Source: Nocardioides sp. Root190 (GTDB lineage Bacteria; Actinomycetota; Actinomycetes; Propionibacteriales; Nocardioidaceae). Taken from it: 64,000 nucleotides of DNA. The notes below the pieces were generated by a model. That model was not told the DNA's origin. It did not search any database and worked only from the letters and a program-made list of their open reading frames with translations. The stretch spans positions 209,612-273,611 of the forward strand of contig NZ_LMIA01000001.1 of the NCBI RefSeq assembly GCF_001428565.1. Direction: 5' to 3'. The position numbers and the translations under genes were made by a program. Positions 1 through 64,000 of the stretch are shown here, one piece after another (position 1 is the first letter of the stretch; each line of letters opens with the position of its first letter).

Positions 1-377
1 ACCTCGTCCTTGAGCTCGGAGTAGGTGATGTCGCGCTTGTCGTCGATCGGTTCGCCGACCCAGTGGATCGCGACCTTGTCGCCGCGGCCGGCCTCGACGT
101 GGCGGTCCACGCAGTTGTAGGCCGCGTTGAGGGTGCCGCCGACGAACCACTTCGCGAACGGCGGGTTCGACCAGTCCAGGACCTGGTCCCACTTCGTGGC
201 CCAGGAAAGACGCTCGGCCTGGGTGGCCCAGAAGCCCTCACGGTCGGCCTTCGCAGTGTCGTAGGCGCCGGCCGTGAGGTTGGCCGAAGCGGCCAGCTCG
301 GCCGGCGGCTCGAACCGACGGTCCTCCTTGAGCAGGTTCGCGAGGGTCTCGTCGGTCCGGTTGGCGGTGTCGGTCAC
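1..377 (-). CDS. acs: Acetyl-CoA synthetase (acetate-CoA ligase), N-terminal part
   Basis: The gene runs off the left edge; about 125 N-terminal residues are visible. It would activate acetate to acetyl-CoA through acetyl-AMP in the cytoplasm. The visible part is the ACAS_N region, with features typical of the family such as WSNPPFAKWFVGGTLNAAYN and HWVGEPIDDKRDITYSEL. The GTG start at 377 is chosen because the family homology begins just after it. It lies 28 bases downstream of the crotonase gene and on the same strand, so it may be the last gene of the catabolic operon and use C2 units, or be an independent housekeeping gene. The AMP-binding domain and the catalytic lysine region lie outside the window. 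Confidence 0.88.
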   Translation of the reverse strand, partial: MTDTANRTDETLANLLKEDRRFEPPAELAASANLTAGAYDTAKADREGFWATQAERLSWATKWDQVLDWSNPPFAKWFVGGTLNAAYNCVDRHVEAGRGDKVAIHWVGEPIDDKRDITYSELKDE

Positions 378-405
378 TGATGAGCTTTCGAGTAGCGGGA
401 GGTGG

Positions 406-1113
406 TCAGGAGGTGGCGGACGCAGCGCACAGCGCTTGCTCGAGCTCGAGCGCGGCGGCACCTGCCAACATGATCTTGGCGGCATCGAGCTGATCCGCGG
501 GAAGCCGAGCGAGCATGGCAGCCTGGCCCAGAGCGACGTCGACGACGTGGCTCGACGGGACCACGTCGGCGACCAGACCCCACTCGAGGGCCTCCCGCGC
601 CGTGAACCTGCGGCCGCCCAGGGTCAGCTCACGGGCGCGATCAACGCCGACCCACCGGGTCAGAGCCGCACGCAAGTTGCGGTCGGGGTGCTCGCCCAGC
701 TCGCAGGACGTGGTGCTGAGCACGGCATCGTCAGCCAGGACTCGAAGGTCGCAGGCGAGAGCAAGAGCGAGACCCTCCCCCGTGCAGCGACCACGCACCG
801 CCGCGATGACGGGCTTGTGCACGGTGGCGAGCATGTGGACGACCTGCGCCGTCTGCAGCTCCAGCTCACGCACACCGATCACCGGATCACGCGACAGCCT
901 CGCCGCGCCCTCGTCGAGGTCGCGGCCCTCACAGAAGTCCTGCCCGCTCCCCCGCAGGACGACCGCCGAGATCGCAGGATCGTCACCGACCTGGCGAAGC
1001 GAGAGCAGGAGCTGGGCTCGCGCCGCGGAATCCAGTGAGGGCCGTCCTTCGGAGGCATCGATGTCAATGGTGGCGATTCCCCGTCGCACCGCCATCCGGA
1101 TCGACGCCGTCAT
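406..1113 (-). CDS. Enoyl-CoA hydratase/isomerase (crotonase) family protein
   Basis: This is a 235-residue crotonase-fold protein. The oxyanion-hole region (PVIAAVRGRCTGEGLALALACD) and the following helix fit the family, which acts on CoA thioesters. By eye, the glutamate that follows the GGG motif in canonical hydratases (Glu144 of rat mitochondrial hydratase) is replaced by alanine, while the second acid (CELGEHPD region) is kept. Plain hydration is therefore uncertain; isomerase, thioesterase or lyase activity is possible. ATG at 1113 overlaps the stop of the upstream paralogue by four bases (ATGA), so the two are translationally coupled. It probably acts late in degradation of CoA-activated products from the upstream glutathione pathway. 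Confidence 0.75.
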   Translation of the reverse strand: MTASIRMAVRRGIATIDIDASEGRPSLDSAARAQLLLSLRQVGDDPAISAVVLRGSGQDFCEGRDLDEGAARLSRDPVIGVRELELQTAQVVHMLATVHKPVIAAVRGRCTGEGLALALACDLRVLADDAVLSTTSCELGEHPDRNLRAALTRWVGVDRARELTLGGRRFTAREALEWGLVADVVPSSHVVDVALGQAAMLARLPADQLDAAKIMLAGAAALELEQALCAASATS

Positions 1114-1766
1114 CGCGCAGCCTCCCCCACGGTCCGCGCATCGGGAGCTGCCCACATCGTCCGGGTCGACCGGCGGCGGCGAGGCAGCGGACGCGAGAGG
1201 GCGATCACCGGGCGCGCGCTGACGGCGTATGCATCCTCCTGGGCCAGGGCGAGCACGTCGCCTGCTGGCACCACCCGCACGTCGACGCCCCACTCCGCCA
1301 GGCTCGCCGGGTCGATAACGCCGGACGACAGCAGTCGCCGGCCCACCTCGGGACCGACTTCCTCGAACAGCAGCTGACGTGCCGCACCGCGGTCCGATGC
1401 TCCGGGCGTCGGGCACAGGATCGCGTCGTGCGCGACGTAGCGGCGAGGACAAGCCAGTGCTAGAGCCAACCCGGCACCGATGCAGGCACGCTGGACTGCC
1501 GCGATGACGGGTACCGGGTGTCGCGTGATCACATCGACGAGGAGCTCGATCTCGGGAAGGTCGTCGCGCCCGGCTGCGAACAAGTCGTCAACGCCGCTCA
1601 GCACCACGGCCCTGGCAGCAGAATCGGCCGCGACCTCGAGCAGCACGCCGGACAGCTCGACGGCGAGCTCCGGTCCGAGCACCCCACGTTGCCCGGACCA
1701 GTTCATCACCACCGTGACGACTCCGGCGCTCCTCGACACGGCGAGGTCGTTGCTTCTCGAGGTCAT
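1110..1766 (-). CDS. Degenerate enoyl-CoA hydratase-like (crotonase-fold) protein
   Basis: This 218-residue protein is a crotonase-superfamily relative of its downstream neighbour. It keeps the core PVPVIAAVQRACIGAGLALALAC but has no recognisable catalytic glutamate at either usual position (a proline-threonine-proline stretch stands where PE is expected). It also ends in an arginine-rich tail instead of the usual C-terminal helices. It may be a non-catalytic partner that forms a mixed oligomer with the 235-residue crotonase, to which it is coupled by a four-base overlap. The start codon at 1766 follows a spacer of about 130 bases after the aldehyde dehydrogenase gene; I saw no strong promoter there, so read-through from the dehydrogenase is likely. 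Confidence 0.65.
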   Translation of the reverse strand: MTSRSNDLAVSRSAGVVTVVMNWSGQRGVLGPELAVELSGVLLEVAADSAARAVVLSGVDDLFAAGRDDLPEIELLVDVITRHPVPVIAAVQRACIGAGLALALACPRRYVAHDAILCPTPGASDRGAARQLLFEEVGPEVGRRLLSSGVIDPASLAEWGVDVRVVPAGDVLALAQEDAYAVSARPVIALSRPLPRRRRSTRTMWAAPDARTVGEAAR

Positions 1767-1897
1767 GTCTGCCTCCTGTCCGTGATGTCAGCTGCCTCAC
1801 CGGGCACCAGTGCCGGTCAGGTCGAGGACGATGCGCGCCCGGCACCGATCCGGTCCGGCCAAGGACAGAAGACCGGGCGCGCATCCGATCGTGGTCG

Positions 1898-3328
1898 TCA
1901 GCGCTTGACGCTGACCACCTTGATGTTGGTGTAGGCGAGGAGGCCGTGCCTCGAACCTTCGACGCCGACGCCGGACTGCTTGATGCCGCCGAAGGGCACC
2001 GACGCAGTGACGACCGGATGCTGGTTGATCCAGACAGAACCGGCCTCCAGACGCTCGGCGACCGCCGCAGCGCCGTCGGGGTCCGAGGTCCACACCGATG
2101 CACCGAGACCGAAGGACGTGCTGTTGGCACGCTCGATCGCGTCCTCGAGGTCGGTGTAGGTCATGATCGGGAGGATCGGCCCGAAGGGCTCCTCGTCGAC
2201 CAGGGCCACGCCCTCGGACACGTTGCGCACCAGCGTGAAGGGGAACCAGTAGCCGGGTCCCTCCGGGACCTCTCCCTCGAAGAAGACATCGGCACCGTTG
2301 GCGCGTGCATCCTCGGCGAGCCGCTTGACGTGAGCCAGCTGGGCGGCGTTCTGGACCGGGCCGGCAACAACGCCCTCCTGGGTGCCGGGACCGACGACGA
2401 CCTTGGCGGCCTCGGCAGCCAGCACCTGGCTGTACTCCTCGAGCTTCGACTCCGGCACGTAGAGGCGCTTGAGGGCCGCGCACACCTGTCCAGTGTTGGA
2501 GAAGGCTGCCCAGAACAGGTCCTTGCCGATGACCTGCGGGTCGGCGTCCTCGAGCACGATGCCCGCGTCGTTCCCACCGGCCTCGAGGGTGACGCGCTTC
2601 AGCGTGTCAGCGGCGGCCTTCATGATGGCCTTGCCGGTGGGGACCGAGCCGGTGAAGGCGATCTTGTCGATGCCCTCGTGAGTGGTGAATGCGCGGCCGA
2701 GCTCGTCGCCGCCCGCCAGAACCTGGAGGACGCCGGCGGGCAGCGCCTCCTGGAGCAGCTCGCCGAGGCGCAGCGTCGCGACGGGGGTGTACGGCGACGG
2801 CTTGAGGATCATCACGTTGCCGGCAACCAGCGCAGGCACGAGCTTGAACATCGCCGCGAGCACCGGGTAGTTCCACGCGGTGATGGCACCCACGACGCCG
2901 ATCGGCTCGTGGCGGACCTCGACCCGCCCGGTCTCGTCGTCCTTGATGACCTCCGGCTCGAGCTCGATGGTGCCGAAGTACTCGACCTGGCGCAGGGAGG
3001 CCATGATCTCGCCCTTGGCATTGCCCAGCGGCTTGCCCTGCTCTCGCATGACCAGCTCGGCGAGCTCGTCGATGTTGTCGTTCACCACCGCTCCGACGCG
3101 ACGGATAGCGTTCTGGCGCTCGGGCACGGGCAGCGCACGCCACGTCGCAAGGGCCGAGCGGGCTGCGGCGACGGCCTCGTCCAACTGCTCGACAGTGGCG
3201 GCGGGAACCTCGATGAAGGGCTCGCCGGTGGACGGGTCGATGACCGCGATGGTGTCGACGGACGACACCGCGGTGCCGTTGATGGTGAGCTGGGGAACCT
3301 TGTAGCCCGTTGCGGGTGCGGAGGTCAT
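1898..3328 (-). CDS. NAD(P)-dependent aldehyde dehydrogenase
   Basis: The 476-residue product is a full-length ALDH-superfamily enzyme that oxidises an aldehyde to an acid in the cytoplasm. Visible motifs are AWNYP with the catalytic asparagine (N153), the cofactor-site FTGSVPTGKAI, the general base E249 in LEAGGN, and the nucleophile C283 in GQVCAALKR. The start at 3328 is preferred over an ATG ten codons upstream because AAAGGCG precedes it and the ALDH fold begins there. It follows the two glutathione transferase genes, the position of aldH genes in isoprene and styrene glutathione clusters. It may oxidise the glutathionyl aldehyde made by the SDR or a downstream arylacetaldehyde. The substrate is inferred from context only. 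Confidence 0.88.
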   Translation of the reverse strand: MTSAPATGYKVPQLTINGTAVSSVDTIAVIDPSTGEPFIEVPAATVEQLDEAVAAARSALATWRALPVPERQNAIRRVGAVVNDNIDELAELVMREQGKPLGNAKGEIMASLRQVEYFGTIELEPEVIKDDETGRVEVRHEPIGVVGAITAWNYPVLAAMFKLVPALVAGNVMILKPSPYTPVATLRLGELLQEALPAGVLQVLAGGDELGRAFTTHEGIDKIAFTGSVPTGKAIMKAAADTLKRVTLEAGGNDAGIVLEDADPQVIGKDLFWAAFSNTGQVCAALKRLYVPESKLEEYSQVLAAEAAKVVVGPGTQEGVVAGPVQNAAQLAHVKRLAEDARANGADVFFEGEVPEGPGYWFPFTLVRNVSEGVALVDEEPFGPILPIMTYTDLEDAIERANSTSFGLGASVWTSDPDGAAAVAERLEAGSVWINQHPVVTASVPFGGIKQSGVGVEGSRHGLLAYTNIKVVSVKR

Positions 3329-3379
3329 GGAACGCCTTTCACAGTGCAGAGTGGTCATGGGTTCACCGGACCGTTCGGT

Positions 3380-4111
3380 TCAGGCCGGCGCCGGCGCTGG
3401 CGCCGGAGTGGGAGTCGGAGCGACACCGAAGAGCCGCTGGTACTGGTCGCTGGACAGACCGGTCGGCGCACCGGAGCCCGCCGGCCGCTCGGCCACTCGG
3501 GCCTTCGCGGACGGCCTGTCGGAGATGCGCTGTGACCACGCTGCCAGTGCGGGGTAGTCCGCCAGCGCGACGCCATAGGCCTTGAGTACCCGGGTCCAGG
3601 GGAAGCAGGCCAGGTCGGCGATCGAGAGGTCGCCGCCGACAAGGAACTCGCGGCCGTCGGCGAGCTGGCTCTCCAAGACGTCGCAGGTCCGCTTGGTCTC
3701 GTTGACGAACCGGGCGGTGCTGTACTCGTCCACGACGCCCGCATCGGGGGCGTAGGTCGTGAAGTGCGCGGCGTTGCCCGCGGCCGGCCCCTGGTTGGCC
3801 ACCTGCCAGTACACCCAGCAGGTGGCCTCCCAGCGGTCGTTCTCGTCCTCGGGCAGCAGACGGCCGGTCTTGCTCGCGAGGTACTGCAGGATCGCTCCCG
3901 ACTCAAAGATCCGCACCGGTCGACCATCGGGACCGTCATGGTCGACGATGGCCGGAATCTTCGCGTTCGGGTTGATCCGCTGGAACTCCGCCGTGAACTG
4001 CTCCCCCTCCTTGACCGCGACCCAGTGCACCTCGTAGGGCAGCCCGAGCTCCTCGAGAGCCATGTGGATCTTCCGCCCGTTGGGCGTCAGGTCGTAGTAG
4101 AGGTCGATCAC
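3380..4111 (-). CDS. styJ: Glutathione S-transferase, StyJ/IsoJ type
   Basis: The 243-residue protein has an N-terminal thioredoxin-like glutathione-binding domain (YYDLTPNGRKIHMALEELGLPYEV near the start, NPNAKIPAIVD with the cis-proline, ESGAILQYLA) and an all-helical C-terminal domain. It resembles Nu-class (YghU/YfcG-like) transferases. In the isoprene and styrene systems the second transferase, J, is thought to remove glutathione from the CoA-activated conjugate; that role is inferred from order and class. An odd feature is the C-terminal tail of alternating threonine/alanine and proline. It lies nine bases after the other transferase gene. Assignment as J rather than I rests on gene order and on similarity recalled by eye. 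Confidence 0.82.
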   Translation of the reverse strand: MIDLYYDLTPNGRKIHMALEELGLPYEVHWVAVKEGEQFTAEFQRINPNAKIPAIVDHDGPDGRPVRIFESGAILQYLASKTGRLLPEDENDRWEATCWVYWQVANQGPAAGNAAHFTTYAPDAGVVDEYSTARFVNETKRTCDVLESQLADGREFLVGGDLSIADLACFPWTRVLKAYGVALADYPALAAWSQRISDRPSAKARVAERPAGSGAPTGLSSDQYQRLFGVAPTPTPAPAPAPA

Positions 4112-4120
4112 GGTAAGTCC

Positions 4121-4843
4121 TCAGATTCCGAAGCGGTCACGCATGCGGTTCTCGTACGCGACGAGGCCAGTCTTGCTGCGGGCGTAGTCGCGGCCGGCCC
4201 AGTCCCACGGGGTCGGGTCGGTGATCTGGCGCAGCGTCGAGTACACGGTCGCGTCGTAGGACGTCGGCTCGTCGCCGAGCAGGAACTGCTTGTCGCCGAT
4301 GAAGGCCTCGATCGCGTCCAGGTCCTCCTTGAGCGCGGCGAGCACGTCCTCGTCGGGGCGCTTGCCGGTGCCCTGCTTGTCCTGCTGGTCGGCGATCCGG
4401 TCGCGCAGGGCGTACAGGAACTCACGCACCGGCGCGGGCGGGTCGTCGGTTCCGACCATGAACGGGATGTACTTCTCGAACTCGGCCGGGTAGCGCCAAC
4501 GCGGCTGGATGATGCCGGTCCAGTAGGTGTACTCCTCGACCATCCGCTGGAAGGCCAAGCCCTGCGCGTGCTCGGCTGGGCTCAACGAGGCGTCGAGCTT
4601 GTCGCCGTACTTGTCCTTGAGGTACTGGATGATGCGGGTCGAGTCGTGGACCTGGGTGCCGTCCTCGTCGACGATCCGCGGCAGCTTCGCGGTCGGCGAG
4701 TCCTTCTGCAGCGTGGTCGGGTCCTGCTGGACGAAGGTGAACGGGATCTCCGCCATCGTCAGGTAGTTGGTGACCTTCGTGACGAAGGGGCTGACACAGG
4801 CCAGGCCCCACGCCGGGCCGTATCCGTAGAGGGTGATCGTCAT
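4121..4843 (-). CDS. styI: Glutathione S-transferase, StyI/IsoI type (epoxide-opening)
   Basis: This 240-residue GST-fold protein opens with YGYGPAWGLACVSPFVTKVTNYL and has AKLPRIVDEDG (cis-proline loop) and DSTRIIQYL (gamma-glutamyl contact). That is the metaxin-like lineage to which the isoprene epoxide transferase IsoI belongs. IsoI-type enzymes attach glutathione to the epoxide carbon, giving a 1-hydroxy-2-glutathionyl product. Here the expected substrate is the epoxide from the StyA-like monooxygenase. It is third in the CoA-transferase/SDR/GST/GST block. Its divergence from the neighbouring transferase shows the two are not recent duplicates and probably do different jobs. Confidence 0.82.
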   Translation of the reverse strand: MTITLYGYGPAWGLACVSPFVTKVTNYLTMAEIPFTFVQQDPTTLQKDSPTAKLPRIVDEDGTQVHDSTRIIQYLKDKYGDKLDASLSPAEHAQGLAFQRMVEEYTYWTGIIQPRWRYPAEFEKYIPFMVGTDDPPAPVREFLYALRDRIADQQDKQGTGKRPDEDVLAALKEDLDAIEAFIGDKQFLLGDEPTSYDATVYSTLRQITDPTPWDWAGRDYARSKTGLVAYENRMRDRFGI

Positions 4844-4889
4844 CGTTCGTACTCCTTGGAAGCGAAGAGGTGGAAGAGGTGGTCCGTGC

Positions 4890-5588
4890 TCACCAGGGCA
4901 GGATGTCGCCGTTGGCGTGCTGGAACTTGCCGCCGGTTTCGACGGTCAGGGAGTCAAGCACCGAGATCAGGTTCGATGCCGACTGCTGAGGGGTGACCAG
5001 GATGCTGGCGGCCCTCTCGCGGTCCTCGTCGGTCATGGCGTCGAGGAGACCGGTGTTCACCATGCCCGGGTGCAGCGCCTGGACGGCGACACCACCCTTG
5101 GACAGGTCGTGGTGAAGGTTGAGTGCGACCATGTTGGCCGCCGCCTTCGAGATGCGATAGGCGTAGTCGCCACCGCTGGTGTTGTCGTTCATCGACCCGA
5201 CACGGCTCGTCAGGATGCCGACCTTGCCGCCCTCGACGAGGAAGCCACGGAGGGCGCGCACCACCCGGAGCGGACCCATGGTGTTGATCTCGAACTGCTT
5301 GCGTACGTCGTCGTAGTCGACCGTCTCGATGTTGTCGAGGTACATCACGCCAGCGACGTGGACGAGCCACTCGACCTGGACATTGTCGTTCGCAAGTCGC
5401 TTCGCCAGGGCGTCGACCGCCTCGTCGGAGGTCACGTTGACGCCAGACTCGACAGCGATCCCCTGCTCGGCGAGCTCCTTGCCGTCACCCATGGTCACGG
5501 CCAGGACGTCGTGTCCGGCCTCGTGCAGCTGCTCGGCGATGGAGCGCGCGATGCCGCGGTCGGCTCCGATGATGACTCGAGTGGACAT
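4890..5588 (-). CDS. styH: Short-chain dehydrogenase, StyH/IsoH type
   Basis: The 232-residue protein is a classical-size SDR. A variant nucleotide-binding glycine motif IGADRGIA lies at residues 7-14, HVAGV stands in the NAG position, and the catalytic pair is Y144/K148 in YRISK with a serine around 128-132. In isoprene degraders IsoH oxidises the alcohol of the glutathione conjugate to aldehyde and acid using NAD. The equivalent step here would give a glutathionyl arylacetic acid from the opened styrene oxide. It starts just after the CoA-transferase gene (three-base gap) and 46 bases before the StyI-like gene. Confidence 0.82.
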   Translation of the reverse strand: MSTRVIIGADRGIARSIAEQLHEAGHDVLAVTMGDGKELAEQGIAVESGVNVTSDEAVDALAKRLANDNVQVEWLVHVAGVMYLDNIETVDYDDVRKQFEINTMGPLRVVRALRGFLVEGGKVGILTSRVGSMNDNTSGGDYAYRISKAAANMVALNLHHDLSKGGVAVQALHPGMVNTGLLDAMTDEDRERAASILVTPQQSASNLISVLDSLTVETGGKFQHANGDILPW

Positions 5589-5591
5589 TCT

Positions 5592-6836
5592 TCAGGCTCC
5601 TTGGGTGATCACGTGGGTCTCGTCGTCCGAAGCCGGCACCTCGCCGGTCTCGTTGCCGACCACACCCTCTGCGAGGAGGCGGTCGATGGTGCTCTGCTCG
5701 AAGCCGGCCTGGACCAGAACCTCGATACTGTGCTCGCCGAGCCCGGGCGCTCCCAGGGGGACCTCGACGGTAGTGCGGGAGAAGCGTGCCGCGGGCCGCG
5801 CCTGACGCAGCCGTCCGGCGATGGGGTGGTCACTCTCGATGATGGTGCCCGAGGCGATGACCTGCGGGTCCTCGATGACCTCGAAGCGACGGAGGGCAGG
5901 AGCGCAGGGAACGTCGTGATCAGTGAGGAGCGCCAGCCACTCGTGGCCCGGGCGCTCCATCAGCACCTTCTGGATCTCCGTGAGCCGGTCGTTGACGTTG
6001 GCGTCGCGCTTGGCGGGGGTGTTGAACCGCTCGTCGTCGAGCAGGTCGGGGCGCTCGGCCGCATTGCAGAAGGCCGTCCACTCCTTGTTGCTCATCGTCG
6101 ACACCGTGATGAACCCGTCAGCGGTCTCATAGATCAGATCGATGAAGCTGGCTGCCTTCTCCGGCTCGACCGGCTTGTCGACGAAGGTGTAGGCGTTCAT
6201 GTCGCTCGCCCACATGAACGCGAGGACGCTGTCGAGCATGGACAGCCGGACATGCTGACCCTCTCCCGTCGACGCGCGTGCCACGAGCGCCGCGCAGACC
6301 GCCTGGGCGCCGGTGATGGCGGTGAGCTTGTCCGGCAAGACCGTTCGGATCAGGCGAGGCCGATCCTGATCGGAGCCGGCCTGGATCGTGGTGAGGCCAG
6401 AGACGGCCTGGACGATCGGGTCGTAGGCGCGTCGGTCGGCGTACGGGCCTTCCTCACCGAAACCGCTGATGGAGAGGTAGACCAGGCCGGGGTTGATGGC
6501 GCTCAGCTCCTCGTAGGAGATCCCGAGCCTCTCGACAACGCCGGGGCGGAAGTTCTGGACGAGCACGTCCGACTTCTGGACCAGCTCACGCAGGACCGCC
6601 TTGCCGTTCTCGGACTTGAGGTCCAAGGTCAGCGAACGCTTCGAGCGGTTCACGTTGAGGAACATCGAGGCGAGCCCGCCCGAGCGGTTCGGAAGGGAGC
6701 GCACGTGGTCGCCGCTCTTGGGCGGTTCGACCTTGATGACCTCTGCACCCTGGTCCCCGAGGATGGACGCCGCCCAAGGGCCGGAGAGCATCGCGGAGAG
6801 ATCCAGGACGCGAACGCCAGTCAGTGGACCGGGCAT
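5592..6836 (-). CDS. styG: Family III CoA-transferase (CaiB/BaiF), StyG/IsoG type
   Basis: This 414-residue protein is a full-length family III CoA-transferase. Typical parts are the N-terminal GVRVLDLSAMLSGPWAA, the RSKRSLTLDLK segment and the catalytic aspartate D139 in AYDPIVQAVSG. It would move CoA onto the glutathionylated acid so that glutathione can then be removed. It is the first gene after the promoter at 6875-6904, with AGGT a few bases before ATG at 6836, and leads the transcript for SDR, two GSTs, ALDH and probably the crotonases. Racemase or carnitine-type transferase activity is possible for the family, but the order G-H-I-J favours IsoG/StyG. Confidence 0.85.
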   Translation of the reverse strand: MPGPLTGVRVLDLSAMLSGPWAASILGDQGAEVIKVEPPKSGDHVRSLPNRSGGLASMFLNVNRSKRSLTLDLKSENGKAVLRELVQKSDVLVQNFRPGVVERLGISYEELSAINPGLVYLSISGFGEEGPYADRRAYDPIVQAVSGLTTIQAGSDQDRPRLIRTVLPDKLTAITGAQAVCAALVARASTGEGQHVRLSMLDSVLAFMWASDMNAYTFVDKPVEPEKAASFIDLIYETADGFITVSTMSNKEWTAFCNAAERPDLLDDERFNTPAKRDANVNDRLTEIQKVLMERPGHEWLALLTDHDVPCAPALRRFEVIEDPQVIASGTIIESDHPIAGRLRQARPAARFSRTTVEVPLGAPGLGEHSIEVLVQAGFEQSTIDRLLAEGVVGNETGEVPASDDETHVITQGA

Positions 6837-6874
6837 GTTTACCTCGCTTGAAGTGTGACGTCGATTACAAGATC

Positions 6875-6904
6875 ACCTTAGCGAGATAACTTCTTAGGAG
6901 TCAA
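6875..6904 (-). promoter_or_regulatory. Promoter of the styGHIJ-aldehyde dehydrogenase block, with CTTAG operators
   Basis: Read on the minus strand, TTGACT (6899-6904) and TAAGGT (6875-6880) are separated by 18 bases, close to sigma-70-type consensus. Two CTTAG pentamers (+ strand 877-881 and 893-897 of the 6 kb line) overlap the spacer and the -10 box. The block TTGACTCCTAAG is nearly repeated in the gshB and SCP2-protein promoters. This fits binding of the MarR protein encoded just upstream; binding itself is inferred. Confidence 0.6.
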
Positions 6905-6928
6905 ATACTTTCTGGAAAAAGATTGCGC

Positions 6929-7474
6929 TCAGTCGGTCCGGACCGTGGCCGAGGGCTCGAAGTGGAGCATGAACTTGCGCAGGAGGGCGCAGAACGCCTC
7001 GAGCTCTTCCTCGGTGAAGACTTCGTCGAGAATGTCGTTGTCCGCGTGCAGGGCGTCGGCCAGCACCGAATCGATCAACTTCATGCCGTCCGCGGTCAGC
7101 TCGACGTCGACCCGGCGGCGGTCGTTCACGTCGAGGTGGCGCGTGATGAGCCCGGCTCGCTCCAGCTTGTCGAGGCGCTGAGAGACACCGCCCGAGGTGA
7201 TGAGCGCGTGCTTGGTCAGCTGGCCGGCCGACTGTCGGTACGGCGCGCCGGAGCGCCGGAGCATGCCGAGGATGTCGATGGTCGCCCGATCGGTCTCCCA
7301 CACAGCGAGTCGGTCGTTGCGTAGGCGGTCGAGGTACCGACCCACCCGCCAGATCCTCGTGACGATCCCGATCGACTTGACGTCGATGTCGGGCCGCTCC
7401 CGCCTCCAGTCAGCCTGCACTGCGTCGACACCGTCCTGAGCAACTCGCGTGGGCGAGGAAGTCCGATTGTTCAT
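6929..7474 (-). CDS. marR: MarR-family transcriptional regulator
   Basis: The 181-residue protein has a winged helix-turn-helix domain (recognition region TSGGVSQRLDKLERAGLITRHLDVNDRRRVDVELTADG, about residues 95-130) flanked by dimerisation helices. MarR dimers usually bind inverted repeats and release on contact with aromatic ligands or epoxides. MarR genes accompany isoprene and styrene glutathione clusters. It sits between the end of the Mce operon and the promoter of the glutathione-transferase block, an obvious place for a pathway regulator. Candidate targets are its own upstream inverted repeat (7484-7504) and the CTAAG sites in four island promoters. Whether it represses or activates cannot be told from sequence. 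Confidence 0.88.
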   Translation of the reverse strand: MNNRTSSPTRVAQDGVDAVQADWRRERPDIDVKSIGIVTRIWRVGRYLDRLRNDRLAVWETDRATIDILGMLRRSGAPYRQSAGQLTKHALITSGGVSQRLDKLERAGLITRHLDVNDRRRVDVELTADGMKLIDSVLADALHADNDILDEVFTEEELEAFCALLRKFMLHFEPSATVRTD

Positions 7475-7478
7475 AGCA

Positions 7479-7504
7479 CTAAGAATCTCACACCGTGGGA
7501 GATT
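7479..7504. promoter_or_regulatory. Inverted repeat upstream of marR, candidate operator
   Basis: Arms AATCTC (7484-7489) and GAGATT (7499-7504) flank a nine-base spacer just before the marR start at 7474. A CTAAG pentamer (7479-7483) adjoins the first arm and matches sites in the other island promoters. Autoregulation is inferred. Confidence 0.4.
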
Positions 7505-7528
7505 TCTGGTGACATGTCGAGAAGTAGG

Positions 7529-8683
7529 TCACGGAGTGTTCTCCTCCACGTCTGCGGGCAGCGATTCGGGATCATCGGGCAGGTAGTCGGCGTGGTAGCG
7601 GACATCCGCATCGGCGAGCAGGTCCTCGAGGAAGGAACGCCACTTCGACAAGGCGTCCTCCGTCTCCAGCGTCGACCTGAGAGTGGCCTCCACCTCGGCG
7701 AAGGTGACCGGAGTCGCCGGCACGATCTTCTGGACCTGGCCGACGTGCCATCCCGTATCGGTCTTCACGGGGCCGAAGAGGCCGCCCTTCTCAGCACCGA
7801 AGGCAGCATCGCCGTACGCACCCTCGAGGTCCTTGCGGGAAGCCATGCCAAGCAGGCCGCCCTCGGAGCGGGTGGCGCTGTCGATGCTGTAGGTCTGCGC
7901 GACCTGGGCGAAGGGCCGACCTCGACGCAGGAGGCCGAGCACCGTGTCAGCCTCCGCCTTCGTCTCCACCACGATGTTGAGGAGCTCTCGGCGTTCAGGC
8001 GTCGCCAGCTCGGTGCGCCGGTCGTCGTACGTCTCACGCACCTGGTCATCGGTGACCTCGACCCCGGACGTCACGTCATCGAACAGGGCGGCGACCACCG
8101 CCTGCTGGCGCAGCTCGTCGCGGACCTGGTCCTCGTTGGCGCCCATGATGCCCAAGGCCTCGACGAAGGCCGCCTGGCCACCATCGGGGTAGCGCTCTCT
8201 GATCAGCTTGGCCAGGATCGTGTCGACCTCCTTGTCGGTGACCTCGATCCCTCGCTCGTCGGCAGCCTGCTCGATCAGCACCGCGACCACTGCGGACTTC
8301 GCCGCGTCCCTCCGGAATCCGTCCTGGGCCTCGGTACCGCTGGGCTCTTCGAGACCGTAGAGCGCCTTGAGGGCCTCGACCCGGCGATCGAGTTGCGTCG
8401 TCGATATCTCCTGCTCCCCCACCACCGCGACGGTCCCGTCCGGAACCTGCGGCTCACGTGCCAGGTAGGCCGTACCGACGGCGAGGAGCAACGCGAACGC
8501 GACAGCCCCTGCCAACGCCGCACGGGGGTGCTCCCCGACCCAGGTACGCACGGCTCCCCGGCGCGACGACGGAACCTGTCGGCTCGTCTCGTCGCTCGCG
8601 GTCTTCGCATCCGTCGACGCGTCGGGATCGGCGAGGCGATCGACGTCATCGACGCTGGTCCCGTCGCTCAGGCTCTTGGACAT
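7529..8683 (-). CDS. Membrane-anchored PPIC-type peptidyl-prolyl isomerase (SurA/PrsA-like)
   Basis: The 384-residue protein has a charged cytoplasmic N-terminus of about 50 residues, one transmembrane segment (about residues 53-73) and an extracytoplasmic part. That part holds a SurA-N-like helical region and a parvulin domain (TPERRELLNIVV through GWHVGQVQKIVP). It probably folds exported proteins, here perhaps the Mce subunits. Start ATG at 8683 overlaps the MMPL stop (TGATG), so it is the last gene of the styA-styB-mce transcript. A dedicated chaperone at the end of an mce operon is unusual in the mycobacterial loci I know. Confidence 0.82.
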   Translation of the reverse strand: MSKSLSDGTSVDDVDRLADPDASTDAKTASDETSRQVPSSRRGAVRTWVGEHPRAALAGAVAFALLLAVGTAYLAREPQVPDGTVAVVGEQEISTTQLDRRVEALKALYGLEEPSGTEAQDGFRRDAAKSAVVAVLIEQAADERGIEVTDKEVDTILAKLIRERYPDGGQAAFVEALGIMGANEDQVRDELRQQAVVAALFDDVTSGVEVTDDQVRETYDDRRTELATPERRELLNIVVETKAEADTVLGLLRRGRPFAQVAQTYSIDSATRSEGGLLGMASRKDLEGAYGDAAFGAEKGGLFGPVKTDTGWHVGQVQKIVPATPVTFAEVEATLRSTLETEDALSKWRSFLEDLLADADVRYHADYLPDDPESLPADVEENTP

Positions 8684-10929
8684 CACCGGACTCCTGCCAG
8701 TTGGGGTTCCTCCACCGGCAGGCCGGTCGAGCGGACGAGACGAGGGACGGTCAGCGACACCAGGTGTCCTGCGGCCAGCGCAAGGCCCACAGCCACGACC
8801 AGCGTGACGCTGAACTGGCGGAGTAGATCGAGTCCTGACAGCGACAGGGCCGAGTAGCCAGCGGCCGAGACTCCCGCTGCAATGAGGACGGAGCGCCCCA
8901 ATCGGGGGTCGGCAGTGCGACGCGCTTGCGTCAGCATCACCGCGAACTCGCAACCCACGGCGGCCGTGAGTGAGCCGAGAGCCACCGTGATCGGATTCAG
9001 CGCGACGCCGAACATCGCGACGAGGAGGAATCCCCATCCGGTGGCGAGCAATGCAGCAGCGACCGCGCGGGCGGCGTCACCCCTGCGACGCAACCCGAGG
9101 GCCAGCACCAGCCCCGCAGCAGCGACTCCGGCGAGATTTGCCCAGTGGCGGTCGGCCACCAGGATCTCGTAGCCGTCGGCGGCCAGCACGGGAATCCCGG
9201 TGACCCGAGCGGTGTAACCGTCGGGAGGGTCGGCGACCGCTTCGCGGATGGAGGCCACCGTCGACTGCTGGTCGCCCAGATCGTCGAGGTCGGACCCGAA
9301 GGCGATGAGAGCCCGGTCCTGCCCCACGGTGACGGCCGCACCCGTGATGTACGGCGGAAGGACCCTCATCGCTGCATCGATCTGTGACGCCGAAGGATTG
9401 GGGCCGAGGAAGCGGAGCAGGCCAGCCGGGCTGACCACCGGCTGCAGACGGTCGCCGTGCTCGCGCAGGACCTCCTGCTCGGTGCTGCGCAGCCAGGCGA
9501 GCGCTTCTGGAGTCAGCACGTCGTCACCGTCCAGAACGATGTCGAGCTCACCCGCGAAGCCCAACCGCTCCTGGACCGCCACCGCGTCGCCGTACCCGTC
9601 GACTCCGCTGAGCAGCGTCGTCGGGGACGTCTCCAGCTCGATCGAGGAGAGTGCCAGCCACCCGAGCAGCGCGGGAGCCGCAGCGAGGAGACCGAGCGCG
9701 ATCCGGGTCGGGGTCACCAGGCCCTCCATCCGGCTGCTCCCGCCATCGTCGGACGTCGCCGGAAGCGCGGAACTGTCTCCGGCTCGACCACCGGCACCCG
9801 AGCGGTACATCAACAGGGCGAGTCCGGTCGTTCCCGCGATCCCGATGACCATGGCCAGGCCGAGGTCCTGGACGAACTGGACAGGAGACGCCATCAGGCA
9901 GGCGAAGGCCGCAGCCGCAGCCGCAGCGACAGCGACGACGGTGCGGCGGTGCCCCCGCTGCGCGAGGTAGACCGGGTAGTAGCTGCCGATTCCCAGCACG
10001 AGTGGCAGGAACAGCACAGCGCCGAGCGAGAGCGGATCCCCTCGCCAACCGAACCAACCGAGGGTCAGAGCGACCGCGGCGGTCATCGGCATGAGTGGCA
10101 ACAACCGCTGGACCACGCTTCGGCGCCACCGCGACAGGACCAGGGCGCCACCGACGAGCACGATGGCTCCGACACCAACCCGAGGAAGCTCCGACCTGAC
10201 CTGGTCGGCGAGAGTGGTGCTGAGGACCGGGACGCCGGTGACTGTCGCCGCCTCGACCTCGAGCCCCTCCGCCTCGGCGACGACGCGATCGACCTCGTCC
10301 ACGAGTGCGTGGGCAGCGTCCTGGGAGAGTCCGTCGCGCGGCCGCACCAGAATGGCAACGGCATGCGCGTCGGGCACGAACTGACGCCACTGCGAGCGGG
10401 GGGAGCCGTCGGGGCCGTAGACGACGCTTCGCACGAAACCGTCGTTGCGGAGCGTGGGCAGGCCGGCCGGCATGCCCTGGACAAGTAGTGCGCCGTATCG
10501 CCGCTCGAAGCGCGCGAGCTCCTCGTCCCGACCGGCAGCCTTGAGCCCGTCCCGTCGACCGCTGACGCTGGCGAGGATGCCCTGCACCTGGATCGCAGTC
10601 TGGTTCAGGGTCGTCGCAGGCCCGTACACGACCGCAACATCGCGGAGGGACGAGAGCCGACCCTCCAGTGCCAGGAGTGCCGCAAGTCGCTCACCGGACA
10701 GCAGTCCGTTCGCCTCAGCCGACTCGAGCAGCACGACCACGGGATCGCCCCCGAAACTGTCGGCGACATCACGCAGGTCCTGGGCGCTCCGCCCGTCATC
10801 CGGGAGGAAGGCGGCGTAGTCGGTACTGACCGTCAGTCGGCTGACGCCGACCGCGGTGAGCGCGACCAGCCCCGCCCCCATCGCCAGGATGGCGACACGG
10901 ACAAGCCAGGTCCTGCGCGCCGACGTCAC
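8683..10929 (-). CDS. MMPL/RND-family membrane transport protein
   Basis: The 748-residue protein has the duplicated RND layout. The N-terminal half has one transmembrane helix (about 8-30), an extracytoplasmic domain and a helix cluster (about 250-380). The second half repeats this after about residue 410. It resembles MmpL-type lipid or hydrophobe transporters of actinobacteria, though shorter than mycobacterial MmpLs. It overlaps the last mce gene by four bases and the rotamase by one to three. Its place suggests it moves substrate between the Mce channel and the membrane, or exports a toxic intermediate; neither is proven. Confidence 0.82.
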   Translation of the reverse strand: MTSARRTWLVRVAILAMGAGLVALTAVGVSRLTVSTDYAAFLPDDGRSAQDLRDVADSFGGDPVVVLLESAEANGLLSGERLAALLALEGRLSSLRDVAVVYGPATTLNQTAIQVQGILASVSGRRDGLKAAGRDEELARFERRYGALLVQGMPAGLPTLRNDGFVRSVVYGPDGSPRSQWRQFVPDAHAVAILVRPRDGLSQDAAHALVDEVDRVVAEAEGLEVEAATVTGVPVLSTTLADQVRSELPRVGVGAIVLVGGALVLSRWRRSVVQRLLPLMPMTAAVALTLGWFGWRGDPLSLGAVLFLPLVLGIGSYYPVYLAQRGHRRTVVAVAAAAAAAFACLMASPVQFVQDLGLAMVIGIAGTTGLALLMYRSGAGGRAGDSSALPATSDDGGSSRMEGLVTPTRIALGLLAAAPALLGWLALSSIELETSPTTLLSGVDGYGDAVAVQERLGFAGELDIVLDGDDVLTPEALAWLRSTEQEVLREHGDRLQPVVSPAGLLRFLGPNPSASQIDAAMRVLPPYITGAAVTVGQDRALIAFGSDLDDLGDQQSTVASIREAVADPPDGYTARVTGIPVLAADGYEILVADRHWANLAGVAAAGLVLALGLRRRGDAARAVAAALLATGWGFLLVAMFGVALNPITVALGSLTAAVGCEFAVMLTQARRTADPRLGRSVLIAAGVSAAGYSALSLSGLDLLRQFSVTLVVAVGLALAAGHLVSLTVPRLVRSTGLPVEEPQLAGVR

Positions 10930-12227
10930 TTCGGCGCCTCCTCCACGCGCGGATAGGTGCCGTTGTAGGGCCCCGGGTTCAGCGCGCCACCGGGGGCGGG
11001 GTAGGAGTTCCGCTTGTCGAGGAACCCGACGTGCGTGTCGAACGGCAGGTTCTTCAGTGAGGTTTCGTTGAAGACGAGGAAGACCCGGAGGTAGCGACCG
11101 TTGGCGTCCTTGCTCGCCATCATCGCCGCCCAGTTCGTGAAGAAGGCGGTCAGGTCGCGGTTGTACGGCGCCATGTAACCCAGCATCGGGTTGACATCGG
11201 CCAGCGCGACACGGGCGTCAGGAACGACGTCCGAGATGTCGGAGGCGACCTCGTCGACGCGGCTGAGGGTCGCCGGTGCACGGTCGAGCGCGACGTCCAG
11301 TGAGGGCAGCAGGCCCTTGACGTCCTTGGTGACCGAGGGAAGGTTCTTCAGCGCGGCCGACAGACCGGGACCCGCTGCGCGGAGGTCCTTGGCGATCGGC
11401 GCAAGGGAGGTCGACAGGGTCTCGAGGTCTCCCGATGCAGCGCGCGCCGAGTCCAGCACACCCGGCAGCGCCTTGATCGTCGCCGCAAGATTCTTGTGGT
11501 TCCCCGCGGTGGCGGTCGTCAGCTTGTCGGCAGCCGTCACCAGGTCGACCACCTCTCCCTGCCGGTGGTCGAGGCTGCGGACGACGACGCCGAGCGACCG
11601 GGTCATGTCGTCGAGATCTTTCGACTGCGCCGCCAGCGCGTCGAGCACGTCGTACCCCTCATCACCGAGGTCGCCGAGTCCGTCCATGAGGGCCGCGACG
11701 TCGGCGCGACTCCCCTCGGTTCCCTCGCCGAGCGATCGCAGGGTGCGGCCCAGCGAGGCACGGGTCGGCTCGTCGAGACTGGTGAGCACGTCGTGCAGCT
11801 GCACCGGCTCGGCCACCGCCTTGGCGGACAGGCTGCCCCCGTCACGGATCTCGGCGCCGTCACCGTCGACGATCTCGATGTAAGTCTCCTCGACCATCGA
11901 CTTCGCGCGGAGATGGACGGTCGCGCCCTCGTGCAGCGGGATCACCTCGTCCTCGTCGAACTGGAGGGTGACCATCGCTGCGTTGTCCTCGACCTCGATC
12001 CCGCGGACCTTGCCGACCGGGACGCCGGCGACGCGGACATCGGAGTCGAACACGACGTTGTCACCATCGGCGATGGGTACGACGATCCGGTAGCCCTCGC
12101 TGGTGACGGCCGGGATCGAGCCACCCATGTTCACCCAGAGGTAGCCGAAGATCAGTGCACATCCGGCGACGAATCCGACCAGGACGCCGAGACGAAGGCG
12201 CGGCTCGAGGGCATGAGGGATTCTCAT
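10926..12227 (-). CDS. mceF: Mce family protein, sixth Mce gene (MceF position)
   Basis: The 433-residue protein has an N-terminal transmembrane anchor (about residues 13-34), an MCE domain (about 40-120, with DVRVAGVPVGKVRGIEV and the substrate-passage loop VHLRAKSMVEETYIEI) and a long helical C-terminal part. It ends in a conserved pattern seen in several siblings here (NSYPAPGGALNPGPYNGTYP). Mce subunits form a hexameric tube that carries hydrophobic molecules across the periplasm-like space. It is last of six, with a one-base overlap to the fifth gene and four bases to MMPL. Confidence 0.85.
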   Translation of the reverse strand: MRIPHALEPRLRLGVLVGFVAGCALIFGYLWVNMGGSIPAVTSEGYRIVVPIADGDNVVFDSDVRVAGVPVGKVRGIEVEDNAAMVTLQFDEDEVIPLHEGATVHLRAKSMVEETYIEIVDGDGAEIRDGGSLSAKAVAEPVQLHDVLTSLDEPTRASLGRTLRSLGEGTEGSRADVAALMDGLGDLGDEGYDVLDALAAQSKDLDDMTRSLGVVVRSLDHRQGEVVDLVTAADKLTTATAGNHKNLAATIKALPGVLDSARAASGDLETLSTSLAPIAKDLRAAGPGLSAALKNLPSVTKDVKGLLPSLDVALDRAPATLSRVDEVASDISDVVPDARVALADVNPMLGYMAPYNRDLTAFFTNWAAMMASKDANGRYLRVFLVFNETSLKNLPFDTHVGFLDKRNSYPAPGGALNPGPYNGTYPRVEEAPK

Positions 12228-13462
12228 CAGTCGACCTTTCCGACCACGAACGGCAGGGACTCGGCGCTCACCGAGGCCTGACCACGAAGGATGCCGCCGT
12301 TGGCGTCACCGAGGCTGAAGATGGAGGTGGTGTTGTAGACGAAGGCGGAGATGTCCTGCCGGTAGTCGGCGACCATCTTCGTCAGGTAGTCCAGACGCGG
12401 GGTGACCACAGCTGCCTCTTCGAGCGCAGCGTCGTACCGCGGGATCACGGGCCGCAGGTCGGCCAGGACGGGCCGTGCCTCCCGGGCGACCGGGGTCGCC
12501 ACCTGGGCGGTCTCGTCGAGGGTCTCGGCGAGCTTGGCGAGTCGAGCCAGTGCCGTCGGGAGCGTCTCCGACGCGCCCTTGACCGCCTCGAGCGTCGGGT
12601 CCAGCTGCTGGCTCAACCGGGTGACGTTCCCGGTTGCCCCCTTGAGCTCGGAGACGAACCCGGGGAGGGTCGCAAGCGACCGGGTGAGCTCGTCGTCCCG
12701 GGCGCTGATCACGCTGAGCGTATCGGCGAGCGAGGTGGTGATGCGCGCCAGGCGCGCCTCGTCCCCACCGGTGGCGCCGGCGACCTTGGACAGTGCCGAG
12801 ACCAGGAGCCGGATCTGCTTGCGGCGCCCGTCGAGGGCGTCCACGACGGGCTGGAGGTCCGCCAGGACGTCGTCGGTCGCGTCCAGCCCCGGGCCGAGGT
12901 GCTTGGGTGCGTTGGCGAGGGCAACGTCGGTCTCCTGCAGGATCGATGCCAGTCCGGACCGGGCGTCCTCGTCGAGGTTCTGCACCACGCGGTCGACCTG
13001 GACCGGGCTCGCGGTCTGCTCGAGCGCGATGACGTCGCCCTCTTCGAGCTTCCCCGCGTCCTGCGAGCCCTGGCTCATCTCGACGTACATGTCGTTGAGG
13101 GGTGTCTTGGCCCGCAGCACGAGCTGGGTGTCCTTGTAGACGGTGTGCCCCGGCTCGAGGGAGAGCGTCAGGCGGGCGAGGCCGTTGTCCGTGACCTCTG
13201 CCTCAGTGATCGACCCCACGGTCACGCCCGCGATCCGGACCTCCTGACCGTTGCTCGGACTGATGCCGGGCGTCTCGGCGAAGTCAGCCTGAAACTCGAA
13301 CTTCTCCTGCCAGGGCCAGTCGTAGCGCTGGTTGATGAGCACGACGCTGGTGGTGAAGGTACCCAGCGCGAAGAGGGCGACCAGTGCCGTCACGTCGCGA
13401 CCGAGTCCGGGAACGGTCCTGGTGCGCTCCCAGGCACGCTGGATCTTGTGCTTGCTGATCAT
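12227..13462 (-). CDS. mceE: Mce family protein, fifth Mce gene (MceE position)
   Basis: The 411-residue protein has a membrane anchor (about residues 25-45), an MCE domain containing GQEVRIAGVTVGSITEAEV and LRAKTPLNDMYVEM, and a helical C-terminal domain. In many mycobacterial operons the fifth Mce protein is a lipoprotein. Here I see no lipobox cysteine, so it is anchored by a helix. It overlaps its neighbours on both sides by one base, giving strict translational coupling. Confidence 0.85.
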   Translation of the reverse strand: MISKHKIQRAWERTRTVPGLGRDVTALVALFALGTFTTSVVLINQRYDWPWQEKFEFQADFAETPGISPSNGQEVRIAGVTVGSITEAEVTDNGLARLTLSLEPGHTVYKDTQLVLRAKTPLNDMYVEMSQGSQDAGKLEEGDVIALEQTASPVQVDRVVQNLDEDARSGLASILQETDVALANAPKHLGPGLDATDDVLADLQPVVDALDGRRKQIRLLVSALSKVAGATGGDEARLARITTSLADTLSVISARDDELTRSLATLPGFVSELKGATGNVTRLSQQLDPTLEAVKGASETLPTALARLAKLAETLDETAQVATPVAREARPVLADLRPVIPRYDAALEEAAVVTPRLDYLTKMVADYRQDISAFVYNTTSIFSLGDANGGILRGQASVSAESLPFVVGKVD

Positions 13463-14778
13463 CAGCGACTCCCAACAGGACGAAGAAGCAGGTCGAAGAG
13501 GTCGACGAAGCTGATCGGCAGGCCGGTGACCGTGCCGGGGCCCGCCCCGGGCTGGAAGTGCAGGGTCGAACCGTTGCGGTCGGTCATGTTGCCCGACGCG
13601 CTGCCACCGGCTGCCATGTAGCCGAGCTCCTTGTAGAAGGGCGTGTCGTTGCCGTTGCCCTCGTAGAGGGTTCCCTCACGCCCCTTCCAGGGCGACAGGA
13701 CCATGTCGGTGATGGTGCCGTTGAGCCGTTCGAGCGGACGTCCGTCGAGGTCGTCGAGCACAGCGTTGGCCTTGGCCGACATCGGCACGAGCCCCTGGAC
13801 GACCGGGCGCAGGTCCTGCAGCGTCGGCACCAGCTCACGCATCAGGGGTCGCGCGGACCGCAGCGCAGGCTCGAGCTCTGCCAGTGCCCCGTCGAGCTCC
13901 TTCACCACGGGGCGCGCGGTCTCCGACACCTCGCGCACCCTGGCGAGCGAGGTGTCGAGGGCATCGAGCCCCTCCCTCGCGGTACGGAGAGTGTCGGGAA
14001 GGTCCGCGACGGCGTCGCGGAGCGCAGGTCCGTTGCGGCCGATCACTGTCCCGGTGTCGCCGAGTCCCGCCAGGGCGCGGTCCAGCGTGCCGTCATTCTT
14101 GGTCATCGCCCGCGCGGTGGACTCGAGACCGGAGACGAGGACGGCCAGGTCACGATCCGGGTTCTCGCCCCGGAGTGCCTTGAGCACACCGGTGGTGCCC
14201 TCCAGCGATTCCGGAGCATCGCCGAGAAGTTCCTTCAGCTCCTTGCGTGTCGGCTCGTCGAGCGTCGCGCGGGAGTTGGAGATCGTGCCTCGCATGCTGG
14301 TCCGCACGTCCGGCTGCAGCGCCTCGAGGACGCGGTCCAGCTCCACCGGGATCGACGTCCGAGCCAGCGGGATGGTGCCCGAGAACTTCTCGGGGTCACC
14401 GCCCGGCTTGAGCTCGACGTAGTAGTTGCCACCCAGCAGCGTCGCCGGGCGGATGGCCGCGGAGGGGTCGCTGCGCAACTTCGCTGCAGTCCCGCCGTCG
14501 AGCCTCATCTCCACGATCGCCATGTCGTCAGCGGTCGGCTCGACGCTGGTGACGACGCCGACGGCGACGCCTGAGACCTTGACCTTCGTGACGAACGGGC
14601 GCAGTCGGTAGTCAGCGGAGAACTCGGCGCTGACCAGCTCCGTCCCGGGCGTCAGGTACGTCGCGATCTTCTGCTTCTGGAACAGGGCGATGCCGACCAG
14701 GAGCACCAGGACGATCGACACCGCCCCGATGCGCACCGGATCTGCCCGCTCCAGCCGGGCGAGGACACGAGTCACCAT
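13462..14778 (-). CDS. mceD: Mce family protein, fourth Mce gene (MceD position)
   Basis: The 438-residue protein has an anchor helix (about residues 17-35), an MCE domain (KVSGVAVGVVTSVEPTADD; TLLGGNYYVELKPGG) and the long alpha-helical C-terminal region typical of actinobacterial Mce proteins. It starts two bases after the stop of the third mce gene and overlaps the fifth by one base. It is a predicted subunit of the hexameric hydrophobic tunnel. Confidence 0.85.
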   Translation of the reverse strand: MVTRVLARLERADPVRIGAVSIVLVLLVGIALFQKQKIATYLTPGTELVSAEFSADYRLRPFVTKVKVSGVAVGVVTSVEPTADDMAIVEMRLDGGTAAKLRSDPSAAIRPATLLGGNYYVELKPGGDPEKFSGTIPLARTSIPVELDRVLEALQPDVRTSMRGTISNSRATLDEPTRKELKELLGDAPESLEGTTGVLKALRGENPDRDLAVLVSGLESTARAMTKNDGTLDRALAGLGDTGTVIGRNGPALRDAVADLPDTLRTAREGLDALDTSLARVREVSETARPVVKELDGALAELEPALRSARPLMRELVPTLQDLRPVVQGLVPMSAKANAVLDDLDGRPLERLNGTITDMVLSPWKGREGTLYEGNGNDTPFYKELGYMAAGGSASGNMTDRNGSTLHFQPGAGPGTVTGLPISFVDLFDLLLRPVGSR

Positions 14779-14780
14779 GA

Positions 14781-16034
14781 TCAGTTACCTCCGAGGATGC
14801 CGGGGGCGCTGTCGTTCTGCGCCTGCCCCGGGGCGGGATAGGGGTTGCGGTGGGTGAACGGATCACGGATCGGCAGAATGCCGGTGACCGACTCCGGGCG
14901 GATCACGAAGCCCAGGCGGAGGTAGTGCCCGAACTTGTCGCTGTTGCCGTTCGCCGAGTGCCAGTAGTCGAAGAACTGGGAGATGTCCGCCGCGTAGGGG
15001 CCCATGTACCCGGCGAGGATCTCCGCATAGTCGAAGGTGGACTCCAGTCGCTGGGCGAGCGGAGATGCGTCTCCGGCCGCCGACGAGAGGTCCGCCAGGG
15101 CAGGCTCGGCGAGATCCGCGACGTCAGGGACCTTGGCCAGCGGCGCCTTGCCGTCCCGCAGCACCGCCCGCAATGCCGGCGTCGCCTTGCCCAGCGCAGC
15201 CGTGCCGGGCTCGAGCGACCGGGCTGCGGCCTCGAGGTCCACAAGCGGCTGCTCGAGCGCGGCGAGTCCCTCATCCGCAGCCTTCAGCGCATCCGGAGCC
15301 TTGTCGAGAGTCTCGCTGATGACACGACCGTCGTCGGTGTTCACAGCGTCGAGGGTCGTCCCCATCTTGCCCAGCAGCGAGTCGATCTGGTCCTCGCGGC
15401 CGCGGAACCGGGACGCGAGAGCGGAGGTGGACTGCAGGAGCCCGGCGAGGTCGGCACGCTGGCTCGCCGTCGCCTCCGAGATAGATCCCAGGTCACCCAG
15501 GATCTCCGGCGCATGGGCGAGGAAGGCTGCGAGGTCGTCGCTCTTGCCCTCGACGCCGCCGCCCACCTCACGCAGGGTGCTGGCGAGGCCGTCGCGGGTC
15601 GGCTTGTCCAGCACCGACAGCAGTTCGTCGAGCTGCGAGGCGGGAACGGTCTGGGCCTGGGTGAGCTCACCACCCTTCAGCTCACCCGCGTCCCCGTGTC
15701 CACGGTTCAGCTCGACGAAGTTCTGTCCGAGACCGGACCGGGCCCAGACCGCCGCACTCGCGTCGGCGTACACCTCCGAGTCACCGGTGAGCTGCAGCCG
15801 GACGACAGCCTGCTCGCCTTCGAGCTCGATCGAGTCGACCCGACCCACGCGGATGCTGGCTTCACGAACGTCGTCGCCCTCGCGCAGGCCACCGACGTCG
15901 TCGAAGCGGGCCGTGACGTACTCACGGCTCGAGCCCGGCAGTCCCGAGCTGGCGAAGATCGCTGCGTAGAGCGACACGACCAGCAGGACGATCACGGCCA
16001 CAGCTGCGAACAGGGGCTTGGTGCGGGCGTTCAT
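14781..16034 (-). CDS. mceC: Mce family protein, third Mce gene (MceC position)
   Basis: The 417-residue protein has an anchor helix (about residues 8-28), an MCE domain (EASIRVGRVDSIELEGEQAVV; ARSGLGQNFVELNRG) and a helical tail ending in a proline-rich stretch (HRNPYPAPGQAQ). That end resembles those of the first and sixth Mce proteins here and is a family signature. ATG at 16034 overlaps the second mce gene by four bases. Confidence 0.85.
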   Translation of the reverse strand: MNARTKPLFAAVAVIVLLVVSLYAAIFASSGLPGSSREYVTARFDDVGGLREGDDVREASIRVGRVDSIELEGEQAVVRLQLTGDSEVYADASAAVWARSGLGQNFVELNRGHGDAGELKGGELTQAQTVPASQLDELLSVLDKPTRDGLASTLREVGGGVEGKSDDLAAFLAHAPEILGDLGSISEATASQRADLAGLLQSTSALASRFRGREDQIDSLLGKMGTTLDAVNTDDGRVISETLDKAPDALKAADEGLAALEQPLVDLEAAARSLEPGTAALGKATPALRAVLRDGKAPLAKVPDVADLAEPALADLSSAAGDASPLAQRLESTFDYAEILAGYMGPYAADISQFFDYWHSANGNSDKFGHYLRLGFVIRPESVTGILPIRDPFTHRNPYPAPGQAQNDSAPGILGGN

Positions 16035-17464
16035 CGAGCGCCTCCGACGAGGTAGGTGACCATGTCCTGCTCCTGGCGAGCCGTGAGACCGGTGACGTTG
16101 ACGGGGTCGGCCACGCCTGCGGCGCTCCGTCCGGACTTGCCGCCGCCGAGGAGGCCGCTCAGGCCGCTGACGAGGCCATCAGTGAGGTCACCGATGCCCG
16201 ACAGGTTCCCGAGCAGACCGCCGTTGAGCAGGCCGTCGAGGGGGTTGGTCGACTTGGGGGTCCGGCCCTGCTTCGTCGGCGTCGTCGCCTTGGGCTTGGG
16301 AAGCAGGCCCGTGATCGGATCGGTGTTGACGATCTCGAGGGAGCGGAAGTAGTTGGAGAGCCCGTCCTTGTTGTTGGTGGTGAGCGCCCAGAACTTCGCG
16401 AAGTCGAGAACGTTCCTCAGGTTCGAGATGAGCTTGGTGCCCAACGGCTCGAGACCCCGGGCAGCGCCGAGCACGTCCGGCGACGACTTGTTGAGCGACT
16501 GCGCCAGCGGACCAGCCGCCTTCAGCAATGTCCTGGCCCGCTGCAACACCGGCTCGAGGTCGGCCATGGCTGGCTCGCCGACTGCGGCGAAGGCGGAGAG
16601 CTCCTTGGACAGCTCGATGAGCACGTCGGTGGTGGGCCGCAGGTTCGCCAACGTCGGAGTGGTCGCCGCCGCAGCTCCCCGCAAGGCCTTGAGGGTGCTC
16701 TGTCCTGAGCTGAGCGTGCCGGGGAGTGCCACGAGGGTCGCGTCCAGCTCGGCCTGCTTGGCAGCGGTGCTGCTCAGGAGACCGTCGGTCGCGTCGAGGA
16801 GCCGGTCGAGCTTCTTGCCGTTCTCGGTCCCGACGGCGGAGACGACGGGCTGGAGCTCGGTGACCATCTCGGCGAGGACCTTGCGCTGCCCGTCGAGCAC
16901 CTTGACCAGCTTGTCGGTGTCCTGGAGGGCGGGCTTGAGAGCCTTGATGGCGCCGTCGACCTTGTCGCCTCGCCCGGACATGCCGTTCCCGACACTCGTC
17001 AGGAGTGCCGCCAGAGCCTGCCCGGTCGGCTCGTCGAGGGCATTGAGGACCTGGTCGATGTCCACGGCGCTCGACGTGTTCTCGACCGGGATGCTTCCGC
17101 CAGATGCCAGGACCGGGGCGTCGGGCGTGCCTCGGTCAAGCTCCACGAACCGCTCACCCAGCAGGCTGAGAGGGCGGATGGTGGCCTGTGCATCGTCGTG
17201 CAGCGGGAGTGCGGAGTCGTCGAGGCTCATGCCGACGAGGGCCTTGCCGTCGCGGACCTCGATCGACTCGACCTTGCCCACGGTCACGCCGGAGACCTTG
17301 ACGTCGTTGCCCTCGATGAGGGGGCTGGCGCTGGCGAACGTCGCCCACACGTCAGGCTCCTCGTCGCCGGTCATCGCTCGGTATCCGGTGATGCTGGTGG
17401 CAACCAGCATCACCGCGGCTCCGACGAGCAACAGGCGTTGCGGCTTGCGGATCGGTGAGGTCAT
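16031..17464 (-). CDS. mceB: Mce family protein, second Mce gene (MceB position), with long C-terminal tail
   Basis: At 477 residues this is the longest Mce subunit here. After the anchor helix (about residues 10-28) and MCE domain (KVSGVTVGKVESIEVRDGKA; PLSLLGERFVELDRG), it carries an extra C-terminal tail rich in lysine, threonine, glycine and leucine (about residues 380-460), probably exposed and flexible. Overlaps of four bases tie it to both neighbours. The tail could contact the cell envelope; no function is assigned. Confidence 0.84.
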   Translation of the reverse strand: MTSPIRKPQRLLLVGAAVMLVATSITGYRAMTGDEEPDVWATFASASPLIEGNDVKVSGVTVGKVESIEVRDGKALVGMSLDDSALPLHDDAQATIRPLSLLGERFVELDRGTPDAPVLASGGSIPVENTSSAVDIDQVLNALDEPTGQALAALLTSVGNGMSGRGDKVDGAIKALKPALQDTDKLVKVLDGQRKVLAEMVTELQPVVSAVGTENGKKLDRLLDATDGLLSSTAAKQAELDATLVALPGTLSSGQSTLKALRGAAAATTPTLANLRPTTDVLIELSKELSAFAAVGEPAMADLEPVLQRARTLLKAAGPLAQSLNKSSPDVLGAARGLEPLGTKLISNLRNVLDFAKFWALTTNNKDGLSNYFRSLEIVNTDPITGLLPKPKATTPTKQGRTPKSTNPLDGLLNGGLLGNLSGIGDLTDGLVSGLSGLLGGGKSGRSAAGVADPVNVTGLTARQEQDMVTYLVGGAR

Positions 17465-18687
17465 CGCAGCGCGCTCCCGTTTGCATCAGTCCACGGCTGC
17501 TTCTCGTTCTGTCCCGGCAGTCGGTGGTGTTGGTTGGTCACTCCGGGCGGCATGATGCCCGGGTTGATGTTCAGGCTGGTCGCGCCGAACTGGATGAACG
17601 CACGGAGGTAGTGACCGTTGCTGTCGTAGTTGCCAGCAGCGCTGCCCCAGTTGGAGAGCCATCCGACGAGCTCCGGCGTGTAGGGCCTCACGAAGTCGAG
17701 AGCGGGCGCGAGCGAGACGAGCGCGTCCTCGGCCTGCGGCAGCACGGAGTGAGTGCTGTCGAGCAGTCCAGGAGTGATGCGGAGCAGCGGTGCGAGCGAC
17801 TCGAGGGTCGGTCGCAGCTGAGCAGCGACCGGTCGGAGGTCGGTGAGAACCGGCGCCAGCTCGCGGGCGACGCCCGGGAGACGGGACGCAGCGGGCTTCA
17901 GGTCGTCCAGCAGCGGCTGGGCGACGTCGACGGTTCCGGGGACGCTGTCCAGCGTCTTCCGCGCCTGACTCAGGGTCGACGGGAGCTCGACCAGGGCGCG
18001 ACCCAGCTCCTCCTGTCGGGTCGAGACCGCTTCCACGCCAGCGCTGAAGCCGTCGATCGCCCCGCGGACGTCCTCGTCGCGCTGCGCGACGATCTCAGCC
18101 ATGTCGGCGGTCCGCGTGACCAGCTTGCGGATCGCGGCGCCGTCGTCACCGACGGCGCTGAGGACCTGTCCCAGTGCCTCGAGCGACGGACCGGCCGCAG
18201 CCAGCGTCTGCTGCAGGTCGCTCTCGCTACCTTCGAAGCTGGCGTCGAGGCGGACGATGAGTCCGTTGAGCTGCTTGCGTGTGTCCGCGTCGAGAGCCGC
18301 GAGGACCTGGTCGAGCTCGACGCGATCGGTCGCTCCCTTGATCACCGCGCCGTCAGGGAGCTCGGCAGCCTTGTCGTCGCCCGGGGAGAGGTCGAGGATG
18401 CGCTCGCCGAGCAGCGCCTTCCAGGATATCTTGGCAGACGTGCCGTCGTGCAACGGAGCAAAGTCGTCCGAGACCGTGACCGTGACGACGGCCTTGCCGT
18501 CACGGACCTTGAGCTCGCTCACCTTGCCAGCGTCGAAGCCGTCGATCTTGACGGGTGAGCCCGGCACCAGGTTCGTGGCGGACGGCAGGACGACGTCGAC
18601 GGTGTAGTCGTCGTTCGCCTTTGCGGTACCGGCGATCGCGACGGCCAGTGCGGCCGCCGCTCCACCGGCGATGAGCTTCTTGCGCAC
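17461..18687 (-). CDS. mceA: Mce family protein, first Mce gene (MceA position)
   Basis: The 408-residue protein starts with GTG and has a short basic and hydrophobic N-terminus (MRKKLIAGGAAAALAVAIAG followed by TAKAN) that could be an anchor or a cleaved signal peptide. The MCE domain includes GSPVKIDGFDAGKVSEL and ISWKALLGERILDL. The C-terminal region ends with NQHHRLPGQNEKQPW. Its N-terminal hydrophobic segment is weaker than in its siblings. It starts three bases after the ATPase gene and overlaps the second mce gene by four bases. Confidence 0.84.
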   Translation of the reverse strand: MRKKLIAGGAAAALAVAIAGTAKANDDYTVDVVLPSATNLVPGSPVKIDGFDAGKVSELKVRDGKAVVTVTVSDDFAPLHDGTSAKISWKALLGERILDLSPGDDKAAELPDGAVIKGATDRVELDQVLAALDADTRKQLNGLIVRLDASFEGSESDLQQTLAAAGPSLEALGQVLSAVGDDGAAIRKLVTRTADMAEIVAQRDEDVRGAIDGFSAGVEAVSTRQEELGRALVELPSTLSQARKTLDSVPGTVDVAQPLLDDLKPAASRLPGVARELAPVLTDLRPVAAQLRPTLESLAPLLRITPGLLDSTHSVLPQAEDALVSLAPALDFVRPYTPELVGWLSNWGSAAGNYDSNGHYLRAFIQFGATSLNINPGIMPPGVTNQHHRLPGQNEKQPWTDANGSALR

Positions 18688-18690
18688 GCC

Positions 18691-19503
18691 TCAGTCCATT
18701 CCGAGAGGGCCGGCGGACTCGCCGGCGAGGAACTGCCGCACGAAGGGATCGTCGCTCGCGAAGGCCTCTTCGCAGTCGCCGTAATGCACGAGCTTGCCCT
18801 TCCAGATCATCCCCACGTAGTCGCTGCACGCGCGAGCGGCAGAGATGTTGTGGGTCACGAGCAGGTAGGTCCCGCCGTGCTCCTCGTGCATCTGCTTGAT
18901 CAGGTCGCACAGCAGGCTGGTGCGCACCGGGTCCAGTCCCGAGTCCGGCTCGTCGAAGAGCACGATGTCGGGATTCAGGATCAGCCCGCGGGCGAAGCCG
19001 GCGCGCTTGCGCATTCCGCCGGACACCTCGCTGGGGTACTTGTGGGCGGAACGCTCGAGGCCCACCTCCTGCATGCGGGCCATGACGAAGTCGCCGATCT
19101 CCGACTCCGCCATGTCCGTGTGCTTGCGCAGCGGGAACGCGACGTTGTCGAAGATGTTCATCGAGCCGAACAGGGCGCCGTCCTGGAACAGGACGCCGAA
19201 CCGCTTGCGGAGCTCGTAGCGCTCGTGCTCGCTCATCGCCCAGATGTCCTGTCCGAAGACGCGAACCTCCCCTTGGTCGGGCTCCAGGAGGCCGACCAAG
19301 TGCTTGAGCAGCACGCTCTTGCCGGTGCCGGACGGGCCGAGAACCGTGGTGATGGCGTCATCGACGAAGTCGATGTTCAGCCCTTGGAGCACTTCGAACG
19401 AGCCGAACTTCTTGTGCAGGTTGCGCACCTGCATGCTGTGCGTCGGCGACGCCTCGCGGACGACAGTGGGGCTTTCAGATGCAGCGGTGAGGACGGCAGT
19501 CAT
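18691..19503 (-). CDS. mkl: ABC transporter ATPase of the Mce system (Mkl/MlaF type)
   Basis: The 270-residue ATPase has Walker A GPSGTGKS, Q-loop LFQDGALF, signature VSGGMRKRAGFARGL and Walker B IVLFDEPDSGLDP, with the SGGM signature typical of MlaF/Mkl ATPases. It drives the YrbE-Mce importer. In mycobacteria this ATPase (MceG) is usually encoded far from the mce operons; here it lies inside the operon between the permeases and the first mce gene. The 67-base gap before it holds a small hairpin (19547-19564) that might tune expression. Confidence 0.9.
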   Translation of the reverse strand: MTAVLTAASESPTVVREASPTHSMQVRNLHKKFGSFEVLQGLNIDFVDDAITTVLGPSGTGKSVLLKHLVGLLEPDQGEVRVFGQDIWAMSEHERYELRKRFGVLFQDGALFGSMNIFDNVAFPLRKHTDMAESEIGDFVMARMQEVGLERSAHKYPSEVSGGMRKRAGFARGLILNPDIVLFDEPDSGLDPVRTSLLCDLIKQMHEEHGGTYLLVTHNISAARACSDYVGMIWKGKLVHYGDCEEAFASDDPFVRQFLAGESAGPLGMD

Positions 19504-19546
19504 GCTGACTCCTGGTTCTCGTTGTGGGCAGGCAAAGGCCTTCGGA

Positions 19547-19564
19547 CCGGCTCTCAGCAGCCGG
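19547..19564. repeat. Small hairpin between yrbE and the ATPase gene
   Basis: CCGGCT and AGCCGG form a six-base-pair stem with a six-base loop in the only sizeable gap (67 bases) inside the styA-mce transcript. There is no T-run, so it is not a canonical terminator. It may mark a processing or attenuation point. Confidence 0.35.
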
Positions 19565-19570
19565 ATGGAG

Positions 19571-20440
19571 CTAGTTCGCGATGGGCGCGTTGGGCGCCAT
19601 GCCCCAGAAGAGCTGGGTGGTGAGGAGTCCGATCACGTGGATCAGGACCATGTTGACCATCATCGACTTGGCGGTGTTCACACCGACGCCGACCGGGCCG
19701 CCCTTGGCAGTGAACCCGTAGTAGCAGCCCACCAGGACGATGGTGGTGCCCATGATCATCGCCTTGGCCATCGAGTAGCCGTAGTCGAGCGGGTTCTGGA
19801 ACATCCAGAAGATCAGCGAGTAGCCGCCTGGGGAGACGGTGCCGTACTGGACGACGCAGACCAGCCACTCGGCGACGTACATGGCGGCCAGGCCGACGCT
19901 GTACAGGAACGGCATGGCGATCCAGGCCGCGACCAGGCGGGTTCCGACGAGGTAACTGCGGGACCGGATGCCCATGACCTCCATGGCATCGATCTCCTCC
20001 GCGATCCGCATGGAGCCGATCTCTGCCACCAGTCCGCACCCGACCTTGGCCGCCACGATGTAGGCGAACATGTAGGGACACATCTCGCGCAGTCCGCAGT
20101 AGACGGTGAAGACGCCGGTGTAGAGCGGGGCGCCGATGGCCTTGAGGGTGTAGCTTGCCTCGGTCCCGCACATCGTGCCGATGACGAACTGCATCGACCA
20201 GATGATCGCTCCGCTGGCGATGATCAGGATGCCGCACTGCCGGAGGATCTCGGTGAAGTAGAGGCGAAGCGTCGGAAGCTCGCGGACGGTCTCGGCGGAG
20301 AACTTCGTGATGTCGCCGGCGGTGGCCAGCGAGGCTTTCCACGAGTTCCAGGAGGACTCGAGGGTGATCTCCTTGTCCTCCGGCTTGGGAGGCGTCAGAT
20401 CGACCGTTTCGTCCGGGCGCGGTTCGAGTACCTGAGTCAT
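19571..20440 (-). CDS. yrbEB: YrbE/MlaE-family permease of the Mce system, second copy
   Basis: This 289-residue integral membrane protein has the MlaE/YrbE permease fold with five to six helices and the conserved cytoplasmic loop EIGSMRIAEEIDAMEVMGI that contacts the ATPase. With its upstream paralogue it forms the inner-membrane channel. ATG at 20440 is chosen since the conserved charged N-terminal tail begins there and the upstream stop is 11 bases away. Confidence 0.9.
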   Translation of the reverse strand: MTQVLEPRPDETVDLTPPKPEDKEITLESSWNSWKASLATAGDITKFSAETVRELPTLRLYFTEILRQCGILIIASGAIIWSMQFVIGTMCGTEASYTLKAIGAPLYTGVFTVYCGLREMCPYMFAYIVAAKVGCGLVAEIGSMRIAEEIDAMEVMGIRSRSYLVGTRLVAAWIAMPFLYSVGLAAMYVAEWLVCVVQYGTVSPGGYSLIFWMFQNPLDYGYSMAKAMIMGTTIVLVGCYYGFTAKGGPVGVGVNTAKSMMVNMVLIHVIGLLTTQLFWGMAPNAPIAN

Positions 20441-20451
20441 GACGAGCCCGC

Positions 20452-21330
20452 CTACTTGTAGACCTGCATGTCGGGGTTGAGCCCGAGCAGGATCGCGGTG
20501 AAGAGGAAGTTCGTGATGTAGATCATCGCGAACGAGATGACCACGGCCTGGTTTACGGCCTTGCCGACACCGATGGGGCCGCCCTTGGCGTGTAGTCCCT
20601 TGTAGCAGCAAACGACGCCGATGATCAGACCGAACATGGTGGTCTTCAGGACGCTTCCCCACAGGTCCGGAAGTGTCGCGTTGGCATAGAAGTTGGCGAG
20701 GAAGGCGCCCGTGCTCGCTCCGAGCACCGGCACACTGGCCAGGTAGCCGCCGATGACGCCGAAGGTGAGTGCGACGAGGTCGAGAAGCCCGGTGATCAGC
20801 GTGACGCCGATGACGCGGGGAACGATGAGGTCCCGGATCGGATCGACACCGAGCACCTCCATCGCGTCGATCTCCTCGCGGACGCGACGGGCCCCGAGGT
20901 CGGCCGTCATGGCCGCACCGACGACGCCGGCGACGATCATGGCGTTGATCCACGGTGCGAACTCGCGGACGCTGGCCATCACGAAGAACGATCCGAGTCG
21001 CTCCGGAATGCCGAAGAGCAGGTAGATGTTTCCGCCCTGGAGGCCCGGTGCGCCGAATCCGAAGGCCACCGTGGAGATGGTCAGCGGGATCCAGCACAGC
21101 TTGAGCGCGTCGAACATGACGTCGCGGACCGACCCCCAGTAGCCACGCGGGTGCCGGACGGCACTCCAGAGGACCTGTCCGAGGAGGATCGCCATCTCGC
21201 CCATGGGAAGGAGCGTCCGCTCGCCGAACATGGGCTTGGGCGCCTTGGTCCGGTCGGCACGGGACCGTGGAGCAGGCTTGTTGTTCGCAGTCTCTTCCGT
21301 GACTGCCTGCGCCCCATCGCTGGCAGTCAT
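20452..21330 (-). CDS. yrbEA: YrbE/MlaE-family permease of the Mce system, first copy
   Basis: The 292-residue permease has a basic N-terminal extension (about 35 residues), MlaE-type helices and the coupling loop ADLGARRVREEIDAMEVLGVD. ATG at 21330 lies one base after the stop of the flavin reductase gene. The first transporter gene is thus directly behind styA-styB with no room for a promoter, which puts the whole Mce system under the styA promoter. Confidence 0.92.
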   Translation of the reverse strand: MTASDGAQAVTEETANNKPAPRSRADRTKAPKPMFGERTLLPMGEMAILLGQVLWSAVRHPRGYWGSVRDVMFDALKLCWIPLTISTVAFGFGAPGLQGGNIYLLFGIPERLGSFFVMASVREFAPWINAMIVAGVVGAAMTADLGARRVREEIDAMEVLGVDPIRDLIVPRVIGVTLITGLLDLVALTFGVIGGYLASVPVLGASTGAFLANFYANATLPDLWGSVLKTTMFGLIIGVVCCYKGLHAKGGPIGVGKAVNQAVVISFAMIYITNFLFTAILLGLNPDMQVYK

Positions 21331-21331
21331 G

Positions 21332-21880
21332 TCAGTCTCGCTCCTTCGCGGTCAGGTCGACGGGCGAGGGCCGGGAGTGGTACTGGCTGGCGTAGAAGAG
21401 GAGGGGCACGCCCTCACCACTGCCGCAGGCAGTGACACGGGCAAGGAAGAGCATGTGGTCGTGCACGGGCACCTCCTCGAACACCTCGCACTCGAACCAG
21501 GCGAGGCAGTCCTTGAGCGTGGGCACCGCGGCGCGCTTGAGGAACTCGGGCGCGACCGAACCGTCGCGGGCACGGGCGAAGTGGTTCGACGCACCGTGCT
21601 GGTCCTCCAGCAGGATGCTCGCTCCGTAGCGCCCGGTCGTGCGCACGATCTCGTGCGCACGACCGGGCCGGAGCGACACCATGACGGTGGCCGGCTCCAG
21701 GCTCAGCGACACGAAGCTGTTCACCGTGGCGCCATGGAATCCACCGTCCTGGTCCTCGCAGCTGATGACGGCCACGCCGGTGGCGAACCGGGAAACGTGC
21801 CGCCGAAAATCGGCCGCATCGACCGTCTGCTCCCTCACGAGGTCGCGCTCCTGGGTCTGGGTGGCGTGGCCGGTCATCAC
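21332..21880 (-). CDS. styB: Flavin reductase of a two-component monooxygenase (StyB-like)
   Basis: The 182-residue protein belongs to the HpaC/StyB flavin reductase family. Motifs are FRRHVSRFATGVAVIS, GATVNSFVSLSLEPATVMVSL (FMN/FAD-binding loop) and LLFYASQYH near the end. It reduces FAD with NADH and passes FADH2 to the epoxidase. GTG at 21880 gives a four-base overlap with styA; ATG three bases on is an equally good start. The order styA-styB matches characterised styrene monooxygenase operons. Confidence 0.88.
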   Translation of the reverse strand: MMTGHATQTQERDLVREQTVDAADFRRHVSRFATGVAVISCEDQDGGFHGATVNSFVSLSLEPATVMVSLRPGRAHEIVRTTGRYGASILLEDQHGASNHFARARDGSVAPEFLKRAAVPTLKDCLAWFECEVFEEVPVHDHMLFLARVTACGSGEGVPLLFYASQYHSRPSPVDLTAKERD

Positions 21881-23109
21881 TCGCTCGCCGACTGGCAGAA
21901 CGAGGCAACCCGCTCAGGGGACGAGAAGATGTCCCACTGGTTCTGCGGGTGGTTGAAGTTGTCGGTGAACGTGTCGGCCAGGGTCCGGTCCTGGGCGACG
22001 GCGCCGACGAACATGCCGAACTCGGGCGGGAAGCTCTCGAGGTTCGCCATCATCGCGTTCGTCCACTGCGTGGCGGCGTGGACACGGTCGTTGCGACGGT
22101 TGTCGACCTTCTGCACGAAGCGGGCGTCGAAGATCTCGTTGGCGATGATCTCCTCCGCGACGATCCAGGCCGCCTGGGCCGCCGCGTTCGCACCCTGGCC
22201 GAGCATCGGGTCGACGGTGTTGTGGACGTCGCCGAGCGCGAGGGCGATGGTGCCGCCCTCGAGGACCGCGGAGGTCTGCCGGACGGCCGGGACGACGCCG
22301 CCCTGAAGGATGTCCAGGCTGCTGTTGGCCAGATCGAACTCCGCCTGGTCGATCCGCTCGAAGCAGGTCGGGTAGTGCTTCGCGAGCTTCTCGAGGAGCA
22401 GGGTCTTGAAGGCCTCGGGGTCGTCGTCGTACTTGGTCTTGGCCAGGATCTCGAGCTCGCCGCCGGGCAGGTTCTCCATCACGAGAGCGTTCTGGAGTCC
22501 GTTGAAGGTGAGGGTCGGGATCTCGATCATCTCGCCGGCGCCGGGCGAGAAGTACATCGTCACCGAGCGCGACGGGAGCTGCGCGATGCCCTTGAAGATG
22601 CCGACACACAGCTGGCGCTGGGGCGTGGTGTGGGGCGAGAGCTCGGGGATCTTCGGGAACATGTCGCCGGTGCCCTTGCCGGTCGAGACGACCACGAGGT
22701 CGAACTCCTCGGCCAGGCCCTTGTAGTCGTCTCCCTGGATGGCGCGGTACTCGACGTTGCCGCCCCGGTCGATGAAGTCCTGGAGCAGTGCCGGGAGGTA
22801 GATGCGGTAGTCGACGGCGCGGCTCGGGGAGCGCAGGTCGCCGTAGAAGCGCATCGGCTCGGGGAGCCCGATGTAGTAGTGGTGGCCGAAGTAGCCCACC
22901 TCGCCTGCCTGCCAGTGGTTGACGCCGAGTGCCTTCTCCTTGTCGATCGTGACGGAGAAGTGGGCGACGGTGTTGGGCAGGCGCATGTCGCGGTAGTCCT
23001 CGACACGCTTGTCGCTGTAGAGGGTGACGTCGACGCCAGCCTGCTGCAGGTGGAGCGCCAGGTGAAGACCACCCGTACCGGCCCCCACGATTCCGATCTT
23101 CTTGGACAT
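21877..23109 (-). CDS. styA: Styrene monooxygenase, epoxidase subunit (StyA)
   Basis: The 410-residue protein is a single-component FAD-binding epoxidase of the StyA/IndA group: IGIVGAGTGGLHLAL at residues 5-19, then PMRFYGDLRSPSRAVDYR, FSPGAGEMIEIPTL, a central DLANSSLDILQGGVVPA and GDVHNTVDPMLGQGAN (FAD-binding). Six positions said to separate styrene from indole monooxygenases all carry the styrene-type residue: N46, V48, H50, Y73, H76 and S96. It converts styrene-like alkenes to epoxides with FADH2 and oxygen. ATG at 23109 is chosen because AGGAGTGAGG precedes it and the GxGxxG motif lies at the normal distance. It is first in the transcript that also carries styB and the mce genes. Confidence 0.92.
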   Translation of the reverse strand: MSKKIGIVGAGTGGLHLALHLQQAGVDVTLYSDKRVEDYRDMRLPNTVAHFSVTIDKEKALGVNHWQAGEVGYFGHHYYIGLPEPMRFYGDLRSPSRAVDYRIYLPALLQDFIDRGGNVEYRAIQGDDYKGLAEEFDLVVVSTGKGTGDMFPKIPELSPHTTPQRQLCVGIFKGIAQLPSRSVTMYFSPGAGEMIEIPTLTFNGLQNALVMENLPGGELEILAKTKYDDDPEAFKTLLLEKLAKHYPTCFERIDQAEFDLANSSLDILQGGVVPAVRQTSAVLEGGTIALALGDVHNTVDPMLGQGANAAAQAAWIVAEEIIANEIFDARFVQKVDNRRNDRVHAATQWTNAMMANLESFPPEFGMFVGAVAQDRTLADTFTDNFNHPQNQWDIFSSPERVASFCQSASE

Positions 23110-23150
23110 CCTCACTCCTGATGTGTTCTGGGTCTCACGATTGGTAAGAA

Positions 23151-23181
23151 CTAAGATAGTGCTAAGTAACTTCTTTGTCAC
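23151..23181 (-). promoter_or_regulatory. styA promoter with two CTAAG sites
   Basis: On the minus strand GTGACA (23176-23181) and TATCTT (23153-23158) are 17 bases apart. CTAAG pentamers at 23151-23155 and 23162-23166 overlap the -10 box and spacer. The transcript would start about 40 bases before styA. This is the only promoter-like sequence in the 116-base gap between the disulfide reductase gene and styA. Confidence 0.55.
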
Positions 23182-23225
23182 GCTTTTTTGTGGCGGTCGT
23201 CACCCGCGCTCTAGGAATAGGGGCG

Positions 23226-24626
23226 TCAGAGCGCGTCGGCGAGGCGTCGCGCAGCCAGCTGGACGATCTCCCAGACAGTGGCGAAGGGCGGCGCGTAGGC
23301 GAGATCCGCCTCAGCGAGGTCGTCGACGCTCGCGCCGACCCAGAGCGCGGCCGCCACGGTGTCGATGCGCTTGGCCGCCGCGCGCCCGCCAACAATCTGA
23401 GCGCCGAGGAGGGCACGAGAGCCGGGATCGGCGAGGACCTTAACAGCCGCCGGCGCAGCCTCCGTCATGTATCCGCTGGCCGTACGACCCTCGGTCACCA
23501 TCGAGGAAATCTGGAAGCCGGCCGCCTCGGCTTCCCGGGTGCTGAGGCCGGTCCGCGAGATCTCGACGTGCGTGTCGCCATGGACGTAACGGGTGATGGC
23601 GGTGCCCAGCACGCCATTGAAGGAGCGCACTCCGGGTGTCACCAGATTGGTGCCGACGATGCGGCCCTGCTTGTTCGCGTGGGTGCCGAGCGGGCTGAAG
23701 GTCCAATCACCAGTGAGACGGTGACGCACCTCGCAACAGTCACCTGCAGCCCAGATACCGGGAGCGACGGAGCCGTCCGGCTCCGCCCGGAAACCTCCCC
23801 AGTCGCCGGTGGCGAGACCGGATGCGGTCCCGAAGTCACTGACCGGCCGCACTCCGGTCGCCAGCACCAGCAGGTCGCAGCGGTGAATGTTGCCATCGGC
23901 CGACGCGACGCTGGTGACCCAGCCACGGTCGTCGGTCTCGAGCCCGACGACCTCCGCCGCTCCGGCGACCTGAACACCGGCCTCGGCGAGCTGCTTCTCC
24001 ACACGAGCGCTCATGTCGGGGTCGAGGCTGCTCATCACCGCCGAGCGGGTGAGCAGCGTGACCTCGAGCCCCCGCATCCGTGCAGCCTCGGCCATCTCGA
24101 CGCCGATGTACCCTCCACCCGCCACCACCACGCGAGGCGTCGACGGCCCGTCGCCGGCGGCAGCGAGCAGCAGATCGATCCACTGCTGGCCGTCGATGAG
24201 CGTCTTGCACGGCGCCACTCCCCCGACCAGGCTGCCGTCCGCGCGCCTCGCCCACGCCGGGATGATTGGCGACGCGCCGGTGGCGATCACGAGCTGGTCG
24301 TACCCCAACTGCTTCTCGGTGCCGGCGTGCTCGTAGGTCACCAGGCCCTTCGCCGCGTCGATGCCGATGGCCCGCGCTCCGGTGATGAGGTCGACACCCA
24401 TCTCCCGGTGCCTCGACGGACCACGGGCGATCAGCTCGTCCGACGACTCGACCTCGCCCGAGACCCAGTAGGGAATCCCGCACGCGGAGTAGGAGGTGTG
24501 GTCGGTCTTCTCGAGGGCGATCACCTCGACGGCGCGTCCGACCTGCTTGGCCGTGCGCAGCGCCTGGTGTGCAGCACTCATCCCCGCTGCGTCAGCACCC
24601 AGGACCAGGATTCGCTCGGCGCTCAT
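23226..24626 (-). CDS. CoA-disulfide reductase-like flavoprotein
   Basis: The 466-residue protein is a pyridine-nucleotide-disulfide oxidoreductase of the single-cysteine CoA-disulfide-reductase class: FAD motif LGADAAGMSAAHQA, redox cysteine C49 in SYSACGIPYW, and a second dinucleotide motif VVVAGGGYIGVEMAEAA. The C-terminal dimerisation domain is complete. A similar gene accompanies gshB in isoprene-degrading clusters. It may keep CoA or glutathione reduced during heavy flux through the glutathione-CoA pathway. ATG at 24626 overlaps the gshB stop by four bases. Confidence 0.85.
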   Translation of the reverse strand: MSAERILVLGADAAGMSAAHQALRTAKQVGRAVEVIALEKTDHTSYSACGIPYWVSGEVESSDELIARGPSRHREMGVDLITGARAIGIDAAKGLVTYEHAGTEKQLGYDQLVIATGASPIIPAWARRADGSLVGGVAPCKTLIDGQQWIDLLLAAAGDGPSTPRVVVAGGGYIGVEMAEAARMRGLEVTLLTRSAVMSSLDPDMSARVEKQLAEAGVQVAGAAEVVGLETDDRGWVTSVASADGNIHRCDLLVLATGVRPVSDFGTASGLATGDWGGFRAEPDGSVAPGIWAAGDCCEVRHRLTGDWTFSPLGTHANKQGRIVGTNLVTPGVRSFNGVLGTAITRYVHGDTHVEISRTGLSTREAEAAGFQISSMVTEGRTASGYMTEAAPAAVKVLADPGSRALLGAQIVGGRAAAKRIDTVAAALWVGASVDDLAEADLAYAPPFATVWEIVQLAARRLADAL

Positions 24627-25699
24627 CGGTCGGCCCCCGAGGCCAACCGCCGGCGTACGGCGCCCTCCATCCATGTCACGACCTCAGCGCCCAGCCTCGT
24701 CCCGCTGAGCGCATCGATCTCGCGAACACCCGTCGGGCTGGTCACGTTGACCTCGGTGAGCAGCCCACCGATGACGTCGATGCCGGCGAAGACGATGCCG
24801 TGACGGCGTAGGAGCGGAGCCAGCTCAGCACAGATCCGTCGGTCATCCTCGGTCACCTCATCGGCAACCGTGACCGCACCCGTTGCCATGTTGCAGCGGA
24901 AGTCGGTGTCGCAGGCGACCCGCCGCACCGATCCGAGCGGACGTCCGTCCAGCACGATGATGCGGCGATCACCGTCGACGACTCCGTCGATCCATCGCTG
25001 CACCACCACGAGGTCCCGGCCCCTCGCCGTGGCCTGCTCGAGGATCGACACGAGGTTGGGATCTCCGTGGGCGAGCACCAGTATGCCGCGACCGGCCATC
25101 GCGTCGGTCGGCTTGAGCACGGCCTTGCCCCAAGCCTCCACACGCTCGAGAACCTCGGCTATGTCGGCGGTCACCAAGGTCTCCGGGCCGAGCTCTGGCA
25201 CCTGGAGGGCGAAGAACTTCTCGTTGACGTTTCTGAGCCCGGCAGGCTCGTTCATCACCAGGGTCCGGGTCGGGTCGGCCAGGTCGAGGACGTAGGTGGC
25301 ACGGAGGTACACCTGGTCAACCGGAGGGTCGGTCCGCATCATGACGACCCGGAAGTCATCGACAGGACGAGACTCCCGATCTCCGAGGTGGAACCAGTCC
25401 TGCGGCGCGATCCACCTCCCCTGGTCGAGCCGGCAGGGCAGCACTCGCAAGGACCGACACTGCGCCATTGGCCGACCGTTGTCGACGGACAGCTCGGAAG
25501 CGGTCGTGACCCACACCCGGTGCCCCTCGTGCTGAGCCGCCTCGATGATGGCCACCGTCGAGTCATGCGCGGGGTTCAGACCGGGCACGGGATCGGCGAC
25601 GACCAACACGTCGAGCGGGTTGGCAGGGGACGGGAGCAGGTCCAACGCATCTCCTAGGTTCCGGGCCCGAGAAGTCGGGCCTTGCGTGACGGGCGTCAC
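24623..25699 (-). CDS. gshB: Glutathione synthetase
   Basis: The protein (358 residues from GTG at 25699) is an ATP-grasp glutathione synthetase joining gamma-glutamylcysteine and glycine. Family landmarks are MMRTDPPVDQVYLRATYVLD, VMNEPAGLRNVNEK, KPTDAMAGRGI and the end motif NVTSPTGVREI. Proteobacterial GshB proteins start near VLVVADPVPGL, so an internal TTG start at 25645 with GGAG six bases upstream may be the true one (340 residues). It is the first gene of a gshB-disulfide reductase unit. Such genes are rare in actinobacteria, which use mycothiol, so transfer with the catabolic island is likely. Confidence 0.9.
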   Translation of the reverse strand: MTPVTQGPTSRARNLGDALDLLPSPANPLDVLVVADPVPGLNPAHDSTVAIIEAAQHEGHRVWVTTASELSVDNGRPMAQCRSLRVLPCRLDQGRWIAPQDWFHLGDRESRPVDDFRVVMMRTDPPVDQVYLRATYVLDLADPTRTLVMNEPAGLRNVNEKFFALQVPELGPETLVTADIAEVLERVEAWGKAVLKPTDAMAGRGILVLAHGDPNLVSILEQATARGRDLVVVQRWIDGVVDGDRRIIVLDGRPLGSVRRVACDTDFRCNMATGAVTVADEVTEDDRRICAELAPLLRRHGIVFAGIDVIGGLLTEVNVTSPTGVREIDALSGTRLGAEVVTWMEGAVRRRLASGADR

Positions 25700-25706
25700 T
25701 CTGTTG

Positions 25707-25723
25707 TATGGTGGATCACCATA
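25707..25723. promoter_or_regulatory. Perfect palindrome in the gshA-gshB divergent region
   Basis: TATGGTG (25707-25713) and CACCATA (25717-25723) form a perfect 7-3-7 palindrome that overlaps the -10 box and probable start point of gshB. It differs from the CTAAG motif beside it, so a second regulator or a strand-symmetric promoter element is possible. Confidence 0.45.
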
Positions 25724-25746
25724 GGACTAACTTTCTTAGCGGTCAA
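25718..25746 (-). promoter_or_regulatory. gshB promoter with palindromic CTAA-N5-TTAG element
   Basis: On the minus strand TTGACC (25741-25746) and TATGGT (25718-25723) are separated by 17 bases. The spacer holds CTAACTTTCTTAG (25727-25739), a perfect palindrome in its outer four bases. The block TTGACCGCTAAGAAAGT is close to those before styG and the SCP2-like genes. The gshA promoter must lie in the same 80-base region on the other strand. Confidence 0.6.
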
Positions 25747-25779
25747 CAGTTTCGCGACCGTCGTACCTGAGGGGGCAAC

Positions 25780-27060
25780 ATGCCCAGTGCCACGCTAGGG
25801 ATCTCCGTCGACGACCTGGCGGCCGTCAGCCGACAGATGTTCGCGCCCACGAACGAGGATCTTGTCGGCCTCGAGTGCGAGTGGCCGGTCCGTCGATCCG
25901 ACGACCCGCTCGCGCGCCCTGATCTCCACGTGCTCCAGCGCATGGCAGACGCGCCCCTTCCATCCGCCGGCATGGTCACGGTCGAGCCGGGAGGACAGAT
26001 CGAACTGTCCTCCGCCCCCGAGCACTCCGTCGGCGACGCCATCCGCGCCGTCGACGCCGATGCCACCGTGCTCCACGCACGGCTGCGCCGAGCCGGGCTC
26101 GAGCCCGAAGCGGCAGCCGTCGACGCCATTCGCTCCCCGCACCGCATCCTGAACCGTCCGCGCTACAAGGCGATGGAGGCCCACTTCGACCGCGCTGGCG
26201 CGGCAGGCCGCTGGATGATGTGCAACACCGCATCGGTGCAGGTCAACATCAGCAACGACCCGACGGACGCCTGCGGCCGGTGGCGGGTGCTGAACCACAT
26301 CGCTCCCGTCCTGCTCGCCATGTTCGCCAACTCCGGCGCGATCGACGCGGGCGGCACCAGGTGGGCCTCGTCGCGACAGGGAATCTGGCTCAACATCGAT
26401 CCCACTCGGACAGCGCCCGTGGCGGTCGGCCAGGACCCCGCCGCGGACTGGCTCGACTACGCAATGCGCGCCAAGGTGTTCTTCATCCAGACCCAGGGCC
26501 CGACCAGCCCGTGCGGCGTGGCCGTGGGCACGGACATGACGTTCGCGGACTGGTTCCACAAGGGTCACCTCCTCGGCTGGCCGACCCTGGACGACTTCCG
26601 CTACCACCTCACCACCCTCTTCCCGCCCGTGCGACCCCGCGGCTGGGTGGAGCTCCGCATCCTCGATGCCCTGCCCCCCAGCCTGCGAGCAGCGGCCGCA
26701 CTGGTCGTGGCGACCGCAGCGGCCGCAGGGGTACGAGACGACGTCCTCGACCGAGTGCCCGCGACCGACGACCTCTGGGTCGCAGCCGCTCGCGACGGAC
26801 TGGCCAACCGGCGGCTTCGCGCCGCTGCCAGGGTGGTCTCCAGTGTCGTCTCCGCGAACGTCGAGCGCGTCGCCGACCCCGGCCACGTCGACCTCGTCCG
26901 AGACTTCCTGGAGGCTTACACCGACAGGGGGATCGCACCCGGTGACCACTTGTGGCTCCCCCTTCCGATCACCCTTGCCGGTCCGGCAGCAGGGACGATG
27001 CTGCCCATGGCCGAGTCGCCCCTTCCGGCGATCGCAGACGAGGCCGCCTGGACGATCTGA
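25780..27060 (+). CDS. gshA: Glutamate-cysteine ligase (GCS2/EgtA-type)
   Basis: The 426-residue protein belongs to the plant/actinobacterial GCS2 glutamate-cysteine ligase group: GLECEWPVRR near the N-terminus, VEPGGQIELSS (ATP/glutamate site), NTASVQVNI and GWVELRILDALP. Actinobacterial members are often EgtA (ergothioneine synthesis). Here, divergent placement from gshB and the surrounding glutathione transferases favour glutathione synthesis. ATG at 25780 follows GAGGGGGC. It is the only plus-strand gene of the island core and ends at a strong terminator. Confidence 0.85.
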   Translation: MPSATLGISVDDLAAVSRQMFAPTNEDLVGLECEWPVRRSDDPLARPDLHVLQRMADAPLPSAGMVTVEPGGQIELSSAPEHSVGDAIRAVDADATVLHARLRRAGLEPEAAAVDAIRSPHRILNRPRYKAMEAHFDRAGAAGRWMMCNTASVQVNISNDPTDACGRWRVLNHIAPVLLAMFANSGAIDAGGTRWASSRQGIWLNIDPTRTAPVAVGQDPAADWLDYAMRAKVFFIQTQGPTSPCGVAVGTDMTFADWFHKGHLLGWPTLDDFRYHLTTLFPPVRPRGWVELRILDALPPSLRAAAALVVATAAAAGVRDDVLDRVPATDDLWVAAARDGLANRRLRAAARVVSSVVSANVERVADPGHVDLVRDFLEAYTDRGIAPGDHLWLPLPITLAGPAAGTMLPMAESPLPAIADEAAWTI

Positions 27061-27101
27061 GACCCGCGCCCGCCGACGGGCGTCATCTCGAGCAGAGCAA
27101 C

Positions 27102-27136
27102 AGAAGAGCCGCGGACCGAAGGTCCGCGGCTCTTCT
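27102..27136. terminator. Strong hairpin terminator between gshA and the SCP2-like gene
   Basis: A 16-base-pair stem (27102-27117 with 27121-27136) with a GAA loop lies between the convergent gshA and SCP2-like genes, followed by TTGACC. It can stop transcription from either side. Confidence 0.85.
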
Positions 27137-27161
27137 TGACCCGTCTCGCCGGGACGACGTC

Positions 27162-27611
27162 TCAGACCACCGACACCAGGGCAATGGTCCGGAGTGAGGT
27201 CACCGTGTGCGTCAGCAGGCCCTTCACCACCAGCTTGTGGCGCAGGATCTGACCGAGGACACCCATGCCGCGCTTCGTGAAGAACCCGACCGGCCAGAGG
27301 CCGCCCGCCTTCATCTTGAGCTGCGACACGTCCAGGATCTGGTCGACGCTCGCACGCACGGTCACGATCGGCTTGCCCACGATGCCGTCGTGGACGACGG
27401 CGCCGTGGTCACGGAACATGATCGTGCAAGCCTGGTCGGTGTCAGTGCTGACGACCGCGACCGGGCGCTTCGTGCGCTTGGCGAGCGCGATCCGCTCAGG
27501 GAAGTTCTCGAAGTTCTGCCCGAGGAGCGTACCGACGATGGTTGCGACGCCGTTGGCGGAGTCGCCGGACTGGAGCTTGACCGGGTAGCCGGCCGTCTCT
27601 GCAACGGCCAT
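27162..27611 (-). CDS. Probable SCP2-like lipid-carrier protein
   Basis: The 149-residue protein has no predicted signal peptide or helix anchor. Its middle and C-terminal parts (GKPIVTVRASVDQILDVSQLKM; PVGFFTKRGMGVLGQILRHKLVVKGLLTH) resemble SCP2 sterol-carrier domains, which hold hydrophobic ligands in a tunnel. It starts one base after the stop of the second small carrier gene and shares that promoter, which carries island CTAAG sites. It may bind styrene, its oxide or a fatty-acyl intermediate in the cytoplasm. The family assignment is by pattern only. Confidence 0.5.
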   Translation of the reverse strand: MAVAETAGYPVKLQSGDSANGVATIVGTLLGQNFENFPERIALAKRTKRPVAVVSTDTDQACTIMFRDHGAVVHDGIVGKPIVTVRASVDQILDVSQLKMKAGGLWPVGFFTKRGMGVLGQILRHKLVVKGLLTHTVTSLRTIALVSVV

Positions 27612-27612
27612 G

Positions 27613-28029
27613 TCAGACGTCGTAGTCGATCTCGTCGGCCGCACGACCCCACGACTGGAGGAAGTGGTGGAGCGCGACGGCGTTCTCGATGGCCGCCGAC
27701 ATCGGGCCCTTCTCGAACTTCACCTTGCCCATCACCAGCATCTTGCCGGCCTCGGCGCGCCCCTCCGCCAAGTCCTTCCACGTCTCCATGTCGGCCTTGA
27801 TGTCGAGCCACAGCTCGTCCTGGTCGTACTGGCGACCGGAGGTCCAGGAGACGATCCGACCTTCCTTCCACTCCAAGTGGGACACGAGGTCGTCCCGACC
27901 GAGGACGCCGAAGGCCATCTTGTTGGTGAAGGTCGACGCCTTCTTGAAGCCCTTGTACATCGGCTCACTGGCGTTGGCGGCGTCCATGGCGCCGTCGCAC
28001 CACTCCTGCGAGAAGAACTTGGTAGCCAT
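27613..28029 (-). CDS. SCP2 sterol-binding domain protein
   Basis: The 138-residue protein looks like one SCP2 domain: WKEGRIVSWTSGR, LWLDIKADMETWKDLAEGR and MLVMGKVKFEKGPMSAAIENA follow the usual beta-strand/helix order, including the gate segment before the last helix. Start ATG at 28029 follows AGGAG. It leads a two-gene unit reading toward gshA. A carrier for hydrophobic metabolites would suit the Mce importer and the epoxide chemistry nearby. Confidence 0.65.
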   Translation of the reverse strand: MATKFFSQEWCDGAMDAANASEPMYKGFKKASTFTNKMAFGVLGRDDLVSHLEWKEGRIVSWTSGRQYDQDELWLDIKADMETWKDLAEGRAEAGKMLVMGKVKFEKGPMSAAIENAVALHHFLQSWGRAADEIDYDV

Positions 28030-28167
28030 CTTGGAACTCCTATCAATGGGCAGCACGGCATGTCGTGGCACCGCCGGAGGGCGGAGATGCGTGCCAAGGG
28101 ATGGACCCGACCGTCACTCGCGCGGTGAGCGCTGTGACCGGGGTCACCACAGTCAAGCCGATACTTG

Positions 28168-28194
28168 CTTAGCAGTCAATAACTTCTATCTAAG
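28168..28194 (-). promoter_or_regulatory. CTAAG/CTTAG-containing promoter region of the SCP2-like genes
   Basis: CTTAG (28168-28172), a -35-like TTGACT on the minus strand (28174-28179) and CTAAG (28190-28194) lie about 145 bases upstream of the SCP2 gene. The block TTGACTGCTAAGCAAGT is close to the gshB and styG promoters. I find no convincing -10 box at the right distance. Confidence 0.45.
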
Positions 28195-28291
28195 ATGTTT
28201 GCTGCGCCTGACGTCGCGATCCCTGTGTTCCCGCACTGTCGCACCTTCGGCGAGACTTTGCGGAGCAGACCCGGACAAGAAAGGACGACAC

Positions 28292-29977
28292 GTGCGCCCG
28301 AACGACGCGAACGACTCTTGGCTGCATGGCTATTCAATCGCCGGGGTCGGAGGGATCGTCAACGATGCTGAGGTTCGGGTCGGCCCGCTCGGGAAGGTCA
28401 ACTTCCTCGTTGGCAGAAACAACCACGGCAAATCCACCATTCTTCGCTCGGCCGCCGCGTGGACAGTCGAACGGACCACCACTACGCCTACCGAGCGACG
28501 CGAGACTCTCGTTCCGGTCCCCCGCGACCAACTCATCGAGATACTTCGTCGATGCAGCATCAGGGAGCCTGAAGCTGGTCGGCGCCTGACCAGCTTCGTT
28601 CAGATGGACGACGGACGCCTTGGCGTTTGGATCGAGCGCCCTCGGGCCAGCAACACGACCGGGGCGTTCGATCAACGCGCGCTAGGCGCCGCTCTCAAGG
28701 AACGCCTTGGCCTGAGTTCGTACTCGGTCAGCTATAACGCCCCTGTGCCGCCGCACGTCGCAGCTCGTTCCGTCCTGATCCCGGCCTTTCGTCAGATGCG
28801 CGACGCCCCGGAAGGCCAGAAGGCCGATCTCGCCAGTGGCGAGGGTTTGGTCGCCGAGCTGAGCACCTGGGAGAGGCCCCGGGAGCCCGATACGCCGGCT
28901 TACAGCTTGGCCAAGGACCGCTGGTCCAAGCTGCAAGCTTTTGTGAGGGACGTGTTGGAGGACCCGACCGCCCAACTCGAGGTCGCCGACGCAACGGACC
29001 TCCACGTCAAGCTCGCCCAAGCCGGGGCAATGCTGCACATCGACAACCTGGGCGACGGCATCAAGCAGGTCTTGATGATCGCCGCGGCATGCATCTACTA
29101 CGACGACCATCTAGTTCTGCTCGAAGAGCCCGAAACTCACCTTCATGCGGGCCTGCAACGAAAGCTCATGCGTTTCCTGGCCACGAACACGTCCAGCCAG
29201 TACCTGATCGCTACCCATTCCGCCCATGTCCTCGATCTGCCCGGCGCGCGCATCTTCCACGTCACGCACGATGGCCAATCCACTCAAATAGCCCCGGCCG
29301 TCCGAGCCTCTGAGGTGCAGCAGGTGTGCCTTGACCTTGGGTACATGGCGTCGGACCTGCTTCAGTCGAACTACACCATCTGGGTCGAAGGGCCATCCGA
29401 TCGGATCTACTGGTCAAGGTGGCTCGCCCTGGCCGCACCTGACCTGATCGAGGGTGTGCACTTCACGATCATGAGCTATGGCGGATACCTCATCGACGGC
29501 GTGCACCTGTTGGACGAACCCGATCCCGCGACCGAGGACCTGGTTCAGTTGCTGCGCCTTGGTCGACGCTGCGTCGTCATCGCAGACAGTGACAAGTCCG
29601 CACCGGATGGGGCCTTGCGGCCAACGCTCGTGAGACTCCAGGAAGAATCGGCGAGGCCAGGCAGCGGACAGGTCATCGTCTGCGACTGGGTGCGCACCGT
29701 CGAGAACCTAGTGCCGCGTGGGACCTTCCGCGAGGCCGTCGTTGCTCGCCATCGGACCGCCGGCAAGCGATTGAGGACTCCAGCCGTGTTCGGCCCGTTC
29801 GACGAGCCCTTCGAGGGCATGAAGAAGGGAACCTACTCCAAAGTCACCATTGCCAAGGACGTCGCGGCGGCGTTGGCCTTGGAAGACATCAGTGGCTCGT
29901 TGTTGAGCGTCGTACTGGATCTGGCGACCCAGATCCGCATGGCCAATGGTCTGACAGCGGTCGTTCGAGACGCCTGA
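28292..29977 (+). CDS. OLD-like ATPase-TOPRIM nuclease (possible defence protein)
   Basis: The 561-residue protein has an N-terminal ABC/SMC-type ATPase: Walker A GRNNHGKST (41-49), and a signature-like segment and Walker B LLEEPETHLH near residue 280 with H-loop IATHSAH. A C-terminal TOPRIM domain has WVEGPSDRIYW near 365 and IADSDKS near 430. This is the OLD-nuclease layout (phage P2 Old), members of which act alone or with partners in phage defence. GTG at 28292 follows AAAGGACG. No helicase or Gabija/PARIS-type partner adjoins it, so it appears to be a single-gene class. It marks the edge of the accessory region. Confidence 0.85.
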   Translation: MRPNDANDSWLHGYSIAGVGGIVNDAEVRVGPLGKVNFLVGRNNHGKSTILRSAAAWTVERTTTTPTERRETLVPVPRDQLIEILRRCSIREPEAGRRLTSFVQMDDGRLGVWIERPRASNTTGAFDQRALGAALKERLGLSSYSVSYNAPVPPHVAARSVLIPAFRQMRDAPEGQKADLASGEGLVAELSTWERPREPDTPAYSLAKDRWSKLQAFVRDVLEDPTAQLEVADATDLHVKLAQAGAMLHIDNLGDGIKQVLMIAAACIYYDDHLVLLEEPETHLHAGLQRKLMRFLATNTSSQYLIATHSAHVLDLPGARIFHVTHDGQSTQIAPAVRASEVQQVCLDLGYMASDLLQSNYTIWVEGPSDRIYWSRWLALAAPDLIEGVHFTIMSYGGYLIDGVHLLDEPDPATEDLVQLLRLGRRCVVIADSDKSAPDGALRPTLVRLQEESARPGSGQVIVCDWVRTVENLVPRGTFREAVVARHRTAGKRLRTPAVFGPFDEPFEGMKKGTYSKVTIAKDVAAALALEDISGSLLSVVLDLATQIRMANGLTAVVRDA

Positions 29978-30284
29978 CCTGCAAACGATCAGCGGCGGGT
30001 CGAAGCCTCGCTGCCGCCACACTTGCCTGGACCGGTCCGTCCAGGGCCGCAGATGCTCGGCCTCAGCGAAGGATTGGCCGGCGGCGCCTCGTGCCTCCGC
30101 TCCGCCGAGCTTAGTCGCCACGCTCTCACTCAGAGTTTCAACGCCCGTTAATCGCCCTACTGATTTTCAGAATCGGGGATTATCGCGAGAGAGGGGTGGC
30201 CGTGACAACCGCCCCACCTTTTCGCCTGCCGCGGAGAAACCGGGGGGAGGGCGGCCGCCGCTCCTCAAGGGACTCGATCCGAGC
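29978..30284. other. Gap with no supported gene (junction of defence gene and prophage remnant)
   Basis: About 300 bases without a convincing reading frame, ribosome site or terminator. Local composition becomes more AT-rich near 30130-30190. It may hold a decayed element end; I found no matching repeat at the other side. Confidence 0.4.
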
Positions 30285-30443
30285 TCAAGATGTAGAAAAT
30301 CTTGCCCTGTCTGCCCAGCAGCGGACCCCGCCAGCTGCGTTGTGCCGGCGCGGTGTCCTGAACTCAGCCAGGTCGATGCCGGAATCGTCCATCAGGAGGG
30401 CTGCGAGGTAACACTCCTCCTCGGACAAGGTACGTGCGCTCAC
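30285..30443 (-). pseudogene. Truncated phage terminase large subunit remnant
   Basis: A frame of 52 codons starts with GTG at 30443 after GGAGG. Its first 28 residues (SARTLSEEECYLAALLMDDSGIDLAEF region) look like the N-terminus of large terminases of actinophages. After that phenylalanine the similarity stops and the frame runs into unrelated sequence to a stop. The ATPase and nuclease domains are absent, so a deletion has probably fused the gene start to other DNA near 30360. Assignment rests on recall of the N-terminal pattern and on the adjacent small-terminase-like and RusA genes. Confidence 0.5.
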
Positions 30444-30483
30444 CGGTGATTCCTCCACTCGTCCTTATGGACCTCGCCGCGGG

Positions 30484-30651
30484 CTACGGCGTCGAGGATG
30501 TGTCCCAGGCGTAGGTGGCGCGGTAGATGTCGGCCAGAAGGCGGTGCATGACGTCGGGTCGGTCGGCAAGGAGCTCGTCCCAGTACTCGGCCTCCCCGAG
30601 GCGCTCAGCGTCCGGCCAGCGGCGCAGGGCGGCGGTCCACTCGGCGCTCAC
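30484..30651 (-). CDS. Small phage-type protein upstream of the terminase remnant
   Basis: A 55-residue acidic protein (VSAEWTAALRRWPDAERLGE at the start) with GTG at 30651 overlapping the stop of the 218-residue gene (GTGA). It is too short for domain calls but its coupling on one side and the GGAGG-led remnant on the other support it as real. It may be a phage structural or packaging accessory protein. Function unknown. Confidence 0.5.
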   Translation of the reverse strand: MSAEWTAALRRWPDAERLGEAEYWDELLADRPDVMHRLLADIYRATYAWDTSSTP

Positions 30652-31304
30652 AGCCGGCGAATCCAGTACTTCTGGCCGTCCTCGTTTTTCTTAAAGTGGT
30701 GGTCGATCTCTTCGTACTCGGGCTGCATCACGTCGGTAATCCAGTCGACGATCGTCTCGGGGTTCTCCAGGCCGATCTTGCGGCGCTCGTTCTCGTTCGA
30801 GCGCTTGTAGGCGCCGGCCATCGCGAACAACTGGTTGGCGAGCTCCATGGCCTTGTCGGTCTCGCGCATGACCCCGAAGTCCTTGGCCCGCTGCACGAGC
30901 TCGGTGATGTAGGCGCCCACCGAGTCGGCCCGCTGGGTGGAGGCCTCGCGCTCGGCCTTGGTGACGCCGAGGGACTTCTGCAGCTCAGCGATCTGGGTCT
31001 GCATGTCCTTAATGGCTCGGCGGTACTCGACCTCAGCCTTGGGCTCGATCAGGGTGGCGTCGTAGTGGATGCCGGCGAGGGTGTACCACTGGTAGCGCTG
31101 GCACTGGACCTCCAGGTTGAGGAGGCGGTCGACGGTGCGCAGGTCGTTGGCGTGCGTGAACGAGCACTCGTCGAGGTACTTCTGCTTCGCCTGCTCGTAG
31201 TAGTCCTTCTCGGACTTGTGGAGGAACTGGATCTTCTGTCCCGTGACCGAGGTGACCTCGATCTTGACCGGGGTGGTCGGAGGGACGGGAACTTCATCAG
31301 ACAC
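30648..31304 (-). CDS. Phage-type protein, possible terminase small subunit
   Basis: The 218-residue protein is charged and mostly helical, with a predicted coiled-coil around residues 95-125 (YRRAIKDMQTQIAELQKSLG). It lies between a RusA resolvase and a terminase remnant, the place of a small terminase or a related packaging protein in actinophages. I do not recognise a defining motif. Low GC relative to neighbours and phage-like order suggest a remnant of a prophage or gene-transfer element. Confidence 0.5.
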   Translation of the reverse strand: MSDEVPVPPTTPVKIEVTSVTGQKIQFLHKSEKDYYEQAKQKYLDECSFTHANDLRTVDRLLNLEVQCQRYQWYTLAGIHYDATLIEPKAEVEYRRAIKDMQTQIAELQKSLGVTKAEREASTQRADSVGAYITELVQRAKDFGVMRETDKAMELANQLFAMAGAYKRSNENERRKIGLENPETIVDWITDVMQPEYEEIDHHFKKNEDGQKYWIRRL

Positions 31305-31349
31305 GCGGGTTCTGCACGATCTGGGCCGGTGAGAAAAGCCTATTCGGTG

Positions 31350-31895
31350 TCACCTGGCTGGTGACACTTTCTCCGCAGTTTCGGCAGGTTCCTGCTGTGA
31401 TCTGCTTCGCACCGCCACAGGTGCACTGGTCGTAGCCGGATGGCGGGTCCTGGCCGGCGGGGCCGCGGCCTTCCTCTTGGAACGGGCGTTACTGGGAGGA
31501 GCGATCGCACCGCCGACCTGCTGGACGCCCACCTGGACCACGATGTGCGGCTGCTCGCACCCGTACGTGGCCGAGCTGGACGCCGAGACGACCTGCTTGT
31601 CGTCGGCCCAGACGGCCTTGGACATCGTGATCCCGTCCCACAGGGCCTTCACGAGGCTGTCCAGGTCCTTCCTGGCGCGGCCGGGGAGGTGGAAGTGGCT
31701 GTCGATCCACAGGTCGTCGTCCTCGTTGACGGCCGGGAGGTCCTGCGCTGCAGCTGCGACGAACTCAGCGATCGCCTTCTCGTAGTCGCGGGTCTTCTGC
31801 GGGGTGTAGATCGTCCCCGACCTGCGGTTCACACGAGGTCGCTCCTTGGCGACTGGCGTGATGTCCAGGTGAGCTGCGAAGTAGGGGACGATCAT
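31350..31895 (-). CDS. RusA-family Holliday junction resolvase
   Basis: The 181-residue protein has the RusA fold: KERPRVNRRSGTIYTP after the first strand, YEKAIAEFV, the acidic segment DLDSLVKALWDGI with metal-binding aspartates, and AVWADDKQV. RusA enzymes cut four-way DNA junctions and are common in phage replication modules. ATG at 31895 is chosen because family members begin a few residues before the KERPR segment; an upstream GTG at 31931 lies in frame. The basic proline/alanine-rich C-terminal tail (about 55 residues) is longer than usual. Confidence 0.8.
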   Translation of the reverse strand: MIVPYFAAHLDITPVAKERPRVNRRSGTIYTPQKTRDYEKAIAEFVAAAAQDLPAVNEDDDLWIDSHFHLPGRARKDLDSLVKALWDGITMSKAVWADDKQVVSASSSATYGCEQPHIVVQVGVQQVGGAIAPPSNARSKRKAAAPPARTRHPATTSAPVAVRSRSQQEPAETAEKVSPAR

Positions 31896-31940
31896 GTCCC
31901 GGTACTTCGGCTGTACACACCTCGCGCGCACGCACGCGCG

Positions 31941-31970
31941 TTTTAGTTACTACTACTGGAGTAACTAAAA
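31941..31970. repeat. AT-rich perfect inverted repeat upstream of the RusA gene
   Basis: TTTTAGTTACT (31941-31951) and AGTAACTAAAA (31960-31970) are perfectly inverted around an eight-base spacer, in sharp contrast to the GC-rich surroundings. It lies about 45 bases upstream of the RusA start. It is more likely an operator or origin-like element than a terminator, since for the minus strand the T-run comes before the stem. Confidence 0.5.
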
Positions 31971-32911
31971 AAGGAGAAGAAGACCTCCGGTGGCTCTTCA
32001 TCGCTTCGCTACGCCAGAGAGGCTTACTTCGTGCGTCGTTTTGATGCTAATCGCGACTTCAAGAGCGTTCCGGCTCAGCGCAGAAACAATCTTCCTCGTG
32101 ATCCCGAGCCAGGCTCGGTACGAAGAACATGACCCCACACCAGTGGCACTTCCAGAAATCTTCGTGCGGCACCTAGTCGACCAATCATGCCGGCGATGCC
32201 GGTTGGGCCCCCGAGGAGCACCTCGACTCGGCCCTTGATCGTGAGGCCGCCGAGCTGCGACGGTTGAGATGAGCGACTGCCTGTCGAGCCTCACGCGAGC
32301 GTCAACCACACCGGGGCCCGGCCCTTGGCCGAGAGCAAACAGTGGCCCGGATTCACACCGGGGCCTGAGTGCGAGAGATTCCATCGAGCGCCAAGAGGGC
32401 GCTACGGCGCCGCGCCTTCGTGGGCCTCGTTGTAACGGGCGTTGACAAGCGTAGGCGCCCACAATCGCGCTGTGGGCAACGGGTAGATCGGCGACTTCGA
32501 TCCTCGCGCGTGCGGATCTTCTCTCGCGTCGAGCGATACTTCGGTGCCCATCCTGACCAGAGCTAGATCCAGGAAACGGCTTGGAAACGGCCCCCTACCC
32601 CCACGGTCACGCATCGCGCGGGGGTTCGGGAGCCGTCCGGATCTGACCGGGAGTGAGTACGAGGTCTCCGGTGTTCTTAGGCCAGCGGGTCTTGCGATCC
32701 CCGCCACTCCCGGAGGGAGCCCGTGCCGCTATGGCACGTAGAAAATCCTCCTCTGTTTAGGAGGTCGATTCAACAGGCAGCGACGCGTATCGCATCACTT
32801 TCGCTCGTTCCACACGCGCAGGTAGCAACGCCCTTGACCTGCGACTCAGGATTAGAAAAAGGGCCGGCGACCGGTTGGCCCACGTCGCTTCCACCGATAC
32901 GAGGACTCCTG
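31971..32911. other. Non-coding or decayed stretch inside the mobile remnant
   Basis: About 940 bases with no reading frame I can support: frames are short, lack ribosome sites or have atypical codon use. It includes a 12-base direct repeat CACACCGGGGCC at 32307 and 32354 and a small hairpin CGTGCC-N5-GGCACG near 32723. It probably represents eroded phage genes. Confidence 0.45.
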
Positions 32912-33253
32912 ATGAAGGTCACACTGACCCCCGAACCTCACGCCTTGACCTGTCCCACCTGCGGCGCTCCGCCCAAGTCGCGGTGCACCGAGCGCGATGG
33001 CCGGGGAAGAGCAGCGATGCACGAGTCCAGGCGGAGGGTGTTCAACCGTGAACGGGCACTCAGAGAGGGGCGGCAGCCGAGCAAGGCCCCGGAGGAACGT
33101 GAAGCCCTCCGCGGGCTCGTCCGCATTGTCTCGTGCCCTACCTGCGGCGCCGAGCCGACCGAACACTGCCGGTCCCGTCGACCTCAGGGCCGAAAGGCCA
33201 ATCATCCACCCCGGACCCAGTTGTATCTGACTCTGATCGGAAGCACGTCGTAA
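32912..33253 (+). CDS. Small protein with two zinc-finger-like CPxCGA repeats
   Basis: The 113-residue basic protein carries two copies of a finger-like unit: CPTCGAPPKSRC with a following histidine near residue 17-40, and CPTCGAEPTEHC with a histidine near 78-105. Such CPxC-x-CxxxH modules occur in small actinobacterial and phage proteins and probably bind zinc and nucleic acid. ATG at 32912 follows GAGGA. It is the only plus-strand gene in the remnant. Confidence 0.65.
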   Translation: MKVTLTPEPHALTCPTCGAPPKSRCTERDGRGRAAMHESRRRVFNRERALREGRQPSKAPEEREALRGLVRIVSCPTCGAEPTEHCRSRRPQGRKANHPPRTQLYLTLIGSTS

Positions 33254-33474
33254 CTGCTCCTACCGGCCCCCTCGCGCCTCGCGCTGCACCCGGAACCACG
33301 CGTTGGTCGTCGCACTAACGGGCGTTGAGGCAAGCACCAACCAAGCACCGCGTGGTCGAAGCAGCAAGGCTCCGGACCTACGCATCGCGAGCTCGCATGG
33401 AGTTCGTGAAGCCGAATGGTGGGTTGAGCGGCGTTCGCGACAGGTGGGCGACGTTCAGCGAGGTTCGCACCACG

Positions 33475-33747
33475 TCAGAGTGAGAAGTAGCGCCCTCCCC
33501 AGATTCCACTCAGGCCCTCCTTGGAGGCGTAGCGCTCACATTCCGGCGCTACCGGGCATTCCAGGCAAGGTAGTCCCTTCATCGAGAGACGCCCGCCCGA
33601 CCCGGAACCGAAGAACCGCGCTGTCTCTGCACCCACACACGCCCCGTCACGCATCCACGCCACATCCTCGGAGAACCGCCACGATGTCGTCCTTTCGCGC
33701 GCCAAGGCCGCAGCTGGACGGACTGCGATTCCGTGTCGGCTACTCAT
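33475..33747 (-). CDS. WhiB-family iron-sulfur transcription factor
   Basis: The 90-residue protein has the four cysteines of WhiB-like proteins (C37, C61, C64, C70; DGACVG and CLECPVAPEC) and the GIWGG turn, followed by a very short tail lacking the usual basic C-terminus. WhiB proteins bind a 4Fe-4S cluster and the main sigma factor; many actinophages carry one. ATG at 33747 overlaps the end of the HTH gene. The short tail may mean it cannot bind DNA itself and acts as a dominant-negative. Confidence 0.82.
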   Translation of the reverse strand: MSSRHGIAVRPAAALARERTTSWRFSEDVAWMRDGACVGAETARFFGSGSGGRLSMKGLPCLECPVAPECERYASKEGLSGIWGGRYFSL

Positions 33748-33979
33748 CGAACGCCAGGCCGTGATCACGCAGTTCACGGATGTCCTCAGGTCGGAACCGG
33801 ACATTGCGTCCCATTCGGACTGACGGAATACGGTCCGCGCGAGCGGCGCGATACAACCAGTCAGGGGCCACGCGCAGAATGGCTGCGGCCTCCTCAACCA
33901 GCATCAGGGGTTCGATGTCAGCGTGCGCGTTCGTCTTCTCAAAGTCCGGTCCCGTGGCTTCGGAATGATCTCTCGTCAC
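33740..33979 (-). CDS. Excisionase-like helix-turn-helix DNA-binding protein
   Basis: From GTG at 33979 the product has 79 residues with a MerR/excisionase-type HTH: LMLVEEAAAILRVAPDWLYRAARADRIPSVRMGRNVRFRPEDI. Such proteins direct excision of integrated elements or regulate plasmid/phage genes. The start is supported by AGGA upstream and by a GTGA overlap with the stop of the small gene before it. No integrase remains in the window. Confidence 0.75.
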   Translation of the reverse strand: MTRDHSEATGPDFEKTNAHADIEPLMLVEEAAAILRVAPDWLYRAARADRIPSVRMGRNVRFRPEDIRELRDHGLAFDE

Positions 33980-34161
33980 GACGGTGTTCCTGCCAAGACG
34001 ACCCGCTCGACTCGGACCGGCCGGTTCAGCCGATCGATCGCGACTTCTCCAGCCAACTGGCGGGTTGACAACCACGAGGTGGATGTTCGACGCACGAGCG
34101 CCCTCATCGTGTCGACGCTCCTGCGAGCGGCGAACTCACGTCGTGCTGTGTATTGGTCCAT
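33976..34161 (-). CDS. Small basic protein of unknown function
   Basis: A 61-residue arginine-rich protein beginning MDQYTARREFAARRSVDTMR. ATG at 34161 is preceded by GGAGG nine bases upstream, and its TGA stop overlaps the GTG start of the HTH gene, so the three genes (small protein, HTH, WhiB) form a coupled operon. No family is recognised. Confidence 0.5.
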   Translation of the reverse strand: MDQYTARREFAARRSVDTMRALVRRTSTSWLSTRQLAGEVAIDRLNRPVRVERVVLAGTPS

Positions 34162-34409
34162 CTGATCCTGCCTCCTGAGGTCACCCCTGGGACACATCTG
34201 GGCCACAGAGGGGCGACGAGCGTCGCCAGACGACGACCCTCATCGCGATGAGTTTTCGCAGGTCAGAGGCCCAATCAACGAGAATCGAGCGTCCCCGATC
34301 AGATAGGCAATCAGTTCTTCGAGCTGTGAGACCGGCGGCTGCGGGACTGACGGAGGGCGGCTGCGGGCGACGGAGGCGAGTGGTCGGCGGTGCGGCGTAC
34401 GGTGATCGC

Positions 34410-34676
34410 ATGTGTCGCAACATCCGACCGCTGAACAACTTCGAGCCGCCCGCGACCAACGACGAGGTGACGGCAGCCGCCCTGCAGTTCGTCCGCAAGG
34501 TCGCCGGCGCGACGAAGCCGAGCCTGGCCAACCAGGACGTCTTCGACAAGGCCGTGGCCGAGATCGCCCACATCACCCGGCACCTGCTCGACGACCTGGT
34601 GACCACCGCTCCGCCGAAGAACCGTGAGGTCGAGGCGGAGAAGGCGCGGGAGCGGGCGAAGGTCAGGTACGGGTGA
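34410..34676 (+). CDS. DUF2277 family protein
   Basis: The 88-residue protein starts MCRNIRPLNNFEPPATNDEV and matches the conserved actinobacterial DUF2277 pattern (a cysteine at position 2, LNNFEPPAT, then a helix with ALQFVRKVAG). Its function is unknown. It marks the return to chromosomal backbone after the mobile remnant and is followed by a long hairpin. Confidence 0.85.
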   Translation: MCRNIRPLNNFEPPATNDEVTAAALQFVRKVAGATKPSLANQDVFDKAVAEIAHITRHLLDDLVTTAPPKNREVEAEKARERAKVRYG

Positions 34677-34703
34677 GCCGTGGCATGGATCCCCGGACAT
34701 CCC

Positions 34704-34756
34704 GGGATTCCTGCGCTTGTCAGGGTGTGCGACGCCTGACAAGCGCAGGAACTCCC
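34704..34756. terminator. Long perfect hairpin after the DUF2277 gene
   Basis: A 17-base-pair perfect stem (34708-34724 with 34735-34751) around a 10-base loop, extended by four further pairs after a one-base bulge. No T-run follows. It probably ends the DUF2277 transcript as a GC-rich actinobacterial terminator. Confidence 0.6.
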
Positions 34757-34827
34757 TGACCGCTGTGACTGCTGAGGCGACAGGCGACGACACCGGGCGC
34801 GCACCTGCCCCGCCGTACGCTGGTCAC

Positions 34828-35670
34828 GTGAGACCCGTCGGGGCCGAGGAGGCCGCACTCGACCAGTGCGCCACCGGCCCGCTCGTCGTGCTCACCGGCG
34901 CGGGACTGTCGACGGATTCCGGCATCCCGGACTACCGCGGCCCCGGAGCACCGGTGCGGATGCCGATGACCTTCCAGGAGTTCGTCTCGGGTCCGGGCGC
35001 GCAGCAGCGGTACTGGGCCCGCAGCCATCTCGGCTGGTCCCGGATGCGCCGCGCCGACCCCAACGCCGGCCACCTCGCCGTCGCGGCGCTCGGCGCGGGA
35101 CTGGTCATCACCCAGAACGTCGACGGACTCCACGAAGCCGTCCGCACTCCCCACCTCCTGGCCCTGCACGGACGCATCGCCGACGTCGTGTGCCTGACCT
35201 GCCGTCGTACGACATCCCGGGCCGCGTTGCAGGAGCGACTCGAAGCGGCCAACCCCGGCTGGGCCCGGCGCCACGTCCACGTCGAGGCGCGTCCCGACGG
35301 CGATGTCGACCTCGAGGACACCGCCGACTTCGTCGTTCCGTCCTGCTCCGACTGCGCCGGACCGCTCAAGCCGGACGTGGTGTTCTTCGGGGAGAGCGTT
35401 CCCAAGCCGCGGGTCGAGCGCTGCTACGCGGCCGTCGAGGCGCTCCCCGACACCGGCGGCACGCTGCTGGTCGCCGGGTCGAGCCTGACGGTGATGAGCG
35501 GGCTGCGCTTCGTGCGCCGCGCCGCCAAGCAGGGCACGCCGGTCGTGATCGTCAACCGGGGCATCACGCGGGGCGACGACCTCGCGTCGTACAAGGTCGA
35601 GGCCGGCACGAGCGAGTGGCTGACGGCGCTGCGGGACGCCCGACACCGGGCCGCCCACGCCGCCAGCTGA
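34828..35670 (+). CDS. cobB: Sir2 family NAD-dependent protein deacetylase
   Basis: The 280-residue protein has the sirtuin NAD motif GAGLSTDSGIPDYRG (about 24-38), TQNVDGLHE, the catalytic histidine in LALHGRIADVVC, and zinc cysteines in CLTC and CSDC, with VFFGESVP and GSSLTV in the Rossmann part. It removes acyl groups from lysines using NAD, for example activating acetyl-CoA synthetases. GTG at 34828 is chosen because homology begins within 20 residues. Confidence 0.9.
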   Translation: MRPVGAEEAALDQCATGPLVVLTGAGLSTDSGIPDYRGPGAPVRMPMTFQEFVSGPGAQQRYWARSHLGWSRMRRADPNAGHLAVAALGAGLVITQNVDGLHEAVRTPHLLALHGRIADVVCLTCRRTTSRAALQERLEAANPGWARRHVHVEARPDGDVDLEDTADFVVPSCSDCAGPLKPDVVFFGESVPKPRVERCYAAVEALPDTGGTLLVAGSSLTVMSGLRFVRRAAKQGTPVVIVNRGITRGDDLASYKVEAGTSEWLTALRDARHRAAHAAS

Positions 35671-35751
35671 CCTCACCGATTGGGCAGGAACTGCAGGTCC
35701 GAGGCCCGAATTGTTGCGGTTTGGTCCCAAACCGCAGAAGTCTTGGTGAGG
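35671..35751. terminator. Nested inverted repeats between sir2 and ideR
   Basis: Outer arms CCTCACC (35671-35677) and GGTGAGG (35745-35751) enclose an inner hairpin TGCGGTTT (35715-35722)/AAACCGCA (35729-35736). It lies between convergent genes and probably serves as a two-way terminator. Confidence 0.55.
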
Positions 35752-35764
35752 TCTTGCCGAGAAC

Positions 35765-36451
35765 TCAGAGCCTCTTCACGAAGATGTGATCAGCCGCCTC
35801 GGGGAAGATCTCGGCCGTCTCGCCACCGGACCCGACGAGCACGCCGTCCGCAGTCGCCTGGATGGTGATGGTCTTGTCCGGCAGCGCGCCGACCCGACGC
35901 ATGGCGCTCATCAGCGCCTCGTCCTTCTGCATCTCCTCGGAGATGCGGCGGACCAGGGCGCGGGTGCTGTCGGTCGTGGCCGCCTTGGAGAGGGGCTCGA
36001 CGTCGGTCATGAAGTTCTCGCCGATCTTCTCCTCGCCGAGTTCCTCCAGACCGGGGATCGGGTTGCCGTAGGGCGACTCGGTGGGGTGGTCCAGCAGCTC
36101 CAGCAGGCGGCGCTCGACCGTCTCCGACATGACGTGCTCCCAGCGGCACGCCTCCTCGTGGACGAGCTCCCAGTCCAGACCGATCACGTCGGTCAGGAGG
36201 CGCTCGGCGAGGCGGTGCTTGCGCATCACGCGGGTCGCGAGGCGGTGGCCGTCGTCGGTCAGCTCGAGGTGGCGGTCGCCCTCGACGGTCAGGAGGCCGT
36301 CGCGCTCCATCCGGGCCACGGTCTGCGACACCGTCGGTCCACTCTGGTGCAGGCGCTCGGCGATGCGGGCCCGCAGCGGGACGATGCCCTCCTCGATCAA
36401 CTCGTAGATCGTGCGGAGGTACATCTCTGTGGTGTCGATGAGATCGCTCAC
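35765..36451 (-). CDS. ideR: Iron-dependent repressor IdeR/DtxR
   Basis: The 228-residue protein keeps every metal ligand of DtxR at the same numbers: M10, C102, E105 and H106 (site 2) and H79, E83 and H98 (site 1). It also has the HTH region [21 protein letters not shown] and a C-terminal SH3-like domain. It represses iron uptake and storage genes with ferrous iron. GTG at 36451 is chosen because it puts these residues at the DtxR positions. It is a core gene unrelated to its neighbours. Confidence 0.95.
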
Positions 36452-36534
36452 GGACCCATTGTGTCCCATCGGCCGTAGCCACGGCACGCCCGGAGCGCGC
36501 GCCGGACGCTGGAGCGGGCTGGCAGGCTGGCCGG

Positions 36535-37239
36535 GTGACCTCCTTGACCGTGCCCCGCCGATTCAACGGCCCACCCCGCTCCGGCAACGGCGGGTGGGTC
36601 TCCGGCGCCCTCGCCGCCCGGTTGCCGAACCAGGCGATCGGGCGTGCGGTCACCGTCACGCTCCGGATGCCGCCTCCCCTGGAGGTGCCGATGCCGGTCA
36701 CCGAGACCGCCGGCGGCGCGACGCTGAGCCACGACGGTCGCACGGTCGCGGACGCGGTCCACGCCGAGAAGGCCCTCACCCCCGTCGCCCCCGTGCCGGT
36801 CGCCGAGGCCGCCCTGGCGGAGGCGTCGTACGCCGGCCACCGCGCCCATCCGTTCCCCGGCTGCTTCGTCTGCGGCACCGACCGGAGGCCTGGCGACGGC
36901 CTGCGGATCTTCGCCGGCCCGGTGGGTCCCGCGGCCGATCGCCGGGTCGCGGCCACCTGGACGCCGTACGAGAGCACCGTCCCCCTCGTCTGGGCCGCGC
37001 TCGACTGCAGCGGTGGCTGGTCCAGCGACCTCGAGGGACGGCCCTCGGTGCTGGGCCGGATCACCCTCCAGGTGCACACCCTGCCGCGCACGTCCGAGCG
37101 CTACGTCGTCGTGGGTGAGGAGCGTCGCATCGATGGACGCAAGACCTTCACGGCTGCCACGCTGTACGGACCGCGCGACGAGGTGGTCGCCACGGCCGAG
37201 CACGTGTGGATCGCCATCGACCCGGAGGAGTTCCGATGA
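36535..37239 (+). CDS. Thioesterase-superfamily-like conserved protein
   Basis: The 234-residue protein from GTG at 36535 has [19 protein letters not shown] near the start and a central CFVCGTDR segment; the layout suggests a double hot-dog acyl-CoA thioesterase-like fold. No catalytic residues are certain. The TGA stop overlaps the glucosidase ATG, so both are cotranscribed although their functions seem unrelated. Confidence 0.55.
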
Positions 37240-38822
37240 CCACCTCGCCCACCCCCTGGTGGTACGACGCCGTCGTCTACCAGGTCTACGTCCGCAGCTT
37301 CGCCGACGGCCTGCCCTCCCCGGGCGACGGCATCGGGGACCTGCCCGGCATCACCTCGCGCCTGCCCCACCTCCGTGAGCTCGGGGTGGACGCGCTGTGG
37401 ATCACGCCGTTCTACACCTCGCCCCAGAAGGACCACGGGTACGACGTCGCGGACTACTCCGACGTGGACCCGTTGTTCGGCCAGCTCGCCGACTTCGACA
37501 CCCTGCTGGTGACGGCCCACTCGCTGGACCTGCGGGTGATCGTCGACCTGGTGCCGAACCACACCTCGGACCAGCACGCCTGGTTCCGGGCCGCCCTCGC
37601 GGCCGCCCCCGGCTCGCCGGAGCGGGCGCGCTACCTCTTCCGCGAGGGCCGCGGCGCCGACGGCAGCGAGCCGCCCAACAACTGGATGTCGATCTTCGGC
37701 GGCCCCGCGTGGACCCGGCTGCCCGACGGCTCCTGGTACCTCCACCTCTTCGACAGCACCCAGCCCGACCTCGACTGGCGCAACCCGGAGGTCGGCGACA
37801 TGTTCGAGGGCGTCCTGCGCTCCTGGCTGGACCGCGGCGTCGACGGCTTCCGGGTCGACGTGGCGCACGGGTTGTACAAGGAGGAGTCGCTGCGCGACCA
37901 GGTGCTCCCGGAGAAGTCCGCGGGCAAGCAGGCCGAGTCGATGGTCGAGCGGGTCGTGCGCGACGAGCCGATGTGGGAGCAGCCGGAGGTCCACGACGTC
38001 TACCGGCGCTGGCGCCGCGTGCTCGACTCCTACGACGGCGACCGGATGGCGGTCGCCGAGGCGTGGACCCAGACGGCGGAGTCGATGGCGGAGTTCATCC
38101 GCCCCGACGAGCTGCACCAGGCCTTCAACTTCGGCTGGCTGAGCACCCCGTGGTCGGCAGCGGACTTCGCCGAGGTGATCACCGGCTCGATCGCCGCGGT
38201 CTCCGCGGCCGCCGCGGCCCCGACCTGGGTGCTCTCCAACCACGACGTCGTGCGCCACCCCACGCGGTACGGCGGCGGACCGTCCGGCCTCGCCCGCGCC
38301 CGTGCGGCGACCCTCGCCATGCTCGCGCTCCCCGGCTCCGCCTACCTCTACCAGGGCGAGGAGCTCGGCCTGGAGCAGGTCGAGGTGCCACCCGAGGCAC
38401 GCCAGGACCCGTCATGGTTCCGGACCGGCGAGCCGGGTCGCGACGGCTGCCGGGTTCCGCTGCCGTGGTCGGGCACCGCGCCGCCGTACGGCTTCGGCGG
38501 AGCGGACGGCACCCAGCCGTGGATCCCGCAGCCCGAGGGCTGGGGCGACCTGACGGTCGAGGCCCAGGCGGCTGACCCGGACTCGACGCTGGCGTTCTAC
38601 CGCCGCGCCCTGGCCACCCGTCGCGAGGTCTTCCGCGGCGCCGACGACACCACGGTGGCCGAGTCCGACGGCGACGTGCTCGTCGTACGCCGCGCCGGCA
38701 TCACCGTCGTCCTCAACGCAGGGACCTATCCCGCGGCGTTGCCCGAGGGCGAGGTCCTGATCAGCAGCGGACCGCTGCCCGGCGACGTACTCCCGCCGGA
38801 CACGGCCGCCTGGATCCGCTGA
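37236..38822 (+). CDS. GH13 family alpha-glucosidase
   Basis: The 528-residue enzyme has the four GH13 signature regions: DLVPNHTSDQH, GFRVDVAHGL with nucleophile D208, VAEAWT with acid/base E275, and SNHDVVRH with D337. The sequence around PNNWMSIFGGPAWTR and WRNPEV fits intracellular oligosaccharide-splitting alpha-glucosidases (GH13_30-like) that act on maltose- or isomaltose-type bonds. No signal peptide. The overlap with the upstream gene fixes the start. Confidence 0.88.
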   Translation: MTTSPTPWWYDAVVYQVYVRSFADGLPSPGDGIGDLPGITSRLPHLRELGVDALWITPFYTSPQKDHGYDVADYSDVDPLFGQLADFDTLLVTAHSLDLRVIVDLVPNHTSDQHAWFRAALAAAPGSPERARYLFREGRGADGSEPPNNWMSIFGGPAWTRLPDGSWYLHLFDSTQPDLDWRNPEVGDMFEGVLRSWLDRGVDGFRVDVAHGLYKEESLRDQVLPEKSAGKQAESMVERVVRDEPMWEQPEVHDVYRRWRRVLDSYDGDRMAVAEAWTQTAESMAEFIRPDELHQAFNFGWLSTPWSAADFAEVITGSIAAVSAAAAAPTWVLSNHDVVRHPTRYGGGPSGLARARAATLAMLALPGSAYLYQGEELGLEQVEVPPEARQDPSWFRTGEPGRDGCRVPLPWSGTAPPYGFGGADGTQPWIPQPEGWGDLTVEAQAADPDSTLAFYRRALATRREVFRGADDTTVAESDGDVLVVRRAGITVVLNAGTYPAALPEGEVLISSGPLPGDVLPPDTAAWIR

Positions 38823-38827
38823 GCGAC

Positions 38828-38891
38828 GGTAGTCCCTGACCAAAAGCACCCCGACACGCCGTGCGGACGGTGCTTTTGACCCGGGACTACC
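38828..38891. terminator. Two-part inverted repeat between convergent genes
   Basis: Outer arms GGTAGTCCC (38828-38836)/GGGACTACC (38883-38891) and inner arms CAAAAGCACC (38841-38850)/GGTGCTTTTG (38869-38878) form an interrupted long stem between glucosidase and marR. The inner arm supplies a TTTT run in both directions, so it fits a two-way terminator. Confidence 0.75.
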
Positions 38892-38919
38892 GCAGCCGAT
38901 GCATCGCGAGTGGGTCGCG

Positions 38920-39387
38920 TCAGCGGTCCGACTCAGTCCCCAGCGCGTCGTTGTAGCGGCGCAGGGAGGCGGCGAAGCCGGCGAGGTCGTCCGCGGACCA
39001 GTCCCCCAGTCGCTCGGCCAGCTGGAGGCGGCGCTGGTCGGCGACCTCCTCGAGCCGGCGAAGCGCCTCCGCGCTGACCGTGAGCAAGGTGGCCCGGCCG
39101 TCGGCCGGGTCCGGCGAGCGGTCGAGCAGGCCGAGGTCGATCAGGTGCTGGACCTGACGGCTGATCGCGCCCTTGTCGATGTCGAACACGGTGCCCACCA
39201 CCGAGGCCCGCACCGGTCCGTGGTCGCGGACGTAGCCCAGCATCAGGTACGACGCCGGGAGCAGGTCGGCATGGACGGCCCGGGCCCGCTCACCGAGCAC
39301 CCTCCGCACCCGCCGGAGCAGGACCGCCATCTCGCCCTCCAGCTCGCGCAGGCCGTCGGCACGGGACAGGACGGTGTCGGCGTTCAT
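38920..39387 (-). CDS. MarR-family regulator of the adjacent efflux pump
   Basis: The 155-residue MarR protein has a wHTH (DIDKGAISRQVQHLIDLGLLDRSPDPADGRATLLTVS, about 75-115). It overlaps the MFS gene by four bases and follows it. The perfect inverted repeat at 40987-41013 before the MFS gene is its likely operator; typical family behaviour is repression relieved by the exported compound. Confidence 0.87.
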   Translation of the reverse strand: MNADTVLSRADGLRELEGEMAVLLRRVRRVLGERARAVHADLLPASYLMLGYVRDHGPVRASVVGTVFDIDKGAISRQVQHLIDLGLLDRSPDPADGRATLLTVSAEALRRLEEVADQRRLQLAERLGDWSADDLAGFAASLRRYNDALGTESDR

Positions 39388-40985
39388 CGGGCCGACTCCA
39401 GCTCGTCCTCCGTCGACGGCTGGACGGCCGGGCCGTTGCTGGTGCGCAGCGGGACCTCCTTGATGAACAGGATGCAGAGGAAGGCGACGATCGTGAACGG
39501 GACCGACACGGCGAACAGGTGTCCGACGGCGTCACCGAACGAGTTCTCGTAGAGCGACCTGATCGGCAGCGGCAGGCTGGCGAGGTCAGGGATGTCGCCG
39601 GTCGAGTGCTGCATGTCGGCGAGCTGCTCGGGGGTGACCTTCCCGGCCTTCACCAGGCTCATGACACCGTCCTTCACGCTGCCCGTGACCTGGTGGGCGA
39701 GCACCGCACCGAGTGCGGCGACACCGGCGGAGCCACCGATCGAACGGAACATCGCGACGACCGAGCTGGCGGCGCCGAGGTCCTCGGGCGCGGTGTTGTT
39801 CTGCACCGACAGGACGAGGTTCTGCATGGTCGCGCCGAGGCCGACCCCGACGATCGCCATGAAGAGCCCGACGACCCACAGGTTGGTGTGCGCGTCGATG
39901 GTGCCCAGCAGGGTGATGCCGACGATGACCAGGGCCATGCCGCCGACGAGCCAGCGCTTCCACAGACCGGTCGTGCTGATCATCCGGCCGCTGACGATGC
40001 TGGAGACCAGCAGGCCGCCGACCATGGAGATCGACATGAGGCCGGCCTCGGTGGGGCTCATGCCGCGAGCGAGCTGGAAGTACTGGCTGAGGTAGACCGT
40101 CGCGCCGAACATGGCCACACCGATCATCACCGACGCCGCAGTCGCGAGCGCCGTCGTACGGTCACGGAACAGGCGCAGCGGGATGACCGGCTCAGTGGCG
40201 ACCCGGGCCTCGACCCACAGGGCCGCGCCGATCAGGACGATGCTGCCGCCGACGAGGGCGAAGGACGTGGCGGAGATCCAGTCGAAGTTGGTGCCGGCCA
40301 GGCTCACCCAGACCAGGATCAGGCTGATGCCCGCCATGATCAGGGTCGCGCCGACGTAGTCGATCTTGACCTGGCGCTTGACCACCGGCAGGTGCAGCGT
40401 CTTCTGCAGGACGACGAAGGCGATCGCCGCGACCGGCAGGACCATGATGAAGCAGCCGCGCCAGCCGAGCGGGCTGTCGACGACCAGGCCGCCGAGCAGC
40501 GGGCCGCTCACGGTGGCGGTCGCGAAGACCGCGCCGATGTAGCCGCTGTAGCGACCGCGCTCACGCGGGGAGACCATCGAGGCGATGACGACCTGGACGA
40601 GGGCGGTCAGGCCGCCGACACCGAGGCCCTGGATCGCGCGGGCACCGATGAGCACGCTCATGCTGGGCGCCACGGCGGCGATCACGGAGCCGATGGAGAA
40701 GATGATGAGGGCCGCCTGGACGAGCAGCTTCTTGCTGAACAGGTCAGCGAGCTTGCCCCAGATCGGGGTGGTCGCGGTCATCGTGAGCAGGGTGGCGACG
40801 ACGACCCAGGTGTAGCCGGTCTGGCTTCCGTTCAGGTCGGTCACGATCGCGGGAAGGGCGTTGCTGACCACGGTGCTGGAGAGCATGGCCACGAACATCG
40901 CCAGGAGCAGCCCGGTCAGGGCCTCCATGATCTCGCGGTGGGTCATCTGACCCGGTTCGGCTGTTGCCGGAGGAATGGTTGCCAT
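39384..40985 (-). CDS. DHA2-family MFS drug efflux transporter (EmrB/QacA type)
   Basis: The 533-residue protein has about 14 transmembrane helices and DHA2 motifs: LLAMFVAMLSSTVVSNALPAI in helix 1, TLLTMTATTPIWGKLADLF (motif A region) and GGLVVDSPLGWRGCFIMVLP (motif C region). It is a proton-driven exporter of hydrophobic compounds. The predicted promoter would start transcription at or next to the ATG (40985), suggesting a leaderless message. Confidence 0.9.
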   Translation of the reverse strand: MATIPPATAEPGQMTHREIMEALTGLLLAMFVAMLSSTVVSNALPAIVTDLNGSQTGYTWVVVATLLTMTATTPIWGKLADLFSKKLLVQAALIIFSIGSVIAAVAPSMSVLIGARAIQGLGVGGLTALVQVVIASMVSPRERGRYSGYIGAVFATATVSGPLLGGLVVDSPLGWRGCFIMVLPVAAIAFVVLQKTLHLPVVKRQVKIDYVGATLIMAGISLILVWVSLAGTNFDWISATSFALVGGSIVLIGAALWVEARVATEPVIPLRLFRDRTTALATAASVMIGVAMFGATVYLSQYFQLARGMSPTEAGLMSISMVGGLLVSSIVSGRMISTTGLWKRWLVGGMALVIVGITLLGTIDAHTNLWVVGLFMAIVGVGLGATMQNLVLSVQNNTAPEDLGAASSVVAMFRSIGGSAGVAALGAVLAHQVTGSVKDGVMSLVKAGKVTPEQLADMQHSTGDIPDLASLPLPIRSLYENSFGDAVGHLFAVSVPFTIVAFLCILFIKEVPLRTSNGPAVQPSTEDELESAR

Positions 40986-40986
40986 G

Positions 40987-41020
40987 CGTCAACCATATGC
41001 TGAATGGTTGACGTGGGCAA
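40987..41020 (-). promoter_or_regulatory. MFS promoter with perfect MarR-type operator
   Basis: CGTCAACCAT (40987-40996) and ATGGTTGACG (41004-41013) are perfect inverted arms with a seven-base spacer. A promoter on the minus strand, TTGCCC (41015-41020) and TATGGT (40992-40997) with a 17-base gap, overlaps it, so binding would block RNA polymerase. Confidence 0.75.
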
Positions 41021-41087
41021 CTTGTTGTGACGCGGGAGACACTTGCGCAAATGAGGTGCACCCAAGGCAGCACCCCGCAACCATGGC

Positions 41088-41981
41088 GTGGTGAGCGACC
41101 CTTCGGACGAGCATCCCGACTTCCGCGCAGCGCTCGAGGTGTTCAGCCGGGACCTCCGTCTCGCCGAGATCACTCACGCGCTGGGGCGCGAGCCCGACCG
41201 GGAACGCTCGCGCGATGTCGGTGACCCGCTGCTCCAGCCGGGCGCCCCACCCCGTAGCTCCGCGGCGTGGAGGCTCGAGCTGGAATTCGACCGCGTCGTC
41301 CACCGCGGCTGCCATGGTCTCTCGATGGCACTGCGCGACCTGGGCTACGACCTCGCCGATCGTGCGCACGAGCTGTCGGAGCGTGGATGCCATGTCTCTG
41401 TCTCCGTCGAGCAGCACCTCGACGCAGAGGATCCCGCGACCGACGGCATCCACATCGACGAGTTCGCCATTGCTTGGCTGGCGCGGGCAGGTGCGAGCCT
41501 CGACATCGACCAGTACCCCAAGGACGCCACGCTCACCGCAGCCGTCCGCGGGTGGGCCGGGGCCCGCATGTGGGACCTGCGCGAACTCAAGTGGGGAGCG
41601 CGCAAGTTGTCCCGGGCCATCCCGGCTCTGCGCCACCTCCTGCCCCTCGGCCCCGAGGAGGCCCGGCCCGTCGCGCGCGTCCGTCTGATCAACGAGCGCC
41701 TGCGGCACAGAGCCCTGGCCCTGCTGGAGGAGATCAGTGCCACCAGACAGCTGCCCGACGACACCAGCGAAGCAGACCGGGAGGACTGGCTCGCCCTGAC
41801 CGAGGCCACCCATCAGTACGCCGACATGCTCAGCGTGGTGGCGGCGAGGGGAGTTGTTGACTCGACGGATCTGCACCGGGCTCGGGAGTTCCGCATGGGC
41901 GCGCTCACCTCCGTCCGGCGATGGCCCGCTCAGTGGAGCCTGCTCACCGAGGCGGACGACCTCCTCGACTGCGCAACATGA
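41088..41981 (+). CDS. Hypothetical protein with DUF4279-like N-terminal region
   Basis: The 297-residue soluble protein has an N-terminal half resembling DUF4279 (ALEVFSRDLRLAEITHALGREPD, then SSAAWRLE and a later VSVEQHLD) and an alpha-helical C-terminal half of unknown type (about 160-297). The start may be either of two adjacent GTG codons (41088 or 41091); no clear ribosome site is seen. Convergent with the small minus-strand unit that follows. Function unknown. Confidence 0.6.
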   Translation: MVSDPSDEHPDFRAALEVFSRDLRLAEITHALGREPDRERSRDVGDPLLQPGAPPRSSAAWRLELEFDRVVHRGCHGLSMALRDLGYDLADRAHELSERGCHVSVSVEQHLDAEDPATDGIHIDEFAIAWLARAGASLDIDQYPKDATLTAAVRGWAGARMWDLRELKWGARKLSRAIPALRHLLPLGPEEARPVARVRLINERLRHRALALLEEISATRQLPDDTSEADREDWLALTEATHQYADMLSVVAARGVVDSTDLHRAREFRMGALTSVRRWPAQWSLLTEADDLLDCAT

Positions 41982-41994
41982 GGAACGGCGCACG

Positions 41995-42067
41995 AAAAAG
42001 CAGCGACCCGCAGGAGTGGCTCGGACGAGCCCCGTCCGGTGGATGGTCCGGACTCACCTGCGGGTCG
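41995..42067 (-). terminator. Intrinsic terminator of a minus-strand small transcription unit
   Basis: An 11-base-pair stem (42057-42067 with 42004-42014) is followed on the minus strand by CTGCTTTTT. The T-run orientation shows it ends minus-strand transcription, not the plus-strand gene that finishes at 41981. Confidence 0.75.
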
Positions 42068-42117
42068 GGTGGCTGCTGTTGGATTCGCGTCGCAGCCGGA
42101 GTTCCTACTGCGGGCTG

Positions 42118-42156
42118 CTAGCGAGCAGCCACCTCACGCATCCGATGAGAAATCAT
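42118..42156 (-). CDS. Twelve-residue ORF with a very strong ribosome binding site (leader-peptide-like)
   Basis: MISHRMREVAAR is preceded by AAAGGAGGTG, a ten-base match to the 16S rRNA 3' end, and followed by TAG and, about 50 bases later, an intrinsic terminator. A promoter-like TTGTGC-N17-TACCGT lies just upstream. The layout resembles an attenuator leader, but no gene follows the terminator on that strand, so it may be a free small mRNA or a regulatory RNA. Codon content gives no obvious amino-acid sensor. Confidence 0.4.
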   Translation of the reverse strand: MISHRMREVAAR

Positions 42157-42188
42157 TCTTCGGACCACCTCCTTTCCCGTGTGGGACA

Positions 42189-42217
42189 ACGGTAGATCGG
42201 CCTCGACCGGCGCACAA
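42189..42217 (-). promoter_or_regulatory. Candidate promoter of the 12-codon ORF
   Basis: On the minus strand TTGTGC (42212-42217) and TACCGT (42189-42194) are separated by 17 bases, with a start about 26 bases before the small ORF. Quality is moderate. Confidence 0.4.
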
Positions 42218-42411
42218 CGGCTTTTTCCCGGGAACCTTCCAGCGGAGGTTCGGAAAGGTCCGACTGCCCGCTGTGACCAACCCGACCCTTCCGTCCGGGA
42301 ATGTCTAGCGAACCAGTGGCCTTAAGGTCGACAACTCCGCGGACGACCTTCGCGGCCCCCACCGCGCGCGACCGACCGTCGCGCCCTCCAGACAAGGAAG
42401 ACAGGAAGCCG

Positions 42412-43380
42412 ATGTCGGACCAGACCCCACTCATCGAGGCGCCGAAGTCCCGCCTCCCCCTGCTCGCAACGATCGGCGTGGTCGTCCTCGCGCTGATCGG
42501 CGTGGCGATCTTCTTCATCGCCCGCGGCGGCGACGACGCCCCGCGCGCGACCGGCAAGGACGCCAGCACGGAGCTGTCCGCGGACGACCCGGTGAAGGTC
42601 GTGCTCGGCACGGTCGGCGCCAGCGACCCCTACTGGGAGACGTTCAAGCAGAGCGCGAAGGACGCCGGCATCGAGCTGGAGATCAAGGACTTCGCGTCGT
42701 ACCCGCTGCCGAACCCGGCGCTGGCGGCCGACGAGCTCGACGCCAACCAGTTCCAGCACATCGTCTACCTCGCCGAGTACAACGTCGCCAACGACGACGA
42801 TCTCGTCCCGCTCGGCTCGACGGCGATCTACCCGCTCGGCCTCTACTCCCAGGAGTACGACGACGTGGCCGACATCCCCGACGGCGAGACCGTGATCGTG
42901 CCCGACGACGACTCCAACCAGGCCCGGGGCCTGCTCGTGCTCCAGTCGGCCGGCCTGATCGAGCTGAAGGACGGCGGCTCGATCTTCTCGACCGTCGCCG
43001 ACGTGGACACCGCGACGTCGCGGGTGAAGGTCAAGGCCCTGCAGGCCGACCTGACCGCCACCTCGCTGCCCGACGTGGCCGCGGCGATCGTCAACAACGA
43101 CTTCGTCGAGGACGCCGGTCTCACCTTCGCCGACGCGATCGCGGTCGACGACCCGAGCGACCCGAAGGCGATCCCGTACGTCAACATCTTCGCCGTCCGC
43201 GCCGAGGACAAGGACAACGCCGTCCTGACCCGGCTCGTCGAGGTCTACCAGCAGACCCAGGCCGTCCTCGACGGCGTCGACGAGGCGTCCGGCGACACGG
43301 CGGAGTTCGTCACGATCAGCCAGGCCGACCTCGAGGCCAGCCTGCGCGACGTCGAGGCGCAGATCCGCGACCAGAAGTGA
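42412..43380 (+). CDS. metQ: MetQ/NlpA-type ABC substrate-binding protein
   Basis: The 322-residue protein is of the NlpA family, which binds methionine (landmarks VVLGTVGASDPYWETFKQSAKDAGIELEIKDFASYPLPNPALA, the ELDANQFQHIVYL segment and a late AIPYVNIFAVR). Unlike usual MetQ lipoproteins it has no lipobox cysteine; a transmembrane helix (about residues 15-37) anchors it. It is first of the metQNI operon. Substrate (methionine or another amino acid) is assumed from the family. Confidence 0.88.
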   Translation: MSDQTPLIEAPKSRLPLLATIGVVVLALIGVAIFFIARGGDDAPRATGKDASTELSADDPVKVVLGTVGASDPYWETFKQSAKDAGIELEIKDFASYPLPNPALAADELDANQFQHIVYLAEYNVANDDDLVPLGSTAIYPLGLYSQEYDDVADIPDGETVIVPDDDSNQARGLLVLQSAGLIELKDGGSIFSTVADVDTATSRVKVKALQADLTATSLPDVAAAIVNNDFVEDAGLTFADAIAVDDPSDPKAIPYVNIFAVRAEDKDNAVLTRLVEVYQQTQAVLDGVDEASGDTAEFVTISQADLEASLRDVEAQIRDQK

Positions 43381-43390
43381 CGGTCCAGAA

Positions 43391-44422
43391 GTGACGGCAC
43401 TGGTCGAGCTGCGCGGGGTGGTCAAGGAGTTCCCCGGCGCACGTCGCGGCGACCCCGTCCACCGCGCGGTGGACGGGGTGGACCTGAGTGTGGAGAAGGG
43501 CGAGATCTTCGCGATCATCGGCTACTCCGGCGCCGGGAAGTCCACGCTCGTCCGCCTCGTCAACGCCCTCGAGCCCGTGACCTCGGGGAGCGTGGTGATC
43601 GACGGTGTCGACGTCACCACCCTCTCCGAGCGGGCGCTGCGCGAGCTGCGGCTCGGCATCGGGATGGTGTTCCAGCAGTTCAACCTGATGGAGTCCCGCA
43701 CCGTGTGGGGCAACCTCGCCTTCCCGCTGACCGTGGCCGGCGTCGGCCGGGCCGAGCAGCAGCAGCGGATCTCCGAGCTGCTGCACTTCGTGGGCCTCGC
43801 CGACAAGGCGCACGCCCATGTCACGGACCTCTCCGGCGGCCAGAAGCAGAGGGTCGGGATCGCGCGCGCCCTGGCCACCAACCCGCACGTCCTGCTGGCC
43901 GACGAGGCCACCAGCGCCCTGGACCCGGAGACCACCCGCGACGTGCTCGACCTGCTCGCGAAGGTCAACCGCGAGCTCGGCATCACCATCGTGCTGATCA
44001 CCCACGAGATGGACGCCGTACGACGGATCGCCCACCGCGTCGCGGTGATGGAGAAGGGCAGGATCGTGGAGACCGGTCCGGTCCTCGACGTCTTCGCCGA
44101 CCCCGAGCACGCCGTCACGCGCCGCTTCGTCGGCACGGTGATCGACGACCTCCCCGACGCCACGGTGACGGCCGCGCTGCGCGAGCACCACCCGGGCCGG
44201 TTGGTGCGCCTCGCGTTCCGCACCACCTCGATCCGCCAGTCCGAGGCGTTCGCCGCGTTCCTGCGGCGCGACGTCGGCTTCGAGCTGGTCTACGGCGGCA
44301 TCGAGGAGATCCAGGGCAGCAGCTTCGGCAACCTGACCCTCGCCCTCACCGGTGAGGACGCGGCGATCGACGCCGCGCTGGCCGAGATCGAGCCGACCGT
44401 GGCCTGGACGGAGGTGGACTGA
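43391..44422 (+). CDS. metN: Methionine-type ABC importer ATPase
   Basis: The 343-residue ATPase has Walker A GYSGAGKST, Q-loop VFQQFNLMESRTV, signature DLSGGQKQRVGIARAL and Walker B HVLLADEATSALDPETT, plus the C-terminal regulatory NIL domain (about 265-343) specific to MetN that senses methionine. It starts ten bases after metQ and overlaps metI at one base. Confidence 0.93.
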   Translation: MTALVELRGVVKEFPGARRGDPVHRAVDGVDLSVEKGEIFAIIGYSGAGKSTLVRLVNALEPVTSGSVVIDGVDVTTLSERALRELRLGIGMVFQQFNLMESRTVWGNLAFPLTVAGVGRAEQQQRISELLHFVGLADKAHAHVTDLSGGQKQRVGIARALATNPHVLLADEATSALDPETTRDVLDLLAKVNRELGITIVLITHEMDAVRRIAHRVAVMEKGRIVETGPVLDVFADPEHAVTRRFVGTVIDDLPDATVTAALREHHPGRLVRLAFRTTSIRQSEAFAAFLRRDVGFELVYGGIEEIQGSSFGNLTLALTGEDAAIDAALAEIEPTVAWTEVD

Positions 44423-45099
44423 TGGACCTGCTCGCGATCGACACCCGCCTCGGCGACCTGCAGTCGCAGTTCTGGAAGGCGGCCGGCGAGACCCTCGTGA
44501 TGGCCTCCATCGCGCTGGTCCTGGCTGGCGTGCTCGGCCTGGCCGTGGGCCTGAGTCTCTACCTGACCCGCCGGGGCGGACTCTTCGCCAACCGGCCGGT
44601 CTTCGTGGTCCTCAACGTGCTGGTGAACTTCTTCCGGCCCATCCCGTTCGTCATCTTCGTCGCAGCCCTGCAACCACTGGCCCGCCACGTCGTGGGCACC
44701 GGGATCGGCATCTGGGCGGCGACCTTCGGCATCACGATCGCCGCGACCTTCGGGATCAGCCGGATCGTCGAGCAGAACCTCGTCACGGTGAGCCCCGGCG
44801 TCATCGAGGCCGCCCGCGCGATGGGGGCGAGCCGTTCCCGGATCACCTTCACCGTGCTGGTTCCCGAGGCCCTCGGGCCGCTGATCCTCGGCTACACGTT
44901 CGCCTTCGTCGCGATCGTCGACATGACCGCCATTGCCGGCGTGGTCGCCGGCGGTGGTCTGGGCTCGTTCGCGCAGGTCTTCGGCTTCCGCCAGTTCGAC
45001 CAGGTCGTCACGTGGGCCGCGATCCTCGTGCTCGTCGCGATGGTGATGGTGATCCAGGTCGCCGGCAACCAGCTCGCCCGCAAGGTGCTGCGCCGCTGA
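44422..45099 (+). CDS. metI: Methionine-type ABC importer permease
   Basis: The 225-residue permease has five to six helices and the EAA-like loop EAARAMGASRSRITFTVLVPEAL for contact with MetN. Coupled to metN by a TGATG overlap. No recognisable S-box or SAM riboswitch was seen before the operon. Confidence 0.92.
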   Translation: MDLLAIDTRLGDLQSQFWKAAGETLVMASIALVLAGVLGLAVGLSLYLTRRGGLFANRPVFVVLNVLVNFFRPIPFVIFVAALQPLARHVVGTGIGIWAATFGITIAATFGISRIVEQNLVTVSPGVIEAARAMGASRSRITFTVLVPEALGPLILGYTFAFVAIVDMTAIAGVVAGGGLGSFAQVFGFRQFDQVVTWAAILVLVAMVMVIQVAGNQLARKVLRR

Positions 45100-45104
45100 T
45101 CCCC

Positions 45105-45168
45105 CGTCGTACCTGACGAATCCACCCGCCCGGGTCCGGGGCGGACCACGGTTTCATCAGGTACGACG
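45105..45168. terminator. Inverted repeat between metI and the ABC exporter
   Basis: CGTCGTACCTGA (45105-45116) and TCAGGTACGACG (45157-45168) are perfect inverted arms around a 40-base loop between convergent genes. It probably serves as a two-way terminator. Confidence 0.6.
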
Positions 45169-45174
45169 CGGTGG

Positions 45175-47187
45175 TCAGCCCGTCGCTGCCGCGAACTGCG
45201 CCGCGTGCAGCCGTGCGAACGGCCCCTCCGCCTCGAGCAGCTCGGCGTGCGATCCCTGCTCGACGATGCGCCCGTGCTCCATGACGAGGATCAGGTCCGC
45301 GTCGCGGATCGTGGAGAGCCGGTGCGCGATCACGAACGAGGTGCGGTCGGTCCGCAACGCCGCCATCGCCTGCTGCAGCAACAGCTCGGTCCGGGTGTCG
45401 ACCGAGGACGTCGCCTCGTCCAGGATCAGCAGCGCCGGCTGGGCGAGGAACGCCCGGGCGATGGTGATCAGCTGGCGCTCACCGGCCGACAGGTTCGACC
45501 CCTCGTCGTCGACGCGTGTCTCGTAGCCGTCGGGCAGCGAGTGCACGAACCGGTCGACGTACGTCGCCCGGGCAGCCTCCCGGATCTCCTCGTCAGTCGC
45601 GTCCGGCCGACCGTAGGCGATGTTGTCGCGGATGGTGCCCTCGAACAGCCAGGTGTCCTGGAGCACCATGCCGATCCGCGAGCGCAACTCGGCGCGCGAC
45701 ATCGAGGTGATGTCGGCGCCGTCGAGGGTGATCCGCCCCTGCCGCAGCTCGTAGAACCTCATGATCAGGTTGACGAGCGTCGTCTTGCCGGCACCCGTGG
45801 GGCCGACGATCGCGACCATCTGACCGGGGTGCGCGACGAGTGAGAGGTCCTCGATGAGAGGGGAGTCGTCGTAGGAGAAGGACACGTCCTCGAACGCCAC
45901 CTCTCCCCTGGTCCGGGTCACCTCGCTGGTCGAGGCGCGAGGGGCGCCGGCCTCGGGCCGCGACTTCTCGGGGACCCACGCGTCGACCTCCTCGTCGGCG
46001 TCGATCAGCTCGAAGACCCGCTCCGCCGATGCCACACCGGACTGCAGCAGGTTGGCCATCGACGCGATCTGGGTGATCGGCTGGGTGAACATCCGCGTGT
46101 ACTGGATGAACGCCTGCACCTCACCCAGCGACAGCGATCCCGACGCGACCCGGAGGCCACCGACGACGGCGATCACGACGTAGTTGAGGTTGCCGATCAG
46201 CATCATCATCGGCATCACCAGACCGCTGATGAACTGCGCACGGTAGGACGACTCGTAGAGCTCGCCGTTGGCCTGGTCGAACTCCGCCTCCACCGCGCCG
46301 CGACGACCGAAGACCGTCACCAGGGCGTGCCCGGAGATCGACTCCTCGACCTGCGCGTTGAGCCGGCCGGTCTGGCGCCACTGGTTGATGAACTGGCTCT
46401 GCGAGCGCTTCATGATCCGTCCGGTCGCGAACATCGCGATCGGCACCGACACCAGCGCGATCAGCGCGAGCAGCGGCGAGACCCAGAACATCATCCCGAG
46501 CACGCCGACGACCATGAGCAGTGAGGTCAGCAGCTGGCTCATCGTCTGCTGCAGGTTCTGCGCGACGTTGTCGATGTCGTTGGTGACCCGGCTGAGGAGC
46601 TCGCCCCGCGGCTGCCGGTCGAAGTACGACAGCGGCAACCGGTGGACCTTGTCCTCGACGTCGGAGCGCATCTGACGCACCGTCGCCTGGACGATGTCGT
46701 TGACGAGGTAGCCCTGCAGCCACCCCAGCACCTGACCGCCCAGGTAGATCAGGAGCGTGATCAGCAGCAGGTGGCCGACCCTGTCGAAGTCGACGCCCCG
46801 GCCGGGGACGATGTCCAGGCCGCTCAGGAAGTCGGCCAGGCCGCTGTCACCGCGGGCCTCGGCGTCGGCGACGGCGTCCGCCTTCGTCGTCCCCTCCGGC
46901 AGCCGACCGCCGATGAACCCGTTGAAGACGACGTCGGTCGCCTTGCCCATCAGCCACGGACCGACCGCCACGGAGGCGACCGAGCCGATCCCGAGGAGGA
47001 GTACGGCGACCGCGCGACCGCGCGCGGGCCGGAGCAGCGACAGCAGCCGCCGGGCAGAGCTGCCGAAGTCGTCGGCCTTCTGGCCGACCATGCCGCCCAT
47101 CGGGCCGCGACCCGGTCCGCCCTGCTGGACGATCCGTTCGGTCGCCTTCATCGTGGTGCTCGTCTGCGCACCGGTCCTGTCGGACAT
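45175..47187 (-). CDS. ABC exporter half-transporter, catalytic subunit
   Basis: The 670-residue protein has a six-helix transmembrane domain (about 50-360) and an ATPase with Walker A GPTGAGKTTL, signature NLSAGERQLITIARAF and Walker B LILDEATSSVD, with the catalytic glutamate present. It pairs with the next gene as a heterodimeric exporter; this is the member with the consensus catalytic site. It starts at the last base of the partner's stop codon. Confidence 0.9.
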   Translation of the reverse strand: MSDRTGAQTSTTMKATERIVQQGGPGRGPMGGMVGQKADDFGSSARRLLSLLRPARGRAVAVLLLGIGSVASVAVGPWLMGKATDVVFNGFIGGRLPEGTTKADAVADAEARGDSGLADFLSGLDIVPGRGVDFDRVGHLLLITLLIYLGGQVLGWLQGYLVNDIVQATVRQMRSDVEDKVHRLPLSYFDRQPRGELLSRVTNDIDNVAQNLQQTMSQLLTSLLMVVGVLGMMFWVSPLLALIALVSVPIAMFATGRIMKRSQSQFINQWRQTGRLNAQVEESISGHALVTVFGRRGAVEAEFDQANGELYESSYRAQFISGLVMPMMMLIGNLNYVVIAVVGGLRVASGSLSLGEVQAFIQYTRMFTQPITQIASMANLLQSGVASAERVFELIDADEEVDAWVPEKSRPEAGAPRASTSEVTRTRGEVAFEDVSFSYDDSPLIEDLSLVAHPGQMVAIVGPTGAGKTTLVNLIMRFYELRQGRITLDGADITSMSRAELRSRIGMVLQDTWLFEGTIRDNIAYGRPDATDEEIREAARATYVDRFVHSLPDGYETRVDDEGSNLSAGERQLITIARAFLAQPALLILDEATSSVDTRTELLLQQAMAALRTDRTSFVIAHRLSTIRDADLILVMEHGRIVEQGSHAELLEAEGPFARLHAAQFAAATG

Positions 47188-48923
47188 CAGGCTGCCTCTC
47201 CCACGCCGACGCCCTGTGAGGCGGCGATCTCGCGATAGGTCTCGTTGCCGGCCATCAGCTCCTCATGGGTGCCCTGACCGACCACCTCCCCGTCCTCGAG
47301 GACGAGGATCAGGTCGGCGTCACGGATGGTGGCGATGCGCTGCGCGACGATGAGCACCGTCGCCTCGCGGGTCACCGGCTTCAGCGCCGCTCGCAACCGG
47401 GCGTCGGTGGCGACGTCCAGCGCCGAGAAGGCGTCGTCGAACAGGTAGATCTCGGGACGGCGTACCAGCGCCCGCGCGATCGCGAGGCGTTGTCGCTGCC
47501 CGCCGGAGACCGTGGTGCCGCCCTGGGCGACCGCGGTGTCGAGGCCCTCGGGCATCTCCCGCACGAAGTCAGCCCCCTGGGCGATCTCGAGGGCTGCCCA
47601 CAGCTCGTCGTCGGTCGCGTCGGGGCGGCCGTAGCGGAGGTTGGAGGCGATGGTCCCGGAGAACAGGAACGCACGCTGCGGGACGAGTCCGATCCTCGAC
47701 CAGAGCAGCTCGGGATCAAGGTCACGGACGTCGACCCCGTCGACGCGCACCACTCCCTCGGTCGTGTCGAGCAGTCGCGGCACCAGGTTGACCAGCGTGG
47801 TCTTGCCGGCGCCGGTCGACCCGATCAGCGCGATGGTCTGTCCGGGCCGACCCGAGAAGGTGACGTCGCGCAGGACCGGCGCCTCGGCACCGGGGTAGGT
47901 GAGCCCGACGCCCTCGAGGTCGAGGTGCCCGGAGACGTGGACCTCGGTCACGGGACTGGCGGGAGGTACGACGCTGCTGTCGGTCGCGAGGACCTCACTG
48001 ATCCGGTCGGCGCTGACAGCCGCGCGCGGAACCATCATCAGCATGAAGGTCCCCATCATCACCGACATCAGGATCTGCATCAGGTAGGACAGGAACGCCG
48101 TCAGGGCACCGACCTCCATCTGCCCGCTGTCGACCCGGTGGCCGCCGAACCAGATCACGCCGACGCTGGCCGTGTTGGACACCGCCATCACGAGCGGGAA
48201 CATCAACGCCATCCACCGACCCGCACGCAGTGACACCTCGGTGAGGTCATCGTTGGAGCGCGAGAACCGCGCGGTCTCCTGCGGCTCGCGGACGAAGGCG
48301 CGGACCACGCGGATGCCGGTGATCTGCTCGCGCAGCACGCGGTTCACGTCGTCGAGGCGCTCCTGCACGGTGCGGAACGCCGGCACCATCCGCGACACGA
48401 CCAGGCCGATGCAGAGGAACAGGACGGGCACCACGGCCACGACCAGCCAGGAGAGACCGAAGTCCTCGCGCATCGCCATCACGACGCCGCCGACCATCAT
48501 GATCGGGATGGTCACCGCCATCAGGCAGGTCATCATCGCCAGCATCTGCACCTGCTGGACGTCGTTGGTGGCGCGGGTGATCAACGACGGCGCCCCGAAG
48601 GTCGACACCTCGCGGGCCGAGAAGCTCCCGATCCTCGCGAACACGACCTTGCGGACGTCGCGGCCGAAGGCCATCGCCGCCTGGCCGCCGAACCACGCCG
48701 CCGTCATCGAGCACATCGCCTGGACGAGTGAGACGCCGAGCATGATCGCGCCGATCCTCAGCACGTAGTCGGTGTCGCCGCGGGCGATGCCCTTGTCGAT
48801 GATGTCGGCGTTGAGGCTGGGCAGGTAGAGCATCGCCGCGGTCGCGGTGAACTGCAGGACGACGATGGCGACCAACCAGCGTCGGTACGGCGCCAGGTGG
48901 GTGCGCAGCAGTGAGATGAGCAT
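47187..48923 (-). CDS. ABC exporter half-transporter, degenerate-site subunit
   Basis: The 578-residue protein has the same layout (helices about 15-300, then ATPase) with Walker A GSTGAGKTTL and signature VSGGQRQRLAIARAL, but Walker B reads IYLFDDAFSALD, with aspartate in place of the catalytic glutamate. A consensus and a degenerate subunit together define heterodimeric exporters such as TM287/288. ATG at 48923 overlaps the TetR stop. Multidrug export is the usual role. Confidence 0.9.
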   Translation of the reverse strand: MLISLLRTHLAPYRRWLVAIVVLQFTATAAMLYLPSLNADIIDKGIARGDTDYVLRIGAIMLGVSLVQAMCSMTAAWFGGQAAMAFGRDVRKVVFARIGSFSAREVSTFGAPSLITRATNDVQQVQMLAMMTCLMAVTIPIMMVGGVVMAMREDFGLSWLVVAVVPVLFLCIGLVVSRMVPAFRTVQERLDDVNRVLREQITGIRVVRAFVREPQETARFSRSNDDLTEVSLRAGRWMALMFPLVMAVSNTASVGVIWFGGHRVDSGQMEVGALTAFLSYLMQILMSVMMGTFMLMMVPRAAVSADRISEVLATDSSVVPPASPVTEVHVSGHLDLEGVGLTYPGAEAPVLRDVTFSGRPGQTIALIGSTGAGKTTLVNLVPRLLDTTEGVVRVDGVDVRDLDPELLWSRIGLVPQRAFLFSGTIASNLRYGRPDATDDELWAALEIAQGADFVREMPEGLDTAVAQGGTTVSGGQRQRLAIARALVRRPEIYLFDDAFSALDVATDARLRAALKPVTREATVLIVAQRIATIRDADLILVLEDGEVVGQGTHEELMAGNETYREIAASQGVGVGEAA

Positions 48924-49519
48924 CAGTGGTCGGTCCTCTCGGCGCCCACGTGGACACCGTGGAGCACGGTGTCCACGATCTCGGCGGGCGTCAGCATGTC
49001 GTTGTCGGCGATCTCGCGGTGGGAGCCGGCGAAGGTCAGCAGGCGCCACACGTGCAGCACCCGCTCGGGCGGGAGGGCCAGGTGGGCGGCGTCGGGCTCG
49101 ATCAGCGCGAGCAGCCGGCGTCGTACCTCCTCCAGGCCCTGGGCGATCTCGGGTCGGTCGTGCAGGTGCTGCGGAGGGCCGACCGCGCCGAGCGCCCGCA
49201 TCAGCTGGAAGATCGCCAGGAAGCGCTGCTGCAGGATCGCCGTCATGGCCAGCATCCGCTCCCGCAGCGGCAGGTCGACGTCGATCTCGTCGAGGCGCTG
49301 CAGCACGTCGCCCGGCTCGAAGGCGCGCGCGACCGTGGCGTCGACCAACGCGTCCTTGGAGTCGAACACCCGGAAGATGGTGCCCTCGGCCACACCGGCC
49401 GCCTCGGCGATCAGCCTGGTCGTGACACCCCGGCCGTGCTCGTAGAGCAGCGGTCGGGTCGCCCGGATCAACGCCTCACGACGGTCGTCCGGGGAGAGCG
49501 GGGCAGCGCGGGGTGGCAT
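48923..49519 (-). CDS. TetR-family regulator of the ABC exporter
   Basis: The 198-residue protein has an N-terminal HTH (GVTTRLIAEAAGVAEGTIFRVFDSKDALV) and a variable ligand-binding region. It leads the operon with the exporter genes. ATG at 49519 is chosen since a PPRAA tail and HTH spacing match the family. The palindrome at 49534-49553 is its likely operator. Confidence 0.9.
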   Translation of the reverse strand: MPPRAAPLSPDDRREALIRATRPLLYEHGRGVTTRLIAEAAGVAEGTIFRVFDSKDALVDATVARAFEPGDVLQRLDEIDVDLPLRERMLAMTAILQQRFLAIFQLMRALGAVGPPQHLHDRPEIAQGLEEVRRRLLALIEPDAAHLALPPERVLHVWRLLTFAGSHREIADNDMLTPAEIVDTVLHGVHVGAERTDH

Positions 49520-49533
49520 GAACCCGAGTATGA

Positions 49534-49553
49534 ATGAGTGAGCACTCACTCAT
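49534..49553. promoter_or_regulatory. TetR operator palindrome
   Basis: ATGAGTGA (49534-49541) and TCACTCAT (49546-49553) are perfect arms with a four-base spacer, 14 bases upstream of tetR. Typical of self-repressing TetR exporters. Confidence 0.75.
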
Positions 49554-49692
49554 CAAACGTTTTTCGCCGAGTTGTGGGTTCTGCCCCCTCGAGTCGTCAG
49601 TTCTGGCCCCCGCTGGCGTCACCAACCCACACGTCGAGGGGCGGAAAGCAACAACTCGGCGGACGGCTGGGAGGGGGAGGGACAATGGCGGC

Positions 49693-50628
49693 ATGGCACG
49701 CGTCGCACTGGTCCTGGGTTCCGGAGGAGCGCGGGGGTACGCGCACCTCGGGGCCGTCGAGGAGCTGCGCTCCCGTGGCCACGAGATCGTCGCGGTGTCG
49801 GGTACGTCGATGGGCGCCCTGGTGGGTGGCCTGGTCGCGACCGGCAAGGACGCAGAGTTCGCCGAGTGGGCCTCGACCCTGACCGGCCGCCGGGTGCTCC
49901 GGCTGGCCGACCCGACCTGGTCGGCCGGCGGAGCAGTGACCGCGGAGCGGCTGATGTCGACCCTGGACGAGCTCGTGGGCGAGGTGATGATCGAGGACCT
50001 GCCCATCCCCTACACCGCCGTGGCCACCGACCTCGCGGCCCGGCGCGAGGTGTGGTTCCAGCGTGGCCCGCTGCTGCCGGCGATCCGCGCGTCCATCGCG
50101 ATCCCGGGCCTGTTCACGCCAGCGGTCGTCGACGGCCGGATCCTCGTCGACGGTGGCCTGCTCAACCCGCTCCCCCTCGACCCGACGGCTGCCGCCGTGG
50201 CCGACTTCACCCTCGCGGTCTCCCTGCAGGGGCCGCGTGAGCCGCACGAGCCGACGTCGCCGGCGCGCGGGTTCTCGGTGCGCCGCGCCGAGTGGGCCGC
50301 GGACCTCCGGCGCCGCTTCCGGCGCGCCGACACCACGCTCGACGACCTCGCCGACGTCGTCCCCCTGCAGCCCACCGACGGCCCCGCCGAGGCCCCGACC
50401 GACGGTGTCGACGTACGCCCCGACGTCCGTACCTCCGAGGTCGTGTCACTGGCCTTCGACGCGATGCAGAGCCTCATCACGCGCTACCGGCTCGCCGCCC
50501 TGCCGCCCGACGTGCTCGTGACCGTACCCCTCGCGGCAGCCCGGACACTGGACTTCCACCGGGCCGAGGAGCTGATCGAGCTGGGCCGCCAGCTCACCAA
50601 GGTCGCCCTGGACGACGCCGAGCGCTGA
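49693..50628 (+). CDS. Patatin-like phospholipase (RssA-like)
   Basis: The 311-residue protein has the patatin oxyanion motif GSGGARGYAHLG (9-20), nucleophile S39 in GTSMG and catalytic D153 in LVDGG. It hydrolyses acyl esters of lipids. It is separated from the next cluster by 43 bases and might supply or recycle fatty acyl chains for it; that link is speculative. ATG at 49693 is chosen because the motif starts nine residues on. Confidence 0.88.
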   Translation: MARVALVLGSGGARGYAHLGAVEELRSRGHEIVAVSGTSMGALVGGLVATGKDAEFAEWASTLTGRRVLRLADPTWSAGGAVTAERLMSTLDELVGEVMIEDLPIPYTAVATDLAARREVWFQRGPLLPAIRASIAIPGLFTPAVVDGRILVDGGLLNPLPLDPTAAAVADFTLAVSLQGPREPHEPTSPARGFSVRRAEWAADLRRRFRRADTTLDDLADVVPLQPTDGPAEAPTDGVDVRPDVRTSEVVSLAFDAMQSLITRYRLAALPPDVLVTVPLAAARTLDFHRAEELIELGRQLTKVALDDAER

Positions 50629-50671
50629 GCCCGCCGACTATCCTCCAACTCACCACGACGAAGGGGGTCCC

Positions 50672-51667
50672 GTGCCAGTTCTCGGGAAGCGCGCGCTCCG
50701 CATTCTCGGCACCGGCGCCGAGCTGCCGGACGAGGCACTGACCAGCGCCGAGCTGGACACCCGCCTCGGCCTGCCCGACGGCACCGTCGAGGAGCGCACC
50801 GGCGTGCGGGTGAGGTACGTCGAGCGCGGCTCCGCCGCCGAGCTGGGCGCCCGGGCGGCACGCAAGGCCCTGGCGGCTGCGGGGGTCGACCTCGACGACG
50901 TCGACGTGATCATCGGCGCCAGCGCCACCCCCGACCAGCCGCTCCCCTGCAACGCCGCCCTCCTGCACGAGCAGCTGGCCCCCGGCCGCCCGATCGCGGC
51001 GTGGGACGTCAACGCGAGCTGCATGAGCTTCCTCGTCGCACTCGACCTGGCGGCGACCCTGATCGACGCCGGTCGGCACCGCACGATCCTGATCGTGTCC
51101 TCCGACCTCGCCTCCGTCGGACTGGACTGGGACGACCTCGGTGCGTCCGGCATCTTCGGCGACGGTGCCGCGGCCGCCGTCGTCGGACATGCGGGCGACA
51201 CCGGCGCCGGCGTCCTGTCGGCGGGCTTCCAGACCTTCAGTGAGGGCGCCCACTCCTGCGAGATCCGCGGCGGCGGTTCGCGCCACGCCCCGGACCGTGT
51301 CGAGGGCGACTACGCCGACTGGGGCAAGTTCCGGATGGACGGCGGCGCCGTGTTCCGCCTGGCCTTCCGGCACCTGCCGGCCTTCGTCGACGGCCTGCTC
51401 ACCGAGGCGTCGATGGGCATGGACGAGATGTCGGTCGTCGTCCCCCACCAGGCCAGCCACCACGGCCTGGAGTGGGTCCGCCAGCAGTTCGGCGTCGCCG
51501 ACCGCCTCATCGACATCTATGCCGAGTCCGGCAACCAGGTCGGCGCCTCGCTGCCGTCCGCACTGCACGCTGCGATCGAGAGCGGCCGCCTCCAGCGCGG
51601 CGACCATGCGCTCCTGCTGGGCACCGGCGCCGGGATCAGCCTGGGCGGGATGGTCCTGTGCTTCTGA
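50672..51667 (+). CDS. Beta-ketoacyl synthase III/OleA-like condensing enzyme
   Basis: The 331-residue thiolase-fold enzyme has a KAS III triad: C117 in DVNASCMSF, H259 in VPHQASHHG and N288 in ESGNQVG. KAS III starts fatty acid synthesis, while OleA relatives join two acyl chains. Its context with an OleD-like reductase, an adenylate-forming ligase and glycosyltransferases suggests a dedicated lipid pathway rather than housekeeping FabH. GTG start follows AAGGGGG. Confidence 0.85.
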   Translation: MPVLGKRALRILGTGAELPDEALTSAELDTRLGLPDGTVEERTGVRVRYVERGSAAELGARAARKALAAAGVDLDDVDVIIGASATPDQPLPCNAALLHEQLAPGRPIAAWDVNASCMSFLVALDLAATLIDAGRHRTILIVSSDLASVGLDWDDLGASGIFGDGAAAAVVGHAGDTGAGVLSAGFQTFSEGAHSCEIRGGGSRHAPDRVEGDYADWGKFRMDGGAVFRLAFRHLPAFVDGLLTEASMGMDEMSVVVPHQASHHGLEWVRQQFGVADRLIDIYAESGNQVGASLPSALHAAIESGRLQRGDHALLLGTGAGISLGGMVLCF

Positions 51668-52497
51668 CGTCCCAGCCCGAGGTCACCTTCCACTGGCTGC
51701 GGGTCGGTCACTGCAAGGGGCCCGAGGCGATGGCGCGCCAGGGTGGGCGCCTGCGGTTGATCGAGTTCCCGTCGTACGTCGGCGCGCTGCACCATCCGCA
51801 GCACGGCTGGACGCTCTTCGACACCGGCTACTCCGCCCACTTCTTCGAGGCGACCCGGCGCCTGCCGGAGCTGCTCTACCGCAGCACCCTGCCGGTGACC
51901 CTTCCCGACCACGAGCACCTGCCGCGGCAGCTCGAGTCCCTCGACATCGACCCCGGCGACGTACGCCGGATCGTGGTGTCGCACTTCCACGGCGACCACG
52001 TCGGCGGCCTGCTCGACCACCCGCGGGCACGGATCATCGCCGGCTCCGCTGGTGCCGAGCACGCACTGTCCCTCAAGGGGATCAGCGCGGTCCGGCACGC
52101 GATCCTGCCCGCCCTGTTGCCCGACGACCTGCGCGACCGCTTCGACCCGGTCGAGCAGTTCCCCCGCGTGCAGGTCGACGGGCTCGACACCTGGGACCTG
52201 CTCGGGGACCGCAGCCTGCTCGCCGTCGACCTGCCCGGCCACATGCCCGGGCACCTCGGCCTGCTGTTCACCTCGGGCGGACGTCAGGTGCTGCTGGTGG
52301 GCGATGCCGCGTGGACGACGCGGTCCTTCAAGGACGTCGCACCCCCGTCCCGCCTGGCGAAGGGGATCATGCACGACTGGCCGACGACCCTGTCGACGCT
52401 CGCCACCCTGCACGGCCTGGACGCCGACCACGACGACCTGCTGATCCTGCCCGCACACTGCCCCGAGGGTCACGCCGCCTGGACGGCCGGGGCCTGA
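51658..52497 (+). CDS. Metallo-beta-lactamase-fold hydrolase
   Basis: The 279-residue protein has the metal motif SHFHGDHVGG, a later HMPGH and a GDAAW segment with aspartate bridging two zinc ions, and a terminal histidine LPAHCPEG. Quorum-quenching lactonases and thioesterases share this fold. GTG at 51658 overlaps the synthase gene by ten bases. It may hydrolyse a beta-keto acyl thioester or a lactone made by the synthase. Confidence 0.83.
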   Translation: MLLTSQPEVTFHWLRVGHCKGPEAMARQGGRLRLIEFPSYVGALHHPQHGWTLFDTGYSAHFFEATRRLPELLYRSTLPVTLPDHEHLPRQLESLDIDPGDVRRIVVSHFHGDHVGGLLDHPRARIIAGSAGAEHALSLKGISAVRHAILPALLPDDLRDRFDPVEQFPRVQVDGLDTWDLLGDRSLLAVDLPGHMPGHLGLLFTSGGRQVLLVGDAAWTTRSFKDVAPPSRLAKGIMHDWPTTLSTLATLHGLDADHDDLLILPAHCPEGHAAWTAGA

Positions 52498-52499
52498 GG

Positions 52500-53792
52500 G
52501 TGCCCGGATCGCAGGCGGCCGTCGCCGCGTCCTTCGCTCGCGAGCGCTGGCTCCTCCCCCGTCGGTACGACGCCCTGCGAGCCAGGGCGCTCGATCGCTT
52601 CCTGCGCGAAGAGCTCCCCCACGCGGCCTTCTACGCACCCTTCGCCGGCCGACCGCTGCACGAGCTGCCGATCGTCGACAAGCGCACCGTGCTCGCCGAC
52701 TTCGCGTCGTTCAACCGGTTCGGCATCACCCTGGAGGCAGCCCTCGAGGTGGCGGAGGCGGCCGAGCGCTCCCGCGACTTCACCGACCAGCTGCCGGGCG
52801 GCGTCACCGTCGGGCTGTCGTCGGGCACGACCGGCACCCGCGGTGTCTTCCTCGTCTCCGAGTCGGAGAGCCGGCTGTGGGCAGGCATCCTGCTCGGCCA
52901 GCTCGTCTCCCCCGTCTCCCTGCGGGTGATGGCGCGGCGACCGCTGCGGGTTGCCCTCTTCCTGCGCGCCAACAGCAACCTCTACGAGACCCTCGACAGC
53001 AACCGGGTCGCCTTCAGCTGGCACGACCTCACCCAGCCGGTCGGTGACCACCTCGCCGCGCTGGCCGGGACCGACGTCCTCGTCGCCCCCGCGAGCGTCC
53101 TGCGAAGGATCGCCGACCTCGACGAGCGCGAGCGTCGCGCGATCAGGCCGCTGCAGGTCATCTCCGTCGCGGAGACCCTCGACCCCGAGGACGAGACCGT
53201 GATCGCCGCGGCCTTCGGCCGTCGGGTGGAGCAGATCTACCAGGCCACCGAGGGCCTGCTCGCCGTGAGCTGCCCGGCCGGGCGGCTGCACCTCAACGAG
53301 GGACACGTCCACGTCGAGCCCGAGTGGATCGACCACCGCCGCTTCCACCCGATCGTCACCGACGTCAACCGCACCACGCAGTTCGTCGTGCGGCACCGTC
53401 TCGACGACGTCCTCCTCGCCGCCCCCGGACCGTGCCCGTGCGCGCGCCCCGGCCGCAGCATCGCCGCCGTGCTCGGCCGTGCCGACGACGTCCTGCACCT
53501 GCGCGCATCCGCGAGCAGCGGGAGCGATGACCTCGTCCCCGTCTACCCGGACGTGCTGCGCCACACCGTGGCCCTGGCGGGCGACCTCGGCGACTACCGG
53601 ATCGAGCAGCACGGCGAGGAGTGGCACCTCGCCGTCACCAGCGCGACGCCGGTGACCGCACTCGCCCGGGTCAGTGTCGAGACCGCCCGGCTCGCCGAGC
53701 GGCTGCGTGCGCTGCCGCCGGTCGTCGTCCCCATGCCGTGGCCGACCGAGGCCCCGGACGCCAAGCGCCGCAGGATCAGGAGAGTGTCGTGA
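52500..53792 (+). CDS. Adenylate-forming ligase (coenzyme F390 synthetase/PaaK-like)
   Basis: The 430-residue protein is of the phenylacetate-CoA ligase/F390-synthetase-related group, with P-loop GLSSGTTGTRGVFLVSE and QIYQATEGLLA as the adenylation motif. It lacks the usual acyl-CoA synthetase C-terminal lysine domain in obvious form. It would adenylate an acid, perhaps for transfer to the condensing enzyme's product. Start two bases after the hydrolase stop. Confidence 0.8.
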   Translation: MPGSQAAVAASFARERWLLPRRYDALRARALDRFLREELPHAAFYAPFAGRPLHELPIVDKRTVLADFASFNRFGITLEAALEVAEAAERSRDFTDQLPGGVTVGLSSGTTGTRGVFLVSESESRLWAGILLGQLVSPVSLRVMARRPLRVALFLRANSNLYETLDSNRVAFSWHDLTQPVGDHLAALAGTDVLVAPASVLRRIADLDERERRAIRPLQVISVAETLDPEDETVIAAAFGRRVEQIYQATEGLLAVSCPAGRLHLNEGHVHVEPEWIDHRRFHPIVTDVNRTTQFVVRHRLDDVLLAAPGPCPCARPGRSIAAVLGRADDVLHLRASASSGSDDLVPVYPDVLRHTVALAGDLGDYRIEQHGEEWHLAVTSATPVTALARVSVETARLAERLRALPPVVVPMPWPTEAPDAKRRRIRRVS

Positions 53793-54790
53793 CCGAACGC
53801 CAGAAGATCCTGGTGACCGGGGCATCCGGCTTCGTCGGAGGCCGGTTGGTCGAGCTCGCGCGGGAGGCCGGCCACGAGGTGTTCGGTCTGGGGCGGCGAC
53901 CAGTCGCACAGACCCCCTTCGCCGCCACCGACCACGCCAGCGACTACGCCAGCGTCGACCTCGGCCGGGTCGACCCGGCTGACCTGCCCACGCTTCCCTG
54001 GCAGCCCGACGCCGTCATCCACTGCGCAGCCCGCGCGACGCCGTACGCCCCTCGCAAGGCCTACGAGAGGGACAACGTCGCCGCGACCGCGACCGTGCTC
54101 GCGTGGTGTGCCGCGCTCGGCTCGCCGCGGCTGGTGCACGTGTCCTCCAGCTCGGTGCTCTACCGCGACGGCGACCAGTTCGACCTCACCGAGGACTCGC
54201 CCGTCGGACCGGCCTTCGCCAACGACTACGCCCGCACCAAGGCCGCGTCCGAGGACCTCGTGCGGGAGTACGCCGGCAGCTGGACCATCGCCCGCCCCCG
54301 GGCCGTGTTCGGGCCCGGCGACACGGTGCTGTTCCCGCGGATCATCGCGGCCGCCGAGGCCGGTCGGGTGCCGCGCCTCACCGGCCGCACCGAGCCCGCC
54401 GTCGGCGACCTGATCTACGTCGACAACCTCGCCCACTACCTGCTGGACCTGGCCGCCCGGCCGGAGCTCGGCGGCGTCTACCACCTGACCAACGCCGAGC
54501 CCGTCGAGATCCAGGCGCTGCTGCTGGAGGTCATCGACCGCCTCGGCCTCGAACCACCGAGCCGGGACGTCAGCCTCACCACCGCGATGCGCGCAGCGAC
54601 CGTGCTGGAGCGGGTCTGGCGGATCCTTCACCTGCCGGGCGAACCGCCCATCACGCCGTACGGCGTCGGCGTGCTCAGCTGGTCGAAGACGTTCGTGCCG
54701 GACCGGATGCTGCGCGACCTCGGCACGCCGAAGGTCAGCGTCGCCGAGGGCGTCGAGGCGTTCGTGGCCTGGCAGAAGCCACGCCTGTGA
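53789..54790 (+). CDS. NAD(P)-dependent epimerase/3-beta-HSD-like reductase (OleD-like)
   Basis: The 333-residue extended SDR has TGASGFVGGRL (residues 10-20) and the catalytic pair in NDYARTKAASE. It is close to OleD/3-beta-hydroxysteroid dehydrogenase types that reduce beta-keto groups. GTG at 53789 follows AGGAG and overlaps the ligase stop (GTGA). It would reduce the keto product of the condensing enzyme. Confidence 0.85.
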   Translation: MTERQKILVTGASGFVGGRLVELAREAGHEVFGLGRRPVAQTPFAATDHASDYASVDLGRVDPADLPTLPWQPDAVIHCAARATPYAPRKAYERDNVAATATVLAWCAALGSPRLVHVSSSSVLYRDGDQFDLTEDSPVGPAFANDYARTKAASEDLVREYAGSWTIARPRAVFGPGDTVLFPRIIAAAEAGRVPRLTGRTEPAVGDLIYVDNLAHYLLDLAARPELGGVYHLTNAEPVEIQALLLEVIDRLGLEPPSRDVSLTTAMRAATVLERVWRILHLPGEPPITPYGVGVLSWSKTFVPDRMLRDLGTPKVSVAEGVEAFVAWQKPRL

Positions 54791-55941
54791 GCCGGCGACT
54801 CACCAACGCAGCAGCGGTCGGCTACCTCGCCCTCCAGTCGGGCAAGGCCGTCGCGACGCTGAGGGCGGCCTCGCGTGCGCCGGCCGCCGTCGAGCCGTCC
54901 GGGGCTGCGATCGCCGACGTCGTGGTCGTGCAGCCGATCCTGTCGGGCGACCCCGGCCTCGAGGAGGCCCTGCGCGACAACCTGCTGGCGCTCGCCGGTG
55001 CCCGGTTCTGCTGGCTGGTCGACGAGGACGACCCGGAGGCGCAGCGGGTGGTCGGCCTGCTGGCCGAGCAGCTGGCCCGGTCCGGCGACACCGGCACCCG
55101 CCTCGACGTGGTGGTCTGCGCGCCGGCGCCCGACGGGGTGAACCCCAAGCTCGCCAAGCTGCAGCCTGCGCTGGATGCTGCCGGCGACGACGAGGTCTTC
55201 CTCGTCCTCGACGACGACACCCGGTTGCCCCGCACCAGCCTGGGCGCACTGCTCGGCGGTCTCGACCGGGCCACGCTCGTCACTGGCCTGCCCGGCTATC
55301 TGCCCGGTCGCACGGTCTGGGCACGCCTCGTCGAGCAGTTCGTCGACAACAACGCCGCGATGACCTACCTGCCGATGGCACCGGTGACGATCAACGGGAT
55401 GACCTGGGCGATGCGGGTCGCCGACCTCCGCGCGATCGGCGGCTTCACGCCGATCCTCCGCAATCTCACCGACGACCTCGCCGTCGCCGGTGCGGTGCTG
55501 GGCAGCGGCGGCACGATCTGCCAGACCGCGTCACCGCAGTGGATCACCACGTCGGTGGAGGATGCAGGCCACTACGTCCGGCTGATGCACCGATGGATGC
55601 TGTTCGCCAACCTGCTGCTCCGGCGCCAGCCGATCACGAGCGTCGCCCAGATCAGCGTCCTGCACGGCACCCACCCGAACCTGTTGTGGGCCGTCGTCCT
55701 CGGCTCGATCCGCGAGCGCCGTACGGCGCCACTGCTCGCCGTCCTGACCGGTCGGGCACTGCTGCTGCGCCACCTGCAGCGACGCATCCACGGACGCACG
55801 CTGCATCGGCCCGCCCTGTCGCTGGTCTCCGAGCTGGTGCAGCCCGTCCACCTCGGCCACGGTGCCGTCCAGCGCACGATCCGCTGGCGCACCCGCACCT
55901 ACCGGGTCCGCTCCGACGACGACTTCTCGCTGGTGCGATGA
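54787..55941 (+). CDS. Ceramide-glucosyltransferase-like glycosyltransferase (GT2/GT21)
   Basis: The 384-residue protein has a nucleotide-sugar domain with VLDDDTRLP and a later GGFTPILRNLTDDLAVAG (D-x-D-type and Q/RxxRW-like region) and hydrophobic segments near the C-terminus. It resembles ceramide glucosyltransferase and HpnI-type enzymes that glycosylate membrane lipids. GTGA overlap with the reductase. It would glycosylate a long-chain hydroxy product. Confidence 0.8.
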   Translation: MSRRLTNAAAVGYLALQSGKAVATLRAASRAPAAVEPSGAAIADVVVVQPILSGDPGLEEALRDNLLALAGARFCWLVDEDDPEAQRVVGLLAEQLARSGDTGTRLDVVVCAPAPDGVNPKLAKLQPALDAAGDDEVFLVLDDDTRLPRTSLGALLGGLDRATLVTGLPGYLPGRTVWARLVEQFVDNNAAMTYLPMAPVTINGMTWAMRVADLRAIGGFTPILRNLTDDLAVAGAVLGSGGTICQTASPQWITTSVEDAGHYVRLMHRWMLFANLLLRRQPITSVAQISVLHGTHPNLLWAVVLGSIRERRTAPLLAVLTGRALLLRHLQRRIHGRTLHRPALSLVSELVQPVHLGHGAVQRTIRWRTRTYRVRSDDDFSLVR

Positions 55942-56498
55942 CGGCGCTCCAGGTCCTGCACCTGACCGGCCAGAGCGATCCGCGCAGGTGTGCCCTCTCC
56001 CCGGTCCAGCACGCCTTCCTCGACGACCTGCCCGTCCCGGAGAACGCGAAGGTCCGGCTGAACTTCCCGTACGACGCCACTTCCGCGCCGTACCGCCACA
56101 CCCCGCTCTGGCTGGCCAGCCTCCGCCACGCCCTGCTCTTCCTCCGGGTCCGGCTGCTGCGGCGGCCCTGGGCACGGCGCCACCGACCCGCGGTCGAGGT
56201 GCAGCTGCGGGCAGCGGACCGGACCCTGGTCCTGGCGGGCAGCATCGGGCTCGACCTGCTCGGTCGCCTCGACCTGCCGAGCGACCTCCTCGATCGGCTG
56301 ACCGTCGTCGCGTACGGCGCCGTGGCCGCCCGTGCGCCGCACTGCCGCACGGTCCGCGTCGCGAGCCGCAACGACCACCTCGCCCGATGGTGGCGCCACG
56401 ACGTGGAGGTCTCCGCCACCCACCTCGACTACCTCGCGTCCCCCGAGCTCGCCGGGCTGTGCCGCGCCCTGCTGGCGGACCTCCAGGGCGCCCGATGA
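55938..56498 (+). CDS. Protein of unknown function in the glycolipid cluster
   Basis: The 186-residue protein has no recognised domain. It has a basic stretch with many arginines (about 65-90) and a conserved-looking C-terminal part DHLARWWRHDVEVSATHLDYLASPELAGLC, with a helical tail. It overlaps its neighbours on both sides (ATGA), so it is probably an essential part of the pathway. It might be an acyl-binding or hydrolase-like partner. Confidence 0.6.
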   Translation: MTALQVLHLTGQSDPRRCALSPVQHAFLDDLPVPENAKVRLNFPYDATSAPYRHTPLWLASLRHALLFLRVRLLRRPWARRHRPAVEVQLRAADRTLVLAGSIGLDLLGRLDLPSDLLDRLTVVAYGAVAARAPHCRTVRVASRNDHLARWWRHDVEVSATHLDYLASPELAGLCRALLADLQGAR

Positions 56499-57757
56499 AG
56501 CGGGTCGACCTCGTCACGCCTCCCATGGCCGGGCACCTGCATCCCGTGCTCGGCATCGCCCGGCGGCTCGCCGTTGAGCCCGACCTCGAGGTCCGGGTGA
56601 TCAGCACTTCCGGCGCCCTGGCCGCGACCCGCGCCTGCGGGCTGACGGGCGTGGCCCTGCTGGACGGCGCCGACGAGACCATCGAGACGGTGGTCAACCC
56701 GCCGTACCGGATCGGCAGCAACCCCCGGAAGCTGTTCCGGCAGTTCCGCGCAGCCATCGGCCTGCAGCAGGACTTCCAGGCCGAGCTGCTCGACCTCTGG
56801 CGGACGCAGCCGCCGGACCTGGTGATCGCGGACTTCACGATGGCGGCCGTCGGTCCCGCCGCCGTCGCGATCGGGGCGCCCTGGTGGACCTCCCACCCTT
56901 CGCCGTGCGCGATCGAGGGACGCAGCGGCCCGCCCGCCTATCTCGGTGGCTGGCGTCCGGGAACCACACCCCTGGGGCGCGCCCGGGACCGGGCCGGACG
57001 TCGGGTCGTGCGCACCTTCAAGGGATTCGCGCCCCGCCTCGCGGGCGTGCGTCTGGCCGACGTCGGGATCGACCGGATCCACCGCCCCGACGGTTCCGAG
57101 GAGATCTACTCCGCCGACCGGACCTTCGCCCTGACCCCCGAGGCCGTCGAGTACGACCGCGACCTACCGGCCGGCGTCCGGTACGTCGGCCCCGTGCTCC
57201 TCACCCCACCCGGCGATGCCCCCTCCCCCGACCTCGATCCGGAGCGGCGCCACGTCCTGGTGACGGCGGGGACCCACCTGCCCTGGCACAAGGCCGCGCT
57301 CGTCGAGTGCGTCACGAAGGCCTCTGCCGACCTGCCCGGTGTGACCCTCCACGTCAGCCTCGGTGGCGCCCACCCATCACTCGAGCGTGGGGTCGGCGAG
57401 CTTCCCCCCGGCGTCGTCGTGCACGACTTCATCGACTACGAGCGCGACCTGCCCCGCTTCGACGCGGTCGTCCACCACGGCGGCGCCGGAGTGCTCGGCC
57501 ACACCCTCGCGGCGGGCCTGCCGGCCGTGGTGTGGCCGGTCGACTACGACCAGTTCGACCACGCGGTCCGCCTGGTCGATGCGGGCGTCGCCGTACCCCT
57601 CCGACGGCCGGGTGACCTGGCCGCCCGGATCAGGCAGGTGCTGGACGAGCCGTCGTACGCCGCCGCAGCCCGCCGGGTCGCCGCCGACATCGCCCGCCGC
57701 CCGGCCGTGGAGACGATCGCGGACGAGGTACGAGCACGCCTGTTCCCCGCACCGTGA
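56495..57757 (+). CDS. GT1-family (UDP-glycosyltransferase-like) glycosyltransferase
   Basis: The 420-residue protein has the GT-B fold with TPPMAGHLHPVLGIA at the start and the C-terminal nucleotide-sugar motif HHGGAGVLGHTLAAGLPAVVWPVDYDQFDHA, typical of macrolide/sterol-type transferases. It adds a sugar to a hydrophobic acceptor. With the previous GT it would give a di- or branched glycoside. Ends the coupled cluster. Confidence 0.87.
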   Translation: MKRVDLVTPPMAGHLHPVLGIARRLAVEPDLEVRVISTSGALAATRACGLTGVALLDGADETIETVVNPPYRIGSNPRKLFRQFRAAIGLQQDFQAELLDLWRTQPPDLVIADFTMAAVGPAAVAIGAPWWTSHPSPCAIEGRSGPPAYLGGWRPGTTPLGRARDRAGRRVVRTFKGFAPRLAGVRLADVGIDRIHRPDGSEEIYSADRTFALTPEAVEYDRDLPAGVRYVGPVLLTPPGDAPSPDLDPERRHVLVTAGTHLPWHKAALVECVTKASADLPGVTLHVSLGGAHPSLERGVGELPPGVVVHDFIDYERDLPRFDAVVHHGGAGVLGHTLAAGLPAVVWPVDYDQFDHAVRLVDAGVAVPLRRPGDLAARIRQVLDEPSYAAAARRVAADIARRPAVETIADEVRARLFPAP

Positions 57758-57816
57758 CCGACCCCAGGTTGTGGGATTCGGCCACGGAAGACCTCACCAC
57801 AGGAGAAGATGCGCGC

Positions 57817-59205
57817 ATGGACATGGGGCTTCCGACGAACGAGCGCGCCACTTTGGATGCGCTCATCGCGGCAGCCGCGCCGGACCCGGTCCCCGCGCGG
57901 CAGGCGCTTGACCTGCTCAAGGCACTGGGTGAGCCGGATGCGGCCGTGCTGGGGCGTCTCGCCTACCACGCCCTGACCGGGGTGGCTCCCGGCGACGGCG
58001 AGCCCGAGGCACCCGCTGCGGTCGCCCCCGGGTTCCCGCCGTTCGCGGCCGAGGTGCTGATGCGGGCCATCTGCGGTCCGGACCACCGTCGTCCGACCTC
58101 GCAGGCGCTGATCATCGTGCTCGACACCGTGCCCGCCGCGTCGTGGCCCACCGCCCGTCAGGCGCCGCTCGCCGAGCCGGTCGTCGCGCCGGTCGAGACC
58201 GAGCCTGTCGTGGGGCCTGCCGTCTCGGAGGTCGAGCCCGTCGCGTCCGAGGTCGAGCCCGAGGTCGTGCCCGACCCGGAGGTCGAGGAGCCGACCCCCG
58301 AGCCCCTCGCCGAGCCGGAGCCGGCGACACCGACACCCCCGACGAAGTCGACCGCGAGCTCCCGGGCAGCGATGAATGACGAGTTCCGCAGCCTGCTCAC
58401 CCCGTCCCGGACCATCCCCCGCTTCGACCCGCTGAGCGACCCGCTCACCGACCCCTGGGTGCCCGACGCCGAGGACGACCTGGTCCTCGAGCCGCTCAAC
58501 CTCGCCCGGATCAGTCCCTCGTCGGCTCCCGCGCCGATCGAGGAGCCCGTCGCCGACGAAGCTGACGCCGAAGAGACCGTGGTGGACGAGCCCGTCGCCG
58601 AGGAACCGGTCGTCGAGGAACCGGTCGTCGAGGAACCGGTTGCCACCACCGCGATCGAGCTGCCCCCCGTCACGCAGCAGTCCGTGCCGGCCGAGCCCGA
58701 GGCAGAAGTTGAGCCGGAAGTTGAGGCCGAGGCTGAGCCCGAGGCTGAGCCCGAGGAGGCGCCGGTCGAACAGGCTCCGCGCGGGATGCATGACGAGTTC
58801 CGCAACTTCGCCTCCCCCGGCCACGACGTCCCGCGCTTCGAGACCCTCGAGGGCCGGGCCCCCGAGGACGACCGGGAGGCCCGCTCCGACCGGGAGCCGA
58901 AGCGGACCAAGGAACCGAGAGCGGCCAAGCAGCCCAAGCCGACCAAGGAGCCCAAGCCCGCCAAGGAGCCCAAGGCGGCGAAGGAGGCCAAGGCGCCCCG
59001 CGAGCGGCACACCGTGGCCAACGACGCCTCGGCCGACGACCGGCACCAGACGATGCTGCTGGTCGCGTTGATCCTGGTGCTGATCGTGCTGGGCGTGGTC
59101 TATGCCGCCTCACGCAGCTCCGACGACACCAGCGACACCGATGGGTCCGGCACCCCTCAGGGAGCCAGCCGCTCGATCGTCCAGCCGGAGTCCGCCTCCG
59201 CGTAG
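57817..59205 (+). CDS. Tail-anchored acidic repeat protein with kinase-like remnant
   Basis: The 462-residue protein has three parts. Residues about 1-95 resemble a degenerate Ser/Thr kinase C-lobe end (LGRLAYHALTG, PPF, RRPTSQAL) without a catalytic loop. A long glutamate/proline/valine-rich region (about 110-380) has VEEPV repeats and a lysine-rich KEPKPAK stretch. A C-terminal helix (about 415-435) anchors it in the membrane. ATG at 57817 follows AGGAG; the upstream GTG at 57754 has no ribosome site. It overlaps pdxH by 49 bases. Function unknown. Confidence 0.6.
   Translation: MDMGLPTNERATLDALIAAAAPDPVPARQALDLLKALGEPDAAVLGRLAYHALTGVAPGDGEPEAPAAVAPGFPPFAAEVLMRAICGPDHRRPTSQALIIVLDTVPAASWPTARQAPLAEPVVAPVETEPVVGPAVSEVEPVASEVEPEVVPDPEVEEPTPEPLAEPEPATPTPPTKSTASSRAAMNDEFRSLLTPSRTIPRFDPLSDPLTDPWVPDAEDDLVLEPLNLARISPSSAPAPIEEPVADEADAEETVVDEPVAEEPVVEEPVVEEPVATTAIELPPVTQQSVPAEPEAEVEPEVEAEAEPEAEPEEAPVEQAPRGMHDEFRNFASPGHDVPRFETLEGRAPEDDREARSDREPKRTKEPRAAKQPKPTKEPKPAKEPKAAKEAKAPRERHTVANDASADDRHQTMLLVALILVLIVLGVVYAASRSSDDTSDTDGSGTPQGASRSIVQPESASA
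58600..58640 (+). repeat. 15-base tandem repeat inside the acidic protein gene
   Basis: The unit GAGGAACCGGTCGTC occurs twice in full (58600-58614, 58615-58629) and once in part, encoding repeated EEPVV. Copy number may vary between strains. Confidence 0.7.
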
Positions 59206-59798
59206 CGCAGCCGGTCGTGCAGGCGCCCGCGCCTGCCCTGCCAGAACTCGAAGGACCGCGGTCGTACGACGTACCCGCCCCAGTCCGTCGGCACCGGGAC
59301 GTCACGGCCCTCGAAGCGTTCCTCGACCTCGCGGTAGGCCACCGCGAGCTCGTCACGCCCGGCGACCACCCGCGACTGGCGAGAGGCCCAGGCACCGAGC
59401 TGCGAGCCGCGCGGACGCGAGGCGAAGTAGGCCTCGACGTCGGCCTGGGAAAGGCGTTCGGCGACACCCTCGACCCGGACCTGGCGCTCGAGCGGGTGCC
59501 AGGGGAAGAGCAGTGCGCAGGCGGGTCGGGCAGCGAGCGCCTCGCCCTTGCGTGACTCGGTGTTGGTGAAGAAGCGGAAGCCGTCCGCGGTGACGCCCTT
59601 GAGCAGGACGGTGCGCGCCGACGGCAGTCCGTCGGCATCGACGGTCGCGACGATCATCGCGTTGGGCTCGTGGAGCCCGGCGGCCACGGCGTCCTCGAAC
59701 CACCGGCGCCACTGGATCCACGGATCGGTGGCCGCATCGGCCTCGTCGAGCCCCGTGTCGCCGTACTCCGCCCTCAGCGCGGCCAGGTCGTCTGACAT
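59157..59798 (-). CDS. pdxH: Pyridoxine/pyridoxamine 5'-phosphate oxidase
   Basis: The 213-residue FMN enzyme oxidises pyridoxine/pyridoxamine phosphate to pyridoxal phosphate. Family features are AMIVATVDADGLPSARTVLLKGV, FRFFTNTESRKGEALAARP and the C-terminal signature FEFWQGRRGRLHDRLRY. It is convergent with and overlaps the tail-anchored protein gene. Confidence 0.93.
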   Translation of the reverse strand: MSDDLAALRAEYGDTGLDEADAATDPWIQWRRWFEDAVAAGLHEPNAMIVATVDADGLPSARTVLLKGVTADGFRFFTNTESRKGEALAARPACALLFPWHPLERQVRVEGVAERLSQADVEAYFASRPRGSQLGAWASRQSRVVAGRDELAVAYREVEERFEGRDVPVPTDWGGYVVRPRSFEFWQGRRGRLHDRLRYAEADSGWTIERLAP

Positions 59799-59912
59799 GA
59801 CCCCAACCTAGCCTCGGTCCGGGCCACCGACACGGCGTGGGGCACAATGCCAGTGGCCTGTGGGTCGTCGGTGCGCCGGCCGACCCGCCCGACGCAACGA
59901 AGGAGTCTCCCG

Positions 59913-61016
59913 ATGCCTGAGGTACACCACGGACTGGAAGGCGTCGTCGCCTTCGAGACGCAGATCGCGGAGCCGGACAAGGAGGGCTCGGCGCTGCGCT
60001 ACCGCGGTGTCGACATCGAGGACCTGGCCGGCCGGGTGCCCTTCGAGAACGTCTGGGGCCTGCTCATCGACGGCTCCTTCGCCCCGGGCCTGCCGCCTGC
60101 CGAGGCCTACAACCTGCCCGTGCACACCGGTGACGTGCGGGTCGACGTCCAGGCCGCGATCGCGATGCTCGCACCGGCCTTCGGCTTCGGCCAGACCTAC
60201 GACATCACCGACGAGCAGGCCCGCGAGGACCTCGCCCGCGTCGCGGTGATGGTGCTGTCGTACGCCGGCCAGTCGGCCCGCGGCCTGCACAAGCCGGTCA
60301 TCCCGCAGCGCCTGGTCGACGAGGGCAGGACGCTGGCGGAGAAGTTCCTCATCCGCTGGCGCGGAGAGGCCGACCCGAAGCACGCCCACGCGATCGACGC
60401 CTACTGGTCCTCCGCGGCCGAGCACGGCATGAACGCCTCCACCTTCACCGCCCGCGTCATCACCTCCACCGGCGCTGACGTGGCCGCGGCCTTCTCCGGC
60501 GCCATCGGCGCGATGAGCGGTCCGCTGCACGGCGGCGCGCCGTCCCGTGTCCTCGGCATGATCGAGGACGTCGAGAAGTCCGGCGACGCCCGCGCCTACG
60601 TCAAGAACCTCCTCGACAACGGCGAGCGCCTGATGGGCTTCGGCCACCGCGTCTACCGCGCCGAGGACCCCCGGGCCCGCGTACTGCGCCGCACCGCCAA
60701 GGAGCTCGCGGCCCCGCGCTACGAGGTCGCCGAGGCCCTCGAGCAGGCCGCGCTGGCCGAGCTGCGCGAGCGGCGCCCCGACCGCGTGCTCGAGACGAAC
60801 GTCGAGTTCTGGGCAGCGATCGTCCTGGACTTCGCCGAGGTCCCCGCGCACATGTTCACCTCGATGTTCACCTGTGCCCGCACCGGTGGCTGGTCGGCCC
60901 ACATCCTCGAGCAGAAGACGACCGGTCGCCTGATCCGCCCCTCCGCCGTCTACACCGGACCGGCCACCCGCCCCGCCAGCGACATCGAAGGCTGGAGCGA
61001 CGACTGGGCCAAGTGA
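59913..61016 (+). CDS. gltA: Citrate synthase (type II-like, second copy type)
   Basis: The 367-residue protein is a short actinobacterial citrate synthase (CitA/GltA2 type) that condenses acetyl-CoA with oxaloacetate. It has GPLHGGAPSRVLGM and MGFGHRVYRAEDPRA with the active-site histidines and a final arginine-rich region. 2-Methylcitrate synthase is an alternative for this size class. ATG at 59913 follows AAGGAG. A perfect hairpin ends it. Confidence 0.88.
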   Translation: MPEVHHGLEGVVAFETQIAEPDKEGSALRYRGVDIEDLAGRVPFENVWGLLIDGSFAPGLPPAEAYNLPVHTGDVRVDVQAAIAMLAPAFGFGQTYDITDEQAREDLARVAVMVLSYAGQSARGLHKPVIPQRLVDEGRTLAEKFLIRWRGEADPKHAHAIDAYWSSAAEHGMNASTFTARVITSTGADVAAAFSGAIGAMSGPLHGGAPSRVLGMIEDVEKSGDARAYVKNLLDNGERLMGFGHRVYRAEDPRARVLRRTAKELAAPRYEVAEALEQAALAELRERRPDRVLETNVEFWAAIVLDFAEVPAHMFTSMFTCARTGGWSAHILEQKTTGRLIRPSAVYTGPATRPASDIEGWSDDWAK

Positions 61017-61070
61017 GGCCCGGCCGCGCCCGCACCGCGTGAGCGTGGCACCGGAACAGAGCATCGTCGC

Positions 61071-61108
61071 AACGCCCGCAGTGTCAGCACCCCGACACTG
61101 CGGGCGTT
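61071..61108. terminator. Citrate synthase terminator
   Basis: A perfect 15-base-pair stem (61071-61085 with 61094-61108) with an eight-base loop, about 55 bases after the gene. The T-run is weak (TTCG), as is common in high-GC bacteria. Confidence 0.8.
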
Positions 61109-61196
61109 CGTCGTCCGACGTACCCCTCGCTCGCCGGACACGAGACTCCTCGACAACGCAGCGCAGCACAGCGTCTGCCGGACCCGAGGAGCAATC

Positions 61197-62579
61197 ATGT
61201 TGGTCAGCATCCGCGGCGCACTCGCCGCCCTGGGCGCCACGGTGGCGCTCACCTCCTTCGCCTCGCCCGCCCTTGCTGACGAGACGCCGACCGGCTCGGA
61301 CGACACGTCCCGGGTCGTCGCGCTCACCCAGCCGGGCGTGGTCTACGAGACGATCGAGTTCACGACCCGGGTCTGGAGCGACTACAACCAGGAGTTCATC
61401 AGCGACGAGCCGATCACCGTGCCGTTCACCTGCACCGGCTTCGTGGTGAACCCGGACGGCTGGATCGCGACCGCCGGCCACTGCGTCGACACCGAGCAGG
61501 AGGAGGTCGTCGCCGCGCTGTACGACACGGCGGTCGCCTGGGCGCTGGAGAACTACTACAGCGAGGGCGTCACCGCCGAGGAGGCCCTCGACGACCTCTA
61601 CATCGACGAGGAGGTCCAGCGTGAGGTCTTCGTGACGCTGCCCGCCGCCGTCACGGGCGACGAGCTCGAGAAGGAGCTGCCCGCACGGGTGATCGACGCG
61701 ACGACCTTCGACGAGGGCGACGCGGCGCTGCTCAAGGTCGAGGCCGAGGGGCTCAACGGGCTTCCGCTGGCCGAGGACGACCCGGAGATCGGTGCCGACA
61801 TCACGAGCGTGGGCTACCCCGCGATCATCGAGGGCTACACCGACCACGACCTCGTCCCGACCTTCCAGCCGGGCACGATCAGCTCCTCCAAGACCGTGGG
61901 GTCCGGACTGCTCCCGGTCTACCAGCTCAGCCAGGACCTGCAGGGCGGCATGAGTGGCGGACCGACGGTCAACTCCGACGGCGAGGTGATCGGCGTGATC
62001 AGCGCCGGCTTCGACACCACCGATGTCTCCTACGCCTCACCGATCGGCCGGATCGTCGAGCTGCTGTCCGCAGCAGGGGTGGACCCCGAGCTGTCCGAGA
62101 CGGCGACGGCGTTCCGCGACGGGGTGATGGCCCTGGGCGACGGCGAACGCGCCGAGGCGATCAGCCAGCTGGAGAAGGTCATCGCGGAGCAGCCGCGCAA
62201 CCAGTCCGCCGCCGACCAGCTCGAGCGGGCCGAGGCGCTGCCGGTCGAGGAGAGCTCGGGCGAGGAGTCCTCCGCCGACTCCGCGATCAACTGGACCGTG
62301 GCCGCCATCGCCGGGGGTACGGCGGTCCTGCTCGGGCTGATCATCGCGACCGCGGTCGCGGTGGCCCGGCGCCGGTCCCGCGCCGCCCTCCGCCACCAGG
62401 GCACAGCCGTGTGGCCGCCGACCTCGCCGGCCCCCACCCAGGCGTGGGCGACCGGCCCGGCGCAGCAGTGGGCGCCGCAGCAGGGCCCGCCGGTTGCCCA
62501 GCCGATTGCCCAGCCGGTCGGGTTCACCCCGAGCGGCCCGACGGTGCAGGAGCAGCAGCCGCCGTACGGCTGGCGCTGA
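61197..62579 (+). CDS. Secreted membrane-anchored trypsin-like serine protease
   Basis: The 460-residue protein has a signal peptide with cleavage near ALA-DE (27/28), a trypsin-like domain with H95 (TAGHC), D175 (EGDAALL) and S253 (GGMSGGP), a helical region with a TPR-like run (about 300-335), a transmembrane helix (about 365-388) and a cytoplasmic Pro/Gln-rich tail. It resembles HtrA-like/MarP-type envelope proteases. ATG at 61197 follows GAGGAG. Confidence 0.87.
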   Translation: MLVSIRGALAALGATVALTSFASPALADETPTGSDDTSRVVALTQPGVVYETIEFTTRVWSDYNQEFISDEPITVPFTCTGFVVNPDGWIATAGHCVDTEQEEVVAALYDTAVAWALENYYSEGVTAEEALDDLYIDEEVQREVFVTLPAAVTGDELEKELPARVIDATTFDEGDAALLKVEAEGLNGLPLAEDDPEIGADITSVGYPAIIEGYTDHDLVPTFQPGTISSSKTVGSGLLPVYQLSQDLQGGMSGGPTVNSDGEVIGVISAGFDTTDVSYASPIGRIVELLSAAGVDPELSETATAFRDGVMALGDGERAEAISQLEKVIAEQPRNQSAADQLERAEALPVEESSGEESSADSAINWTVAAIAGGTAVLLGLIIATAVAVARRRSRAALRHQGTAVWPPTSPAPTQAWATGPAQQWAPQQGPPVAQPIAQPVGFTPSGPTVQEQQPPYGWR

Positions 62580-62593
62580 CCGGCCCGCTCGGC

Positions 62594-62634
62594 ACCGTTC
62601 CTCCTTCCTGCTCCGAGCGGGAGGGAGGAACGGT
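62594..62634. terminator. Two-way terminator between protease and LysR gene
   Basis: ACCGTTCCTCC (62594-62604) and GGAGGAACGGT (62624-62634) are perfect arms in the gap between convergent genes. Confidence 0.75.
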
Positions 62635-62645
62635 CGCGTCCGGTG

Positions 62646-63518
62646 TCAGGCCTCGATGCCGATCCGGTCCAGGAAGGCAGCAGCCGCGGGTGAGGGACCG
62701 AACCGGCTCCAGACCACGTGCTCGGTGCGTGCAGGCGCGCCGGTGACAGCGATCCCGACGAGGTCCGGCACCTGGGTCAGGACCATCGACGGCAGCAGCG
62801 CCACAGCCAGGCCGGAGCGAAGGATCCGCGACATCAGGAGCAGGTCGGTGACCTCGAAGGCGACCTCCCGCGTGAGTCCGGCCGCGGCAAAGGCGAGGTC
62901 GCTCTGGCGACGCCCCGGGGATCCGGCCGGGAAGTCGACGAAGGGCTGGTCGGCGAGCTGGGCGAGCCGCAGGCGACGGCGACCGGCGAGGGGGTGATCG
63001 GGGGCGAGCACTGCGCGGTGGCGGTCGCGGGCGAGCTCGCGGCTCTCGACACCGACCGGCTCGGTGTCCTCCGGAAGCCCGAGGAACGCGAGGTCGAGGG
63101 TGCCCGCGACGACCTGGCGCACCGATTCCTCGCTGTTCACCCCGGCCAGTCGGACCTGTACCTGGGGGTGGTCCTCCCGGAAGGACCGCAGGGCCGCGGG
63201 GACGTCGACGGCAGCGACGGTCGGGATCACGCCCACCGCGAGGACGCCGCGGACGACGCCCGTCGTCGCAGCGACCTCGGCGACCGCCCGGTCGGCAGCG
63301 TCGAGGCACTGGCGGGCCACGAGAAGGAACGCCTCACCGGCCACGCTGAGCCGCACCTGGCGACTGGTGCGGTGGAAGAGCCGTACGCCGAGCTCCTGCT
63401 CGAGCCGGGCGACCTGATGGCTGAGTGCCGACTGCACGACGAAACAGCGTTCGGCGGCCCTGGTGAAGCTGCCGAGCTCGGCGACGGCGACGACATACCT
63501 CATCTGCTGGAGCTCCAC
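62646..63518 (-). CDS. LysR-family transcriptional regulator
   Basis: The 290-residue protein has the LysR HTH (GSFTRAAERCFVVQSALSHQVARLEQELGVRLFHRTSR) and a periplasmic-binding-like effector domain. GTG at 63518 puts the HTH at the usual distance. Divergent from the EamA gene across a 78-base gap, so it probably controls that gene and itself. Confidence 0.92.
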   Translation of the reverse strand: MELQQMRYVVAVAELGSFTRAAERCFVVQSALSHQVARLEQELGVRLFHRTSRQVRLSVAGEAFLLVARQCLDAADRAVAEVAATTGVVRGVLAVGVIPTVAAVDVPAALRSFREDHPQVQVRLAGVNSEESVRQVVAGTLDLAFLGLPEDTEPVGVESRELARDRHRAVLAPDHPLAGRRRLRLAQLADQPFVDFPAGSPGRRQSDLAFAAAGLTREVAFEVTDLLLMSRILRSGLAVALLPSMVLTQVPDLVGIAVTGAPARTEHVVWSRFGPSPAAAAFLDRIGIEA

Positions 63519-63596
63519 ACAACCATCGTGATCCACGATCAATCAGATGACAAGCATGTGTTGGACTCATCGATCGATCGAGCGCAGTCTGGAGCC

Positions 63597-64000
63597 ATGA
63601 CCACGACCGCTCTCCCTGCACCGGCGCCCGGCACCTCCGGCACTCCCGGCACCTCGGGCACGGCAGGGGTGACCACAGTGACCGCGCTCGCCCCGATCGT
63701 GTGGGGATCGACGTACCTCGTCACGACCGAGCTGCTCCCCGCGGACCACCCGGTGTTCGCGGGCCTGCTCCGCTCGCTGCCCGCCGGACTGATCCTCTTC
63801 GCCGTGCTGCGCCAATTGCCCCGAGGCGTGTGGTGGTGGCGGGTCCTGGCCCTGGGCGCCCTCAACATCGGGATCTTCTTCCCCCTCCTCTTCGTCGCCG
63901 CCGAGCGCCTGCCCGGCGGAGTGGCGGCGACGGTGGGCGCCATCCAGCCCCTGCTGGTCGTGGCCCTGGCACTGCCCGTGCTCGGCGAACGTCCGGGAGT
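63597..64000 (+). CDS. EamA/DMT-family transporter, N-terminal part
   Basis: About 134 residues are visible before the window ends. After a short Gly-Thr-Ser-Pro-rich tail (GTSGTPGTSGTAG) there are EamA-type helices: LAPIVWGSTYLVTTELLP, LRSLPAGLILFAVL and WRVLALGALNIGIFFPLLFVAA. Such proteins export amino acids or other metabolites. Start ATG at 63597. Confidence 0.85.
   Translation, partial: MTTTALPAPAPGTSGTPGTSGTAGVTTVTALAPIVWGSTYLVTTELLPADHPVFAGLLRSLPAGLILFAVLRQLPRGVWWWRVLALGALNIGIFFPLLFVAAERLPGGVAATVGAIQPLLVVALALPVLGERPG

Follow-up and report, generated by a model that had tools for sequence, protein, structure and literature searches.

The closest described relatives of the locus studied here are the styrene cluster of Gordonia rubripertincta CWB2, located on plasmid pGCWB2 (NZ_CP022581), and the isoprene cluster of Rhodococcus sp. 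AD45. The accessible text on AD45 gives isoG-H-I-J, aldH, gshA, gshB, a CoA-disulfide reductase and marR, all common to our locus, along with a protein of 157 aa that is induced by isoprene and has no known domains (PMC4676930); its oxygenase is a diiron isoprene monooxygenase in place of StyAB. In Rhodococcus opacus 1CP, styrene induces paa genes and seven hypothetical genes resembling the CWB2 ones, and the isomerase StyC is used, unlike in the pathway considered here; in the available excerpt, import through two ABC transporters is merely postulated (PMC13101518). The same excerpt names StyE of Pseudomonas, the one described styrene-specific transporter, as an ABC transporter. MCE family proteins adjoin the iso clusters of Mycobacterium (e.g. 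AT1), according to the accessible part of PMC12917321 and to our own locus comparison, and PAH-degrading mycobacteria hold the most mce operons in the portion of PMC1810536 at hand. In the literature collection searched, no publication joins Mce, a styrene monooxygenase and a transporter.

Gene content of the sty locus

The window analysed comprises 64,000 nucleotides of Nocardioides sp. Root190, and its first 28.2 kb contain styA/styB, styG-H-I-J, aldH, marR, gshB, gshA and a CoA-disulfide-reductase-like gene. Gene starts are approximate, the gene calls having been made with a simple GC-position script. The catabolic genes are:

21877..23181, minus strand: styA, styrene epoxidase (NCBIfam StyA, 658 against a cut-off of 550 bits; PDB 3ihm, 537 bits)
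21332..21880, minus strand: styB, flavin reductase (NCBIfam StyB, 220 against 200 bits)
5592..6836, minus strand: styG, class III CoA-transferase (Pfam CoA_transf_3, 383 bits; 62% to CWB2 StyG)
4890..5588, minus strand: styH, SDR dehydrogenase (NCBIfam IsoH, 373 against 350 bits)
4121..4843, minus strand: styI, epoxide-opening GST (NCBIfam IsoI, 386 against 300; solved StyI 9qd3, 288 bits)
3380..4111, minus strand: styJ, YfcG/Ure2p-type GST, predicted glutathione removal (PDB YfcG-type matches; 66% to CWB2 StyJ)
1898..3358, minus strand: aldH, aldehyde dehydrogenase (Pfam Aldedh, 482 bits; 71% to CWB2 aldH)

The initial annotation had read this region as a glutathione-dependent styrene-type island with its own gsh genes, and all the parts it named were recovered in place, with StyA, StyB, IsoI, IsoH and GshB over curated cut-offs. 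Its assignment of the GST and SDR proteins to the Iso/Sty clades was upheld for StyI and StyH, both of which pass the Iso cut-offs. In a StyI tree of 28 rows, in which AD45 is not included, the window StyI clusters with the five other StyA-linked rows (91/91) and not with the IsoA-linked rows. StyH and StyJ are placed by family and identity only, and the 173 bits of the StyJ-like GST on the YfcG model lie below the equivalog cut-off of 332. As the initial annotation had stated, no isoprene monooxygenase passed its cut-off among the ORFs scanned (1 to about 31.9 kb and about 34.2 to 35.7 kb), and no IsoA match was obtained in 32-64 kb; on these grounds, and because StyI lies outside the IsoA-linked rows, an isoprene cluster of the AD45 type was rejected. 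The styrene oxide isomerase StyC gave no match among the scanned window ORFs either.

Synteny with pGCWB2, which had been put forward as a check, was found in both gene set and order, with a rearranged core. Both loci hold styA-styB, marR-styG-H-I-J-aldH, CoADR-like-gshB and a divergent gshA, both have the SCP2 pair and paa genes nearby, and the compared proteins are 50-71% identical; the CWB2 cluster is on a plasmid and that of Root190 on a 697-kb contig. The lower pathway had been expected elsewhere. None of the Paa proteins passed its cut-off in the same scanned part of the window (1 to about 31.9 kb and about 34.2 to 35.7 kb), but the genes are adjacent rather than remote: they begin 5.8 kb beyond the left edge, and PaaABCDE, PaaZ, PaaI and PaaK score over their cut-offs 6-20 kb to the left of the window. 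In all six genomes or records with StyA over its cut-off, paaA lies 11-40 kb from styA. The locus has four marks of a CWB2-type cluster, namely StyA/StyB, the G-H-I-J-aldH block, linked gsh genes and a phenylacetate lower pathway. The block does not by itself fix the substrate, since it is shared by IsoA clusters and by StyA-less carriers of IsoI: among 11 genomes or records with an IsoI-type GST, the StyA match is absent in three and merely weak in two.

The glutathione genes are:

24623..25699, minus strand: gshB, glutathione synthase (TIGR01380, 358 against 299 bits)
25780..27060, plus strand: gshA, GCS2-family glutamate-cysteine ligase (Pfam GCS2, 135 bits; 50% to CWB2)
23226..24674 (start approximate), minus strand: CoA-disulfide-reductase-like, predicted disulfide recycling (292 against 458 bits; PDB CoADR-type matches)

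On the EgtA model gshA reaches 291 bits, below the equivalog cut-off of 371. An SxxxC stretch, which we take to be a redox-cysteine motif, is visible in the CoA-disulfide-reductase-like sequence. These three genes and marR cannot be counted as additions to the known clusters, since all four are printed in the accessible text on AD45 (PMC4676930) and annotated on pGCWB2, where the reductase counterpart is called only an 'FAD-dependent oxidoreductase'. A second, weaker GCL/GshB-like pair (81 and 251 bits) lies elsewhere in the genome, so the island may not be the sole source of glutathione.

An operator-like motif and SCP2-fold carriers

The candidate regulator, its putative sites and the pair of small genes at the island's right end are:

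6929..7474, minus strand: MarR-family regulator (Pfam MarR_2; 58% to CWB2)
6892..6904, minus strand: operator-like motif TTGACNNCTAAGA before styG, exact
25734..25746, minus strand: the motif between gshB and gshA, exact, overlapping CTAA-N5-TTAG
28167..28179, minus strand: one-mismatch copy of the motif, ahead of the SCP2 pair
27162..27611, minus strand: SCP2-fold carrier of 149 aa, related to CWB2 RS23875 (model pLDDT 78; Foldseek UbiJ-SCP2, E 1.7e-5)
27613..28029, minus strand: SCP2-fold carrier of 138 aa, related to CWB2 RS23880 (model pLDDT 94; Foldseek SCP2 2cx7, E 1.8e-9)

The two exact sites and the one-mismatch site in the window compare with 0.18 expected, and the motif is absent from the 999,785 bases of 55 control loci. 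In the set of 142 loci, several of which overlap, it was counted by eye near styG/isoG in 9 of 14 Actinomycetota loci and 0 of 6 Pseudomonadota loci. As in the window, CWB2 has one site ahead of styG and another between gshB and gshA; the Mycobacterium iso clusters have one ahead of isoG and a further one, on the opposite strand, some 100 bases ahead of yrbE. In the window, a MarR-type repressor probably acts at all three sites.

Neither small gene reached the Pfam SCP2 (PF02036) cut-off in a six-frame genome search, the first (ORF 27162-27644) scoring 13.5 bits against 21.3. Both are nevertheless SCP2 folds as judged by their predicted models, which match solved SCP2 structures. Such carriers, which the initial annotation had not associated with the known clusters, are present in CWB2 too, filed as hypothetical. 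No SCP2 pair was found in a 40-kb Aeromicrobium stretch.

The Mce-RND-PPIase operon

Directly after styB follows a complete Mce operon in one gene run, with two YrbE/MlaE proteins, an ATPase and six MlaD-domain proteins:

20452..21330, minus strand: yrbEA, first MlaE permease (Pfam MlaE, 197 bits; 1 base after styB)
19571..20440, minus strand: yrbEB, second MlaE permease (Pfam MlaE, 186 bits; start by homologue comparison)
18691..19503, minus strand: Mce/MlaF-type ATPase (MlaF model, 204 bits, below the cut-off of 441; ABC_tran)
17461..18687, minus strand: mceA-like (MlaD domain)
16031..17464, minus strand: mceB-like (MlaD domain)
14781..16034, minus strand: mceC-like (MlaD domain)
13462..14778, minus strand: mceD-like (MlaD domain)
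12227..13462, minus strand: mceE-like (MlaD domain)
10926..12227, minus strand: mceF-like (MlaD domain)
8683..10929, minus strand: RND-superfamily protein, HAE3/HpnN/MMPL-like (profile matches)
7529..8686, minus strand: SurA/PpiC-type peptidyl-prolyl isomerase (PPIase), tail of the Mce operon (profile matches; start set by a 4-base overlap)

The genes styA and styB overlap by 4 bases, styB and yrbEA are 1 base apart, and gaps of at most 67 bases follow as far as the PPIase. An apparent lack of the second YrbE was ruled out: ORF 19554-20342 has no domain, and the frame at 19571-20440 encodes a full MlaE protein. The actinobacterial importers Mce1 and Mce4 consist of two YrbE, six Mce proteins and an ATPase; to these the window operon adds the RND and PPIase tail and the linkage to a hydrocarbon oxygenase. 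The Mce operons adjoining the Mycobacterium iso clusters belong to another branch (YrbEA 42%, YrbEB 30-33%) and accompany IsoA in place of StyA. The CWB2 cluster has no Mce, RND or PPIase; downstream of its styB come a membrane protein of 410 aa, the SCP2 pair and five long-helix proteins, of which four show a single membrane helix by eye. Judged by gene order, the departure from the known clusters is the Mce operon with RND protein and PPIase coupled to styAB, and the transporter was rightly singled out as the unusual part.

Recurrence in other genomes

With the best few candidates per genome scored, StyA passed its cut-off in 4 of 341 Nocardioidaceae genomes and the window's Mce subtype was present in only 19 of the 341, for which reason a generic Mce of the genus was rejected. 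All four StyA-bearing genomes carry the subtype within or beside the sty cluster: it adjoins styA in Nocardioides Root240 and Root682 and in Aeromicrobium Root495, the operon of the last being positioned after aldH instead. The rough chance of a subtype copy so near styA is 0.003-0.004 per genome in these four, two of which are close kin, and the Fisher values (0.013; 7e-6) ignore relatedness. In two more genomes of the family the StyA-type matches are weaker (225-231 bits), and this Mce subtype is absent.

In the more distant Pseudonocardia endophytica, a third StyA comes after a Mce-RND-PPIase run on the same strand. Its Mce proteins are on another branch (100/100) of an unrooted concatenation tree of 13 rows and 3519 columns, which was relied on, the single-gene YrbEA tree being mostly unresolved with long branches. 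Given this placement, the sty-Mce pairing would most simply have arisen twice; it argues against one ancestral sty-Mce unit, although on an unrooted tree one gain followed by losses is conceivable.

Among the family's 24 subtype copies, four are accompanied by StyA and ten by a P450, 14 in all, within the stretch inspected (for most about 38 kb), by a census based on two reference P450s only. The six P450-linked copies of the C10 type represent one arrangement and so cannot be taken as independent; at one copy (G242) the P450 matches are weak, and no reductase accompanies them. One Mce-linked P450 has P450tol (630 bits) and P450terp (436 bits) as its nearest matches; P450tol epoxidises substituted styrenes, according to the accessible text of PMC9112060. 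Of the ten copies without StyA or P450 by these references, seven share a photolyase, amine-oxidase-like or DUF3556 setting. Neither StyA nor P450 was found in six control stretches round eight other YrbE sites, all from the strain's own genome and one of them holding a more distant RND/PPIase-tailed Mce operon. The 22 YrbE matches of this genome correspond to about 11 Mce operons.

Proposed role of the transporter

On balance we lean towards a glutathione-dependent styrene-type pathway in which styAB runs directly into a Mce-RND-PPIase operon that likely imports the oily alkene. The Mce complex, aided by the RND protein and the PPIase, would draw a hydrophobic aryl-alkene from the envelope, and the two SCP2-fold proteins would hold the alkene or its epoxide in the cytoplasm. 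StyAB would form the epoxide and StyI would open it with glutathione; StyH and AldH would oxidise the alcohol, yielding the acid, StyG and StyJ would form the CoA ester and take off the glutathione, and PaaK with PaaABCDEZ next door would complete phenylacetate breakdown. GshA/GshB would provide glutathione, and the CoA-disulfide-reductase-like protein would recycle the disulfide. If co-transcribed, gshB-CoADR-styAB-mce would be driven from the gshB promoter. The transporter is not needed for the chemistry, since CWB2 degrades styrene by the same route with no Mce in its cluster and the Aeromicrobium StyI is sister to that of CWB2 in the StyI tree. Styrene crosses membranes easily, so an importer would be surprising except for a heavier or sorbed substrate. 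In favour of import, StyE of Pseudomonas is the one described precedent for active styrene transport (PMC13101518).

The presence of the RND protein points to export no less than to import. The main alternative, unlikely in our view though the most serious, is that the operon serves envelope maintenance or solvent tolerance, by removing or rebalancing lipids or by efflux of alkene and epoxide. Gram-negative Mce/Mla systems (Ttg2/Mla) maintain outer-membrane lipid asymmetry and RND proteins are often exporters, yet to our knowledge, where the cargo of an actinobacterial Mce system has been established, as for Mce4 with cholesterol, it is imported. A PPIase suits the folding of cell-surface proteins, but the cluster also holds SCP2-fold carriers, and the single base between styB and yrbEA is as for a substrate-specific step. 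Occurrence of one subtype beside different oxygenases would be expected of a general protection module, and the CWB2 cluster manages without Mce; counting against the alternative, the six stretches round the strain's other Mce operons hold no oxygenase by the references used. It is improbable that the pathway truly serves a plant terpenoid or an isoprene-like alkene, with StyAB merely a broad epoxidase: the nearest relatives carry 'Root' strain names, the G-H-I-J block is common to isoprene clusters and a sister transporter copy lies beside the P450tol/P450terp-like P450, but the 658 bits of StyA on the styrene model, the clustering of StyI with StyA-linked rows and the adjoining phenylacetate genes in all six StyA genomes or records argue for styrene. 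Least probable is an operon importing an alkene-unrelated lipid as a passenger of the island, for although one of about 11 Mce operons near any cluster is unremarkable and 10 of 24 subtype copies lack a nearby oxygenase by the references used, it lies inside the sty gene run rather than at its edge, P. endophytica pairs sty with another Mce branch, and the chance of such proximity is low in each of four genomes.

Returning to alkene import, we put forward a wider reading only tentatively, at rather less than even weight: a branch of actinobacterial Mce transporters with the RND and PPIase tail may be a family of dedicated small-hydrocarbon importers, which styAB-glutathione islands would have recruited twice and P450 clusters repeatedly, feeding the oxygenase through paired SCP2-fold carriers. 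The hypothetical proteins of CWB2 and 1CP (SCP2 carriers and long-helix, mostly membrane-anchored proteins at the Mce position) would be their counterpart. One gene run here ties a recognisable transporter to an epoxidase, a candidate hydrocarbon uptake system in actinobacteria, and two proteins of a kind filed as hypothetical in CWB2 are SCP2-fold by model. The cargo of Mce systems, for which sterols and fatty acids are the usual candidates, becomes testable with cheap volatile substrates in strains that are not pathogenic. A candidate uptake system is also gained for the glutathione-dependent styrene routes, which attract interest for making chiral epoxides and substituted phenylacetic acids.

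As to the flanks, a defence role of the right neighbour was rejected, the PADLOC matches being weak and mainly over the AAA part. The left edge of the island holds two further genes:

406..1113, minus strand: crotonase-fold protein, 235 aa (Pfam ECH_1, 137 bits)
1110..1766, minus strand: second, shortened crotonase-fold protein, 218 aa (Pfam ECH_1, 57 bits; 4-base overlap with the first)

One is short, with deletions, and the description as degenerate is plausible by eye.

Gene organisation and family placement

In the genome of Nocardioides sp. Root190 (G000; 5.0 Mb, 14 contigs) the window corresponds to C1:209612-273611, and its left 28 kb form a single gene run lying nearly all on the minus strand. 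The order of transcription is gshB, a gene for a protein resembling CoA-disulfide reductase (CoADR-like), styA, styB, yrbEA, yrbEB, an Mce ATPase gene, mceA-F, an RND gene, a PPIase gene and then marR, followed in the same direction by styG, styH, styI, styJ, aldH, two crotonase-fold genes and an acyl-CoA synthetase gene. The gshA gene is transcribed away from gshB, and two small genes to its right are read towards it. StyA, StyB, StyI, StyH and GshB score above the curated cut-offs of NCBIfam. GshA, StyJ and the CoADR-like protein are consistent with their families, with scores below the equivalog cut-offs. Matches to solved structures reached 288 bits for StyI (against the StyI structure 9qd3) and 537 bits for StyA (against 3ihm).

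By annotation and tblastn, the gene set of the island is that of plasmid pGCWB2 from Gordonia rubripertincta CWB2, with identities of 71% for aldH, 66% for styJ, 55% for styI, 71% for styH, 62% for styG, 58% for marR, 60% for the CoADR-like protein, 58% for gshB, 50% for gshA, 54% for StyB and 59% for StyA. Work on CWB2 showed that its StyI conjugates styrene oxide with glutathione; its StyJ, of the Ure2p type, is proposed to remove glutathione (PMC8552685). Since Rhodococcus AD45 has gshA, gshB, marR and a CoA-disulfide reductase in its isoprene cluster (PMC4676930), these genes are no additions of the island. What is new in the core is its layout; the pathway itself has been described before.

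Among proteins with a named genome, the closest to StyI belong to Nocardioides sp. Root240 (97%) and Root682 (95%). In a search of 58 relative genomes, the window's own included, an IsoI-type GST exceeded the cut-off only in the window's genome. A scan of genome contigs using the StyI alignment found 26 loci, its reach being the sequences that contain either of two peptide patterns. A tree of 28 StyI/IsoI proteins, midpoint-rooted for display purposes, places the six StyA-linked rows together to one side of a branch (91/91; 90% of bootstrap trees) and leaves outside them every row whose locus showed IsoA. The nearest row outside this group is a second Pseudonocardia endophytica locus, where neither StyA nor IsoA was seen.

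Glutathione synthesis and the lower pathway

The initial annotation credited the island with its own glutathione synthesis, and rightly so: gshA and gshB are present and GshB exceeds its cut-off. MshC, of mycothiol, is over its cut-off in all five sty genomes, within which GshB over the cut-off is confined to clusters of the island's kind. Each of the three Nocardioides (G000, Root240 and Root682) also carries a weaker GCL/GshB-like pair outside the island, in G000 at:

G000:C1:377638-379403, weaker GCL/GshB-like pair (81 and 251 bits)

Because of this pair elsewhere in the genome, the island may not be the sole site of glutathione synthesis.

The lower pathway, which had been expected to lie elsewhere, proved to be next door: paa genes adjoin the window on the same contig. 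PaaK (703 bits against a cut-off of 646) lies 5.8-7.1 kb to the left, followed at 11-17 kb by PaaABCDE and PaaZ and at 20 kb by PaaI, all over their cut-offs. In all six genomes or records with StyA over the cut-off, PaaA and the nearest styA are 11-40 kb apart; the two other searched genomes have PaaA and no StyA. The proximity of PaaA to styA favours an aryl-alkene as the probable substrate.

Island and paa genes are bridged by L003:1181-10241, in the contig stretch left of the window, which encodes an acyl-CoA synthetase, a PAS protein, a second ALDH preceded by the operator-like motif described below, an AraC regulator, PaaK and a GMC oxidoreductase.

The Mce-RND-PPIase operon beside styA

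There is a 4-base overlap between styA and styB and a single base between styB and yrbEA, and no gap from styAB through the PPIase gene exceeds 67 bases. Root240 and Root682 share this styAB-Mce arrangement. The Mce run of Aeromicrobium sp. Root495 instead comes after aldH (YrbEA 84%, ATPase 94%), and Pseudonocardia endophytica has three StyA genes, one of which follows an Mce-RND-PPIase run on the same strand, with an SCP2 pair beyond its yrbEA. In an unrooted tree of nine concatenated Mce proteins (13 rows, 3519 columns), the sty-linked copies of the three Nocardioides and Aeromicrobium are set apart from the rest (100/100) and the P. endophytica copy is placed elsewhere (100/100). Two branches are most simply read as two recruitments of Mce beside styA by sty clusters.

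Of 341 Nocardioidaceae genomes, 4 hold a StyA above the cut-off, and two weaker matches (225-231 bits) come from two further genomes without the Mce subtype of the window. This subtype (YrbEA E <= 1e-90) is present in 19 of the 341 genomes, in 24 copies, whose surroundings are sty in 4, P450 in 10 and neither in 10, one of these last being cut by a contig end. Six of the P450-linked copies have a common P450-ferredoxin-reductase-ADH-ALDH layout, two have another, and two are single cases, one of which lacks a reductase and has weak P450 matches. With the same references, neither StyA nor P450 was found in any of the six stretches around the eight other YrbE sites of G000.

The best reading of the operon, as judged from sequence, is that the Mce block would be an importer, here of a hydrophobic aryl-alkene; its main rival is envelope maintenance or solvent tolerance. 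The operon running on from styAB, the second styA-Mce pairing on another Mce branch and the other subtype copies beside P450 clusters all go beyond the searchable record.

Two further copies of the subtype were seen in G000. The second Mce-RND-PPIase operon (C10:388-415 kb; L072, L073; YrbEA 79%) stands beside a P450 closest to P450tol and P450terp, the latter an enzyme of terpineol chemistry. P450tol is an enzyme of toluene/styrene chemistry (PMC9112060). Further genes beside this second operon encode a ferredoxin-like protein, a ferredoxin reductase, an ADH, an ALDH, an acyl-CoA synthetase and an epoxide hydrolase; the P450 layout recurs in five other Nocardioidaceae genomes. The neighbours of the third copy (C14:66-81 kb; L074, L075) are a photolyase, an SDR, an amine-oxidase-like protein and DUF3556; several congeners share this layout.

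Predicted SCP2-fold carriers

No Pfam domain scored over its cut-off in the two small genes right of gshA. The model of the upstream product (pLDDT 94) matches solved SCP2 structures (E 1.8e-9), and a Nocardioides relative carries the source name 'SCP2 sterol-binding domain-containing protein'; that of the downstream product (pLDDT 78) matches UbiJ-SCP2 (E 1.7e-5). Relatives of both occur in CWB2 (52% and 60%), P. endophytica, Mycobacterium AT1, Root240 and Root682, and none was found in the Aeromicrobium stretch. The CWB2 counterparts, RS23880 and RS23875, belong to a group of eight hypothetical genes that separate gshA from styB; the predicted SCP2 fold of these two proteins, filed as unknown in that cluster, is likewise beyond the searchable record.

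The remaining six genes of this stretch (L004:20365-25779) encode a membrane protein of 410 aa and five long-helix proteins, in four of which one membrane helix can be made out by eye; they resemble helical envelope proteins that lack an MCE domain. Seven hypothetical genes are reported to be common to CWB2 and Rhodococcus opacus 1CP and induced by styrene in both, five having a membrane section and no known role (PMC13101518). We infer that this set is the CWB2 gshA-styB stretch, and that it therefore includes at least one SCP2 gene, probably both.

An operator-like motif

The motif TTGACNNCTAAGA is found at three sites in the window:

6892-6904, exact match, before styG
25734-25746, exact match, between gshB and gshA
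28167-28179, one mismatch, before the SCP2 pair

The expectation for the window is 0.18 matches, and three were reached in none of 100 shuffles. By manual count of loci with styG or isoG, the motif precedes that gene in 9 of 14 Actinomycetota loci and in none of 6 from Pseudomonadota; it is absent from 55 control loci (999,785 bases). A further occurrence precedes the neighbouring second aldehyde dehydrogenase gene, outside the window and on the other strand. The CTAA-N5-TTAG part is palindromic at two sites, and MarR may bind the motif. Since no site was found before styA, transcription of styAB-mce would start at the gshB promoter.

Mycobacterium AT1 has the sty/iso motif about 100 bases before a yrbE gene, on the other strand (L028:4114-4126); that gene is part of an unrelated Mce operon which neighbours the iso cluster.

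Right edge of the island

To the right of the island (window 27689-34000) GC drops to 62-64%, and this part of the window holds:

27689-29977, AAA_21 ATPase gene, true start probably further in
31350-31931, RusA-type nuclease gene

Together with the fall in GC, these two genes suggest a mobile-element border.
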